Shown one piece after another: positions 1-64,000 of a stretch of 64,000 nt of DNA. Positions within the stretch are counted from its first letter, which is position 1. Each line of letters opens with the position of its first letter. The notes beneath the pieces were generated by a model. That model saw only the letters and a list, made by a program, of their open reading frames with translations. It made no database searches and was not told where the DNA came from. The translations under genes and the position numbers were made by a program. Origin of the DNA: Selaginella tamariscina (lineage: Eukaryota; Streptophyta; Lycopodiopsida; Selaginellales; Selaginellaceae). The stretch covers positions 124,001 through 188,000 of the forward strand of contig PUQB01000333.1 in the NCBI GenBank assembly GCA_003024785.1, in the 5' to 3' direction.

Positions 1-230
1 TAATGGTATGTACACATCCGGACTTAGCATTTGCAGTGGGACATGTCTCTCAGTTTCTCAAGACTCCAAGACATGTCCACTAGCTTGCCGTCAAACGAAT
101 TTTATGCTACCTCAAGGGAACTCAAATTTTTTTGCTCTCATATGTGTTACATACATTGTTTGCTGGTACTCTAGAACATATGGACACAAGCGCCATGCCA
201 CCTAAGCATCAGTTTAATTGAGTACGGTGA
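1..230 (+). pseudogene. Copia retrotransposon fragment (start of RNase H region)
   Basis: The translated stretch contains PDLAFAVGHVSQFL followed by a LAVKRIL-CYLKGTQ-like segment, the usual Ty1/Copia sequence between reverse transcriptase and RNase H. It matches the DNA at about 9760-9900 of this window closely but not identically, so it belongs to a second copy of a related element. It enters from before base 1, and coding similarity ends near base 215. A TGTGGGAGAATA string at 272-283 resembles the presumed LTR start at 10682, so an internally deleted element followed by its LTR is possible. One or more frame breaks are visible. Confidence 0.65.
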
Positions 231-239
231 TAATTATAA

Positions 240-2760
240 ACAAAAATAAAATATACATCAGGATGTAGCACCATGTGGGAGAATACCTTTGTATAAATTA
301 TTATTAATCTTATAATTTAAAAGAGATTAACCAGATATAAATATATTAATTAATATATTTAAAAATAAATTAAGCTTCAGTGAGAAAATATGTGTATGTA
401 CATTTATGACATACAATATAGAGATTCAATATGTTAATTAAGTCATGTAAGTGTTAAAATTACATATTTATTTATTTTATATATATATTTAAAATTATGT
501 TAAATTTATTTTAATACTAAAAGAATTTCAGTATTCACTTATAAGATAATAACCAAATATGTAACATAAAAACTATTTTAATTTTTAAACTTAATATATA
601 TTTCGATTAGATTCATTTTACTCAAATTTAACAATTAAAATAATATAATATAGAAATTTCTTCTTATTTTAAATTTATAATTATAATTTTTTCAGTTGTT
701 AAATTTATTTTAAACTTTTTACATTGCTTTTTATTGCATAAAACTAAATTAATTTTTTGTTAGTTTAAGCTTTCTCATTAGTATAAATATAAAAAACGAA
801 AATATAATTAAAATTGGAAGTATCCTAGACTATGGTTGTAAACATAAGTAGCTTATTAAATTAATTTTAAGAAAAAAATTATTAAAATGATAAATTTGAA
901 TAGTAACGATCTCCTTATGCACATTTTCTAATGTCAGGTGGTAACTAGCTATTTTTTTACTAATTAGTTTTTTGCCTATTGGTTATTTAAAATTTGGAAG
1001 TGTGTGACGTTTACATGGCACTTATGTGGCCTCTATGACTTTTTTTGTGATGGCCAAATAATTGGGTAATTTTAATTAATTTAAATAATTATTTAACATA
1101 AATTATGTTAAAAAGTTTAATTCACTATTTAAAAATACAATAGTTAGGTAAAAAACAATAATTTCTAAAGGCTCTCTCACGCTCCTCTTGCATGTAAATA
1201 ATATTGAATTTATAAATTTATGTTTATAAATTTAAAGGAGGTTTATGAAATTCCATAAACCTTGTACAAATTTATAAACACAAATTTATATACATATAAA
1301 TGTTTATCTATGTACATTGTATGATTAGATATACAATATATATTTATGGTTTCTGATTCGTGCATATTGCACATTCGAGTCCGTATAAAAACTACGTAAG
1401 TTTGTGTGTGTGATATCTGCATATTTTACAGTGCAAAATATAATATTAATTACTTAATTCATGGGAATAAGATATTTCAAGAATATAATGAGCATGATCT
1501 TTGTAACTTTAGTACAGTGTAATATGGTTTTTGCAAAAAGGTATTTCTAGAAGCATTTACATCCTCATATACAATACACTATATATATATGTGCATGTAC
1601 ATATATGGACTGTATATATAACTATTTTAATTCATGTGATGTTTAAGAATTAATTAATAAATGTGTGCATAATTTTTAATTTAGTTAACCAATAAATGGA
1701 AACCTACAGTAATACTTTTATCAATGACATGGCATTTTCTAAATTTACTATGGGTCAAATAATCACTTGCTAATGAAAAATGTGCATTATGATATATTTA
1801 AAAAGATAATTTTTAAAAATGTAGTGGCATCTCGTATTTTATAAATTGATATTAAACATTTTTAATACTAAATTAAAATTATTTATGCACAAATATATAA
1901 ATAAATAATAAAATGGTGTGATTTTGCATTTACATGAATTAAATAACATATTAAAATCTTCATATTATATGTTCATAGATGTACATACACACATTTTTTC
2001 ACCTTGGGAAGCTTAATTTATCTTAAATATATTTATTCTTGTTAATGTCTTTTTAAATTTTAAAATTAATATAATTAAATTGATACTTAAGTGACATGCC
2101 ACACCAGCAAGTGACATCATTTAACACATACATCCTAAATGTATTGCATCAAGTCAGGATGCAGAAGTAAAAATGAAGTAAACATCTTAATTAGTATATA
2201 TTAAACATATTTACTGATGTGGCATTTGCCCTAAAAAAAATAATTTGTCATACTCATATTGGCAGCCCTCACAAGCGAATTTTATTTGAATACGGTGGAT
2301 AAAATATAATAAAGCACATATACCATTTATTTTGTTTGTATAGATATGTTCTTTTTTTATATAATTACATCAAAGTAATTTCAATTAATAATTTTTTTTA
2401 AATGTATAAAATAAACTTTTCAAATGCTAAACAGTTGAATTAAGGACAATTTCTTCCATGCATATTATAACGTGTGTGCGTGGAATCGTCGTGGATGGAC
2501 GTTGTCCATATTTTTCGAAGAGTTTACCAATGTACATGAAGTATTAACAATAACTTATATTATCATATTATATTAATAAATCTTTATTGCATATGCTTAT
2601 ATTAGAGTAATTCACCAGTTAAAATCTTATCCCATGTAACATAACTGTATTGACAATCTAGTTTGTTTGTAAACATACTGATAATTTGTATATAGTATAT
2701 TCTTTGAATAGACATAAACTATTATTATTTTGATTTTAAACATTTATAATTTTAATAACG
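240..2760. other. AT-rich intergenic DNA with a dispersed repeat
   Basis: No coding region is supported. The sequence is dominated by A/T tracts. A segment at about 320-420 (AATTAAGCTTCAGTGAGAAAA and flanks) resembles 44860-44960 in the same orientation. A related segment at about 2000-2110 (CTTAAGTGACATGCCA and flanks) is in the opposite orientation and matches the complement of 44820-44930. This suggests a non-autonomous dispersed element with inverted ends, but its exact boundaries were not resolved. Confidence 0.5.
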
Positions 2761-2766
2761 TTCAAA

Positions 2767-2839
2767 GCCTTCCTAGCTCAGCCGGTAGAGCGCATGACTT
2801 TTAATCATGTGGTCATGGGTTCGACTCCCATGGATGGCG
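2767..2839 (+). tRNA. tRNA-Lys (anticodon UUU)
   Basis: A 73-base cloverleaf can be drawn: acceptor GCCTTCC/GGATGGC with one T-T mismatch at the fourth pair, D arm GCTC/GAGC, anticodon arm CATGA-CTTTTAA-TCATG with anticodon TTT, five-base variable loop, and T arm ATGGG-TTCGACT-CCCAT. There is no intron. The internal A box (TAGCTCAGCCGG) and B box (GGTTCGACTCC) fit RNA polymerase III promoters. A CAA motif lies just upstream (GTTCAAA), as is common for plant tRNA genes. The first T run of four or more lies about 40 bases downstream or further, so a compact terminator is not obvious. Confidence 0.93.
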
Positions 2840-3740
2840 AATTGATGTAGCTATTAGATGGTACAAAAAAATTTACATATGTTGAGATATTTACCCTCAC
2901 TAGCTTAAGCAAATTATTGTAATAATGTATCAGTCCCAATTATTAAATTCAGTTAATGGTTTGCAAATGAGCTTAAAGTAGTTTAGATGTACGATTACGT
3001 AACTAAAGAAGGTATTAAGGTTTAATAACCAACACTCATCGTGAGTTTTTTTTTTAGGTTTTTTGAAGGATATTAGAGGCAATCGCTGTAATTTAACCTT
3101 TAAATTATTATTAATTATGAATTTCTTTCTATTACAAAGCAAACATCTATAGTATAATGTCTATTGTTTTTAAAAGAGTATGTGGACTGTAAAACCTATG
3201 ATCATGAATATTAAGAGGTTAATTTAAATATTAGAAAAAAATAAATTCATTTTTAATCTAATCTCATAGTTGTCAAATTTTTATTTATTAAATTACGTTT
3301 ACATGCTGTTGTTGTGCGTGTGTATGTGTTGCTTTATAATGTAGTCATGTAACTTTTGTATTGCAGGCCGTGTCCGTGAATATCGTAGAGTTAGAATAAG
3401 CAATATACGGATACGCGCATGTTATTAATATATGGTCATCTTTGCATCTGAATTATATATATCATCTTATAAATTCATTTTTTATAAACCAAAAGCATTA
3501 AGATAATTATACATCTTATGATTTTGTACTAAAACTCCTCTCTCTCTCTCTTATATCGTACGAGACTTTCCACACAAATCCATTTTACCAATATGCTTAT
3601 TATTGAGAATATTTAGTTTGTATGACATGAGATCACATGATTAAGCAACCGGTGGTGTTCATTGTTTAAAGCAGTGAAGATGTATATAATTAACTTGGAG
3701 TATATAATTCCTGGCATGGCTTCTGAATGAGATGTGTTTG
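2840..3740. other. AT-rich intergenic DNA
   Basis: No gene is supported. It contains a short (CT) run at about 3537-3552 and otherwise mixed A/T-rich sequence, leading into the tandem repeats upstream of the Copia gag remnant. Confidence 0.5.
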
Positions 3741-3750
3741 AAGTGTTGAT

Positions 3751-3985
3751 GAGAAGGACTTCCATGGATGGAAGTCACAAATGGAATTTTTTTTTATGAA
3801 AAAAGAATCTGTTGGGAATCGTTTTGGGGATGTAGGAAAGACTTCCATTGGATGAGAAAGTCACAAAATGAAATATTCTTTGATAATGGAAAAAAAGAAT
3901 CTGTGGGGAATGTTTTGGGATTGAGATGGAAGTCACAAATGAAATATTTTTGTATGGAAAGAATCTGTGGGGAATCGTTCTAGAG
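3751..3985 (+). repeat. Three-unit tandem repeat, about 75-80 bp per unit, upstream of Copia gag
   Basis: Three imperfect units each contain GAAGTCACAAATG-like, GAAAAAAGAATCTGTGGGGAA-like and TTTTGGGATT/GGATG-like segments. The array ends about 25 bases before the apparent gag start at 4012. Its place suggests part of the element's LTR or untranslated leader, but the LTR edge could not be fixed. Confidence 0.7.
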
Positions 3986-4011
3986 TTGATCCCAAGCTGG
4001 CAGCAGTAAAC

Positions 4012-4690
4012 ATGGATGCGGTCAAGGAGTGAACCAAGTTGGACACTCCACACTTGGCATTCTTGGACGCACCGTGGGAAAATCTATAAATGTCATCTCT
4101 ATACTCATAAAACCTCAAAACATAATTGTGAAGCCTTGAAGCTAGTGCTTGGTAAGACCACCAAGACGAACTTGATTGAGATGAAGACAAAGTTTGGTGG
4201 CATACTTAACGGAGATTTTGTAAGTAGACTTAAAAGGCATTGTCAAGCAAATCAAGGCTCTTTAAACACCAACAAAGGTTGAAGACAGTGACATTGTAAC
4301 AATGTTCTTGGAGGGCATTCCTAATGTGTTCGAGCTTGCTTCATGTGGACAAGATGAGATTTTAACAAAGTTGTCAATGAGATGCTTGCCTTCGAGATCC
4401 AACTCTTGGTTTGGCCATGTTTGCTGCCAAGAAAAGGTGTTGTGTCTGGGACATACTCGGGCCACGCTAGAACAATGCCACCAAGGGCAACAACAACAAT
4501 GATCAACCATACAAGAAAATGATTAAGAAGTGGAAGAACAATGGACTTTGCAACACTTGCAAGAAATCAAGACATTTTGCTCGTGATTGTTGAGATGAAG
4601 TTTGCCAAGCAAGCCAAGGGAAACCAAAAAGGCAAGCAAGCTGCTAATTTTGCAGGAGTAGAGGATGATGCTATAAGTGATGGTAGTCCT
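4012..4690 (+). pseudogene. Copia gag remnant with CCHC zinc knuckle
   Basis: From an ATG at 4012 (MDAVKE...) several frames must be combined to follow a gag-like protein of roughly 220 residues. The clearest motif is CNTCKKSRHFARDC at 4549-4590, a CX2CX4HX4C zinc knuckle that binds RNA in retroelement nucleocapsids. Just upstream, an Asn-rich stretch followed by basic residues (QPYKKMIKKW) is also typical of plant Copia gag. Many stops and frameshifts show decay. The protease follows directly. Confidence 0.7.
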
Positions 4691-4692
4691 TC

Positions 4693-5010
4693 ATGGCTTC
4701 TAGCATTGACCTCCATGCTCTCGCTACTAGGGATTTTGAGTTTGGCCTTTTAGATCGAAGAGAAGTCGTGTGGTTGGATAGTGGAGCTAACCAACACATG
4801 ATACATATTCAAGAATTATTTAGCCGGTTGGAGCCACTTCTAGATAACAAGAGGATTTTCTTGGGTGATGACTACTCACACAGTGTGTTTGGAGTCAGGA
4901 CCATCAAAGTTCGTCTTGCCTCTGGACAGGTTGTGGTTGTGAACAGTGTATATTTTGTTCTTAGTCAAAAAGACTCTTCTCTGTTGGCAAGGTTGCAGAC
5001 TACAATATGA
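4693..5010 (+). pseudogene. Copia aspartic protease remnant
   Basis: An open frame of 105 codons holds VVWLDSGANQHM at about residues 25-36. The D-S-G-A triad is the active-site motif of retroelement aspartic proteases, and the following histidine fits the plant Copia form. The segment IFLGDDYSHSVFG-to-VKVRLASG-like continues the Copia protease to pre-integrase pattern. It ends in a stop at 5008-5010 where the polyprotein would normally continue, so this is a decayed part of the Copia pol. Confidence 0.75.
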
Positions 5011-5149
5011 ATCTTATCGTCAATAAAATATAGTGCTTAATCATGAAGAACAACCAAATCGTAGCAAGTGGGAGACATTATGCTGGCTTGTAAAGACTTA
5101 ATGCAGTGGTAGAGTACCTAGAACAGCCTTGACAATAGCTGATGTTTGC

Positions 5150-6180
5150 AGGTCCCCATTCTCTAGTGGATCTTCAGACATAGCATCGTCAATTGGGACA
5201 CACAAACCTCTAGGACATTGAAAGACTTGCAAGCAAACGCATGGCTGATGGGCTTCACATTACCTCACAGTTGTTGACATTTTATGAATCATGTGTGCTA
5301 GCAAAGCAACACAAATTCCCATTTAAGTCTGGTGCTGCCACAAGAGCTACAAAATCTTGGAACTAGTCCGCTCTGATGTTTGCATGATGCCCGTGTTGTC
5401 CAAAGATAACAAGCGTTACTTTGTGACTTTTGTGGACAAATTACTCACGCATGATTGTTATTAAGAAAGTCTAAGGTGATCGAAGAGTTCATCCTATTCA
5501 AGACTCGAGCAAAGCTTTAGACAGGCAAGAAACTTGAAAAGTTTTGCAGCAACGATGGCAGAGAATACACCTCCAAGCAATTCATCAAGCTTTTTATGAT
5601 GCTGCATCGAGAGACAGTACTTAATCCCAAACACCCAACAATAGAACGGAGCAAACATGACACTCCAAGAAGCTGCCTACTCCCTTCTTTGAGATGCTGG
5701 TTGTCAAAGACTTTTTGGTGCGATGCTATAGCAGTAGCAACATATCTAAGAAAGCGCTAGTTTACTTTGGTTGTCTCTAACTAGACACCATACGAGTGTT
5801 GATACGGCAAGAAATCAATCTTAGGCACTTGAAATCTTTGGATGTGTGGTGATGCTCTTCTTAACCAAAGAATCATTCAGGTTCAAGAGCTTATCCCCAC
5901 GTTGCAAACAACGTTATAATTTCAAGCTTTGCATAGTAAACTTCACCTATATTGTAATGTAAATCAACACATGCAATTTGAAAAAGATGAAGGCGTACTT
6001 AGACATCCTCACAAACATCTTCTAGTCCTTGGGGGTAGCCATTGCTTCTCCTTCAATGTATCCCCCCGTTTTCTTCCAAAGAAGCAAAGTGACAAGCTTG
6101 TAAACTCAAGTCCCAAAGCTATCTCGTTGGGATATAGAGATCTGGCATGCATGCATGGTGGTATATGTTTATATTTATAT
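5150..6180 (+). pseudogene. Copia integrase remnant
   Basis: Frame-shifting translation gives short integrase-like strings: FCSNDGREYTSKQF (the second catalytic Asp region, D-G-REY) at about 5543-5585, VATYLRKR near 5740 (the 'A..YL.NR' region of Copia integrase), and LPKKQSDKLVNSSPKAISLGY at about 6070-6135, matching the end of Copia integrase (KL..K...C.FLGY). No single open frame spans it. It is severely decayed and cannot be active. Confidence 0.6.
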
Positions 6181-6817
6181 ATTTAACTACAACCACAAAG
6201 GGAGTTTGACAGATGTTACATCTTGGAGATAAATTTATAAGTTTAAAGATAACAATAGGGTTAAAAATCATTAAATAGTTAAGCCCAAGCATGTCTTACT
6301 TCAAATTTGTTGGACGTGTAGTAAGTCATTGTGTTTGGTAAATGTCTCTTTCAACTAGCTCAAAATAACATATAAAGAAGTATTTACATAAACAAATACA
6401 TTTTAATATGATCTTTATATATAAATTACTATATACATATGAAGGCATACAAGCACTTCAGTTTGTCCAGCTCAAAGATCTTTCATAGTCGGATGTGATC
6501 TTTGACAAGTCTTGGACTTGTTCTCCTCGCAATCTTCCCGCAACCATCGACTCACCAGTTGAGTGTCAATGATTTGTGACAATTGCAAGTGATGACGAAA
6601 AAGATTTTAGCCCTAGAGTTGGAGCACTTCCAATACCAGACATGTCTCTAGCACTAGATCTTCATGCGGCTCTAAGCATTAGTGATGCAATAGTTCCAGC
6701 CCCAAGATGCAAGACCTTGGTGGGAGTGATTTCTTGGTCTAAAAGGCATGTAGGCAGTGAGTCAAGCTTGGGTGGGAACACCCAAGCTTCCCCCATTCTT
6801 TACAAATCCATTAGATT

Positions 6818-6965
6818 TATCACAACCTTTCCCTCTCCTCTTATGTCAATTAGGCAAATGGCCAATTGGTGTTTATGAGAGGCTCTTGGTCGTAATGACC
6901 CAGGTCGCCCACATATCTCACAATCTTTACCTAAGTAGTCAACCCACCAGGTTAGAACTATGATA
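6818..6965 (-). repeat. 3' LTR of nested small retrotransposon
   Basis: About 148 bp, similar to 8482-8643. The terminal dinucleotides have drifted (TATCATAG at the start, GTGATA at the end), and a block of about 14 bases in the middle of the other LTR is absent. Confidence 0.8.
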
Positions 6966-7402
6966 CTCTTCACCCATTTGAGAAAGTGGATGCCCTCATC
7001 CACAGACTTAAGGGGTTGTTACTATTCCTTCCTCCAGAAGGTGCAACTAGAGGCATTTCTAGGATTCAAGTCTTACTAACTTAATTTTTTAATAGCAAGT
7101 GTTTAGGAACATGATTAACTGGCTCACACTAAACCTTAAACCCTAAATTGAGAACACGACAAACAAAGTCCTTATATAACCTAAAAGTATGAAAGGTTTA
7201 GTTTTAAAAAGGCAATATTCATCCTTTTCAAATGCAAATAAAAGGGCGCTACGTAGAATTGGTTTATAGGTTTAGACTAATCAACAATCGAGTGTACATT
7301 CAATGGCCGACTTTCTAATTTTTTCGAAAGTGCAACAAAACAAAGTAAGCAGGATGTTCAATCTAACGAAATATTTTTTCCAAATAAAAGCAATCATTCA
7401 AA

Positions 7403-7726
7403 TTGTATTTCATTGGTTGCCCTCCCAAAGAGTGGTGGGCTAGTAAAAAGACGATAGAGGAACATAATAGCCACATCAACTCACTGATTACTAAGTACAA
7501 CGAGGACCACCCAGAACAAATCGAGGGCGTAATGAAACAGTTCTTACTTTTCACAGGTCTTCTACAGAGAGATAGTGTAGAATACATGACTAGACAGGAG
7601 TGTAACAATTATTTGGCTACCTACGAGAGAGTATATAATGTTCAATGTTTTGGATCTGTCCTGGGTGGTCCAAAACATAATATATTGCTGGAGAGAGGAG
7701 CAAAGTTCATTCAAAGCACATTGTAA
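7403..7726 (+). CDS. Uncharacterised 107-residue ORF inside the nested LTR element
   Basis: An open frame of 107 residues begins MYFIGCPPKEWWASKK. The composition looks like real protein (Trp pair, mixed charge, no low complexity), unlike most ORFs in this AT-rich window. It runs opposite to the LTR polarity. I do not recognise the family. It could be a captured host-gene fragment carried by the non-autonomous element, or chance. No ribosome or splice context supports expression. Confidence 0.3.
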   Translation: MYFIGCPPKEWWASKKTIEEHNSHINSLITKYNEDHPEQIEGVMKQFLLFTGLLQRDSVEYMTRQECNNYLATYERVYNVQCFGSVLGGPKHNILLERGAKFIQSTL

Positions 7727-8234
7727 AGTTCATTGAACTCCGTTATTGCTAGAGGAGGAGCCACTATCATAGGGCAATTGGTTATAAACATGGATGATGC
7801 ATTCAACCCAGATCTGGTATACGTAATGCTGTCAAGAACGACATGCAAGTCCAACTTGAAGCTATTGAGATGTTTGACATCAAACGATTGTGAACCTATT
7901 CCTTTATGAAACTTCTTGAATAAATTCAAAAGTTAACAAATATTATATTTAGTAAATGGAGTGGTTGTCCTTTACATTTAGTGTTCAGTCAATTTGTTAC
8001 AAAATGTTATATAACTAGAAAATTCTCGTCTTCCTACATAATTGCATGGTTAGCTAGTTAATCAAGTTCCTCTATTAAAATATTAAGTTAATAGGACTTG
8101 AACTCACAACCTCCTTATGGAAACCAAAGGAGCTAAGTAACCTGCCAATCCTGTAACACAAACACAAATTTTACTCATGCCCTTGATTCTAGAAGGTGCA
8201 ACCAGAGGCGTTTCTAATCACGCTTGGCTTTACT

Positions 8235-8425
8235 TACGCTTGACTTGTACCCAACTTACTGGCTATACTCACATCACATGTCAAAGTTCATGTGATCGAG
8301 GGTTTTAATTAGGCAAGGACAAGTGCACCAACCTTACTGGCTGTACTCGCATCACATGTCAAAGTTCATGTGATCGAGGGGTTTAGCTAGACAAGAACAA
8401 GTGTGCCAACCTTAGTGGTGTGAGC
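8235..8425 (+). repeat. Two-and-a-bit unit tandem repeat, about 82 bp, with internal palindrome
   Basis: The unit contains CTTACTGGCT-TACTC-CATCACATG followed by TCAAAGTTCATGTGATCGAGG, then TAG-CAAG-ACAAGTG, and is present twice with a partial third start (CCAACCTTAGTGG). CACATG-TCAAAGTT-CATGTG inside each unit is an inverted repeat able to form a hairpin. It lies next to the primer-binding site of the nested LTR element, within its internal region. Confidence 0.7.
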
Positions 8426-8481
8426 TTTAAGCAAAGTTCATTCTCTAATGAGAATCAAACCTGGACCGCTCTAATACCAAA

Positions 8482-8643
8482 TGTCAGAACATTTTCTTCT
8501 CCCCTTATGCCAATTAGGCAAAGAGTCAATTGGTGTTTATAAAGGGTCCCTAGTCGTAATGACGTAAGTATGCTTGGGTCTTTTTCCCACATATCCTACA
8601 ATCTTTACCCAAGTAGTCAACCCACCAGGTTAGAACTATGACA
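8482..8643 (-). repeat. 5' LTR of nested small retrotransposon
   Basis: About 162 bp, with TGTCA...TGACA inverted termini on the minus strand and a TTTATAAA-type TATA string near 8537-8544. It is similar over its length to 6818-6965. Confidence 0.8.
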
Positions 8644-8649
8644 AGATTG

Positions 8650-9735
8650 GTTACACTTACAGAAGTTAAAGTGCAATTTAGGAGAGGCTTGACCTTCGAT
8701 GCTTGACAAGCTTCACAACAGGATAAGCATACTTAGACAAATACAAGTAATTTTAATGCATTTTATTTCTCTATTGCTCCTCCAAAATTGTAGCAAACAA
8801 TGCTCGAGCTTCCAAATCTAGTTTTTTAGCTGCACTTTTCACAAGGCTGTGATATTCTCGTCCCAAGAATTTATGAGAAGCTCTCTCTAGTTCTGAGCAA
8901 GAGTAGTGGTGTGCAATAGCAAACTTAGAGTACTCGTCCCTCCTAGAGAATGGAACTTGGGAGCTCGTGGATTGTGCAAAAAACCAATCAAGACAATGTG
9001 AATCTTTTGACTCAAGACTGGCTTGGATGGCAACATCAAGTACAATGCCAGATTAATCACCAAAGGTAAAAGGCCTAGACCTAGATTATAACGAGACTTT
9101 TTCTTTGGTCGTGAAGATGGCATTGATTAGGCTCCTCCTCAACATTGCAACGCAACCGATCTCAAAGTGGAAGAGCTCAATGTCATCATAGCTTTCTTAA
9201 ATAGTGATTTGGACAAAGATATTTTTGTCATGCAACCCAAGGGATTTTTGGTCCAAGGAAAAAATGCAAAGTCTATAAAACTTTGCAAGGCGCTCTATGG
9301 ACTCAAGCAATCTCCACGGTAGTGGTATGAAAAGATGAATAGTTACCTTCTCTCCATTGGATTCATGAGCACCTCAGCAAACACCAACATCTATCTACAA
9401 AAGTTAGGTTCGATTTGCATTTACCTTGCTCTTTATGTCGACAATTGTCTTCTCTTATGTCCCACATAAAGGTGTTACTGAAGCTCAAGCACAAGTTACA
9501 TGCACATTTCAAGATAATGGACCTTGAACCTAATTGCTTCTGCCTCAGCATATAGTTCCTTCAAGATAGAGCGTCTGGCACCATTTAATTGTAGCAACGC
9601 AAATATAAAAAAAAAATTCTCTAGAAGTTTGGTCTTCTAGAGATCAACTCAGTAGCACACCAATGATGTTGGTTCTCAACTTAGTAAGGACCAAGCTCCT
9701 CAAACATTAGATGAGCAGGATCCCGTACAGGCAAA
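8650..9735 (+). pseudogene. Copia reverse transcriptase remnant
   Basis: Combined frames show DYNETFSLVVKM (normally DY.ETFSPV.K), DLDKDIFVMQPKGFLV (D..E.I.M.QP.GF.V), then LCKALYGLKQSPR with a stop where Q would be, and WYEKMNSYL. These are standard Copia RT blocks. The catalytic YVDD box appears as YVDN at about 9437-9448, so the second Asp is lost. At least four frameshifts or stops occur. It resumes after the nested element at 6818-8643. Confidence 0.75.
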
Positions 9736-10380
9736 TGGTTGGTAGTCTCATCTACTTAGTGGTGTGTACACGTCCAGACTTAGCATTGCAATGGACAAGT
9801 CTCTTAGTTTCTTGAGACTCCAGAACATGTTCACAGGCTTGCTGTGAAACGAATTTTCCACTGCCTCAAGGAACTCAGAATTTTGCTCTCACTTATGATA
9901 AAGTTCCTACTAAAAGTATGCGCTTATTCAGTTTCACATATGCAAATTTTGCATGCAAGGTTGATCAGAGAAAGTCTGCCTCTGGTTACATATTCACTCT
10001 TGGAAGCAGCGGTAGACAATTATCATGCTCTCTTCGACTAAAGCGGAATATGTAGCAGTAACACAAGCAGCTAAGGAGTGCAGTTGGCTTTGCCAACTTT
10101 TGGATGAACTTGGTTATCCTCAAAATGTAGCATCATCGGTTTATTGTGATAATCTTGATACGATTGCTCTCACAAACAACGCTCGGTACCAGTGGAGGAC
10201 CAAGCACATCCAGGTGCACTTTCATTTTATTCGAGATCAACTACTACACTGCCCGACTGCATATATCTTTACCAAGGCTCTCCAGCTCACATGTTTTCAA
10301 CGACACTTAAGACACTTGGCGTCAACAAGATCTTTACTAAGAGTGAGCGAGTGGGAATGATACAAGATATTTCTGCATAA
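9735..10380 (+). pseudogene. Copia RNase H remnant
   Basis: Recognisable strings are MVGSLIYLVVCTRPDLA at about 9735, KSASGYIFTLGS at about 9972-10008, and STKAEYVAVTQAAKECSWL from about 10031, which give the Copia RNase H order (K-S-SGY.F.L, S-ST-AEY.A...A.KE..WL). HIQVHFHFIRDQL near 10207 continues the C-terminal part (H..HFIRD). Frameshifts occur between the segments. This is the same region as the fragment at 1-230. Confidence 0.8.
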
Positions 10381-10670
10381 AGATATTCCTTCTAGTAGTT
10401 GGCTATGTAATTAGCAATTCAGCAGCATATGTAGCTTTTTTCTTTAGTACATATATAAGGGTGATATTGGGGGGATTCGTGCATTCTTGTTTCTCTCTTC
10501 TTGTTCGTATCTTGGTATCGGATGGAAGCGCATGGAGAATGCAGAAAGGCAGGGCAGAAGCGGCAGTACCCTGCAGACATGCAAGGAGAACCGAAGTAGA
10601 GGTGACTCGGTGACGACCACATGGAAATCAGATGGTGACCAAGTGACAATTAGAAGCCATATCATATCAG

Positions 10671-10700
10671 TTCAAGAGGGAGTGTGGAGAATATTTGCCT
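10671..10700 (+). promoter_or_regulatory. Candidate polypurine tract and LTR start of the Copia element
   Basis: CAAGAGGGAG is followed at once by TGTGGAGAATATTTGCC. Plant Copia elements usually show a purine tract ending in GGGAG right before an LTR that begins TGTTGG or TGTGG. A TGTGGGAGAATA string at 272 next to the other Copia fragment supports this being the LTR edge. Confidence 0.45.
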
Positions 10701-10904
10701 TGTATTATATGGTGTTCTTACGTGGATCACATGGATTAAATAATTCACGGTGTTCCTGTTTAAAAGAAGTTGAAGATGTACGGACTGATTGATGTGAGAA
10801 TTTTTAAGTGATATATATTTTCGATACTTATGCCTCTGTATGAATTTAATTTTTATATTTATTAATTTTTGAATATTTGTCTTTCTATTCGTCGCTGCAG
10901 GATC

Positions 10905-11191
10905 ACAGCAGCAGTTTCCTATTTGAGGCCGTAGGATCATTGATCAATTGCATCAGCTGCTTGCTTATAAGAGCTTCGTAATCTCCCAATGACAATGGAA
11001 AATCATCTTTAATTTCATTGCTTAACCTGCCAAGTTCAGCTCGTTCTCAGTCCCGAACAAGTAGAAAACAGGTAACTTCAATCTCTTAGATAAATGTGTA
11101 TATCATATTTTACTTGTTCACTTCACTTTATAATGCCATTTGCAGTTTGCTAATCTCATATACAATGTGTAGACATGTATGTTTCTTAGGA
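10905..11191 (+). promoter_or_regulatory. Leader of kinase-like copy A with a 74-bp leader intron
   Basis: The segment GAGGCCGTAGGATCATTG, then CATCAGCTGCTT, TCGTAATCTCCCAATGA and CGAACAAGTAGAAAACAG, is shared with copies B (complement, about 47150-47330) and C (about 51580-51870). AACAG is followed by GTAACTTCAATCTC and ends in TTTGCAG, giving an intron at about 11072-11145. The same donor and acceptor are kept in the other copies, which supports a real spliced 5' leader. Confidence 0.6.
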
Positions 11192-12023
11192 ATGGGATCA
11201 CGGGATTCTTCACAAGAGAATGCGTCGGGTTCTTTAGAAGAGGATAAAATGAAAAGCAGTGAGGAGAAAGAAGAAGTTGAATATCCTCCTCTGATTGGAC
11301 TAGGCCGTTCAAGTGACGGTGTTTACGGGGTGAGTGAGAAGCATGTGTTAAAGATTTTGCTTCCAGATATAAATATAGATTACAAGGAAGAATCAGCTGC
11401 ACAGGTAGCTGCATTTGAGGTTACAAGAGGAACTATCAAGGTTCCCAGAGTGTGTGGTGCATGGGGAAGTGCGGAAGAGTTTTATGGCTCTGAAGAAACC
11501 CGCGGCTTAATAGATCATGAATACTTACCTTGGCTAAAGTACAAGGTTAAACACCCCTTCGTTATAATGGAGAGACTTTATGATGTAGAGCCTGTTTGGT
11601 TTAGAGGTTATTGTGCGGTTTTGGAATATGCAGGTTATGATTTGGTTCAAGTGATAAGAGAGCTCGGCAATTTTTGCAGAAATGTTCTTCATCAAAGGGT
11701 ATACGTTTGAAGATGTGGAGTTGGTTCTTTGTAGTGCAGGACTTTATTTGATAGATTTTAGCTACTGTAAGCCAGCCCGAGGTATTTCTGCTAAACAAGT
11801 GGTGAGCCACATCTACGACTCCATTGTGGATCTACATGAAGCTCAGTTGCTTCCACGGCCAGGTACAAGTCTGCATGAAGCCTTTCGAGATAGCTTTCTC
11901 GAGGTGGCGACCGCTTACCGCCCGGAACTGGCAGAGGATATAATATCTGAATGTTTCACAGCTGATCGTCTTGGGGTAGGTGAATCCAAGAGTTCTGATA
12001 CAAGATGTGATACCCGGAGCTGA
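11192..12023 (+). pseudogene. Kinase-like family, copy A (one visible frameshift)
   Basis: The protein starts MGSRDSSQENASGS at an ATG shared by all three copies. An acidic, Ser/Glu-rich N-terminus leads to LIGLGRSSDGVYGVSEKHVLKIL, which resembles a glycine-rich loop plus a VAIK-type Lys. The later YLIDFSYCKPA (copy B: YLIDFGFCKPA) resembles the DFG segment, and HPFVIMERLYD could be the hinge region. No canonical HRD motif is present; only a GY-[DT]-F-[NE]-D-V segment lies 17 residues before the IDF Asp. I infer a divergent kinase or pseudokinase fold; the family is not identified. A one-base loss near 11677 shifts the frame. The C-terminus differs from B and C: it lacks the acidic tail and KKRR end, and stops after CDTRS. 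Confidence 0.5.
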
Positions 12024-12029
12024 TATCTG

Positions 12030-13915
12030 AACGTTTCACAATTTCAATTACTATTTATATTTGTTTAAAACTAGATAATTAAAATACACATATACACAAA
12101 TATTTTCACACTTAGAATTATGATTTAAGAGTTCTCATAATTCTAAATAGGATAATTTAATATTTAACAGATTCAAAAACATTTTTAAATCTTGTATATA
12201 GTAGGATAAAGGATATTTCTTATTATTAATTTTAAAATTAAAATAATAACCTTATAATTACGTTTTAATTCCATTTTAATTTTATTGCACTTGAATTTGA
12301 ATTAAAAAGTATTTACATTTCACTTTTATTTTTTAAAAATTTGTCTTCTATTATATATTATATTTTTTTAATCATCACAACACACACAAGCACTAGATTG
12401 TCTTAGAAGATACAAATGTTTTTTATAAACCTTATTAAAAGATTATCTAATTATACAAAAAGCAATTTAAAAAACTCAAACTTATGGCTTTATTAGCTCA
12501 ATTCTCTTTTAATTGTTTTTATTGTAGTTGAACATCATTACTAATTTATAGGCAAAATTGATAATTAGGTTCCTGACATTTTTAACAAAAAAAAAATAAA
12601 ATAAAATTGGTTTACATTTTGAAAACATAATGTAATTCTTCTCTTGCTATGCTCTAACATAAAATGTGCATATGTCATGATTCTTAAAAGGTACTCGTGT
12701 AGAAATCGTATTAAATATATATATTTATTTGAAAGGCTTTTTTACAACTTTTTAACGGCCGTTTGTACACATTATTTTCAAGCATATTAAAAGTAAATTA
12801 TGTAACCAACACACATGCACACACGTGTGAGTGTGTGTCACTCACACGTTGACGTGATGTTTATGGTAGAGTAATATAATGTAATATATAAACATAATAA
12901 AGTAATACAAACATAATAAATGATAGAATATAAACATAAGGTGAGATATTAAATATAATAGGTTTAAATTTACAAGAGAAATTATTAATTAGTATATTTA
13001 TTTTTATATATTAATAATTAATTGTATTGAACATTTTGAACCTTTTCTAACTCATTTAATACTAATAGGAAAATTTTAAATGGCAATCAAATGTATTAAT
13101 TTCATTTTAATTACGTTTGCAACAAAATATATAGATTTGCAACCAAGTTATAATTTGTACTTTTAGAAAAGTATAATATAATGATAATATATTTATTTTA
13201 TACACAACAAACCTAAAAAGTTAATAAGTTTTACTATTTTAAAATGAGAGCTAATAATGATAATTCAAATAATGTATGTGTTGATTTTTAATAATCAATA
13301 TTAAAATGTTTTCATATAAAAAAAATGAATGTCATATGAACATTCACTTCTTTATAAATTGTTATAAAACATTCACTATTTTCTATAAAAAGAAGCACTT
13401 CTATAATATAAATGAGATTTAAATATGAATATTTTTTTTAAAGATTGTGTTTTTTTAAACAAAAGAAAATATAAATACGCACAAATAAATAAAAAGTAAG
13501 AAAATATAAATGCTTAAAAAAAAAAAATGATTATATGTAATTCCTTCACACACAAATGAATATATAAATAAACACTTACATAATCTTGTTAATAAGAATA
13601 ATTCATTTGGAATTGTTTTTTCAAATGAACCATAATTACACATTTTTATTTATTTTATAATTAAAAAGAAAAGTTAAATACATATATACACAATGTAAAT
13701 AATATATATAAATTTAAGCACTAATACAAAAGACAAAAGACTTCAAAAATTTATGAAATGAAATGACAAAAAAAATTAATGTGAAAATTAATTTTGATTG
13801 TTTATGTCAAATTCTTATATAAATCTTTAAATAAAACATGAACATTCTTAAATATGAAAACTTTTAAACAATATATTTTAAAAAAATACAGTTAACTTAC
13901 ATAATATCATCCTTC
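12030..13915. other. AT-rich intergenic DNA
   Basis: No coding region, RNA gene or clear element is visible. The only local structure is a CACACGTGTGAGTGTGTG-type palindromic stretch at about 12820-12850 (ACACACGTGTGAG-GTGTGTGTCACTCACACG), which can fold on itself. Confidence 0.5.
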
Positions 13916-13916
13916 T

Positions 13917-14140
13917 AATTATTCACTAATTTGGAGCGCCGCCTAAATATGGCGGTGCCTAAATATAATAAAATGAAATATTATAATAATACATACGTGG
14001 GCAGAACAATATATGTGTGCATATGATACACATGCACAATAAACATGGGCAAGACAATATATGTGTGCATGTGATACACACACATTAATTAATTATGAAT
14101 TTTTAATTTAAAAAAAACTGATTATATAAACACACATCTG
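13917..14140 (+). repeat. Foldback-type repeat arm with GC-rich hairpin
   Basis: CACTAATTTGGAGCGCCGCC-TAAATAT-GGCGGTGCC begins this arm, and the GCCGCC/GGCGGT pair forms a small hairpin. It is followed by ACGTGGGCAGAACAATATATGTGTGCAT and its near repeat 60 bases on. The whole arm matches the complement of about 15205-15435, giving an inverted pair about 1.5 kb across. GC content of the tip contrasts with the surrounding AT-rich DNA. It resembles a MITE or foldback transposon end. Confidence 0.6.
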
Positions 14141-15083
14141 GCTATATTGGACAGAATTAGATAATCGTAACAAAAAAAAAAAACATTAGATAAAGAAATT
14201 TAGATTTAAATCAAAAATTAATAAATTTAATTTTTTTAAAGATTAATAAGTATTCATTATCATTTATCATTATTTTAAACTTCTTTATCCTCTTAATTTC
14301 AAGAATAAAACCAAACCTTATTATATTTTAATAAATTAATTAAATAAAAAATTAATTATTTATTTAAAATTAATCAATGTAACATTTCCACTCAACATTA
14401 TATTATATAACAATCGAAAAGCATTTTAAAATTAAATTTTTATTAAAGCTTAAACAATTAAAAATCTTTTAAATTAAGATTTTATTAAAGTTTGATAATT
14501 CTTTATGACTTTAAATTTTAAAAAATTCATAAATAGATTGAATTTGAATGTGAGATACACACATAATTACTCTCGTGCTTATAACTGGTTAAACAAGAAT
14601 TAAGAGATATCTTTAATACTAATTATTTTTTACTATCTCTATTAAATAAATTATTAATTTACTGAAAAATATGATTTATCATGCATTATGTAGTTTAAAT
14701 TCTTTTTACCTTTTTTTAACTTTCATTCATTTAATGTATAATATACAATATTTAAGAATAATGATGACTTCTTTATCAAAACTAATATTAATGAATGTAA
14801 TTTCAATAAACATTCATGATCCTAACCTAATACATGGGACTATGTAATAATGATATATTAATAATAATATTATTAGTATTACAATAACATTTATTAGTAT
14901 TACCATAATACTTTTATTATGATTTTGATTACTTTATTGTCATTCCTGTTTATTTACCACGATTATGTAAGAAGCAGTAATTTCTAATTAAAATTAAAAA
15001 TACATATCTAAATTATTAAAATAATTCTTTTTCAATTTACTTAGTTTCTATTTTATTTTGTTTATGATTTTAATGGGGTTAGA
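14140..15083. other. AT-rich spacer between foldback arms
   Basis: No open frame or known element is visible, only A/T-rich sequence. It may be internal DNA of a foldback element or unrelated DNA caught between two insertions. Confidence 0.4.
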
Positions 15084-15451
15084 ATGCATAATACCGCTCA
15101 CCCCAATCATTCGTTAATTTGGGGTCGCCGCCCAAATACGGCGGCTCCCTAATCAACCCAATGAAGCCAGATGTGTACGTGTGTGTATGATCATTTTTTT
15201 TAAAAATTAAAAATTCATAATTAATCTCTAATGTGTGTATCACATGCACACATATATTATCCTGCCCACGTTTATCGCACACACACATGTGTGTGTATAT
15301 ATATTATATATATATATATAATGCACATACATGTATTGTCCTGCCCACGTATATATTATCGCAATATTTCATATTCATTGTACTTAGGGCACTGTCATAT
15401 TTAGGCAGTGCCCCCGACTAGTGGCTAATTTGGGGCGGTGCGGTATTAGCA
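15084..15451 (+). repeat. Foldback/MITE-like element with GC-rich inverted ends
   Basis: The left end (AATACCGCTCACCCCAATC, then TTAATTTGGGG, then CGCCGCCCAAATACGGCGGC) is mirrored at the right end (GGCAGTGCCCCCGACTAGTGG, CTAATTTGGGGCGGTGCGGTATT). Both ends carry a C-G-rich hairpin tip. In between lie (CA/TG) and (TA) runs with two GTCCTGCCCACGT-type repeats. Size about 370 bp without coding capacity fits a MITE or foldback element. Target duplications were not settled. Confidence 0.6.
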
Positions 15452-15699
15452 GGTGACCTTTCACTTTGTTAATGATCATTAATTAAATTTAAAATGATAA
15501 AATATGTAATATGATTTAAAAATTAAAACTGAAATGTACCCATGTTTAAGAGTCAATAATAAGATTAAAAGCAAATACATGTATAGTGACATATGGATGG
15601 TGATTGATTACATGTGTTAGTGTTGTGTCATAATTACAATGTAATATGGTTATTTTAAAAATTATTCACTATTACTTTTTTATTTTATTTACTTCAATT

Positions 15700-16430
15700 T
15701 CAAATTATTAAAAATTAAGTATTTATATTTAATTAATATAATTCTATTTCATTAAAAATTCCAACAGAATTAAAATAAAATAACAAAATATTTTATTAAA
15801 TTTTAAATAAAGTGATAATATTTGGATTTGATAATAAATAGTTATATTATATTTTATATAAATTATATATAAATTTTGGAAAATCATTTTATTTCATTTT
15901 TAATTATTTTTAATGTTATTTTTATTTTAAATTTTTTATAATGGCTAAAATCTTAATATTTAAAAGTATTTATGGTAAACTGACTTGTTGTATTTTTACG
16001 TTTTATAGAAATGTAGTAAATTTAAACAAAATATGTAGTTTTTAAAATTCTGAGGATATATTTGTGAATATGGGAAACTTCATGGATATATATGTAATTT
16101 TCCTAGGTTTAATTATCAGATGTATCATAATAAAAATAAGTTTTATATTCAATCAACAGTAATTTAAATAATAATATGAAAAATAATTCACAAAGATAAT
16201 AAAAAGTTTTGCTAAAATTATCACCATAATATATGTGCATGTATACGAAAATCAATTCAAACTTTGTCGGTAAACTATGTGCCAAGGGGTTATTCACGAG
16301 GAATATGAACTAGGAAATGTATCATACGAACGGATGACATGTATGCATACACACATCTCAAATACACTAGTAAAGAGTCACTTTGTTATCGAGTTAATCC
16401 ATACGTACACATAAGATTACATTTTTGTTA
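15700..16430 (+). repeat. Orphan copy of the kinase-like family upstream region
   Basis: Long stretches match 50790-51440, upstream of kinase-like copy C, in the same orientation: CATTAAAAATTCCAACA, AAATAAAGTGA-TAATATTTGGA-TTGAT, TATCATATGTATCATAATAAAA-type and CGAAAATCAATTCAAACTT, then GAATATGAACTAGGAAATGTA and TTTGTTATC-GTTAATCCATA. Here no kinase-like reading frame follows. It is therefore a stranded upstream copy, either a rearrangement product or one copy of a transposable element that carries the gene. Confidence 0.7.
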
Positions 16431-17099
16431 GCAGCAACAGCGAACGGCATAAATATAATATATAAACTTCTACTTCTCTCTTCTCACACACACACATGCG
16501 CATATATATATATATATAATATATTATATATATATATATATAATATATATTTAGAAAGATAATACATTTCAGCAGATATATCACGCTGAGAGTAACCTAG
16601 TCTATCAAACTTATCAGACATACATACATACATGATTTAAAGATAGTGCAGGCTGCCGCTGAACTAGGCTCACGGAATCAGAATCCATGGATAGACCATA
16701 AACTCGAGCGCCATGGCGACGTATTGCAGGAGAGTGGGGTTTGTGAAATGTTGAATGTTCCATGTTCTGAGGATACTCCATTGAGGAACAATGTGGTTAG
16801 ATGGATGTGCAAATTCTGTGGCCAAAGAAGACAGGGAGTGGTTCTAGGAGCACTTGATGCATTTTGGCCGACCAAGTACGGACGATTTGGACAGGCAATT
16901 GTCTGCTGCACGAGATTTTCTACGGCCTCGAGAGATCGATTCTTTACAAGCGAGGGATCCCACATTTAGAGGAGGCAGCAGCATAGCATCATGCACAACA
17001 AGGGTGGCCATTAGGGTTAGATACCAACACGAACAGTGGCCACCAGAACGAGACAGCATGGTGCTCGTTCACAAGGTTCTAGATCTGCATCAATGACTA

Positions 17100-17100
<1 letters not shown>
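16430..17100 (+). other. Coding-like remnant, possibly zinc-finger transposase; unidentified
   Basis: Codon composition changes to coding-like from 16646 to about 17100. The ORF starting at 16646 holds WMCKFCGQRRQG (a C-x2-C pair), which could be the start of a BED-type zinc finger as in hAT transposases, but the distal His/Cys pair is not convincing. A second overlapping frame (16854-17096) continues with RPSTDDLDRQLSAARDFLRP. Two frames sharing one message suggests a frameshifted remnant. Upstream (16490-16550) are (CA) and (TA) repeats. Confidence 0.3.
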
Positions 17101-17838
<738 letters not shown>

Positions 17839-17839
17839 G

Positions 17840-20100
17840 AATAGTTTAGAAATTAGGGCATGATTTTCACCTAGTAAATATGAAACACATGTATGTGTTG
17901 ATGGAATATGATTTGTCATGTGTATGGACGTGTATTTGAGAGTTAGACGCAAGTATACATGTTTGTGTGTGGATGCTACATTTTGTCAGATTATATGAAA
18001 TCTAGTAACATACTTATATATGCAAATATAAGAATAGCATTATTCAATGATACAGTTTATAACGTATGTACCAGTTTCACAATAGCGTGCGTTTACGTAC
18101 CATATAAACAGCTGATGATGTGTAAAATAAAATCTACTCATTTTCCTTGTCATTATTCTTAAGAAAATATATTAGCATGGTAACTAGCTGATTTTGAAGA
18201 GTTGCTCTCGTGTTTTTGTTAAAAGTAAACTTATGTTTTTAGTTTTTTAAAAGGATGAATATATTTGTCTTGTGTGTGAAATTACTTTAAAAATGCTCTT
18301 ATGTTTTTTGTTCTTAAGAAGGATGACATTTTCAATTTTAGTTTTGTATTGGATTACTTAAATCTTAACAATATCACATTGAGTGTGTGCATAGTGTTTA
18401 TGTGTGTGTGTACATATGTGTTTATTTAAACTGTGTTTTACAATGCTAAAGGATATTCTTAAACGATCAGTACGACGTGTATTTTGAAGGTATTGTAATT
18501 GTTATGCACTTAACTAAATTCATTTACAATTTTGTACTATTATCAAAATAATGAATTGGTTCAACAATTCACCAATTTAAAAAATATTTTTAAAATATAT
18601 CTACTTTAGTATTAAAGAATAAAATTTATATTTATGGTGTTTAAGATTTATATGTGATTAATATTTTAAATTGATATAATATTTTTCATTTAAAACATTA
18701 TATGAGTAAAGAAAATAAAATGAGTTGAATGGTTGTTTATTTTACTATGTATTAAAGAAAACTAACATTTAAATATTATTTTATTATTTCTACGTGCAAA
18801 GTTTGTTAAGAAATATATTGTTTTGCTTCTTTTACAATTTAAATACTTTATTTTTTTAATTTTCGCAAAGTCTATTGAGCATTCTAGTTGAAATCAAGTT
18901 TAATAACAACTTATCTATAATGCAAATATTAACCCACGTAGTTGAGTTAATATTGGTTTGTTTTCAAAATTAGTTGTAGTGCTTTTAAAAAATCTTAATA
19001 AAATCACATAAAAATGAGGTTGTTCATTCGATTTATATGAAATAATTAATTATTAATAATTAGATAGAAACATTCTATCATACTTTATAAACAACTTTAA
19101 CTCATCTTATATAATTTAAGATTGACTATACATATTTGAGTTTTATTTAGTATGTTCACCAAATGTCAACCTTAGAATCCCTCTTATGAACCCTATAGAA
19201 AATAATAATAAAATCTATGTTAAAAACTCATTAGTCTAGAATTCATAATTAATTAATTAAGACTATAAACAATGTTCACTTTATGAGTCATAATGTTTCT
19301 TATTTATGAATTCATTTTTAACTTGGTATGAATTATACAACTTAATTGCAGAATATATATTTAAATCAAATTATAATTAAATTATCAAACAAAATGACTT
19401 AATTAATTCATTAGATGTTACATACCTAACAACAACATTATAAATTTATTGGATAAGTTAACCCTTACAATGTGTTTTAAGTGTGGAAATGAATTAATTA
19501 ACTCATTATATGTAACACACCCATATACAACATTATAGATTTGTTAATGATAAAGGTCATTTAACTTTTACATTGTGATGTATACAATTGTTAATAGAGT
19601 AAATAAATTAATTAACTCATTCATACCCATATAACATCGTATTTATTAATAATAAAGTAAGTTAACCCTTATGTTATATAAATTGCATAATAAGAAGTTT
19701 GAGTGACACAAAAAATTAATGATTCACATTGGACTTATGCATGGAGTAAATAGGATTCTCTTTTGAATTATTAATATGTTGACTCACCTTTACTTTAAAT
19801 ATTCGTCTCTTTACTGAAATATACTAACTTAAAGCTAAAGATGTTTTAATTATGTTTAACACACAAACTTAAAAGAATTAATTATGAACTAACAATAAAT
19901 ATTTAATAAGAGCAAGAAAAATATTAAAATGTACTTTTTATCTTTGTTTATAATTTTCTAAAATATTTAATAACATCTAATCAAACTCTCTTTAAAGACC
20001 TAATTACATTAAACACTTTTTTAATTAAAATTTATAATTTGGAATTCACTTCAAAATCACTTGGCTAGCATGTCTGAGGTGGCTAAGAAAGAGCTATTTT
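17840..20100. other. AT-rich intergenic DNA
   Basis: No gene is supported. Several near repeats of ACTCATTATATGTAACA-CCATATA-ACA-like sequence at about 19410-19680 (TTAATTCATTAGATG, TTAACTCATTATATG, TTAACTCATTCATAC) form a loose repeat of roughly 100 bp. Confidence 0.45.
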
Positions 20101-20439
20101 ATGAACAACCAAAGTCCCTATTCATGAATATCACCTAATGACCTTGTACGATGCCATCCAAATTGCACAAGTACTTGAAGATGGTGTTGCCTTCTTTGTT
20201 ACTCATGGCCAACTTGGATTATTTGGACCAGTCCCTCTTTATCCAGTTGTTCATCCACAACCCATGGAGGTAGATGTTTTAATTTTATAAGTTGTGTTTC
20301 AGTCCATGCAACAAAGATAGGAACGAAAGCGTTGGTTGTAAGTACAGAGGCCATGGATGTGGTTAACAACATGGACATGGTATATAATGTTTTGAGTGTG
20401 CGCAATGGGTTTTAACATTATAAAATTATTAATTCGCAA

Positions 20440-21500
20440 TTCATCATCGCTCAAGTTCTTTCATGTTGAATGTTGATGCTTTATCATGGGCACCAGTTGT
20501 TACATCATCTTTAAAACCCACGTCATTACATAATCTCTGTGAAATTGAATTGGCACAACACTTGAAACTATGAAGTCAACGGATAATAAATGCACTCAAA
20601 ACTCTCGAGTTGGTGGCAAATGTTAATATCAGTTTTTAGAACCATGTTGCAAGGTTTACAATGGTAAAGGATTTTCTTTATTTCATAGAACCAACTAGCA
20701 TATGTACTCCACCTTGGCTGGTAATCTTATCATGTTATGCACTTTACTTTTTTCATGCTTTACACGATGACCCTCTCTATGGTCAGGTTTCACAAAGTGT
20801 TGGACAAATTATTTCATGGTTATATTGGCCTCATCTTCGATATAACTTTCATTAATATTTATAAACATATTATTTTTATTAAGTTCGAAATCTTTGATTC
20901 ACTCCTCTTAATGGTCGTTTACAATCTATTTAAGTTCATCATTTTTTTGAGCTGGTTACATATGATCTCATTGGTCTGTTACAACAATGACAATAAGGAA
21001 TACATATGTTATTATTTTGTCAGACTACTTGACATGGTATGTGGAGGTTCAAGTTCTTTCGGAGGCCAAGGCAACTATGGCCAAGGCAACTCATATGATA
21101 AATTTCTTGTTTCATTAAGTAGTTGACGAATATACAGGATTGGAAGAATCCTGTACAAAAATCTATGAATGCACATGTATATTTAAAGCATATTCTTTCA
21201 GATTAAGGGTCTCATTTCATAATTGAAAATTTGAGTTTGCTAGTTACTAAGTTGGAAATCAAACAATTTTTTACGACACCCTATTATCTAGAAATTAATG
21301 GTTTAGTGGAGCAACTTAATCATATTTTTAAATGCATGCTATTTAAGTATGTGAATCAGCATCAAATCAATTAAGATTAGTACTTGCTCATCCTTTTGTT
21401 TGTATGTGTCTTTTATCCATTAATTCATTGGAGTTTCCTCCTTATACAGTCGTTCCTTGTGTCTCATTTTAATGTTGGTTCCTCTTCTCTTGATTGATTT
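20440..21500 (+). pseudogene. Ty3/Gypsy retrotransposon remnant (RNase H end to integrase)
   Basis: Frame-combined translation shows LNVDALSWAP near 20470 (Gypsy N-V-ADALSR), then HALHDDPLYG and FHKVLDKLFHG at about 20755-20815 (integrase H2C2 region, H..P..GH.G..KT...) and YWPHLRYN. Near 21195-21340 come ILSD-GSHF and TTPYYLEINGLVEQLN, which match integrase ILSDRG..F and TTPYHPQTNGQVER.N. The order fits Gypsy, not Copia. Frameshifts and stops are frequent and no LTRs were recognised, so it is an old remnant. Upstream 20100-20440 probably belongs to its RNase H region but is too decayed to say. Confidence 0.65.
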
Positions 21501-22423
21501 TTAAATGACTTGATTCATATTTTATTGTACAAAGATTGGTGTAAACAACTACAGTTTAAATGACAATTCAAATGAAGTGAATCATAACGTACATATTCAA
21601 CGACTATTTTTGTACCATTGATGTTTGAATCTAAAAAAAAGGGTAATGTAAAAAATTCTAAAAATATATCTTAAATATATTCTAAAGTATATACTAAAAC
21701 ATTTGCTATTCTAGAAGTTGAATAGATTCCTTTTTAAAATCATAAATAAAATTACCACAATGCACCATACTAAGAAACAAACACATATAATTGGTTACAC
21801 ACTCAATGAGTTTCATGTATGTACAACCAATCCCATCCATGCCCACCTTCATCCTCAGTAATATTTTCTCACATGCAATAGTTAATCCTTGCCCTTGTGA
21901 GTGTCTCAAATATAAGATTTTTAATAAGCTTAAATTTACCTAAATTTTATCACCTTTTGTGAGGGTAAAAATAATTTTTCTTCTTGCCACATGTTTATTG
22001 TACATATCAATATAAATAATTAAAGATTTCTTATTTTATTTATATTATATAAAAAATTTTATATAATTGAGAAGTATATAATTTTTATTTATTTATTTTA
22101 TTTTAAAAATAAAATTTATTAAGTTTAAATTAATATCTGGTAATTGTAACCCTCGCTGTCACGATGGCACATGTGAACCTCTTCTCGACTGGAGTGCGGG
22201 TTTTGTGATGTATTCAATATTTGTTTGAACATTATTAAGTACAAAATAAATCAATGAGATACAAGAATATGCTAAAATATTAAAGCACATTTTCAGGAAG
22301 AGAACAGTTCATGTAAATACAAAGAAAAAATGTAGTGCTTTATAGTAGAAAAGAAAAAAGGTCAACAAAGAAGCATACAGCACCGTCTTTACAACATACC
22401 TATATAGATTAGTAGAAGCCTGC
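21500..22423. other. AT-rich intergenic DNA, 3' side of the DnaJ gene
   Basis: No gene is supported. The part from about 22260 up to the stop codon is the probable 3' untranslated region of the minus-strand DnaJ gene. Confidence 0.45.
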
Positions 22424-24268
22424 CTAGTGTCCTTCAGACTCCACTAGGTTTAAACTCGACTCTCGATCCAGCTCCCAGCTTTTGGAAGGCACCTGCCCAT
22501 CTTGATGCCTCACTGCTGGGATTCTATGGGAGAATCTGAACAGCTCAGTACCCAAAACTCTCTCCACCTTCCCATTTTCTCCCCTTGTAAACACATGCCC
22601 TTCCTCCCCAACCTTCTTCAGCCTCACAACCAAAACCCCGTTTTCCTCACTGTAGTCCTCTAAAACTAGCACTGGTACATAGCTAAAGTCTTCATGCCCA
22701 TCCTGAGATTTAATTTTCAGCCACCCCCTGTTCCAACCGTGAAACATAGCCCACACTTCCCCCGTGCAGGATACACTTGATAATGCGCCTTCTTCTTAAG
22801 GGCGTCATCTCCAATAAGTGTCCGAATGTCTTCAACGAGAGCCAGTCGTACCGCTTCATCAGCTTGAACTGTCCACAAGCCAAATAGTGACACACCAGCC
22901 AATCCTTCTCGTCATCGTTACACGCCACAGCTTCCAGCCACCTCACCTTGATAGCCTCCTCGTTCTTTACCTCTTCCACACGTCCATACCACCTCGGCAT
23001 CCCGTCTGAGTCATCATATATAGCCCAGAACTGATCCTTCTCCACATTAGAGAGCGTGCGGTCCCCGTCAAAGTCGTAGGCATGTTCATGTATACGTTGC
23101 TCTACCTCCTGTATGCTCACCTCCTCATCGACTGATCTACCAGAATTCTCCGGTGTGCACATCTTCTTCCTCGGTCCGAACTCCACCAGATCGTCGTCCT
23201 CGTAGATGTACTTCGCATTATTACGCTTCCTTGAAGACCTTCTTGTCGGCTGCTCCGTCTGTACACCATTCTCGACGTGTATTTCATCTTCCTCGATGTC
23301 CACCACTTTCTGCGTCTGTTTGCTTGACTCCCCATTAGACTCCGGCTTGGCTTTACTCTTCTCGGACTCCGGGTTCTGTCCGTGGTCCGTTCGCTGCTGT
23401 CCAACACCATTCTCTTCTTTCTTCACAGTTTCGGGCATCGGCCCCTTTCTCTTCACATGATCCTCAGCTGTCTTCTGTGACTGTCTCTTCTGCTTTTCGA
23501 CCTTCTCCTTGTCCTTTCTTTCCTTCTTAACATGCTCCATCGCTTGCTTCACGAACTCCATAGTTGAACTTGGTGAGCTTGCGGGGGAACACCAGTTCTT
23601 TGGAAAGCACCCACGTTGGAGAAATTGAACCCACGTCCTCCGTTCAGGTTGACACCGTTAGCGTTCGCTCTCTGAAGCTCACGGGCTACGAAGTCCTTCT
23701 TGCACTTGTCACACAAGAGCCGGCAATTCAAGAAGCATCTCTGGTACTGGAATTGCAACCGGCAATGCGGACAGACCGTCCAAAATGAATTCGAATGCGG
23801 ACTTGCGGTACGGACTGGGATGAAAGTCGGAGTAACTGGGGCGGGAGTCGGAAAAGGGCGCCTTAGAGGTACCTTGTTCCTCAGCAGGTCGTGCTTGCTC
23901 CGCTTGGTTTTGTCCGAGAGAATGCCGAATGCTTCGCCCACGAGCTTGAAAGCGGCTTCTGCACCTACGGACTTGTTCTTGTCCGGATGAAGATGGAAAG
24001 CCAGCTTCTTGTACTGCTTCTTGATTGTTGCGTCATCGGCTGTTGTTTCCACTTCGAGAATTCCATACCAGTCCGTCTCAAGTCCGACCTTATTCTGCGC
24101 TTTCGTGTGTACATTTACAATGGCAAAAAGCTGCTGAAGACCGTCAAGCTTCGGATAGAGCTTTTCGGCTCTCAGTAGGACCTTAGCTGCTCCGGAATAG
24201 TCCTGGCCCTCTAGTTTCTTCAACGCTAGCTCTTTTGCCCTCTCTGCTTCGTCCCTGTTGGCCTCCAT
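22424..24268 (-). CDS. DnaJ-domain protein with DUF3444 (frameshifts in this sequence)
   Basis: J-domain co-chaperone of the plant DnaJ/DUF3444 family; J domains stimulate Hsp70 ATPase, while the role of DUF3444 is unknown. In the first frame (23549-24268) the N-terminus MEANRDEAERAKELA is typical, the J domain spans about residues 66-130 with the HPD motif at 94-96, and two CxxC pairs (CPHC 166-169, CDKC 186-189) form a putative zinc-binding segment. The second frame (22710-23561) is Lys/Glu-rich linker, then NLS-like RRSSRKR, then DUF3444 with QFWAIYDDSDGMPRWYGRV. A third frame (22424-22756) contains WAMFHGWNRGWL and ends the DUF. At least three one-base frame breaks (about 23555, 22840, 22755) are needed. 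Intron-free coding region; the chosen ATG is the family start. Confidence 0.88.
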
Positions 24269-24660
24269 GGCGTGGAAGAAATCGCTAAAACCTACTTAAA
24301 CCTGGTCAGTCCGGTGCGCCATAGCCAGAGGGAAAACATCTTCTTTGAGGTTGTCTAGTGCTGGAAACCAGTTAAGAAGTCAAAATCGACCAGAAATTTC
24401 TTGTTTCCTGAAGAAATGGGGATCAGAGAGAGACAATGTGAGCAGAAAGATCTTACCAATTCAGAAGGAAACATCGAACAAAAACTCTTCTTTCTTGAGA
24501 TTTTCCTGAAGCATGAAAATCAGAGAGATAATGGAGCCGTTGAGAGATCTTACCAGTGATTCCGTGAGGAACATTCGGCGCTTCAGGAACCCTAAACGTC
24601 CGCCATGGCGTCTTCGTTCCTTCAAACCCTAACCCGGCAAAAAGTGCAAAAAATTCGTAA
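24269..24660 (-). promoter_or_regulatory. 5' leader of the DnaJ gene with a duplicated splice-donor segment
   Basis: Two similar segments of about 90-95 bp (about 24405-24475 and 24500-24575) each hold, on the minus strand, a GGTAAGATCT donor-like site followed by a CTGATTTTC/TCTCTGATC-type segment and TTCAGGAAA. Plant DnaJ genes often have a leader intron, and here two tandem donors could compete. A possible acceptor is TTTCCAG near 24370. The promoter probably lies beyond 24600. Confidence 0.5.
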
Positions 24661-27600
24661 TCTTTACCCCATTTAGGTTAACTGTTTCCCGCGCGGGATT
24701 CCGTACATGTATCTAAAACCCGATTAAAGACTGATTAGGAGAGCCTAGAACTCTCTAGAAAGCCACAGAATATTCTTAGAATATTTTATAAACGTTTGTA
24801 TTGAATTGAATTGTGTTTTAGGTTTAGTAAGGGATGTATAAATGGAAATAAATAAATAAAAATTATGTCACTGACATTTAATAAATTCATATATATATTA
24901 GAGAGAGAGAGAGAGACTGAGGACTAGAATGTAAAGTAAATGGTTACAAAGATGGTTATGTAAAGTTATATAGATTATTATCATAATAACTAATGTATGC
25001 ATCAATTCACATGTTTGTATAGATGGACAAAAGATTAATTTTAAAATTGATAATAAAAATTTAAATAGAAGTATTTAATAAATGGTAAAAATTATATTAA
25101 ATGCACCATAAAATGCTAAAATGTATCATATGGAATCATGTTAAGTTATAAATAATAATACCCACAGACAACAACAACAACAACATAAGATATAGTTAAG
25201 AATGTATGTATATACCCTATTATACACATGATAAATTCCTTAATATTTAATAAAATACTTTAATTAATATATAAACTAATTATTTTTAGTCATTACATCT
25301 TGTTATATAATTGTGGCTTAGTAAGTGCCATTAGATATGAAGCATATTTAAATATTCTTATTAATCAATTCTAAACTCTTAAAATAATAATTATTAATGT
25401 AATTTAAATTTAAGTGTGTGACACGAATTCAGAACAAAAGTTGTATAGGAGGGGAGGAAGGATTTACCTCGTATAATTTTATAATGTTTAAACATTTATT
25501 ACTATTTAAATAAATAATATTGTTAATGTTATAATGGATTCATTAATGATGTTTTGATTTTATTTTATTTTATTTTTTTATTATATTATAATTTTTTGTG
25601 TCATTTCTTTTTTTTCTTTCTAATATCTTTTTAATATATTATATTTATATACCACCAAACCAAAGCATATTTAAGTTACATAAGACATAGAAATTCTTAA
25701 GAATATATAAATATTTATTTATAAACCTTATAAATTTTTTATCTTAAATTCATATAAAAAAATCAAACTTAATTATTTGGAGCTTTTTACTGTATAGCTT
25801 AATTTATCTATTTAAAATCAAATGCACAAATAATTGTTTTTTAAAATTTAACTTAAAGTTAATATTTTGTAATAAGGATTAAAAAAATATTTACATTTAA
25901 GAAACCAATCCTTATTAATATAAGATTTAACTTATTATATATAGAAAGAGAGAGAGAGAGGATGTAATGGACAAATAAAATTGATAATTAGCAAATGAAA
26001 ATAAATAAATTAAGTTAAAATAAAATTTAAAAAGATTCAACATCAGTCAATTCATTCATCACAAACGTTAATCACATTTCATTAATTTATTTTAAAGTTT
26101 AAAATGTAAATTTATACGTTTTAATAATGAAATTTATGTTTGAAAATAGGCTATAAATTTATAAATTTTAATTTTAAAATCAGCAATGTGATTTTAATAT
26201 ATCTTAATATATAATTTGCAATAATATAATATATAATATTTAATTTAAAATATATTAATATAATATAAAATTTAAAACATAAAACAAACTATATAATATA
26301 TAATTTATAAATAAAAAGATACAGTCTCCTTCTACACATGAAATCTAATCCTTCTTGCGATTAAAATATATTAATATATTACTTTACTTTAAAAATATTC
26401 AGAAACATCTAACAATAATATCATCGAAAACATTAATTTGCCCAATCCACACTCTCATATATTACATGTGTATGTTTATCAAATAATTATGCACTAATGG
26501 AGGTGCGAGTGATTTTATATGACTCATACATTCATACATATTATAAGATGTTTATATATATATATATATAAAAGATGTTTCTTGTAATATGTGAAATGTC
26601 TACATATACACAGCAGATCACATACACACTGCATATACACATAGATATATACATTCACATGTAAGTGCATAGTAGATCACGTGTACATATGTGAAGTGTC
26701 TGTACATATATGAATGCATACATGTAGGCACATACATATGTACATGCATTACTTATGCTATCTGAAACGATCTCTCTGCATGCATGTGTCTTTGTGTGTG
26801 TGCGTCTATGTATGTAGTATGTCTTATATATGTAGTGATATGCGTCTGTGTAGATCGTAAGGAGGCACATGTATTATCTATGTATTCAATGTAGTCCGTA
26901 TCTTCTATGTATATCATACATATGTGATCTAATGGTATATATGCATTTATATACAATATATATACCTATATAAATATATAGGAATAAGTGTATATAATAC
27001 AGAATGTATAGTTTCATTTACGTCTTATATTACATTTCAAAGCAATTATAAGATTATTAAATCAATGTGAGCGACGTTATCAACTGTTATAAAGAATTTG
27101 GTATTTAGGTTGGTTTTTACTTATCAATGGCTTAAATTCTTAAAATAGATTAAAAAATAGTTCAATAAAAAAAACTTTATATTATATATATAAGTATACA
27201 ATGTAATTCAAATACACATACCCATAAAAGAGTTATGTGGCAATAAATTATGAAAATAATTTTCATCAGTATAATAATGCATTAAATTTTAAATTTTTAA
27301 ACTGGCAAAGTTGTCGTACATAATAATAAATTAATAATGAACTTATTACTGTAATAATTAAGATATGCGCAGGTGTTTATATTTGGTGGACTAGAGATTA
27401 AAGTAGTTGAGAAGAAGTAGGAGCAGTTCATTATCCTTCCCAATAGCTATCATACGTGTGTGTGTGTGTATAATATTTATAATTAATATTAATGAAGCAA
27501 ATTTGTATATGTTAGTGTTGTGTTTATGTGATATACACACATATATATATAACTTATTTGATTTTAATATGAACAATTTGTGAAATGCAACATTAAAGAC

Positions 27601-28654
27601 TTTTTAATAGTGAAATGGATGTTATATTCTTTTTTAAGTAATTTGTAAGTTTATACTTATTTATATATATAAAATGTATATATTCTAAATACATTGTTAT
27701 TTTGTTATATATGGAAACACCTAAATAAGCATATTCATGTATATATTTGCATTGTGTATACATGTGCTCTCTCTCTCTCTTATAGTTTACATGTGTGGTA
27801 TGTGTTTTCTTATATTATATGTGCATGTAACATTTAAATATATGGATAGATCTAAAACTATCTCTCTCACACATATTATTTTTATATAACATACATAATA
27901 TTTAGTACATTTATTTGCATAATTTCATGTATATTTCATACATTTCTATAGTGGTGAGATGAAGCCAAATGTAACTATTTAAATAGTTATATATATTCAA
28001 TATAAAATAAAAAGTATACAAGTGCATGTTTAATTAACCATTCAACTTCACTAAGATAGTAAAATTACTATGTACTTTACCATTTAAGCTTATCAACAAA
28101 AACTACTATATATTTATTAATAAAGTATTATATATATATTATTGTCATGCCTTGTTTTTCTTTTCAATTGCAAAGTTAAAGTTCAGATATTTTTTCAGTT
28201 CTAATCATGTGTAAATAAATTGTCACACGTGTCTCATGCATAATGAGCTTTTTAAAGTCACATATGTTAATAATTATCGCTCATGTCTCATGCATTGCCA
28301 GTTTTTTCAAAACCTCATGAATAGACTTTAAATATTCATGAAGGATACCTTTTCTATGTGTGACGTCAGAAATTCAAGGTGGTTGTAGTAAGAGTTTTTA
28401 TATATATATTATGTAAATGTGAAAGCGGTGAGCTTTGCGCTTGTTTGTGACTACTCCATGTAGCACACCTAAAAATATATCATTGCTTAACACATGTACA
28501 TACAAAGATACATATCACATTATATAGATACGTACATGACACATTACGATAAAACCACACACACATGTAAGTAGAATCCAATGTTCATAACAAATGCATT
28601 TCAATGTGATTTGTAAGCTATTGATAAAGTATACTACTAATTAGTCTGGGTCTC
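24661..28654. other. AT-rich intergenic DNA with a dispersed repeat copy
   Basis: No gene is supported. It includes (GA) runs at about 24900 and 25950 and a (TA) run at 26557. A block at about 26636-27025 is a direct copy of 32517-32895 (listed separately). Confidence 0.5.
26636..27025 (+). repeat. Dispersed repeat, copy 1
   Basis: The match to 32517-32895 includes ATAGATATATACATTCACAT, TTATGCTATCTGAAA, CGATCTCTC, ATCTATGTATTCAATGTA, GTATCTTCTATGTAT, and AATACAGAAT-TATAGTTTC, ending TTTACGTCTTATA. No coding capacity is recognisable. The repeat family is unknown. Confidence 0.75.
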
Positions 28655-28657
28655 TAT

Positions 28658-28690
28658 GGGTGGTGTTACATGTGGGTCGGATCTGGAAAA
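28658..28690 (+). repeat. Left terminal inverted repeat of the Harbinger element
   Basis: GGGTGGTGTTACATGTGGGTC, then a GATCTGG segment. It pairs with the right end at about 31396-31429, with one missing C. Confidence 0.88.
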
Positions 28691-28984
28691 AATTAAGGAT
28701 TCAGATCCAATTTCACTATGTTACATGTAAAAAGTATCATGAATAAGTGTCTGGGTCTGGAATTACATTCGGAACCCCAAGGGGGTTCCGAATAAATTCC
28801 AAATGCCCTGAATGACCACGTGGCAACTGAGATGTCCTATTTTGTGCCAAAACATTTTAGGTTGTGAATGTCGGGAGAAGGAATGTCGGAAGTGAATATG
28901 GAGGGCTTTGTTGATGCGACGATGCCTCCCCTCAAGGAGATTCATCATCAGCAGGTGGTAAGAAGGGTAGATCTGCAGCTGTGC

Positions 28985-29810
28985 AAGTGCTCTATTACTG
29001 CAAGGGGAAAACCTGGACTGAAGAGGAACTCATCATTCTGTCTTTGAAAGAGGGAAGATGACAACAAATATCAAGGTGGGGGAGCTAGAGAGAAAGGGAA
29101 GAAGAAGGCTGACATGTGAAGAGATTGAAATGTTTTGCTTGCAACATAAGCTCTACAGAGATGCAAGTCAACTCATGAAATGGTGGGAGCAGCTGAAGAT
29201 AGAGTTCAACAAGATTTATGACTAGAAAAGGCTGTGCCAAGTGGTCACAATAGTTACTGGTCAATGACTCCTATTGAGAAAAAGCAGAGGAAGTTTGCTG
29301 ATATGAGTAGTCTTTGTTTGATCAACTGCGTATCACTCTGGCAGAGAACAAGACGGTGGAGCTGGGGGCTTGGTTAGTGACACATCTGGCTCAAGGTTTG
29401 CATCTGCAAACACCACCACTGAAGTAGAGGCCATGGAAGATGAGGAACACGGTTCAGGTATTTTTTTAAATTATTTTTAAAAGTTTTTATAGAACTTACA
29501 AAAGATTTTTTGTTTTAGAAAACGATCTGAACCTGAGACCAAGAAAGGCGATGAATCAACTTCTACAACTGGTAAAAAAAGGAAACGATTGCCTCGTGGT
29601 TCTGGGGATTTGATCAAGCAGCTGAGAAAGCTCAGGAGGCTCAGATGGAGTTGCAAAAGCAGCTTCTAGAGATGCAAAAAGAACACAGCAATGAGGCTCT
29701 GCAGCTACAGAAGGAATCAGTTGCAGCACTAATTGAGTCCTCAAATGCTCAAACTAGAGAGCTCACTGCAGCCATTGGAGGTGTTCAGCGTGTGATGGAA
29801 TCATAACGAC
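28985..29810 (+). pseudogene. Harbinger accessory protein (SANT/Myb-like), frameshifted
   Basis: GKTWTEEELIILSLKEGR at about 29006-29059 is a SANT/Myb-like trihelix start (W-T-EE...L). Later parts such as FCLQHKLYRDASQLMKWWEQLKIEFNKIYD and a Gln/Glu-rich C-terminal stretch that would be helical (about 29600-29800) continue in other frames. PIF/Harbinger elements encode a SANT-domain protein that helps bring transposase to the nucleus and to DNA. Stops and at least three frame changes break it; an intron at about 29459-29518 (GTATTTTTT...TTTAG) is plausible before ENDLNLRPR. Confidence 0.6.
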
Positions 29811-29994
29811 ATCATGAAAAGCTTTTTGAACATGTAGATGTCCAACGTTTTGTGTGTTTGTTTTTTCTTCTTCTTTTTGTTTTTTTTTTTTTTTTCTTTT
29901 TTCTGTCACGGAGACTAATCTATTGTAGCTTTTAAATATTTATCTTTTTTTTACATAAATATTTTGAACTACAATGTATTAATATAGTTTACAA

Positions 29995-31170
29995 TTATCT
30001 TCCTAAAAACATCTCCTGGTCTAGAAAATCCTGGTGCAAAAATCGTGTTGTATCCGGGATCAGATTATCACCTATCCATTCCTCAAAAAACCTGTCACCC
30101 TTGTCCATGATAATATTGTGCAAAATAACACAACATTGGATAGCATTAGACACAAGGTAAGGGTCCCCTCTAAATTGTTCTAGCCAGATACCTCCATTGC
30201 ATTTTAGTTGGCCAAATGCTCGCTCCACAGCGATCCGTGTTGATGAGTGCATGTAGTTCCAATCCGAAAACTCATACATACGGTGAGGAAAAGGGGTCAA
30301 CATACCAGGTCTCAGATCATACCCACCGTCTGCAATAAGGTACTCAGGGATAGGCCCAGATGTTGTTGAAATCACAGGCCCTGCAAGTCTTTGTTTTGCG
30401 TCTACCAGCTGTTTGAAAGTACTCCTTTGCCAAACTCTACGATCGTTGCATGAACCTGGCATCCCCGAAAAAACATCAAGAAACCGAGACTTACTATCCA
30501 CAATGGCTTGCACTTTCATGCTGATCTTCTCTTGTAATCCCTCCATTCCCTAGAATCAGAGTCCACAGGCAGCTCCAGAGCAACATGAGTGCAGTCAATA
30601 GCTCCCACAGTTAGGAAAACCATGAATCTTTTGAAAACCTCGCTTCACCTCTGAAGTTAGCATTGGTTCAGCGAACATGTCGTGGCCCAAGATGAGTGAT
30701 CAAGGCCTTCACAAAGCGCTTGAATGTCATGATGCATGTGGAGTGGCTGCAACCAAAGAGCTTCCAATCCCAAGCCAGGTATCCCCAGTTGCTAATCTTC
30801 TCAACGACAAAGCCACCTGTTTTGCCACTGAGTTACTCCTTGCGTATTGTTCTCAATCCTGGGGGTGGATGGCGAACCAACTCCTCATGCAAAACCTCAC
30901 AGAGATAATCGAATGTTGACGTGCTCACCCTAAAAAATTGTCTCCATTGTTCAGGATCAACTCTTTTCACCTCAGTGTAAAACAAATCCCACCAATGCAA
31001 GGACGTGTTTTGATGTAATAATCACCTATGATTTGTCTCTAGGAACTTGCCATTCAGAAGTTCTTGAAAAAGAACAGCAGTTGTTGAATCACCCCTTCTT
31101 AGACAAACTGCTTAAATGAAATGAAACAAGAATAGAGAACTGTGAACTTGAGCTTGTCGCCAGTGCTTGA
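29995..31170 (-). pseudogene. PIF/Harbinger transposase (DDE_4 nuclease), frameshifted
   Basis: The C-terminal open frame (29995-30546, 183 residues) carries VFSGMPGSCNDRRVW, the second catalytic Asp in YLIADGGYDLRPG (residue 73) and the Glu in STRIAVERAFGQLK (residue 108). The first Asp lies upstream in another frame: GAIDCTHVALELP at about 30555-30600. Further upstream come QWRQIF-RVSTSTFDYLCEVL at about 30890-30950, the usual N-terminal helical segment. The frame is broken at about 30548, near 30640 and at a stop near 30845. Because D, D and E all remain, the copy decayed recently or its breaks are sequence errors. Confidence 0.8.
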
Positions 31171-31395
31171 ACAACAACAAAACCTGTTGGAACATAGCCT
31201 TGAGCAAGCTGAACCATCTATGGACAAGAAGAAGTTGTCGCCGCCTTCGCTGGCTCATCGGGAGAATCAGTTATTTATGTGGCACCTAATGAGGTGGAAT
31301 ATCGTGTAACAAGAATAACATGTGAAAAGTACAAATGAAAGTATATTCATGTTTACATGTAACACCCTCATCCGAATCCTTCACCTGGATCCTAA

Positions 31396-31429
31396 TTTTC
31401 CGGATCCGGACCCACATGTAACACCACCC
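31396..31429 (-). repeat. Right terminal inverted repeat of the Harbinger element
   Basis: The complement of the left end, finishing ACATGTAACACCACCC directly before TAT. Confidence 0.88.
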
Positions 31430-31432
31430 TAT

Positions 31433-34400
31433 GTGGACTGACACCATCCACAATATTTAGTTTCTCATAAGGTGGATAATAGTTAAATCGTATCAAACTT
31501 TCTTAATATTGTGAAAGTCATCTTTATTAAGTAAGAAGGCCTCTTCTAATAGATGATATATTTATAGCTGAAGTAATTCGATTGCTTCCCAAATTCCTAA
31601 TAACGTTTTTTATGGAACAATAAAGTTTGGGATATATGGATTATGGAGAGTATTATAAGGTTTATTAATGTTAATTTACTTAATTAAATTTGCGTAAGCA
31701 TTTTCTAAATTTGTCAATAATGACTTTGAAATTATTTGGATCAACCCACGATTGGAATGCCTCTTGCCATTTCTTCTAACTCGAGCATACATTGAATGAG
31801 CCGTAATCGTATCCTATAGAAACTCCTTATGTTACAATTGCCTTTATATATATATATATATAATTAGGATATATAATTGGAATGGATAATGAACGCATCT
31901 AGCCTTACTTCACCTGCTCGTGCTTCTTCCTCAGCTACTCCTGCTTCCGCTCCTAGCTTGATGCGACTCTCTTGATAGATATACACTTCCTAGGCCAACG
32001 AAAAGCTAGAGTTTCAAGCAAGAATTTGGCCATGTCATTCATCTTTGCAATGCACGTGTGTCTCGTATGACATACGTGTGTATCAAACTGTACATAATAT
32101 GTATAAATTACTTGATAGTATCTAACCTAATTTGAATCACTTGACAAGACGTACAATTTCTCCATTTAAAAATCAAATGCACACCCTCATACACGCCAGC
32201 CAGCACCGTTACTTTGCTTACGTGGTCTCATGTCGTAGCTGGCAGTCTACACTCATATTATATTACATATGTGTTTTGCCACGTATATTCATATGTGTGT
32301 GTTTTTCCATGTGCATATATGTCTATGCATGATGTACATGAGTACTTATGTGCAATACTTATCGATATTCCATGCTGTGGACGAAGCATCCAAAACAATA
32401 TTCCAAATAATCCATTATTACATGCAATACCAAACTGGTACATATATGTATTAATGTACAGAGAGAGGGCTGAAACAATGTGTCAATGAAAGGGATCTCT
32501 CCAGAGGCAGACACTACATAGATATATACATTCACATGTAAGTGTATGTGTGTTTTTAAGTAAATCACTTGTACATGTCTTTTATGTGCAGTTATGTGAA
32601 GTTTGTGGGTGTGTGTATGCATGCATAGGCACACATGCTTTTATGCTATCTGAAAATTTGGTAAACGATTTCTCGCTGCGTGTGGTGTGCGTGTGTGCGT
32701 GTGAAAGATATATATATATATATATATATTTCCGTCTTGTATATGTAAATATCTAGATACATAAGGACGCAGATGTATGCATATATCTATGTATTCAATG
32801 TAATCTGTATCTTCTATGTATACATATGTAATCTAAGGTGTATACAATATATATATACACAATACAGAATTTATAGTTTCTTTTTACGTCTTATACCACC
32901 TTAATTAGGTTATCATATTACCACTTTTTATATGCATTTCTGCAGGCGGAATATAACATAAGAACTTCTTTCACAATGGCCTCTCTCTTAATTAAATTAA
33001 TTATTTTATAATTATTTTACATGCTTCAGGATTATTCCATATAATTAATTACCACTGATCTGGATTATGAAATCGTCCCCTATTTTTTTACACCCAGTGT
33101 TTGATTTAACTGATATAATGAGCGTGCCAGTCTCTTAAGAGCAAATCCTCATAATGGTTGACTACTACAATGAACCATATCAAAAGGCAGGAAAAATAAA
33201 TAGATTTAATTTAATTTTTAATTTTTTTTTATAGAATATAATTTTAAATCTGTTTATATTTGCATCATCTGTGAGAAGCAGTGCATATAAATGCTTTTTA
33301 TAAATAATAAATAAGGATTGTATTTCTCATGAAAATGTATATAAATATAATCAAATAATGATTACACATAATGAATGTATAATGTATAATCACAATAACA
33401 TATTCGTACACACTTCAAATATGTTTTAATTTCAGTCGCTCAATTTGATGTTGAAATAAAAGACTAAAATTAAAACATTTAAAAAGTTTTACCATGTTCT
33501 ACAAATTAAACATGGAATCACATAATATTGGTTAGTTGTTTTCTCTCTCACACACATGCACAACAAGAATATCAATGTTTGTAGGATATATGCAAGCTCT
33601 TCATATCCACAAATGATTAAATAACAATCATAGGTCAGTAACATGCACTATTTTATGGGGTGGATATTACACAATGTCACAATTGGTCCTCCGAATGTTA
33701 TGTTCACACATGTGTGCAACTAGAGTGTGTGTAACGTGCACACACATATGCACACTCATGCATATAATTATTGATTTAGGTGGTTCTATTAAATTACAAT
33801 GTATAGTACATTGAGGAGAATAATATTAATAGTCTTCTCAATTAAATAATATATACGTACCCTTGCACACACCGACACATGAAACTCTTGGTGGCGTGGC
33901 AAACAAAATCAGAAAGAAAATTATACATGAAAAAATAATTAATTAAGAATTCATCAGTTAAAGTTTTAGACCTCTACAGTTTGAATAACAAACGCAATAA
34001 TTTCAATAAATATTAATAATCATTGAAGATATTCTTTTTTTGTTTGCTTATTATTGCCTGATACAATTGTATATAATAATCACATTTCGAAACCAATTAA
34101 ATTAAATTCAATAATTTAATTTATATTGATTAAAATTTTAATTAATACTAACATGGCAACTATGAATACTATGGATACTCAATTAAAAAATTGCAATGGG
34201 AATGAACACTAAAAGAACGGTTAGTTTAAATGAATATTTAAATTAATTTTGCAATATTTATAAGAAAAAACATTTTAATATAATGAAATCATTTTAGAAA
34301 ATGAAATAATTATATATTTAGTATTTTAAAATTTTTTAGAAGTGTAAAAAGTCTTAAGTGAGATATGCATGTCACAATTATTAAATACAAAAGGAAGACA

Positions 34401-36713
34401 CGATTTCCTTACTCTCGAGGTTCTTGCACATTAAAGAGTGTAAAGTCATTGTCACATTTAAGAGTGCAAAAAGTCTTTTGCACCTGTAATATATTTCACA
34501 CTTCAAAAAATGTGAGAGAAAATTCTTTATTTATTGTTACACACTATAAACATGACTGACAATTGAAGGTTTTTAAACCTTTACAAAATGTACATTTAAA
34601 GTTCAATAAGTGTGGAAGGTTAAATTTTTTTTCAACCCTTTAATAATTGAAGAGGACATGTAATAGAGTCTTAAAATGTAAAGGACAAACTTAGAAAAGT
34701 GCCCTTCAAGCCCTAGAAGCATATATTTTATATATATCATAAATAAATATAAGAATTTTACATTGGATATTCTTTATATATGCATTATTATTGTATTAAA
34801 AAGTTTTTTATTTTGTTGGATGGATTATTGATTGTTTTGTGAACCTCTTGATATGTCAAATCTATAATCATAACTTGTGACAGTTATGGGACAAATAAAA
34901 AAATGAATTATTTTTGAAAACTCATCAATTACAATTATAAAAATAAAATTACTAATAATTGATGAATTGATGACTAAGGACACTTTACATTTGAAAGGGG
35001 TTTTAAACAATATCATGTAAGTTTGGTACACTAACTCACCTGGCAAATACAAATGAAATGTTTAATGTTCTAATTCATTCAAGTTATTAAAAAATTTATT
35101 GAATTAACTTCAACATATTGCGAATACTAAAGTATTCATAATTAGTATAACATAACAAAATTGAATGACACAAAGACAAACCTCGTAATCATGGACATAT
35201 AATTATGGGTGACAATGCAATAATTAATTTTGAAGGTAAAAGTGTATTAATGATATAAAGAGAGATGAGATTTATAAAAAGGTTATGTTGAGTATCTTTA
35301 ATTTATGTTATTAGGTCTGCATTAAGCTAAATGATGTATATAAAAAGAGTTTTAACTTTAAATGATTTGAATTTAAAAGAATTTACCCTTAAAGATTAAA
35401 ATAAGCTCGTTCATTGTTAAAATCAGATAATCATAATGAAATAAAGTATCAACTTTACGATTAAATTATTAAAAATGATGAATAATTAAGACATGTTGAG
35501 TCATCATGAATAATAAATAATTATATAATACAACTAACTCGTACGATTTGTTGAATCTCGTCCAAACTTCCAAGTCCTCTCACTATTCGTAATTATATAC
35601 TTGATACTCTTCAATGTTATATCCAAAGTAATACAAACGTCGATCAGAATGTAAGTGTGATCATAATGTACACTATTGTAAACGAGTTAAGACTAATCAA
35701 TTGTGAAATAAATTATATTTAATGTACATATTATTCATTAAACACTTTAAAATTATTAATTATTAATTATTAATTATTTAAAGAACTCATGTTTTTAAAG
35801 ATTATTATATAGTGAAGATTATTAATTACTTATTATTATGCTATGCTTTTGAAGAACTTGATGCACATATTAATTACATGTGTTTTATTTTAAAAAAAGT
35901 TTTAAGATATCATCGAAGTAAATATTATAATGAAATAATTTCACTGAATAATAACATTCATTTATTCAAAAGGCATTATTGTGTATAATAATATCTTCAT
36001 TACTCACATTAACATACATGAATAAAGTCGTATACTTCACATCATTTAAACTTCATAAAATAAGAAATTTCAAATAATTGTTTCAACATATTAAACATAA
36101 GAGGAATTAAATACTTATTCAACACATATGTTTTATGATAATTAATTGAGATATCCCATATAATCTTTAAAATAATTATATCACCTTAAAGATAAATTAT
36201 ATCATCAAAATCCATGCTTATTTGTTTTATATTTTATTTTCTTATAATTAGAACTTTTAAGTTATAACTATTCATGATTACAATTTCTTTTAATAGTATT
36301 AAGAATTAAAAAGAATTTAAGCTGATTAATTCAAAAATCCTTAAATGCTTCATTGTATGTAATAGCAAAGCATATTTTAAGTTTAAATATGTATTAGACT
36401 TTAATTATTATATAAGTAAATAAATATTAAAATATTTTAAAAGGAAAACATATATAATGAAAATTGTATTTTTAATTATGAATTCTGTTAGTTTTAATTC
36501 TTCTAATAATCTGTAAAATCTAAATCATTTAACTTAATTTTATATATATAATTTAATACATGATATCTTTTAGCTATGCATAACACGTAATCTTGTTTAG
36601 ATTTGGTATGTATTATATATTTCCTCTCTCTCTATCTATATATAGTAAGTTTTGTGGGTATACTGCGCGTGAGTGTATTAGTACATACACACATATCTAT
36701 GCAATATATAAGA

Positions 36714-36716
<3 letters not shown>
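31433..36716. other. AT-rich intergenic DNA
   Basis: No gene is supported. It contains a second copy of the dispersed repeat (32517-32895), a TA run at 32709-32730, and a short Ala/Ser/Pro-rich frame at 31889-31975 that reads like coding DNA but has only 28 codons. Confidence 0.5.
32517..32895 (+). repeat. Dispersed repeat, copy 2
   Basis: Direct-orientation relative of 26636-27025 with insertions of simple repeats. The two copies lie on either side of the Harbinger element, about 5.9 kb apart. Confidence 0.75.

Positions 36717-36788
<72 letters not shown>
36717..36788 (+). repeat. Compound microsatellite (TG)n(AG)n
   Basis: A TG run at about 36717-36745 passes straight into an AG run to 36788. 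It lies about 170 bases upstream of the first recognised coding exon of the CrtI-like gene. Confidence 0.95.
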
Positions 36789-36790
<2 letters not shown>

Positions 36791-36791
36791 A

Positions 36792-36881
36792 AAAACATAA
36801 TATGTAAACGCACTAGATGTGTGCATTTTATATCTATAAAACATAATATGTAAACGCACTAGATGTGTGCATTTATATCTA
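36792..36881 (+). repeat. Perfect tandem duplication, about 45 bp
   Basis: AAAACATAATATGTAAACGC followed by ACTAGATGTGTGCATTT and ATATCTAT occurs twice, nearly identical. Confidence 0.92.
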
Positions 36882-36942
36882 TTTATTCTTGACAGACCAG
36901 TTTTTTTTAAAAGTTATGTCCACATTTGACATATTTTAAACG

Positions 36943-38857
36943 TTGTTTTCTTTCAAGAACCCTAATTCAAGCCTTGGCTATGGCGATATAAGTGTTCTTG
37001 TGGTGGGAGGCGGCGTGGGGGGACTAGCGGCATCAGGGATCCTGGCGAAGAATGGGATGAAAGTGACATTGCTGGAGAAGAATGCGTGTGTTGGCGGGCG
37101 TATGCAGTCGATGGATTGGTCGGATAGCCATGGTCGCAGCTTCAGATTCGATACTGGTCCTAGCCTCCTCCTTCTTCCTCAGTGTTACAGAGACGCATTC
37201 TCTGCTCTAGGTGCGTGCGTGCGTGTGGTTTCTAGATTGCATCTATTACGTTGCATTTCATCTCTTTCTATGTATGTATTTGTGTACAAGCACATGCATA
37301 GTAGACCCATTCATAGCATGTATGTGTATAACTATATACTTGTGTACGTTTGTTATATGATTCTCAATAGTTGGGTTAACACGAATACATATGAATAAAT
37401 GTGTGTGTGTGTGTGTACAGTCCATTTATCCGGATTCTATATGTGCATGTACGCACAATGTATGCAAAGATGCATTTTCGGTCTATATTACATATATATA
37501 TATATATAAACAAACATTATTTCTTTTAACTGTGATAGTACGTCTGAATGAATTAAAGACGTTAGCTTGCTCTGCTAGAGAGAGAGAGATGGGAAGTACA
37601 TAAGATCATCATTAGCATATATTGTATGTTCTTGCAAGCGTTCATATTTACTATTTACCTTTTATATTTAGGGGAGAATATCGAAGACTATGTAACTATA
37701 AAGAGAGTGGAGCCAGCAGCGTATAGAATATTCTTTGCAGAGCCAGGAGAACCACAGTCACTCGATTTACTATACGACGTCCAGAAGATGTGCTCTCAAT
37801 TGGAACACGTGGAAAAAGGATCTTCAGCAGAATATCTTCGTTTTCTTTATAATGCCAAGCAAGCTCTTGATAAGGTATACATATACCAAGTATTATATAC
37901 ACTTGATACAATATACGCTTGAATATGAAATATTTATGATTTATACATTACCAAGTATATTCACGAATCTACATCTATGTGAGTTTATAAACCACAAGCA
38001 CACACGCATGCAAGCCCATACAACCATACACGCACACATTATCAGCAAGGCTTCAACATAATTATTTCAACTAGTTATGTAAATAATAGTTATATCGATA
38101 TATCGATATCTTTATATTTTTGTAAGTTATACACTAGTTTTATACACATACAACTATACAAATAATACAATACACATTGGTTTAATAAACACGGTTTCGT
38201 CCTTTCCGCTTAATTATGTCATCACATACAATGTATTATGTTGTCGATACGATTATGTACTTGTAAGTTTCTAGATAACTAGACAATTATTTTAGCATGA
38301 TGTATTAAGTTGCGTTTATATGTCATAAGGTGTGTGTATATCTATATATCTATCTATCAATATAATGTATGTGTACATTCACACAAACATACATATACGC
38401 AGACATACACGTGGACACATGTCTATTAATATGTTTATTACATACTATTGTAGGGGACTGAAAATTTTATTGCAAAAGATTTCAGATCATTCTGGGAATA
38501 TGCGAATATTTTCTCGCTGATACCTTTGCTCAAACATCTTTCACCCTTTGAGCTTCTTGGACAACACCATTCAAGATTAAGTACTTACTTTAAACACCCA
38601 AATTACGTGCTTTATTCACATTCCAGGTATTACTATATATAATATTTATACCACACATATTTATATGTAAGCGTACATAGTATATATATAAGCTAATCAA
38701 AATGCTTTTATATGTATATGTATGTTATTGTGTATAGCATGTGTAGATAATTGGATATAATTAACCACACCTAATCAAGTATACACACACAGACACAACG
38801 CGTATATCACCATGTATGTAGTTTTAAAATCTCTCTCTCTCTCTCTCTCTCTCTCCA

Positions 38858-38901
<44 letters not shown>

Positions 38902-41273
38902 ATATATATATATATTATATATAAATATATATATATATATAATATATATAATATATATAATATTATATTAATATATATATATATATAGACACACACACAC
39001 ACACACACAAATATGCATATGTAGTATAATGCTTATCTACATGTGTCTTATATTTTTGTACATAATCGATAATATTCATATGTTAATTTGCTTTTATATT
39101 TTAGGACCTTTATGTTGGATTAACTCCTTAATAATGCACCTGGAGTATTAGTCTTCTAGCAGCTACAGAAATAACAGACGGTGTCTGGTATCCAATGGGA
39201 GGCTTTGGAAATATACGCGACGGTTTAACTGCTGCTGTTACAAAAGCCGGTGTCAAGATTAAACTTAACTTACCCGTTAAACAAATTAATCACAGACAAG
39301 GCAAGGTAAAGTAATAAACTAATTTTCCAGTTACATAGTATATAACATAATAATTACATGCATATGTATGTACGTATATTTGCATATCCTCTTTTTCTAT
39401 ATACACACACACACATGTAACTACATATATACACACACATTTAATTGTCTTAATTATCAGTTACTGAAGCCAGTGTTTACTGATTTATATGATATTAAAA
39501 GGTTAGAAGTGTTACACTCGAGAATGGCAGTGTTATAGAAGCCGACATAATCGTGGTTAATTGTGATCTGCCATACGTCTACAAGGATATTCTACAAAAT
39601 GAAGGTATATCTATCTTAATTAAGTTACGAAAGTTTATACATCACTGTTTGCCTATGTATGCATGTGTTCTTTATATATATATGCTTTCGTTATTCTAGT
39701 TTATGAGTGTTAACTCTTTGTTTTAAAACTTATACTGCACGTACCACGTAATGTATATACGTGCATACATCTTCATACTAAATAAGCTTTGAAAGAACTC
39801 GTCAGGATGGCGTGCCAAGTCACATTCACGAAAAATCGCAAACTCCAGATTCAGGTGAATAGTGTTACATTATTATACATTCATTGTGTGTTATGTAGGC
39901 GAGTATATAATATATATGTGCCCAGACATTTATATCCTTGTGTATGAATATATGTATATTTACTAAAAGAAACACGCGCGCGCGCGCACACACACACAGA
40001 GTCAACACTAATATGCTTAAGTATAAATATATCAAAGTATACTCATATATAATAGATGCATGTGTGTGTGGTATAAATTGCATTATTGTTACAGTGCTGT
40101 GTAATAGCGTTTAATTGGGCTTTAAGTACACGTATAGAAGGCCTTAATCACCACAATGTATTTCTCTCGGATCAGTATATAGATAGCTGGGTTCGAGCAT
40201 TTCTCCGGAATCTTTTCTGCAAAGACCGAATTTCTATGTTCACGCTCCCTCCAGAACAGATCCGACTTGTGCACCTCGGGTAACTCCTAACTTAACAATG
40301 TGTGTGTATGATAGTCTTGTTAACTAAATATACTGTGTGTAAGCATAGAATTATATAATGTGTATGTGTTTCGGTGTATGCACTTGTTATATATTAAAGT
40401 CGGTCAAATACGACTGTAAGCATGAAAGAACTGACGGGTAGTTCTGTTATACAGCCCCTCCCTTAATCTCAATTAAGTAAGCTAATTACATTAATGATTT
40501 TATATGCATATAGAGGATATAAATAAAGAAGACGGTTAATGCATTTCATCTATATGCAGATTTGGTATATGTAAATTTTCTTAAATACACGTTATTTTCC
40601 TGGTTTTTAGTATTTGCCAATTAATCAAGTTTTAATTAATTACCTATACAAAAAGAGGGGCTGTATACCATAATCGCCCCTAAGGATATATGTTTGTCAC
40701 TCACATATACACCCTGACATATGTATATATTATGTTATGATATATTTCAATATTAATTTATATGTAAACAGATGGAGATGCATTAACAGTGCTTTTACCT
40801 GTGGCAAACCTTGGTGAAGGATATGCACAAGGCAAGTCGGAAAACGATATCAGCATGATCAATGCAGGGAGAAGAGCAGTATTACAAACCTTAAGCTCGG
40901 CAGGACTTGGGAACATTAAAGAGTTTATCCTTAACGAGACCGTATACACACCGTATAACTGGCAGTCTTTATACAATCTACAACATGGTGCTGCATTTGG
41001 ACTTTCACATGACTTCTTCCAGCTCGCGTACGTATTTAATTATTATTTCAACTTCATTATAATATTTATTGATATATTTTTACTAAATATGCTAATTAAT
41101 CATATATATTTTATGCTTTTTAAAGGTATTTTCGGCCAGATATTGCGGAGCCACATATAAAGGGAGTTTATTTTGTGGGTGCATCAACGAGACCAGGTAA
41201 TGGCGTACCTCTTGTTCTTATGGGTGCAAAACTTACTGCAGAACGTATATTAGAACACTATTATAATCAATAA
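36943..41273 (+). CDS. CrtI/CRTISO-family FAD-dependent oxidoreductase (phytoene desaturase-like)
   Basis: Nine exons are visible: about 36943(or 36959)-37210, 37672-37874, 38454-38626, 39105-39305, 39502-39604, about 39806-39854, 40095-40279, 40772-41027, 41126-41273, nearly all with GT...AG borders. Exon 1 holds the dinucleotide-binding signature VLVVGGGVGGLAASGILAK plus LEKNACVGGRM and FDTGPSLLLLP, all typical of CrtI/CRTISO flavoproteins. Exon 4 has YPMGGFG and exon 5 the ADIIVVNCDLPY segment; exon 8 holds VLLPVANLGEG. The last exon carries GVYFVGASTRPGNGVPLVLMGAKL, the C-terminal FAD-binding signature. The family desaturates or isomerises carotenoids in plastid or membrane. No ATG or transit peptide is seen at the 5' end, so a first exon may lie upstream of 36.9 kb. 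One-base breaks occur at about 38600, 39125, 39150, 40195 and near the exon 7/8 border. Exact substrate not inferable. Confidence 0.88.
38831..39009 (+). repeat. Compound microsatellite in CrtI-like intron 3
   Basis: A (TC) run, a (TATC) run, long (TA) tracts and a (CA) run follow each other. Such tracts are prone to length errors and to real length variation. Confidence 0.95.
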
Positions 41274-41690
41274 CGATGATTACAAACCATCTATAATATG
41301 CATACATATTACACACACACACACACACACATAGAAAGCAGGTATAAACTTCGTGTGTAACCTCATTATATTTATTAAACCACTTTCTGTGACCCAATAT
41401 TAGCATAATAAATTTATTATTAAAGTCGATAACATTGATATGATGTGTGTTATATATAAATGATTAAATACACTAAACATACATATATATTTGATTTCAA
41501 CATGATACTCTTTTTCAGCAGTTGGTCATATCATTGGACGAAAAGGAAAAAAGAAAGAGAATATGCGAATATTTCTGACGGAGACTGTTAAAGATCATAG
41601 CCGTTCATTTTGAAAACGATAAATGTAGGGTTTTAGAAGCTATGGGGTTCTATTAGGGCAGCAGAATGTGACCGTGTTCTTCACAGTGCG
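41274..41690. other. Spacer between CrtI-like gene and ftsZ
   Basis: It begins with the 3' untranslated region of the CrtI-like gene, with a (CA) run at 41313-41331. From about 41540 the composition becomes purine-rich and coding-like, which probably marks the ftsZ transcript leader. Confidence 0.45.
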
Positions 41691-42120
41691 GTGAAATGCT
41701 GTCACAGAAATGTGGCTTCGCATCTCTTTGTGCGAGAAAATCGGACATTTCTTCCTCAGATTCAAGCAAGTTTCATACAAAACCGAGATTTCATGCACGG
41801 ACTCAAGCAGGTTCCATGGGGCGGCGAGGATGAGTGCGGGTTTCTACAAGAAGACCAAGGATCAGAGCTATCCGATTCAAACAGGTTTCATGGTGAATAC
41901 GAGATTTCTTACCCTGGGGCTGCGAGGATGAATGCGGGTTTCCACAATGGGAGAATCACTCGGCGCTGCTGTTCAGCGATGCTATCCGAGGTCTCTTTGC
42001 TCGGATTCAAGCAGGTTTCATGAAAAACCGGCCCTATAAGCAAGTTTCATGGCGCTGGGAGGATGAATGCGGGTTTCTACAAGCCGAACGAGATGAGGGT
42101 CACACGGCGGTGTTGTGTAG
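41690..42120 (+). repeat. Imperfect tandem repeats in the ftsZ leader or N-terminal region
   Basis: ATTCAAGCAGGTTTCATG-like strings occur about five times, and GAGGATGAATGCGGGTTTC three times, along with two copies of CACTCGGCGCTG/CACACGGCGGTG. The last repeat supplies the apparent ATG and first codons (MNAGFYK) of ftsZ. Other copies read RMNAGFHNGR-ITRRCC and so on, so the repeat may lengthen or multiply the transit-peptide start. Confidence 0.75.
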
Positions 42121-44511
42121 CGGTGCTAGAAGCGATAGGCATGGATGCTGCAAGGATTAAGGTGATTGGGATTGGTGGAGGTGGGAATAATGCTGTCAAT
42201 CGCATGATTGTAGTGGGCTTCAGGTGGGTAAATCTCATGTCATAATAAAAATGATAGTATGTATGTGCATTCATATGGTACAGTTTATGTGGTAAGCGTA
42301 TTTCTAAAAATGTTGTAACATTATCTCTTTGGATAACGGAACATTATATTCATATGCACATCGTAATTGAAACTTGTATGTTTACTTTTCAGGGGGTTGA
42401 TTTCTGGGCCATAAACACTGACGCACAAGCGCTTGTGCAATCTTCTGCTACGCATCGTTTGCAGATTGGAGAAGAACTAACACGGGGACTCGGTAAGAGA
42501 TAGTTTATTTTCCTTGTTTTGATTTGTGTGTGTACGCTCGCTCGCGTTATGCATCTGTCTCTCATTTTTCCTTGTCTATGGTTCTTATATTCACACATGT
42601 ATATAACAACGATTTGTTTAGAACCGGTGGAAATCCGAGCCTAGGTGAAGAGGCTGCCGAGGAATCTAGAGAGGATATAAAAGTGGCAGTTTCTGACTCG
42701 GATCTCGTTTTTATCACCGCAGGTATATGTATACACACACATGCATGCGATTTTACTTAACCTTATATATGACTATTAGGAATGGGTGGGGGAACAGGCT
42801 CTGGAGCTGCACCAGTTGTTGCTCGTTTATCTAAAGAGAAGGGACAACTTACTGTTGGAGTTGTTACTTACCCTTTCACATTCGAAGGAAGACGGAGGTC
42901 ACAACAGGTAAGTATGAGTACACAACATCACATGCATAAATATGTGTTGTGGGCTTGTATTGTGTGAAGTTCTTACATGGTTGCGTAATATTATATTTAT
43001 TTACTGCATAACTAACGTATATAATTTATGATTAGGCTGTGGATGCGATTGACCGGTTAAGGAGCAACGTGGATACACTCATTGTGATACCAAAATGATA
43101 GGCTTCTGGACGTTGTCCAAGAACACACTCCTCTCCAGGATGCGTTCCTTCTCGCAGATGATGTTCTCAGGCAGGGTGTTCAAGGCATTTCCGACATAAT
43201 TACTGTAAGTTTAACACTTGAGTTTGTTTATGACGTATGCGTGTTTTGTAATTGTGCCTCTATGCAAGTTTAACTGTGAGTATACTCATCATGTATATTT
43301 TGTACCTGGGTATGTTTCCGTTGTGTATATTTATGCGTATGTAATTTCATCTCTTGTGTGTATTGCATGCTTCCATGTTAATGTACGTGTTTTTGGAATT
43401 CAAAATAAGTCTGAAAATTTTCGTCGTGTACATCGAGCTATTCTCGTGGCGTATGTGTTATGTGTGCATATATTACACAAACACACACACTCTAAACTCA
43501 AGTATGTCTACCTGTACTTATGGGATATATAGATTAGACACGTTGTCCAATAGACCAACATACACAACACGCACACACGCACAATGTATATACACAAAGC
43601 ATGTAAAATGTAGATATGTAGATTCCTACAAATAGATGCCGGTTGCATGTATAAGTGGATACAGATAAGACGTTTGTACTTACGTGCAACAACTTTATAG
43701 GACATTTATGGACACACCCAGGACATAGACAGACACGCGTCTTCTGAGTGTGTTATTTCCTGTATATTGTGTGTGCGTGTGTGTTTGTGTAATATATGTT
43801 TATTGGTTGCAGATTCCGGACTAGTTAAATGGACTTCGCAGACGTCAAAGCAGTCATGACAAACTCTGGTACGGCAATGCTTGGAGTCGGAACGGCAAGT
43901 GGTAAAACCGCGCAGAGGAGGCTGCTCAACAGGCTACATCTGCACCGTTGATTGAGAGATCGATCGAGAGTGCAACTGGAGTTGTGTATAACATTACTGG
44001 TGGACGCGATTTGACGCTTCAAGAGGTCAACAGAGTTTCACAGGCAAGTGTGTTATATATACGCATACATGCATAAGTGGATACATTGATGAGTGTGTGT
44101 GCGCGCGCGTTTACGGATGATAATGCATACACAGAGGATTGTGTGTGTGAGTAGAGAGAGAGGCATATCTTTTATAATATTGTTTTGCATACAGGTAGTG
44201 ACTGGTTTGGCAGATCCATCAGCAAACATAATATTCGGTGCGGTGGTGGACGAGAGATATAATGGTGAAATTCACGTCACGATAATCGCAACGGGGTTTT
44301 CACAGAGTTTTCAGAAAACCATATTTGATCCAAAAGCCGCGTCTAACACTACTCCAGAAGTCAAGAAAAAGGTATGTATTTTATCCATTCATATACATAT
44401 GCATATATTCGTGGTGTGTATGATGTATGTACGTGTTTCTAGGTGGTAGAACAGCTTCCTTGGAAACGTGGTGTTCCTGTTTCATCCAGATTTGCACAAG
44501 GTTTACGATAA
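42063..44511 (+). CDS. ftsZ: Plastid-type FtsZ (FtsZ1-like) division GTPase
   Basis: Tubulin-like GTPase that forms the chloroplast division ring. Eight exons: 42063-42227, 42393-42492, 42622-42722, 42780-42907, 43036-43204, 43813-44043, 44195-44371, 44443-44511. Motifs in order: [30 protein letters not shown], the tubulin signature [54 protein letters not shown], and [21 protein letters not shown] (T7/synergy region), ending [31 protein letters not shown]. The GSGAAP and RLLDV features favour the FtsZ1 rather than FtsZ2 group. The intron after exon 6 uses a GC donor (CAG|GCAAGT). One-base breaks occur near 42622, 43094, 43817-43830 and 43906. The N-terminus is short; start taken from the only in-frame ATG. 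Confidence 0.93.
44044..44194 (+). other. GC-AG intron in ftsZ
   Basis: Protein continuity [13 protein letters not shown] places the border at CAG|GCAAGT, with acceptor CATACAG. The GC donor with otherwise perfect flanking bases is the known minor class of U2 introns. Confidence 0.75.
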
Positions 44512-46207
44512 AGATTACTTCTTTTAAGTTGTTTAAACTAGTATTATCTGTATGCCTGTACTAGGAGCATATTAATGTCTTATTTATTAATTAAAACATG
44601 CTCGATGCCTTAGTGCCTTTCTCAGCTGTCTTTCTGAGCAGTTTCTGTATGTATATGTCAAGTCTGTATACACACACGCACTCGCACGCACGGACACACA
44701 CACACGTGTTGTTCAAAGTATGCGTTCTCTATGCTGTGTTAATGTATTTAAGTAGAAAACTTAAAATTTGAAATATTCAGAAAATCACTAAATTTTAATT
44801 ACATCGTTTTTACCAAATAACGGTGATAACGTTGGCATGTCACTTAAGCATTAACTTAATTTTATTATCTTATGATTTTTAATTAGATAAATATATTAAT
44901 TAATGTATTTAAGATAAATTAAGCTTCACAAGTGTGAGAAAATGTGTACATACATGCATGTGATGTACATCTATGGAACAAATATATAAATAAAAAACAT
45001 ATATGCACATATATTCAAAAAGATAAATTCATACAAGGGAATATACTTTATTTGTTCGTAAGATATCTTAATGCTTTTAATTTTATAAAATTATATATAA
45101 TTCACATGCAAACTTGCTTGATAATTAATAATTTCATTATTTAATTAGTATTTATTAATAAATCGTAATTATTGTTAATATATTTATATTAAGCTTTTAA
45201 ATCTATTTAGTCTTTTTAATTGTGTTTAATTAATATTTTTTTTAAATCAGCAAAGTATGAATTCATTTTACTGTATATGTTGTACATGTAAACCCACCAA
45301 GTTTTTCCAATATATCCTCAAAATTTTTAAAACTATATCTTATTTTCTTTTTAAAAATTTAAATATTTTCTCTAAACATAATAAATTAGAATATACCAAG
45401 TCAGTTTACCATAAATAAGTTTAAATATAAAGATTTTAACCATTATAAAAAATTTAAAATAGAAAAACATTAAAAAAATTAAATGAAACAAATTATATTA
45501 AAGTTATATGCTATTTCTATAAAATGTTAATATAGATATTTATTTAATCAAATCCAAAGATTAGTCACTTTATTTAATAAAATATTCTTGCTATTTATTA
45601 TTGTGTTCGAATTTCAAATGATAAAATAAAATATATTAATTAATGTATATAATTTAAATGTTATACTTAATGTAAGAAAATAGTAGTAATAATCTTTAAA
45701 TAGCTATATTATATTTGTACTATATACGTCTTAATTAACTATGTTTTGGAGTTAAATGTTATAAATTACAAATTAATAATGAATTTATATATTTTGTAAA
45801 AATACATTTTATTAAAGTGTATGAAGTTCTCATATTTTATAAAATATAATTTTAAAAACTTCATATAATATATATGTAAGTAGGAAAAATTCATATATAT
45901 ATATGCTAAATTACGAGCTATATAGACAGCGTATGTAAACGTACGTACTGTGACAATAATAAAGCAAATATACAACATGATAATGTGCATTTCAGCATTA
46001 TTTCTTCGTATATATATATTCATTTTTATTTATTTAATTTTTTCAATTTTAGGAAAAACATACACATCTCTTCAGATAGGAATATTTGGTGAATATACAA
46101 AATATGCAAGTGAAAAGTGAAATATATAGTGTCTTAAACAGTAGCACATAGAAAACAACAAGTGCCAAACATAAACAAATAAGCAACAGTGACTATGATA
46201 TTCTCTT
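44512..46207. other. AT-rich spacer with two dispersed repeat segments
   Basis: About 44800-44960 resembles 320-420 and the complement of 2000-2110. About 45290-45700 resembles the complement of the kinase-like upstream region (compare 50790-51200 and 15700-16110). Open frames here are AT-rich low-complexity and not supported as genes. Confidence 0.5.
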
Positions 46208-47053
46208 CTAATCAATTCGCCTCTTCTTGCTCTCACTTCCATCGGCATCAGATGTGTCATCGTAGCCTTCGTCAGTTTCAGAACTCTCGGATTCACTTAC
46301 CCCAAGACGATCAGCTGTGAAACATTCAGATGTTATATCCTCTACCAGTTCGGGGCGGTACGCGGCACCACCTCGAGGAAGCTATCTCGAAAGGCTTCAT
46401 ACAGACTTGTACCTGGTCGTGGAAGCAACTGATTTTCATGTAGATCCAAAATCGACTTGCAGATGCCCTCGCCACTTGTTCAGAAGAAACATCTCGGGCT
46501 GGCTTACAGAAGCCAAAATCAATCAAATAAAGTCCTGCACTACAACGAACCAACTCACATCATTAAAGTCATACCCTTTGATGAAGAACATTTCTGCAAA
46601 TAACCTGCCGAGCTCGCTTATCACTTGATTCAAATCATAACCTGTCAAAACGTCACGAGAACCTCTAAAGAAAGCTCTCTCAGCATCATAAAGTCTCTCC
46701 ATTATGATGAAGGGCTGCCTAACTTTGTACTTTAGCCAAGGTAAGTATTCAAGATCTATCAAGCCGTGGGTTTCTTCAGAGGCATAAAACTTCCACACTT
46801 CCCCATGCACCACACACTCTAGGAACATTGATAGTTCCTCCTGCAACCTCAAATGCAGCTACCTGTGCAGCAGCTTCTTCCTTGTAATCTATTTGTGTAT
46901 ATGTATCAATAACCTTCAAGCATACTTCTCACTCACTCCGAAAACACCGTCACTTGCACGGCCAATTCCAATCAGAGGAGGCTTCAGAACTTCACTGCCT
47001 TTCACCTCGTCGTCTTCTGAAGAACCCGACGCATTCGAATCCCGTGATCCCAT
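46208..47053 (-). pseudogene. Kinase-like family, copy B (fullest copy, several frameshifts)
   Basis: Start MGSRDSNASGSSEDDE at 47053 and end SESKKRRID stop at 46208 define a protein of roughly 280 residues. Segments: acidic N-terminus, PPLIGIGRASDGVFGVSEK (Gly-rich loop-like), YLPWLKYKVRQPFIIMERLYD, GYDFNDV, YLIDFGFCKPARDVSSEQVA with an intact IDFG, then a C-terminal acidic tail DEGYDDTSDADGS followed by a basic KKRR, which could be a nuclear signal. Frame breaks near 46918, 46810, 46550 and 46470. The IDFG and the glycine loop support a divergent kinase-like fold (inference); the catalytic-loop region lacks HRD. Family unidentified. Divergent neighbour of copy C, 4.9 kb away. Confidence 0.5.
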
Positions 47054-48600
47054 TCCTAATAAGTTAAAATTCACCAATCTGCAAAACGTGAAAGTAAAAG
47101 AGAAGTAAACCAAGTAAACACACACACACTTTGATACGAGAGATTGAAATTACCTGTTTTCTTGGCGGACACCGTCCAGATGAACTTGTCAGGTAAACAC
47201 TTAAGCAATGATCATTGGGAGATTACGAAGCTTTTACAGGTTTGTAAGCAAGCAGCTGATGCAACAATGATCGTTTGAGAGCCAGTTGTTCCTCACGGCA
47301 ACAATGATCCTACGGCCTCAAATAGGAAACGTGGCCGATTGTAACACTAAAACTGGTTTTTCAAGGACAAGCTGTGGTAAGTCGATGGGACAATAACCAC
47401 AGTGACAAACAAGACAAAGACAAGTATTCAAAAATAAAAATTTATGCTTTCTTTTATTGTATACTTGAGATATAATAATTTACTTTGATTAATTAAATAT
47501 TCGCCACCTTGATTATTTAAATTTAAAGACTCACTGTTCCGTTTAAATAATGCTTTATAACATTACCTCTTTATATATATCTATATATATATATAGAATA
47601 TTATTAATAACATGCGCCTGATTATTCTGACTCTACAGTATTCCCGGACACCGCTTGCAAGAAAAAACAGTTACACGATTACATTGTTAAAGCAACACCT
47701 ACACATATAAGAATATACGGTCTCATGTTTACAATTAACACTGTATTTCTGTTTGAGATTAGATTTACAAAATAAACTTATTTACTAAGTTACTCCTCTA
47801 CTCACAACAAAGACCATAGACCATTACACAATATAATAAAATCATATTTCATAAGCTAAAAACTTGATATGATACATGTATAAAATTATATATAGTCATA
47901 CATAAAGTAAATTTACAATAATGAGTTTGTAATCAAAATAAATAGACTAAAATAATTATTGACATAGTTCTTATTTAAATTTATTAGGTTAAATCTCATA
48001 TGATATTTAACACTAGGAAAATTAGATATAGAAGCGAAGTTTCCATATTTCAAAATTTTAAAAACTGTGTTTTTTTTTAAGATTTATAATTTTTTTTAAC
48101 ATAATAAATTGATAAACAGTATATATAGCTTTCTTATTTTATTATAACAAAGTCAGTTTTACCATAAATAATTTTAAATAACATTAACATATAAATTTTA
48201 ATTATTAACTTTAAGAAAAAAAAGAAACAAAATTATTTCCAAATTTATATACTATTTGTAAAATGTTTAATATAAATATTTACTTAATCAAGTCCAAATA
48301 TTAGTCACTTTATTTAAAATTTAATGAAATATTTGTTATTTTATTTAAATGTGTTGGAATTTTAAATGAAATAGAATGATATAATTAAGTTGTATATTTA
48401 ATATATATAAATTATTTTGAAATAATATATATATATATATATATAAATATACTCTATAATTCTAAATACATAAATCGAGAGTTGAAATATTTACGTCCTC
48501 TTACAATTGTTAACAATATATCTAGATCAAAGTGAACGCTGTGTAGCGCGTGCTTTGGGAAACATGCAAAGCTTTATAGTGAGTTTCTTCTGTGCTTTAT
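47054..48600 (-). repeat. Inverted duplication, arm B: leader and upstream region of kinase-like copy B
   Basis: Read on the minus strand, this runs parallel to 50380-51976 before copy C. The leader intron (AACAG|GTAATTTCAATCTC), GAGGCCGTAGGATCATTGTTG, the AT-rich block (TAAATCTCATATGATATTTAACACTAGGAAA on the plus strand at about 47990-48025) and the outer segment (GATCAAAGTGAACGCTGTGT near 48530) all recur. A small (TA) repeat at 48425 interrupts it. Confidence 0.7.
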
Positions 48601-49310
48601 GTATTTTTATATATAAAAACATATATTAACACTCTATATAGATGCATAAATAACTAAATAAAAATATAATCTTGCTTTGTTAAACTGGTAATTATTTCAC
48701 ATAAACAGCAATACATATATATATAATATAACCTCTTAATCTTCCTGAGCATGTACCAGTAAGTTAATTAATCAAGTTAATGTTAAAGCTGCAGTCAGCA
48801 TCTAATGATCTTCCTGAGCATACCAATAAGCTATTTAATCACAGTCAATGTTACAGCTGCAGTCACATCTACAAAGGAACTCTTTGGTAGAAGTTTCACC
48901 GATTACCGGATTACGAGAGTTGACACTGGTTGCGCGGTGAAATCTGGTCTGCTCAAGACACATCCACACGGGTACATCTCGAAACCTAAGGAACTCGAGG
49001 CAGTTTGGAGTGCAGTGTGCCGGAGTTATCATTCATTCCTTGTAAGAACCAATGCAGAATGCATTCGGCAAAAACTAAATCAACCTAAACACTAGCATGT
49101 ATAACTATGTGACAAACCATAGTTAGGAGTTCTGGATTCTAAAATGGGACATACGAGTGGTAGAACTTGCAACGGAAAGAGGCCTCACATGAGCACTGTT
49201 GAAAAACTACGGATCATCCTACATGTCAACAAGGAAATACCACTTATTCTGGATAGCATCCTGCCATTCATATAACAAACATGAATAGTATACGCCAGTA
49301 AAATTTATAT
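48601..49310 (+). other. Centre of the inverted duplication; unassigned ORF at 48805-49095
   Basis: An open frame at 48805-49095 contains ELFGRSFTDYRITRVDTGC and KELEAVWSAVCRSYHSF, with composition closer to coding than to the AT-rich flanks. Parts (about 48870-48935) match 62815-62905. I do not recognise it, and it may be part of a mobile element. Confidence 0.3.
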
Positions 49311-49990
49311 CTCATATTTAAACGTGCAACACTTGAAAAAATGGGAAGCTAAGTCGTAGCGAAGTTTTCTTGCGGGACCAAGACGATTCTGAAGATTCCT
49401 CTTTCGTCCTTGCTTATCCTGATAATTGCTCCTACTTTTTACCATAAAATCTCATAGAATGTCTCTCGTGTAAAATCCTCTACCTCTCTTGCAAAGTGAC
49501 ACCTTTGGAGGCTTCCCAAAGCAAAAGGTAAGGGCTCTTCCCATAAGCTTATAACAGTAGGATTTCGCCAGTAACCCCAGTTAACTAGGTTTTCAATGTC
49601 CTCGCCACATCCTACGTCATAAGCAATGAGAATGACAGATTTGCCTGGAAAACGACCTTTTCTAACAAAGGCTTTGTAATGAAGATGAAACAACGGCCGC
49701 AAGGTTCTGTAAAATGCCAATCACCACGACGAGTCATTGATATTTTAGCAAGATCGTCTAGATCATCGAGAACAAGACGTCCACCGTATCTTGATGGCTT
49801 TATGCATCTCTTCATCTTTTTTTGTAGACGTTCTGCCGTTTGTTTGTCTTTGCATAATACTACCACCTTGCCGCAATCCCATTAAGAACTTGTGCCACTG
49901 CCATGAACTTCTCCATCTTGGCTGCCTTGTTTGTTACCACACACATTGAGAACTTTTCTGGCTTCATCCTTATCTCTGTCAGACCTAATT
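49310..49990 (-). pseudogene. Helicase C-domain-like gene, copy 1 (degenerate)
   Basis: Starting at an ATG at 49916 the minus strand reads MEKFMAVAQVLNG, then VVLCKDKQTAERLQKKMK, then ILIAYDVGCGEDIENLVNW, ending FYEILW at 49439 after a frame change near 49700. Upstream in frame, KPEKFSMCVVTNKAAK extends it to about 49960. The order resembles the C-terminal half of DEAD-box helicases of the DBP5/LOS4 type (F..TK..A..L...M, VLI.TD....G.D...V..V). The catalytic RecA motifs are not preserved (AYDV in place of TD, no HRxGR), so activity is unlikely. This is inference from pattern only. A paralogue lies at 59.07-59.52 kb. Confidence 0.4.
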
Positions 49991-50379
49991 AATAAAGGTT
50001 CTACATATTTAAAATCTAATTTTGTAATAACTAGGTGTATGTTGTGTAATTTAATATTTTTTGAAAATAAATAAAAATTCAAGATGTATAGTATTACTTT
50101 CACTTATTACATTATTAAATTATTATTCAAACTTATTTTGTAAGTAACTCAATAAGTAAATTTCTCTTTCTACCTAGATATTAGGAAGATCAAGAGGTTA
50201 TATGTGTGTGTTTGTGTTGTCGTTTATGTGAAATAATTATCAATTTAACAAAGCAATTTTAAAGACGTTAGGAAAATAACTCAAGTTTCACGGTCAAGAT
50301 TATAATTTCCCTTTCTTTTATATTTTATTTATTCATTTATGCTATATTATTATAAAGATACATACGTATATGTACGTGT
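49990..50379. other. AT-rich spacer
   Basis: No gene recognised between the helicase-like remnant and arm C of the inverted duplication. Confidence 0.4.
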
Positions 50380-51976
50380 ATATACAGAAGGAACTTCACT
50401 ATAAATATAATATAGCTTTTACATGTTTTAATGTGTGTGACAGTGTGTCAACAAGCACACGCTTGCGCACGCACGCGGCACAGCGTTTCCTTCGATCTAA
50501 TATATGTTAAACATATATTCTATTGATTAAGAGAAAATTACATATGCACTTCTCAGATTTTATTTACATATATATTATATGAATCCTTAAAGTTATATTT
50601 TATTCAAATATTAGAACTGCATACACTTCAATAAAATTTATTTCTAAAAAATATATAAAATTCTTTTATTAATTTGTAATCAAGTAAACATATATATTAC
50701 AATATAATATAGTTATTTAAAAGATTATTATTTTCTTTCATTTCAATTTATTATAAATTAACCATATATATTTATTATTTTAAAAATAATTTTCTATATA
50801 TTAAATATATATACTTAATTAATATCATTCTATTTCATTAAAAATTCCAACACAATTAAATAAAATAACCAGAATATTTTATTAAATTTTAAATAAAGTG
50901 ACTAATATTTGGACTTGATTAAATAAAATATTTATATTAAACATTTTACAAATAAATTTTGGAAAATAATTTTGTTTTCATTTTTATAATGGTAATCTTA
51001 AATGTTAATGCTATATTTAAAATTATGGTGAACTGACTTTTTATATTTTAATTTATTATGTTTTAAAGAAAAATTTTAAATCTTTAAAACAAAGAAACAC
51101 AGTTTTAAAAAATTTGAGGATTTTTATGTAAATATGGAACTTCGTGGTTCTATATGTAATGTTTCCTAGTGTTAAATATCATATGTATCATAATAAAACC
51201 AAGTTTTAAATTCAGATTCGATAGTATTTATATATAATAATAATATGACATAAAGATATTAATTTAATAATAAAAAAAAGTCACCATAATATATACGAAA
51301 ATCAATTCAAACTTGGTTGGTCAACTATATGCAAATGATGAATATGAACTAGGAAATGTAAAGACACATGTATAGGTACACAATACACAGGTAGAGTCAT
51401 TTTGTTATCAGGTTAATCCATATGATTATATTTTTTATTCATGTATACGTATATATGTCTGTGCGAGAGAGACACCTTCAAATAAGTAGGTTATTATGTT
51501 TATGCCATTGCTCTTACTGTTAAAAAATGTAGTCTATTTATTTGGATTACAAATTTGTTCAGAACCGCCCACGTTTTCTAGTTGAGGCCGTAGGATCATT
51601 GCGGCCGTGAGAAACAGGATCTCCAACGATTATGTTAGGTGTTTTTCTGGATTGTTACATCAGCTGCTTTCTTACAAACCTGTAAAAGCTTCGTAATCTC
51701 CCAATGATGATAATGGAAAATCATTTTTAATTACATTGCTTAAGTAAGAGATTTGCCCCACAGTTGCGCATTCTTTCTCACTCTGCCACTGCCGCCTTCT
51801 TCACACATGAGAAGTTCATCTGGACGGTGTCCGCCAGCTCCTAGTCAGCCCCGAACAAGTAGAAAACAGGTAACTTCAATCTCTCGTATAAAAGTGTGTG
51901 TCATATTGTACTTGTTTACTTCTCTTTTACTTTGGCGTTTTACAGATTGGTGAATCTCTCTCTTAACTTATTAGGA
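50380..51976 (+). repeat. Inverted duplication, arm C: upstream region and leader of kinase-like copy C
   Basis: Matches the complement of 47054-48600 and, over 50790-51440, the orphan copy at 15700-16430. The leader intron at about 51870-51945 (AACAG|GTAACTTCAATCTC ... TTTTACAG) is kept. The GAGGCCGTAGGATCATTGCGG start of the leader is at about 51583. Confidence 0.7.
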
Positions 51977-52703
51977 ATGGGATCACGCGATTCGAATGCG
52001 TCCAGTTCTTTAGAAGAGGACGAGGTGAAACGCAGTGAGGAAGAAGAAGTTCTGGTGATTGGACATGGCCGTTCAAGTGACGGTGTTTTCGGAGTGAGTG
52101 AGAAGCATGCTTTGAAGATTATTAATACATATACACAAATAGATTACAAGGATGAAGCTGCTGCACAGTAGCTGCATTTGAGGTTGCAGGAGGAACTATC
52201 AATGTTCCCAGAGTGTGTGGTGCATGGGGTAGTGCCTTCATTATAATGGAGACTTTACGATGCAGAGGGAGCTTACTTTAGAGGTTATCATGAGGTTTTG
52301 AACGATGCGGGTTATGAGTTGAATCAAGTGATAAGCGAGCTCGGCAAGTTATTACAAAAATGTTCTTCATCAAAGGGTATGACTTTAACAATGTGGAGTT
52401 GATTCGTTGTAGTGCAGAACTTCATGAGATGTTTTTCCTGAACAAGTGGCGAGGGACATCCGCAAGTCGATATGGGATCTACATGAAGATCAATTGCTTT
52501 CCGACCAGGTACAACTCTGCATAAATCCTTTCGAGATAGCTTCCCTGAGGTGGCGACCGCGTACCGCCCGGAACTGGTAGAGATATAATATCTGAATGTT
52601 TCACAGCTGATCGTTTTGGGTAAGTGAATCTGAAACTGATGAAGGCTACGATGACACATCTGATGCCGATGGAAGTGAGAGCAAGAAGAGGCAAATTGAT
52701 TGA
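51977..52703 (+). pseudogene. Kinase-like family, copy C (true deletions)
   Basis: Begins MGSRDSNASSSLEEDE at 51977 and ends SESKKRQID stop at 52703. Compared with copies A and B, two blocks are missing: about 85-105 bp between GAWGSA and FIIMET (the EEFY...YLPWLKYKV part), and the block coding LYLIDFGFCKPA. A single-base loss after AAAQ (near 52168) also shifts the frame. Loss of the IDFG segment cannot be explained by homopolymer errors, so this copy is a real pseudogene. The glycine-loop-like GHGRSSDGVFGVSEKHALK remains. Confidence 0.6.
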
Positions 52704-55700
52704 AGAGATATCATACCGACTGTTGCTTATTTCATTCTTATTGTTTAAAGCAGCTGAGACACTTACATAAATTGCGCCCTTTTTATGTTCGGGAATATAC
52801 TGCATATATTTGTCACTACGGCATATTCACCAAATATTCCTATTTGGAAAAATAATATATATAAAGATGAATATATATATGTTAAAACACATGTCATTTT
52901 TAGAGGGGTTTTAATGCAAAAACCAGGAAATAATAATTAAATTGTTAAAAATACTCAAAGCATGACATCGTGTGTGACTGAAAGAGGGTACGGAATGCGT
53001 AGAAATATACATACGTGTCCATGTTGTGTATTTACTTACACCTAATAATTATTGTCATAGTACGTTTCATACGCTTGTGTGTGCGTGTGAGAGAGAGAGA
53101 GCACCACACAAACCCTCTCCATTTGTACGTCTCCGTATGTATACACTTTAAAATTTTCAGAACAAGATTAAAAGCGAATTTCAGAAAGAATAACCAATTC
53201 ATTTGTTTTAGCTGTTTTAGGTAGGGCTGTTGACGTCGTGCGGAAACCACGATTGTGCGAAATTCAAATTGATATATACGATTAGACTATATAAATTGTA
53301 TATGCATTTTTGAATTTAAATTGAGTCGAGTTAACTGAGGTTAAGTGTGATATCGTAATTAACTACTGTTTGATTAACCTTTAAATATGGGTTGCATTCT
53401 CTTTTATTAACTATGATGCAGTGATTGTAATTAACCATTGTTTGATTGTTTGACCAGTATGGATTAACCTTTAAAATTAATATTTGTCCGTTGAATTCTC
53501 TTTATTTAGCTTAAACATCAGCGATGTGTTATAACTAATCTCTTCATTTTTAGGTTCGTGACAACAATAGAAAAAAATAAAAAAATTAATGCGTCTACCA
53601 AGGCGTGTCCATACATACATACATTATATAACATTGTTATAGATTCTTTATAAATATGTTTATATATAATACGAGTAATGTATATTTGTTACAATATATG
53701 CTAATTATAAATTAACTTATAGTAAGAAATAGTTTAGATAAATAAACATGAAATACATATATATCTTAGCACGTGTGATTGATATGGATAAGTAAGGTTA
53801 AATGTTATTGTCTTTAGAATCTAAATCTATTAAGAAGAGTTAAAGTGTAAAACATAAAAAGTGGAATGAAATATTAAGATTTAATTAGCATAAATTTAAA
53901 AGTTATAAAGTAAATGTATGAAATGATTGAATTGAAATTTAATTCTGAACATTTCGATCAAAAAAGGTAATAAAATAATATTAAAAATATATAATTTTTT
54001 CATAAAATCATATAGATAACAGATTGGTACAATCATCAAAAATATATAAAAGCTTGTATTTGATGTACAAAAATGTGTATAGTTTTCTCCAATGAAACTA
54101 ATTAAAAATTATGTTAAAAAGGATGTTTAAAAAAAAAGAATTTTAATGTCAACTCTATAATCAAAGTCAACCTTAAGAAAAATTTTTTTGGTAATCATTT
54201 GTGTGACGGTGGGTTTTTAAGAAAATTAAAATCACTTATTAAATCATGTTTATTTTAATTGATAAGTTAAACTAATCAATATAAAGTTGTACGGATTTAA
54301 TCCTATTATATCTTTTTTGTTAAATCTAGTAAAAAAGTTAGTTTTATTTTGATAATAAACAAGACTGGTTAAAATTACCCTTTTTAATTCGTCTTTTAGA
54401 TTTCAAATGTTTCATATTCAACAATTTTCTTTGAAATAACTTAACTATTATGATGATGCTTTATATTCTCTGTGAAAATGACTAACCTTATTATAATTAT
54501 AACATTTAAGAATTTTGTTTTTGGATTGTGAAGGAATAGACTTTGAGGCTAGGCCTTTGCCTTTTGTGGTGGAATGATTTTTAAGATTTGATGAATTTTG
54601 TTAATGTATTTAGAAACCTTGAAATGCTGTTAAAGGGACTTGCATTTTAAATATGATGTACTAAGTTGATTATTTATTAAAACTTCTTTACACAGATGTT
54701 GAAGAATAACTTTACGATTTAGGTTTTAGTTCATCACCTTTATTGTACAAGTTTTATGATATGTTATAAGCAACCTTTTGAGCTATTTCAAACAATTCCG
54801 ATGCTTTAACTGACTTGAACCTATAATTTCTCTTTAAGTCTTACCATTCAAGTTAGTTAACAAGTTCAAACTTCATCATAATCATATTTGGGACCAAACA
54901 TTATCCACTTTTAAACAAATAAACATCACATTGGGTTTTCTTGAGGTCCTTATTTATATATTGCCAAATTAACACATAATTATTAACATATTTATTTTTT
55001 GATCTTTTTTTTCATGCGACTCTAATTATTTTGATACCCATGTTCACTAATGGTTGTGTGGGCTAGTCAATCTACAAGTATTATTTATAGTTTAGCATGG
55101 ATGAGGTAACTAGATTATACTTGGGAAATGTGAACTTAAGCAATGCCTTATAAACTGTAAATGGGTTATTAACTAACTCTTTAAAATTTTAAGGGCATAA
55201 TCTCACCAACGTTAAGGTAGGTTACCCGAAGGTGGGACATACTCTTATAGTTTAGAAGTTGAAGCGATACAATAAAGGGTTATATTTTGACAACACAAGC
55301 TTAGCTTGCACTAGTAAAAGAATAACAGAAGTGTTAATAAGTATAGTTAAAAGCTATTAGAAAACCTAAGTAGAACATGAAAGTGCTAGTTTCACCTAAA
55401 ATTTTTTTTTTTTAATACTTAATGATACTCAACCAAATCATTATTAAATATTCAAGAGTACTATGTGAGTTTGTTTCTTCTACACTTAAGGTTCATTAAT
55501 ATAACTCAATAAGTAACAATAGTCAAATTCCAAATAAAAAGTAGAATTATAATTAAATTATGACATATAAAGTATGTGTTTAAATTCTTAAATGAACATT
55601 TTTTTAGTGTATCCAAAACACAGCACACTCAGAAAAAAACATCAATTATAACAAATATTCTTAAAATATTACCAAATTAAATATTGAAAGGCTAAACTAG

Positions 55701-58500
55701 ACTTAATTATTTGAATATGATGGAATTTAATTTCATATTGGGTATAGAACGGTTTCATAAATATGTAGTTAAAATGAAGGGATTATGTAATAATAGAATC
55801 ACATTTACAGTGAACAAAGAAAAGTTTGAAAAAAACGATGCTCCAATATAAAAATGTTAATTAGAATTTTATATTTCTTACCTTAAACACAATTTCATAA
55901 GGCAGTTAAAATATTAAGAAATAATATCTTTGACATTTCCTTATCAATTAAATCTTCAAAAATCGGTGGGAATTGAAAAGACAATTAATAAAATTGATTA
56001 GGCATTAAGCTTGATAATGAGATTGTTCTTAACAAAAATTATTAATAACATCTTTAATTAAATTGTTGTCACATTTATGAGCTTGTTTGGATTCTAAATG
56101 AAAAAATAAATTAGTGTTTAGTATTATGTAATAGCAAAATAAAACACAAAAATGACATGGAATGTTAGTTAACTAAGAATGTAAAAATAAAATTACCAAT
56201 TGCGTTAAAATAATTCATATAAAGTGTATTTCTTTAAGAATAATATTAAGTTGAGTGACTTGTTAAACCAAATATAACTTATAATAACAAAAAGACTTGG
56301 AATAACACTTTAATTATTCATTTAGTATAATTAAAGTAAATTACCATAAAGAATGATTATAATAGATTGTGTTTCTTCATAAAATTTTAAATGTTAATAA
56401 GAATTTCACATGTAAAGTTTTAATATATAATGGAACAACTAACTTCATGAACTAAAAGTTTGTTGTTAATCATGATATTAACTATATTAGTTGATTAAAC
56501 AAAAGACTATTAAGGTTGTGAATGAACATATAATTATTTTAAGATGATAGTTAATAATATGAAGTTGGTGAAAGTTATATATTTTTTTAATTTGGTACAG
56601 CATTTTCTTTAATATTTTTTAAAACTTTATTCTTCAATTTTCTTATGTCTTTTATGGCTTAAAAATTGTAAATTAAGTTTTTTAATTAGCAAGTGAATAT
56701 GCTTTTGTCCCTTTCCATTCACATTTTATCTTTTTTAATATATACTCTTATTTACATTTTTATTATTTAAGTTATACTCCTTATATCCATATATTTGCAT
56801 TTCTCATATGACTTTTTAAGTACATCTTTATTATAATTTTTATCATTGTTTATTCATCAAATTTGTAATTTTTATTTTTTTTTAAAAAAGTTATCATTTG
56901 ATTATCTTATTGATCTTATGAATGATAATAAGGTTTATTAGGAGTTGAAATATTTACGAAAGTAAATTAAAGAAAATTTTATCATAATTAATTTCATTTA
57001 ACATTTCGATCGCTTGAATGTAAAAGTTAAGATTTTTAGTTGTGTTGTATTTTTTTAGACTTTCACATGTGTCTGTTATAGTAAAAGACTATGTAAAAAA
57101 AATGATAATTTTCACTTTATAAATAATTTATTATTAGGTTGAACATGATTGTTATTTAAAACAAGTCCTCATTTTTTTTTTTTTATGTGTTAAAGTAATT
57201 GATCAAGTTTAATATTTTATAAAGATTAATTTTTAATAGTATACAATCAAATTCAAATTAAGAAAAAGAATGAAATAAAAAATGATTTTACACATATTTA
57301 TGAACAATTCAAGTACATTATAATGTTTTTTAATTTCTTAAATGCACTAATATGTTTAAACACATCAAACAATATGTTTTATGATTTTTTTAATGTTTTC
57401 ATTATTATCTATTTGGATGAAATTATTTTTTCCTTAAATTTAAACTTTACATGAATATAATTAACTATTATGTGACAAATCTTACAACATTGTAATAATA
57501 TTGTTTATTTTTATTTATTAATTTAAAAATTATGAATATCTTAGGATAATGTATGATTATTTCATCAACATTACCTTTTTACATGCCCATGTAATAAGCT
57601 TAATTATAATGTTTAAGTCTTTTTTTTTAGTTTTTGATATAATGTATATCTCCAACATTTTTTTTTTATTAATTTACATTTGTATTTCATATTTCTGTAT
57701 TGGAGGAGCATTATTATATTTTTTTATGCTTACAAGAGAACTTAATTATTTTTTTGGATTTCAAAATATTTTTAAAATCATTTTTACTATCACTTATCAT
57801 TATGTAAGATAATTTAATAAATTTTTTAGATTTTAAATGACTTGTTATCTTCAATAATAATTTTGGAAATCAATTTTTTATTTTCAATATGCTTTAAAAT
57901 TTGTAATCAATCAAAGTTTTAATCTCAAATATACAAAGTTTGTTATTGAGAAACTCAAACGCTTTTTTAATATCTTTACTTATATAAGATTTTAAAAGGT
58001 ATTTCTTATATAGTTTTTTATTATATAAAGAAGATTTAAATTAAAATTTTCATTGAAGTAATGAACATAACTCTTTTGTTATGTTTTTATATTATTATCT
58101 TTTGTTTTTTTTTCTTGTTAAATCTTTTTTTTATAATTTTATAAATTTTTATTTATTTGTTTTTCTTTATTTTAATCAATGTCTTAACACTTTTTAATTG
58201 ATGTAACAATACAAGTGGGCTTTTCATTAAAAATAATCATATTTCTAATGCCAATTTATAACAAAAATGTGTAACAATACAAATTTGCCATTAAAGTTAT
58301 TGTTCTCCACAATTGTTTATCGCTTATATTACAACAACTGCAAGGGAACCGCAAGGGATTAAGTAGTTAATAAAGTGAAAGAGCCCTTGAGTTCATTTTT
58401 GAGCTGTTTTCCATGGAGGTAATAGGTTTATAAAAAAGAATATATTTATATATTTTAAATGAATTTTCCATTTTTACAATATTCTTTCAAGTTTTCCTAC
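52704..58500. other. Long AT-rich gene-free stretch
   Basis: No gene, RNA or mobile element is recognisable over nearly 6 kb. It has a short GA run at 53088-53101 and otherwise A/T-rich sequence. The ORF at 57549-57812 is a Phe/Ile-rich product of poly-T tracts and is not taken as a gene. Confidence 0.5.
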
Positions 58501-58509
58501 TTGAAATCT

Positions 58510-58790
58510 TATACTCCTCTCTAGTTCCTTACGAGCTGTTAGCAAGTTCCTTTACAGCCTATAGTCCATAAACGAGTCTGGGATGCTTGCTCATTGCACA
58601 TTTCTAATTTATATTTAATACTCCTCTTATGTTACCTCTAGCAGGTTTCTTTTCAGCACAAGCCATAGCAAGTTCCATCATATTCCATGCTGCTTGCTCA
58701 TTGTACATTTCCCGTTTAGAAACTATTATGTCACCCTTAGCAAGTTCCTTTGCAACCTACAAAACAATATTTAACTGAAATACTACAAGC
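58510..58790 (-). repeat. Imperfect tandem repeat, about 110-120 bp, coding-like on the minus strand
   Basis: TAGCAAGTTCCTTT-CA-CCTA and GCTTGCTCATTG-ACATTTC each occur two or more times. The minus strand of one unit is open for about 50 codons: VAKELAKGDIIVSKREM then YNEQAAWNMMELAMACAEKK. It may be an exon of the helicase-like gene copy 2 transcript or a separate remnant. Confidence 0.4.
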
Positions 58791-59073
58791 TCCTATTGGG
58801 TTTAGGGTTGTATCATCGTTTATTAATGGGCTTCTGGCATTATATACCCATTTTTTCCTCATCAAGCTATAAAACTAACTAGAGAGCCATGACCTGTGAA
58901 AATACTAATGATATAACAATGTAAAAGTCCAGTAAACTCCATATTTTAGATTTAAACATGCAACACTTGAGAAAATTGGGAGCAAATTTTCTTGCGAGCC
59001 TCGGAGGATTCTGAAGATGGTAGTCCCCTCTTCGTCCTACCTTATCCTGAAGAAAGGTAATTAATCCTTTTTA

Positions 59074-59522
59074 CCATAAACTCCAAGAATGTCTGTCTTC
59101 ATAAAATCCTCTACCTCCCTTGCAAAGTGACACTGCTGGAGACTTCCCAAAGCAATCTTCCCATAAGCTTATAACAGTAGGATTACTGAGTAGCTCCAGT
59201 TAACTAAGTTTTGAATGTCCTTGCTACATTCTACATCGTAAGCAATGAGGATGTGTGATTGGATTGGGAAGCAGACCTTTTCCAACAAGGGTTTTGTAAT
59301 GAAGATGACACAGCGGCTGCAAGGATTTGTCAAATACGGATGACCATGCCCTTTAACAAGATCGTCTGGATCATTGAAAACAACAAGATCACCATATCTT
59401 AATGCTTTATGCATCTCTCCATCTCTCCGTAGATGTTCTGCCTTTTGTTTGTCTTTGCATAATATTACCACCTTGCCCTCATTCCCATTAAAAACTTGTG
59501 CCACTGCCATGAACTTCTCCAT
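59074..59522 (-). pseudogene. Helicase C-domain-like gene, copy 2 (degenerate)
   Basis: The open frame from 59522 reads MEKFMAVAQVFNG, VVILCKDKQKAEHL, then LVVFNDPDDLVKGHGHP, CVIFITKPLLEK and HILIAYDVECSKDIQNLVNW. It breaks near 59170, and the remaining C-terminal part, matching copy 1, runs to about 59074. The 3' flank (AAACATGCAACACTTGAGAAAA at about 58955) is also shared with copy 1 (49320), so a block of roughly 600-700 bp was duplicated. Catalytic motifs are not kept. Same interpretation limits as copy 1. Confidence 0.4.
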
Positions 59523-59559
59523 CTAGGTGCCTTGTTTGTTACCACACACATTGAAAACT

Positions 59560-60545
59560 TTTAGGTACTTTCCTTTTTCATTTCCTTGTACGTGCAATTA
59601 ACTTATATAATTGATATAACAAAGCTCAGTTAAATATGCTTTCATTTTGTATTTTTGGTGTAGTGTTTTGTTTTAATCATTAATTTTATTAATGATAAAT
59701 TTAATCAGTCGATTTTATTAATGCTAAATTTTAACATTAAAGTATTTTGAAATAAAGTATGTTTTAAATTTATGATACGTTCCATATCTAAAGTATAATT
59801 TTTTTAAAATTGCATATTGTATGTAACTCTTTGATGTGTAATTTTATATTTGTTAAAATAAAAAAAAAGTTTTTTGTTGTTTATGGTGAATAGACTAGCA
59901 TATTCAGAAAATGTCATAACTCCTTTTTTCTTTATATAAATATAAGTTGTATATAGTGTCTAGAGTGTATATCTATATAAATTTATCTTTATGCTATATG
60001 TAAAAACTATCTTACAAAGTGGTCGAGTTGTAATTCAAATATCTAAAGCATAACAAAATGTATTAAGATTAATATTAAAAGGTTATTTAAATAAAAGCCT
60101 ATTGATACATTCTTGCAAGCATAATAATAATGCAGTATATGAATTGGCAATCATAAATAAATTGGAATATATTAATAATATTTTATATTAAAGATAGATG
60201 TAATATATGTTAAAAGAAATATTTTAATTTATTTATTTTTGTTTTAAGTTTTGTTTTAAGCAAAAAGAAATTTAAACTTAGTTGGGAAGCAAGGCCCAGG
60301 TTCATATTCCTTATGAACAGTAATGTAATGTATATATATTCACGATACAAATATTAAAGTCATAATATATATTAAGAAGTTTTAATATATTATACATTAT
60401 ACATTAAATATAATATTTTGTAAATTTTATTGGAAAGCACTCATTTTATTAGATTAATAAGTTATTAAAGAATACAAAATATATGTAAACATTATAAATT
60501 CTTAAAGTAACATATATAGAAATATTAAAAACCTTTTATAAACAC
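59560..60545 (+). repeat. Large inverted repeat, left arm
   Basis: The arm runs from TAGGTACTTTCC through CAAAGCTCAGTTAAATATGC, CTTACAAAGTGGTCGAGTTG, GCAGTATATGAATTGGCAAT and TTGGAAAGCACTCATTTTA to AAAAACCTTTTAT. Each string recurs as its complement, in reverse order, at 61715-61925 and 63180-63925. Confidence 0.85.
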
Positions 60546-61714
60546 CAAAAAGAGATTTATGTATTATCTTGTTAAATACACAATCACTATAAGTTCTTTG
60601 TTTTGCAGGCTCAAGAAAATAATTATTCTTTTCTTTAAACAAAGTAAATAATTAATTTAGTATTATAATATCGATATTAATTATATTAATGAATATAATA
60701 ATCGTATTAATACAAAAGTTAATTGTGTTTTTTTTTCATCAAATGTGTTATTATAATCTTTCTTTATATCTTGATATATTCATATGCGTATTCGTACTTA
60801 TATTTCTAATCTTACCTAAAGATTTTTTATATATAATGTTTCCATAAACAGGTTTAATAATTAAATATTAATTATTAATTAAATAATAGCCTTATTCTTA
60901 TTTAATAATGAAAAATTTCTTATCCGAACAGAACAACATTGGAATCACACGAAATACATATACTTATGATAATACATGTGTTATAATAACATTCAATTGT
61001 TTTTACAAACTATTCTTGCAACAGTTAAGTCCATCTTAATACATCATATACTATCAAATCACCTGCTACATTTTATCGTTCCTCTAATTAGAGAACTTGC
61101 AAATTCATTAATCACATGGCGCTGGACAATGCAAAAGTAATATATCCATAATTAATTAGCTGACTCACAATCATACACCGACAAATCATGTGTAAATATT
61201 ATTAATTGTGTGTGTATACATGTATACACCAAAACATGTAAAAGTATAGAATAAAGGATGCATGTTTTGAAAGAGACCCCAATATGATCAGAATACGATA
61301 TAATGTAGGGGGTAGCATGGGCATGCTACTGCAGACAACTCAACTTTTTAGTAATTAAATTGAGATCCTTAAATGTTTAAATGTTTTAAACTTTAGATTG
61401 TGATTAATTTACCCTTAACGTAATTATTGTGATTACTTTTACCCTTAACGTAAACATGTTTAGAGTTTTTAACACTCTATTGTAATATACATGTATGTTA
61501 TTGTGCGTGTGTGACATATATGTGTGTGTACATATATGTGTCTATAAATGTTTTAATGTGTATGTGTGCATGTGTATGCATATATGTGAGTGTAAATGTT
61601 TTATGTGTGTATAAATCAATTGAAATATGCAACCCTGACCAAAAATTAAATAAATATGTATGAATATATAACGCATGATTATATACATGTATATAAGGGT
61701 TTTTTTTATCAACA
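60546..61714. other. Spacer of the large inverted repeat
   Basis: AT-rich, with a (TG) rich stretch at about 61500-61610. Two near-identical TTTACCCTTAACGTAA strings lie at about 61408 and 61438. No gene. Confidence 0.5.
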
Positions 61715-61925
61715 TAAAAGGTTTTAATATTTCTATATATGTTACTTTAAGAATTTATAATGTTAACATATATTTGTATTCTTTTAGAACTTATTAATCT
61801 ATTAAAATGAGTGCTTTCCAATAGAATTTACATATATAATATGAAATATTATGTTTAATGTATAATGTATAATATATTAAACACTTCTTAATATATATGA
61901 ATTTAATGTTTTAATTATATTGTAT
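61715..61925 (-). repeat. Large inverted repeat, right arm, inner part
   Basis: Complement of about 60335-60545: ATAAAAGGTTTTAATATTTC, TAAAATGAGTGCTTTCCAAT, ATTAAACACTTCTTAATATA. Confidence 0.8.
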
Positions 61926-63180
61926 CATGGAAGCAGGTGCAGTATATAAATATGATTTGTCAATTTCATTAAAAGATCTGTATACTCTGGTGGAGGACAT
62001 ACGAGAACATTTTGGTAAATTACAATAATATATTAAATAGTTCTTACTATTAAAAGTAGGAAGTTATTATGTTTAGGCCGTTAAAGTCAAAATAATTTAA
62101 ATTTAGCATTAACATTTAAGATTTTAACCATTATATTACAATAAAATTAACATAAAAACCTATCTTACAAAACTTAGATAATATTTATATAAAATATTTA
62201 TACATAAACAAGTTATGAAAAATAGAATAGAATCAAATAAATATATGTGAATGAAATAAATTAAATAAGAAACTACTAAATAATAAGATTATATATGTGT
62301 TTTTAAAATACATGTGTATGAAGTTCAAAAAATAATTCTAAAAACTTTAAAAAATATATATGTAAATAAGAAAGTTATAAGGAGTACATGTAATAAATAA
62401 ATAAAATACATATATATGTGAAATACATAAATTGAGAGTTGAAAAAATTGAATTAACAATTGTTTATAGACATTATATCTAAATCAAATCGAACGCTCTA
62501 TGAAAAGCACATAAGGAAACTTCTATAAATATATATCGCTTTGCATGTTTTACTGTGTACCAACACACAGACGCGCGCGCGCACTATGTATACACACATA
62601 CATATACGTATATGTATATATAAAAAACATACATATAACACATCTATATAGATGCATAAATAAAAATATAAAATAAACAATTAAAGGGAAATTCTAAATC
62701 TTGGGTTGAAACTTGAGTTCTGCTTTGTCAACCAATTATACTCGCATAATCAACAATACACACACACACATATATGTGTGGTGTGTGTGTGTGTGTGTGT
62801 GTAGTCAGCAGCTACAAAGAGATGGGGAGAAAGTCTGTATACTATGGACGTCTTTCCGATGGTTTAGAAGTTTCACTTGTCACAGGGTTTTACGATAGTT
62901 GACGCATGAGAGTGGTGTGTGTGTGTTTGTGTGTGTATGTGTGTGTGTGTGAGTGGGAATGGTGTGTGGCCGTGTTTCCTCTGTATTAGTATCATTCACT
63001 CATAACTAAGTGCATAATTTACTATGGTAAGTTAAAACATTGCACTAAAATATTAATATAGACTTATATAATATAAGCTTAATCTGTTTACATGTTTCAA
63101 ACATATTTGACATATATGTATGTATTATGTATAAATTACAAACTCGTTATTTTGACATATTATTTAATTAAGTATTGTTA
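61926..63180. other. Insertion inside the right arm, carrying a copy related to 48.46-48.94 kb
   Basis: About 62400-62910 resembles 48460-48935 in the same orientation: ACATAAATTGAGAGTTGAAA, ATATCTAAATCAAATCGAACGCT, ATCTATATAGATGCATAAATA, TCTGCTTTGTCAACC, TAGAAGTTTCAC. It contains (CA)/(GT) runs at 62757-62802 and 62914-62952. No gene is supported. Confidence 0.6.
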
Positions 63181-63925
63181 ATATATTTTAATTTTATATG
63201 CTTAAACAAAACTCAAACAAAAATAAATAAATTAAAATATTTTTTTAGTATATTACATCTATTTTTTAATATAAAATATTATTAATATATCTAATTTATT
63301 TATGATTGCCAATTCATATACTGCATTTTATTATGCTTGCAGGAATGTATCAAATAGGCTTTTGTTTAAATAACCTTTTGATATTAATCTTAATACATTT
63401 TGTTATGCTTTAGATATTTAAATTACAACTCGACCACTTTGTAAGATAGTTCTTGCATATAGCATAAAGATAAATTTATATAAATATACACTCTAGACAT
63501 CGTATACGCGTGTGACACGCAAGTTCCCAAACTTATATTTATAAACAACGAAAAAAAGGAGTTATATGACATTTTTCTGAATATGCACATCTATTCACCA
63601 TAAAACTTGATTTTAGAAAAAACTTTTATTTTTTAACAAATATAAAATTACACATCAAAGAGTTAGATACAATATGCAATCTTAAAAATTATACTTTAGA
63701 AATGGAACGTATCATAACGTTATTTATAAATTACATATTATTTAAATACTTTAATGATTAAAATTTAGCATTAGTAAAATCGTATCATTAATAAAAATCA
63801 AATAATTAAAACAAACACTACATCACAAATACAAAATGAAAGCATATTTAACTGAGCTTTGTTATATCAATATATAAGTTAATTGCACGTCAAAGAAAAT
63901 GAAAAAGGAAAGTACCTAATTCCTT
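63181..63925 (-). repeat. Large inverted repeat, right arm, outer part
   Basis: Complement of about 59560-60285: ATTGCCAATTCATATACTGC, CAACTCGACCACTTTGTAAG, GCATATTTAACTGAGCTTTG, GAAAGTACCTAA. The outer end coincides with the 5' flank of helicase-like copy 2 in the left arm. Confidence 0.85.
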
Positions 63926-64000
63926 TAATATTGTTTTCAAAGGATGTACCTTTTGCATATACCTTTACAATAAATATAACCTTCCTTAGGTCTGATAGAG

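Follow-up and report, generated by a model that had tools for sequence, protein, structure and literature searches.

Three frame-broken copies of a small plant gene family with a putative kinase-like domain in Selaginella tamariscina

We analyzed a 64-kb stretch of the S. tamariscina genome (hereafter, the window) and found three homologous gene copies, A, B, and C (table 1). The reading that we prefer, in which we place about even confidence, is that of a decaying, locally duplicated small plant family with a divergent kinase-like fold; the kinase-like identity by itself appeared plausible, and on balance probable, from the sequences. Blastn within the window and alignment of the copies confirmed the three related copies that a preliminary description had reported at these positions and strands. 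Over gap-free columns, the coding sequences (CDSs) were identical at 667/765 (A-B), 550/656 (A-C), and 580/647 (B-C) nucleotides, and the family is clearly more than a product of chance. Taken alone, the 172-codon open frame of copy A was unusual only to a moderate degree, as 13 of 2000 simulated sequences reached it. Alignments A3 and A5 were used, and A1, A2, and A4 were left out because short pieces were misplaced in them. No further copy was found within the window; one of the searches used an nhmmer model built from A, B, and C, and thus its recovery of these three proves nothing. Outside the window, no relative was found by tblastn among phages (query, the first piece of A) or plasmids (query, A read through), nor among viral contigs (first piece of A) or prokaryote genomes (A read through) by a method that detects close relatives only. 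Part of the literature search was empty, which does not show the family to be unpublished.

Table 1. Positions of the gene copies, their open pieces, leader exons, introns, and duplication arms in the window
Feature	Position	Strand	Basis
Copy A, overall	11192-12023	+	
Copy A, 5' leader exon, common to B and C; 5' limit approximate	10914..11071	+	blastn, alignment
Copy A, 5' intron, 74 nt, GT-AG	11072..11145	+	sequence reading; splice sites conserved in all three copies
Copy A, open piece 1: acidic N-terminus, glycine-rich loop, VLK, VPRV, FVIMERLYD	11192..11671	+	
Copy A, open piece 2, different frame: KGYTF, LYLIDFSYCKPA, C-terminal helical region	11682..12020	+	
Copy B, overall	46208-47053	-	
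Copy B, 5' leader exon; 5' limit approximate	47154..47340	-	blastn, alignment
Copy B, 5' intron, 75 nt, GT-AG	47079..47153	-	sequence reading, alignment
Copy B, open piece 1: MGSRDS, glycine loop	46919..47053	-	
Copy B, open piece 2: LKV, helix C region, VPRV	46791..46919	-	
Copy B, open piece 3: FIIMERLYD, ELGRLFAEMFFIKGYDFNDV	46556..46789	-	
Copy B, open piece 4: ELVRCSAGLYLIDFGFCKPARD	46467..46556	-	
Copy B, open piece 5: C-terminal helical region	46369..46464	-	
Copy B, open piece 6: C-terminus, acidic tail, KKRRID	46211..46363	-	
Copy C, overall	51977-52703	+	
Copy C, 5' leader exon; 5' limit approximate	51563..51869	+	blastn, alignment
Copy C, 5' intron, 76 nt, GT-AG	51870..51945	+	sequence reading, alignment
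Copy C, open piece 1: MGSRDS, glycine loop, ALK	51977..52168	+	
Copy C, broken middle, several frames; without 28 codons of A/B; stops before missing LIDFG block	52168..52425	+	
Copy C, C-terminal part, several frames, acidic tail, KKRQID	52428..52703	+	
B/C inverted duplication arm, copy B and upstream repeat R; gapped matching segments	46010..48746	-	
B/C inverted duplication arm, copy C and upstream repeat R; gapped matching segments	50183..52880	+	

The translations of all three copies contained the MGSRDS start and the glycine-loop-like GR.SDGV[YF]GVSEK that had been described, and the acidic tail with KKR was likewise present in B and C. Two further segments had been attributed to every copy: MERLYD was read in A and B, but in C the ME and RLYD lie in separate frames, and LYLIDF[SG].CKPA was also read in A and B, but in C this block is removed by a 31-nt gap and DFG is wholly absent. 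The HRD catalytic loop is missing from all copies, as previously noted. Its nearest candidate, GYDFNDV at 17 residues before IDFG (D to D), holds for copy B, in which the loop reads KGYDFNDVEL; C has KGYDF, whereas A has KGYTFEDVEL, with T at the candidate catalytic Asp and DFS in place of DFG. An in-frame stretch of 28 codons (84 nt) ahead of the hinge is likewise missing from copy C.

The kinase resemblance emerged from a profile-profile comparison with Bud32, whose catalytic motif is HGDLTTSN; this motif is absent in the loops of A and B. We compared archaeal Bud32, ePK-type, and phage HGDLH kinase profiles. Against the first, built from 105 archaeal Bud32 segments selected for HGDLTTSN, hhalign gave a score of 42.0 (P 4.6e-6, probability 86.5%) with A first and 42.5 (P 2.5e-6, probability 88.8%) with B first; copy A alone scored 38.9 and the C-lobe alone 42.4 (P 1.1e-6). 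None of 400 column shuffles reached the real score (maximum 25.4), the maxima of half-domain shuffle sets were 27.3 and 29.8 and those of further sets 33.0 and 24.3 (300 shuffles each), and the reversed profile scored 13.8. The real score was reached by one of 391 unrelated ORFs; this ORF reads as a RIO-type kinase and would presumably be a true Bud32 relative, and the matches listed by phmmer for it included itself and ORFs of archaeal Bud32 loci. In the B alignment, the Asp residues of GYD and HGD coincided, LYLIDFG was paired with a YFIDFG block, the 17-residue spacing from loop Asp to DFG equaled the Bud32 consensus (18 in one alignment row), and the match ran beyond DFG into the C-terminal stretch. 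In copy C, without the 28 codons, the distance from Pro to hinge Glu was 14 compared with 15 in the Bud32 consensus. The kinase-like fold that had been suggested from the glycine loop and IDFG gained support for the C-lobe, with DFG and B's candidate Asp aligned, but the N-lobe alone, with its Lys, scored at noise (14.5; 14.1 without the A/B insert).

Several observations fit a different reading, namely an orphan non-kinase family whose LYLIDFG and glycine-rich stretch resemble kinases by chance, which we regard as possible but less likely than not. When LYLIDF and one further residue were masked, the Bud32 score dropped to 23.0, the noise level, and thus the match depends mainly on this seven-residue block. 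Both the ePK-type profile (32 segments from 44 loci, viral contigs) and the phage HGDLH profile (68 segments from 80 of 117 loci, L165-L244; 37 unused) were silent on the copies, at noise; the control, Escherichia coli SrkA, scored 39.2 and 48.4 with these two and weakly, 28.1, with Bud32. When 4380 ORFs were scanned with hmmsearch, kinase labels accounted for 10 of the 20 best matches, an enrichment not clearly above shuffles, since 2 of 60 shuffled profiles did equally well or better (best E-value 0.014 real, 0.018 shuffled). No kinase match was obtained from Pfam (one marginal non-kinase match, an exonuclease model, E 0.06), NCBIfam, PHROGs, PADLOC, or PDB sequences (three marginal non-kinases, E 0.72-1). 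The preliminary description had proposed an HHpred-type search or structure prediction; the former pointed to a Bud32-type C-lobe, whereas AlphaFold with copy A and pieces of B and C yielded no usable model in either of two runs (pLDDT 35.1 and 33.7). Chance resemblance is countered by an hhalign score far over shuffles and unrelated ORFs, a match that continues past DFG, and fitting order and spacings of the motifs.

Ten key residues have been defined for the protein-kinase-like superfamily (PMC1821047), and several could be placed in order in the copies. For G52 and K72, IG.GR.SDGV[YF]GVSEK..[VAL]LK was read in A and C and, across a frame break, in B, within the N-lobe whose profile is at noise. 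For P104 and the hinge, VPRV and [VI]IME occur in all three copies (K to P, 31 residues in A); the Pro and ME fell on those of Bud32 only in low-confidence extended alignments, and the hinge ME lies inside the scored B alignment. Several Glu stand in the right stretch for E91 in helix C, no single one being assignable. H158 and H164, the HxD His, are missing, with F and K (G if ungapped) at these positions in the B alignment. D166 is D in B and C and T in A, and B's D is aligned to HGD; N171 is missing, and a Glu five residues past the Asp in B and C is aligned to it. D184 of DFG is present in B (IDFG) and as the Asp only in A (IDFS), and is deleted in C; the alignment to Bud32 IDFG has P 2e-6 to 5e-6. 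For D220, none of the residues in the copies was assignable. With the HxD His and the metal-binding Asn absent, the protein would be an atypical kinase or a pseudokinase.

On our preferred reading of a decaying kinase-like family, the genes would encode a single domain of roughly 230-280 residues, probably a divergent fold of the protein-kinase-like type, closest to the Bud32/Rio cluster, with a glycine-rich loop, the VLK lysine, a beta-4 proline (VPRV), an ME hinge, and DFG; the catalytic loop would have degenerated to G-Y-D, with Glu replacing the metal-binding Asn. The ancestral protein is predicted to have been nuclear (acidic tail and KKRR), nucleotide-binding, and kinase-like with weak or no phosphotransfer, and the present copies would be decaying, A with T for Asp, DFS, and no acidic tail, and C without DFG. 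Among named systems, Bud32/PRPK, the KEOPS kinase of the Rio-Bud32 cluster, is similar in its C-lobe profile (P 1e-6 to 5e-6), loop-to-DFG spacing, small size, and weak post-DFG similarity; however, the copies are without HGDLTTSN or detected N-lobe similarity, A and B carry an insert of about 28 residues before the hinge, and the copies have acidic N- and C-terminal extensions. The putative motif order and the loss of HxD and the metal Asn recall pseudokinases, but copy B keeps DFG and the candidate Lys. Eukaryotic protein kinases (PF00069) share, by reading, the order of glycine loop, VxK, ME hinge, and DFG, although neither a Pfam nor an ePK-type profile match was obtained, and no HRD or APE segment was seen in the copies. 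A more specific proposal, which we consider doubtful, is that these small nuclear kinase-like proteins make up an undescribed plant family, either descended from Bud32/Rio or its sister, in which the HxD-N loop became G-Y-D-x4-E, possibly with an unusual metal-binding Glu, while Lys and DFG were kept; the cluster, usually represented by one or few members per genome, would then have undergone a plant-specific expansion. If the family did branch from this cluster, multiply, and lose the loop, it would offer a natural test of the re-use of the kinase fold without catalysis; if the copies are only what remains of an ordinary gene after decay, the main lesson concerns annotation, as unpolished deletions hide such families.

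The frames of A, B, and C are all broken. We counted 12 small frame-breaking gaps of 1-2 nt, 1 in A, 5 in B, and 6 in C; when polarised by both other copies, nine were deletions, three were unpolarisable, and none was a clear insertion. Other gaps in the three CDSs are in frame (6, 9, 12, and 84 nt), the 31-nt gap also breaks the frame of copy C, and the tail of A has an 11-nt gap relative to B. Divergence at the protein level was close to neutral: pairwise dN/dS values were 0.98, 0.97, and 0.72, with bootstrap 95% intervals (0.62-1.68, 0.62-1.59, and 0.42-1.34) that all include 1. Nonsense substitutions numbered zero, compared with 3.8 (A-B), 3.9 (A-C), and 2.3 (B-C) expected, and the share of simulations with none was 0.02, 0.01, and 0.09, respectively. 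Between A and B the CDS was conserved above the intron (Fisher P 8e-5), and no significant difference was detected for A-C or B-C. The A-B conservation and the missing nonsense substitutions count against decay.

These features bear on the alternative that the copies are intact, functional members of a fast-evolving kinase-like family, most of whose 1-2 nt breaks are long-read assembly deletion errors. The excess of deletions, the occurrence of in-frame gaps, and the lack of nonsense substitutions are in its favor, and so are two other genes. A conserved DnaJ/Zn-ribbon/DUF3444 gene, unrelated to the copies, is likewise frame-broken, with DUF3444 positions 10-114 and 120-208 in different frames and DnaJ and Zn-ribbon on a third piece; thus, assembly errors may account for part of the breakage. 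A CrtI-family gene also appears broken near 38.6 kb, where two pieces gave no CrtI match. However, C's 31-nt loss of DFG and A's altered key residues and tail are not single-nucleotide errors, dN/dS is near 1, and breaks are denser in B (5 in ~0.85 kb) and C (6 in ~0.73 kb) than in the DnaJ gene (2 profile-supported in ~1.8 kb). We regard intact copies as rather unlikely.

The arrangement of the copies is consistent with a small family that would have spread by local segmental duplication, B and C as an inverted pair and A dispersed. The B and C loci are arranged head to head as an inverted duplication, and A is 34 kb away. What had been called a shared spliced leader corresponds to a leader exon and GT-AG intron common to all three copies, but as an ordinary cis-spliced 5' intron (74-76 nt), whose splicing we infer from the conserved sites. 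The suggestion that the gene, its leader intron, and the upstream DNA spread together as one unit is correct for B and C, whose duplication reaches well upstream, but not for A, which has the leader, intron, and CDS in common with them and only a short AT-rich upstream match. Capture and spread by a mobile element seems quite improbable. In its favor, a Copia element (Pol_BBD at 4.7 kb, RVT_2 at 9.1 kb; by our reading extending to about 10.4 kb) lies upstream of A, and both B and C come with repeat R. Against it, R is also found at 15.7 and 45.3 kb, where the gene is absent, B and C are a single large inverted duplication, and the intron in all copies indicates that they were not retro-copied after splicing. 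Repeats around the copies are only short (14-32 nt), and none of those found resembles terminal repeats of an element. Copy A has no acidic/KKR tail, and at its 3' end an internal stretch of 25 nt recurs in diverged form (84%).

The three copies of the kinase-like gene placed in this region by the preliminary description (A, B and C) are all present, and they represent a real, small plant gene family that is decaying or error-riddled. Searches of the window with regions A, B and C by blastn recovered these three and no fourth copy; nhmmer with a model built from them added none, and sensitive tblastn gave nothing convincing (best match outside the copies, E 0.089). Each copy is preceded by a leader of ~160-310 nt and then by a GT-AG-bounded, intron-like stretch of 74-76 nt; the start codon follows 25-46 nt downstream, and the CDSs have a GC content of 44-45% versus 31% for the window. 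B and C are divergently oriented in an inverted duplication. The leader, intron and coding part of A are in common with B and C; further upstream, the similarity between A and B is limited to a short AT-rich match. One repeat lies upstream of B and of C, and also, unaccompanied by this gene, at 15.7 and 45.3 kb.

We addressed the suggested kinase fold of this family by sequence, structure and profile comparisons. No kinase match was found in Pfam, NCBIfam, PHROGs, PADLOC or PDB sequences, no relatives were found in phage, plasmid, viral and prokaryote collections, and two structure predictions gave no usable model. Archaeal genes for the protein kinase Bud32 were gathered by a motif scan (at least 119 stretches), and the 105 with enough flank were used for a profile. 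In profile-profile comparison by hhalign, the family scored 42.0 and 42.5 against this profile (P 4.6e-6 and 2.5e-6, to be read with a factor of ~10 because three kinase profiles and several query forms were tried), and none of 400 column shuffles exceeded 25.4. The archaeal loci also supplied 391 unrelated ORFs for comparison; a single one, by our reading a probable RIO-type kinase, scored above the family, and the next reached 29.6. A rebuilt Bud32 profile gave 42.3 and 42.8; the maxima of later shuffle sets were 27.3 and 29.8, then 33.0 and 24.3. By plain hmmsearch of 4380 ORFs, the match was not clearly better than shuffles, with 2 of 60 shuffled profiles as good or better. The Bud32 match is located in the C-lobe. 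The N-lobe alone scored at noise level, and ePK-type and phage-type kinase profiles gave no match to the family. With LYLIDF plus one residue masked, the score fell to 23.0; with all residues after DFG masked, 28.0 remained. Most of the match is thus carried by the DFG block, with some contribution from the residues that follow.

The ten key residues of PMC1821047 served as a checklist. The Gly loop, Lys and beta-4 Pro may be placed by reading. At the D166 position B and C have D and A has T; at the D184 position A and B have D and C has a deletion. In the alignment of B, the equivalents of H158, H164 and N171 are F, K or G, and E, and no residue was assignable to E91 or D220. The loop Asp and the DFG Asp are 17 residues apart both in B and in the Bud32 consensus. 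The Pro to hinge Glu spacing of C (14 residues) is near that of the Bud32 consensus (15); by this comparison, the additional 28 residues in A and B would lie in the beta-4 to beta-5 loop. A Bud32/Rio-type kinase-like domain is the best-supported identity and a fairly probable one; if the domain is kinase-like, its catalytic loop is degenerate. Filing the family as Bud32 itself was rejected, because a test for the motif that defines Bud32 gave no match.

The coding sequences carry small-gap frame breaks (1 in A, 5 in B and 6 in C, leaving out a 2-nt gap at the extreme end of the C CDS); on the single alignment on which counts and polarity rest, 9 of these 12 gaps are deletions as judged by both other copies, 3 are unpolarised (one place with gaps in both A and C, one without C sequence), and no clear small insertion was seen. 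In addition, a 31-nt gap removes the LIDFG block of C, which also has an in-frame 84-nt gap, and the tail of A has an 11-nt gap. Simple decay of the copies is disfavoured by the absence of nonsense substitutions: were the observed substitutions placed at random, 3.8 (A-B), 3.9 (A-C) and 2.3 (B-C) would be expected, in pairs that are not independent. Relaxed constraint is favoured by dN/dS values of 0.98 (A-B), 0.97 (A-C) and 0.72 (B-C), with all intervals including 1, and by about equal divergence at the three codon positions. The CDS is better conserved than the intron between A and B; the difference is not significant for A-C and B-C. Deletion errors in the assembly may well account for some of the frame breaks, because the unrelated DnaJ/DUF3444 gene of the window is also frame-broken: one break falls within the DUF3444 domain, and the first half of that domain does not share its frame with DnaJ and the Zn-ribbon. 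A possible third break comes from reading the frames and not from a profile. The split of the DUF3444 domain points to assembly errors of the deletion type or to a pseudogene.

The window reads as part of a plant genome: its DnaJ/Zn-ribbon/DUF3444 gene, DDE transposase, multi-exon CrtI-family gene, FtsZ pieces and Copia pieces form a combination that points to a land plant. Elsewhere in the window, three scanned pieces of the second two-copy repeat gave no Pfam match. By our reading, and not from a profile, the frame of the CrtI-family gene seems to be broken near 38.6 kb.

Features of the window and their coordinates
Feature	Position	Strand	Remarks
Copy A	11192-12023	+	
Copy B	46208-47053	-	
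Copy C	51977-52703	+	
B/C inverted duplication, matching segments	48746 to 46010 and 50183 to 52880		gaps between segments
67-bp tandem unit, two copies	48739-48871		end of B arm of inverted duplication
Second two-copy repeat	49295-49957 and 58929-59562		78% identical; similar open pieces on minus strand (VVILCKDKQ, FITKPLLEKV); one copy between B and C
Degenerate Copia element	~4687-10380	+	upstream of A; Pol_BBD and RVT_2 matches; end near 10.4 kb by reading
DnaJ/Zn-ribbon/DUF3444 gene	22427-24268	-	DUF3444 split over two frames
PIF/Harbinger-like DDE transposase piece	29995-30546	-	DDE_Tnp_4, Plant_tran
CrtI-type phytoene desaturase family gene, multi-exon	36940-41270	+	TIGR02734 matches (one weak) in 6 of the 8 scanned pieces
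FtsZ gene pieces	42024-44446	+	Tubulin/FtsZ GTPase and FtsZ_C matches in two pieces scanned; further pieces by reading
Inverted repeat pair, 0.7 kb	59561-60276 and 63186-63919		84.5% identical
tRNA-Lys (TTT) gene	2767-2839	+
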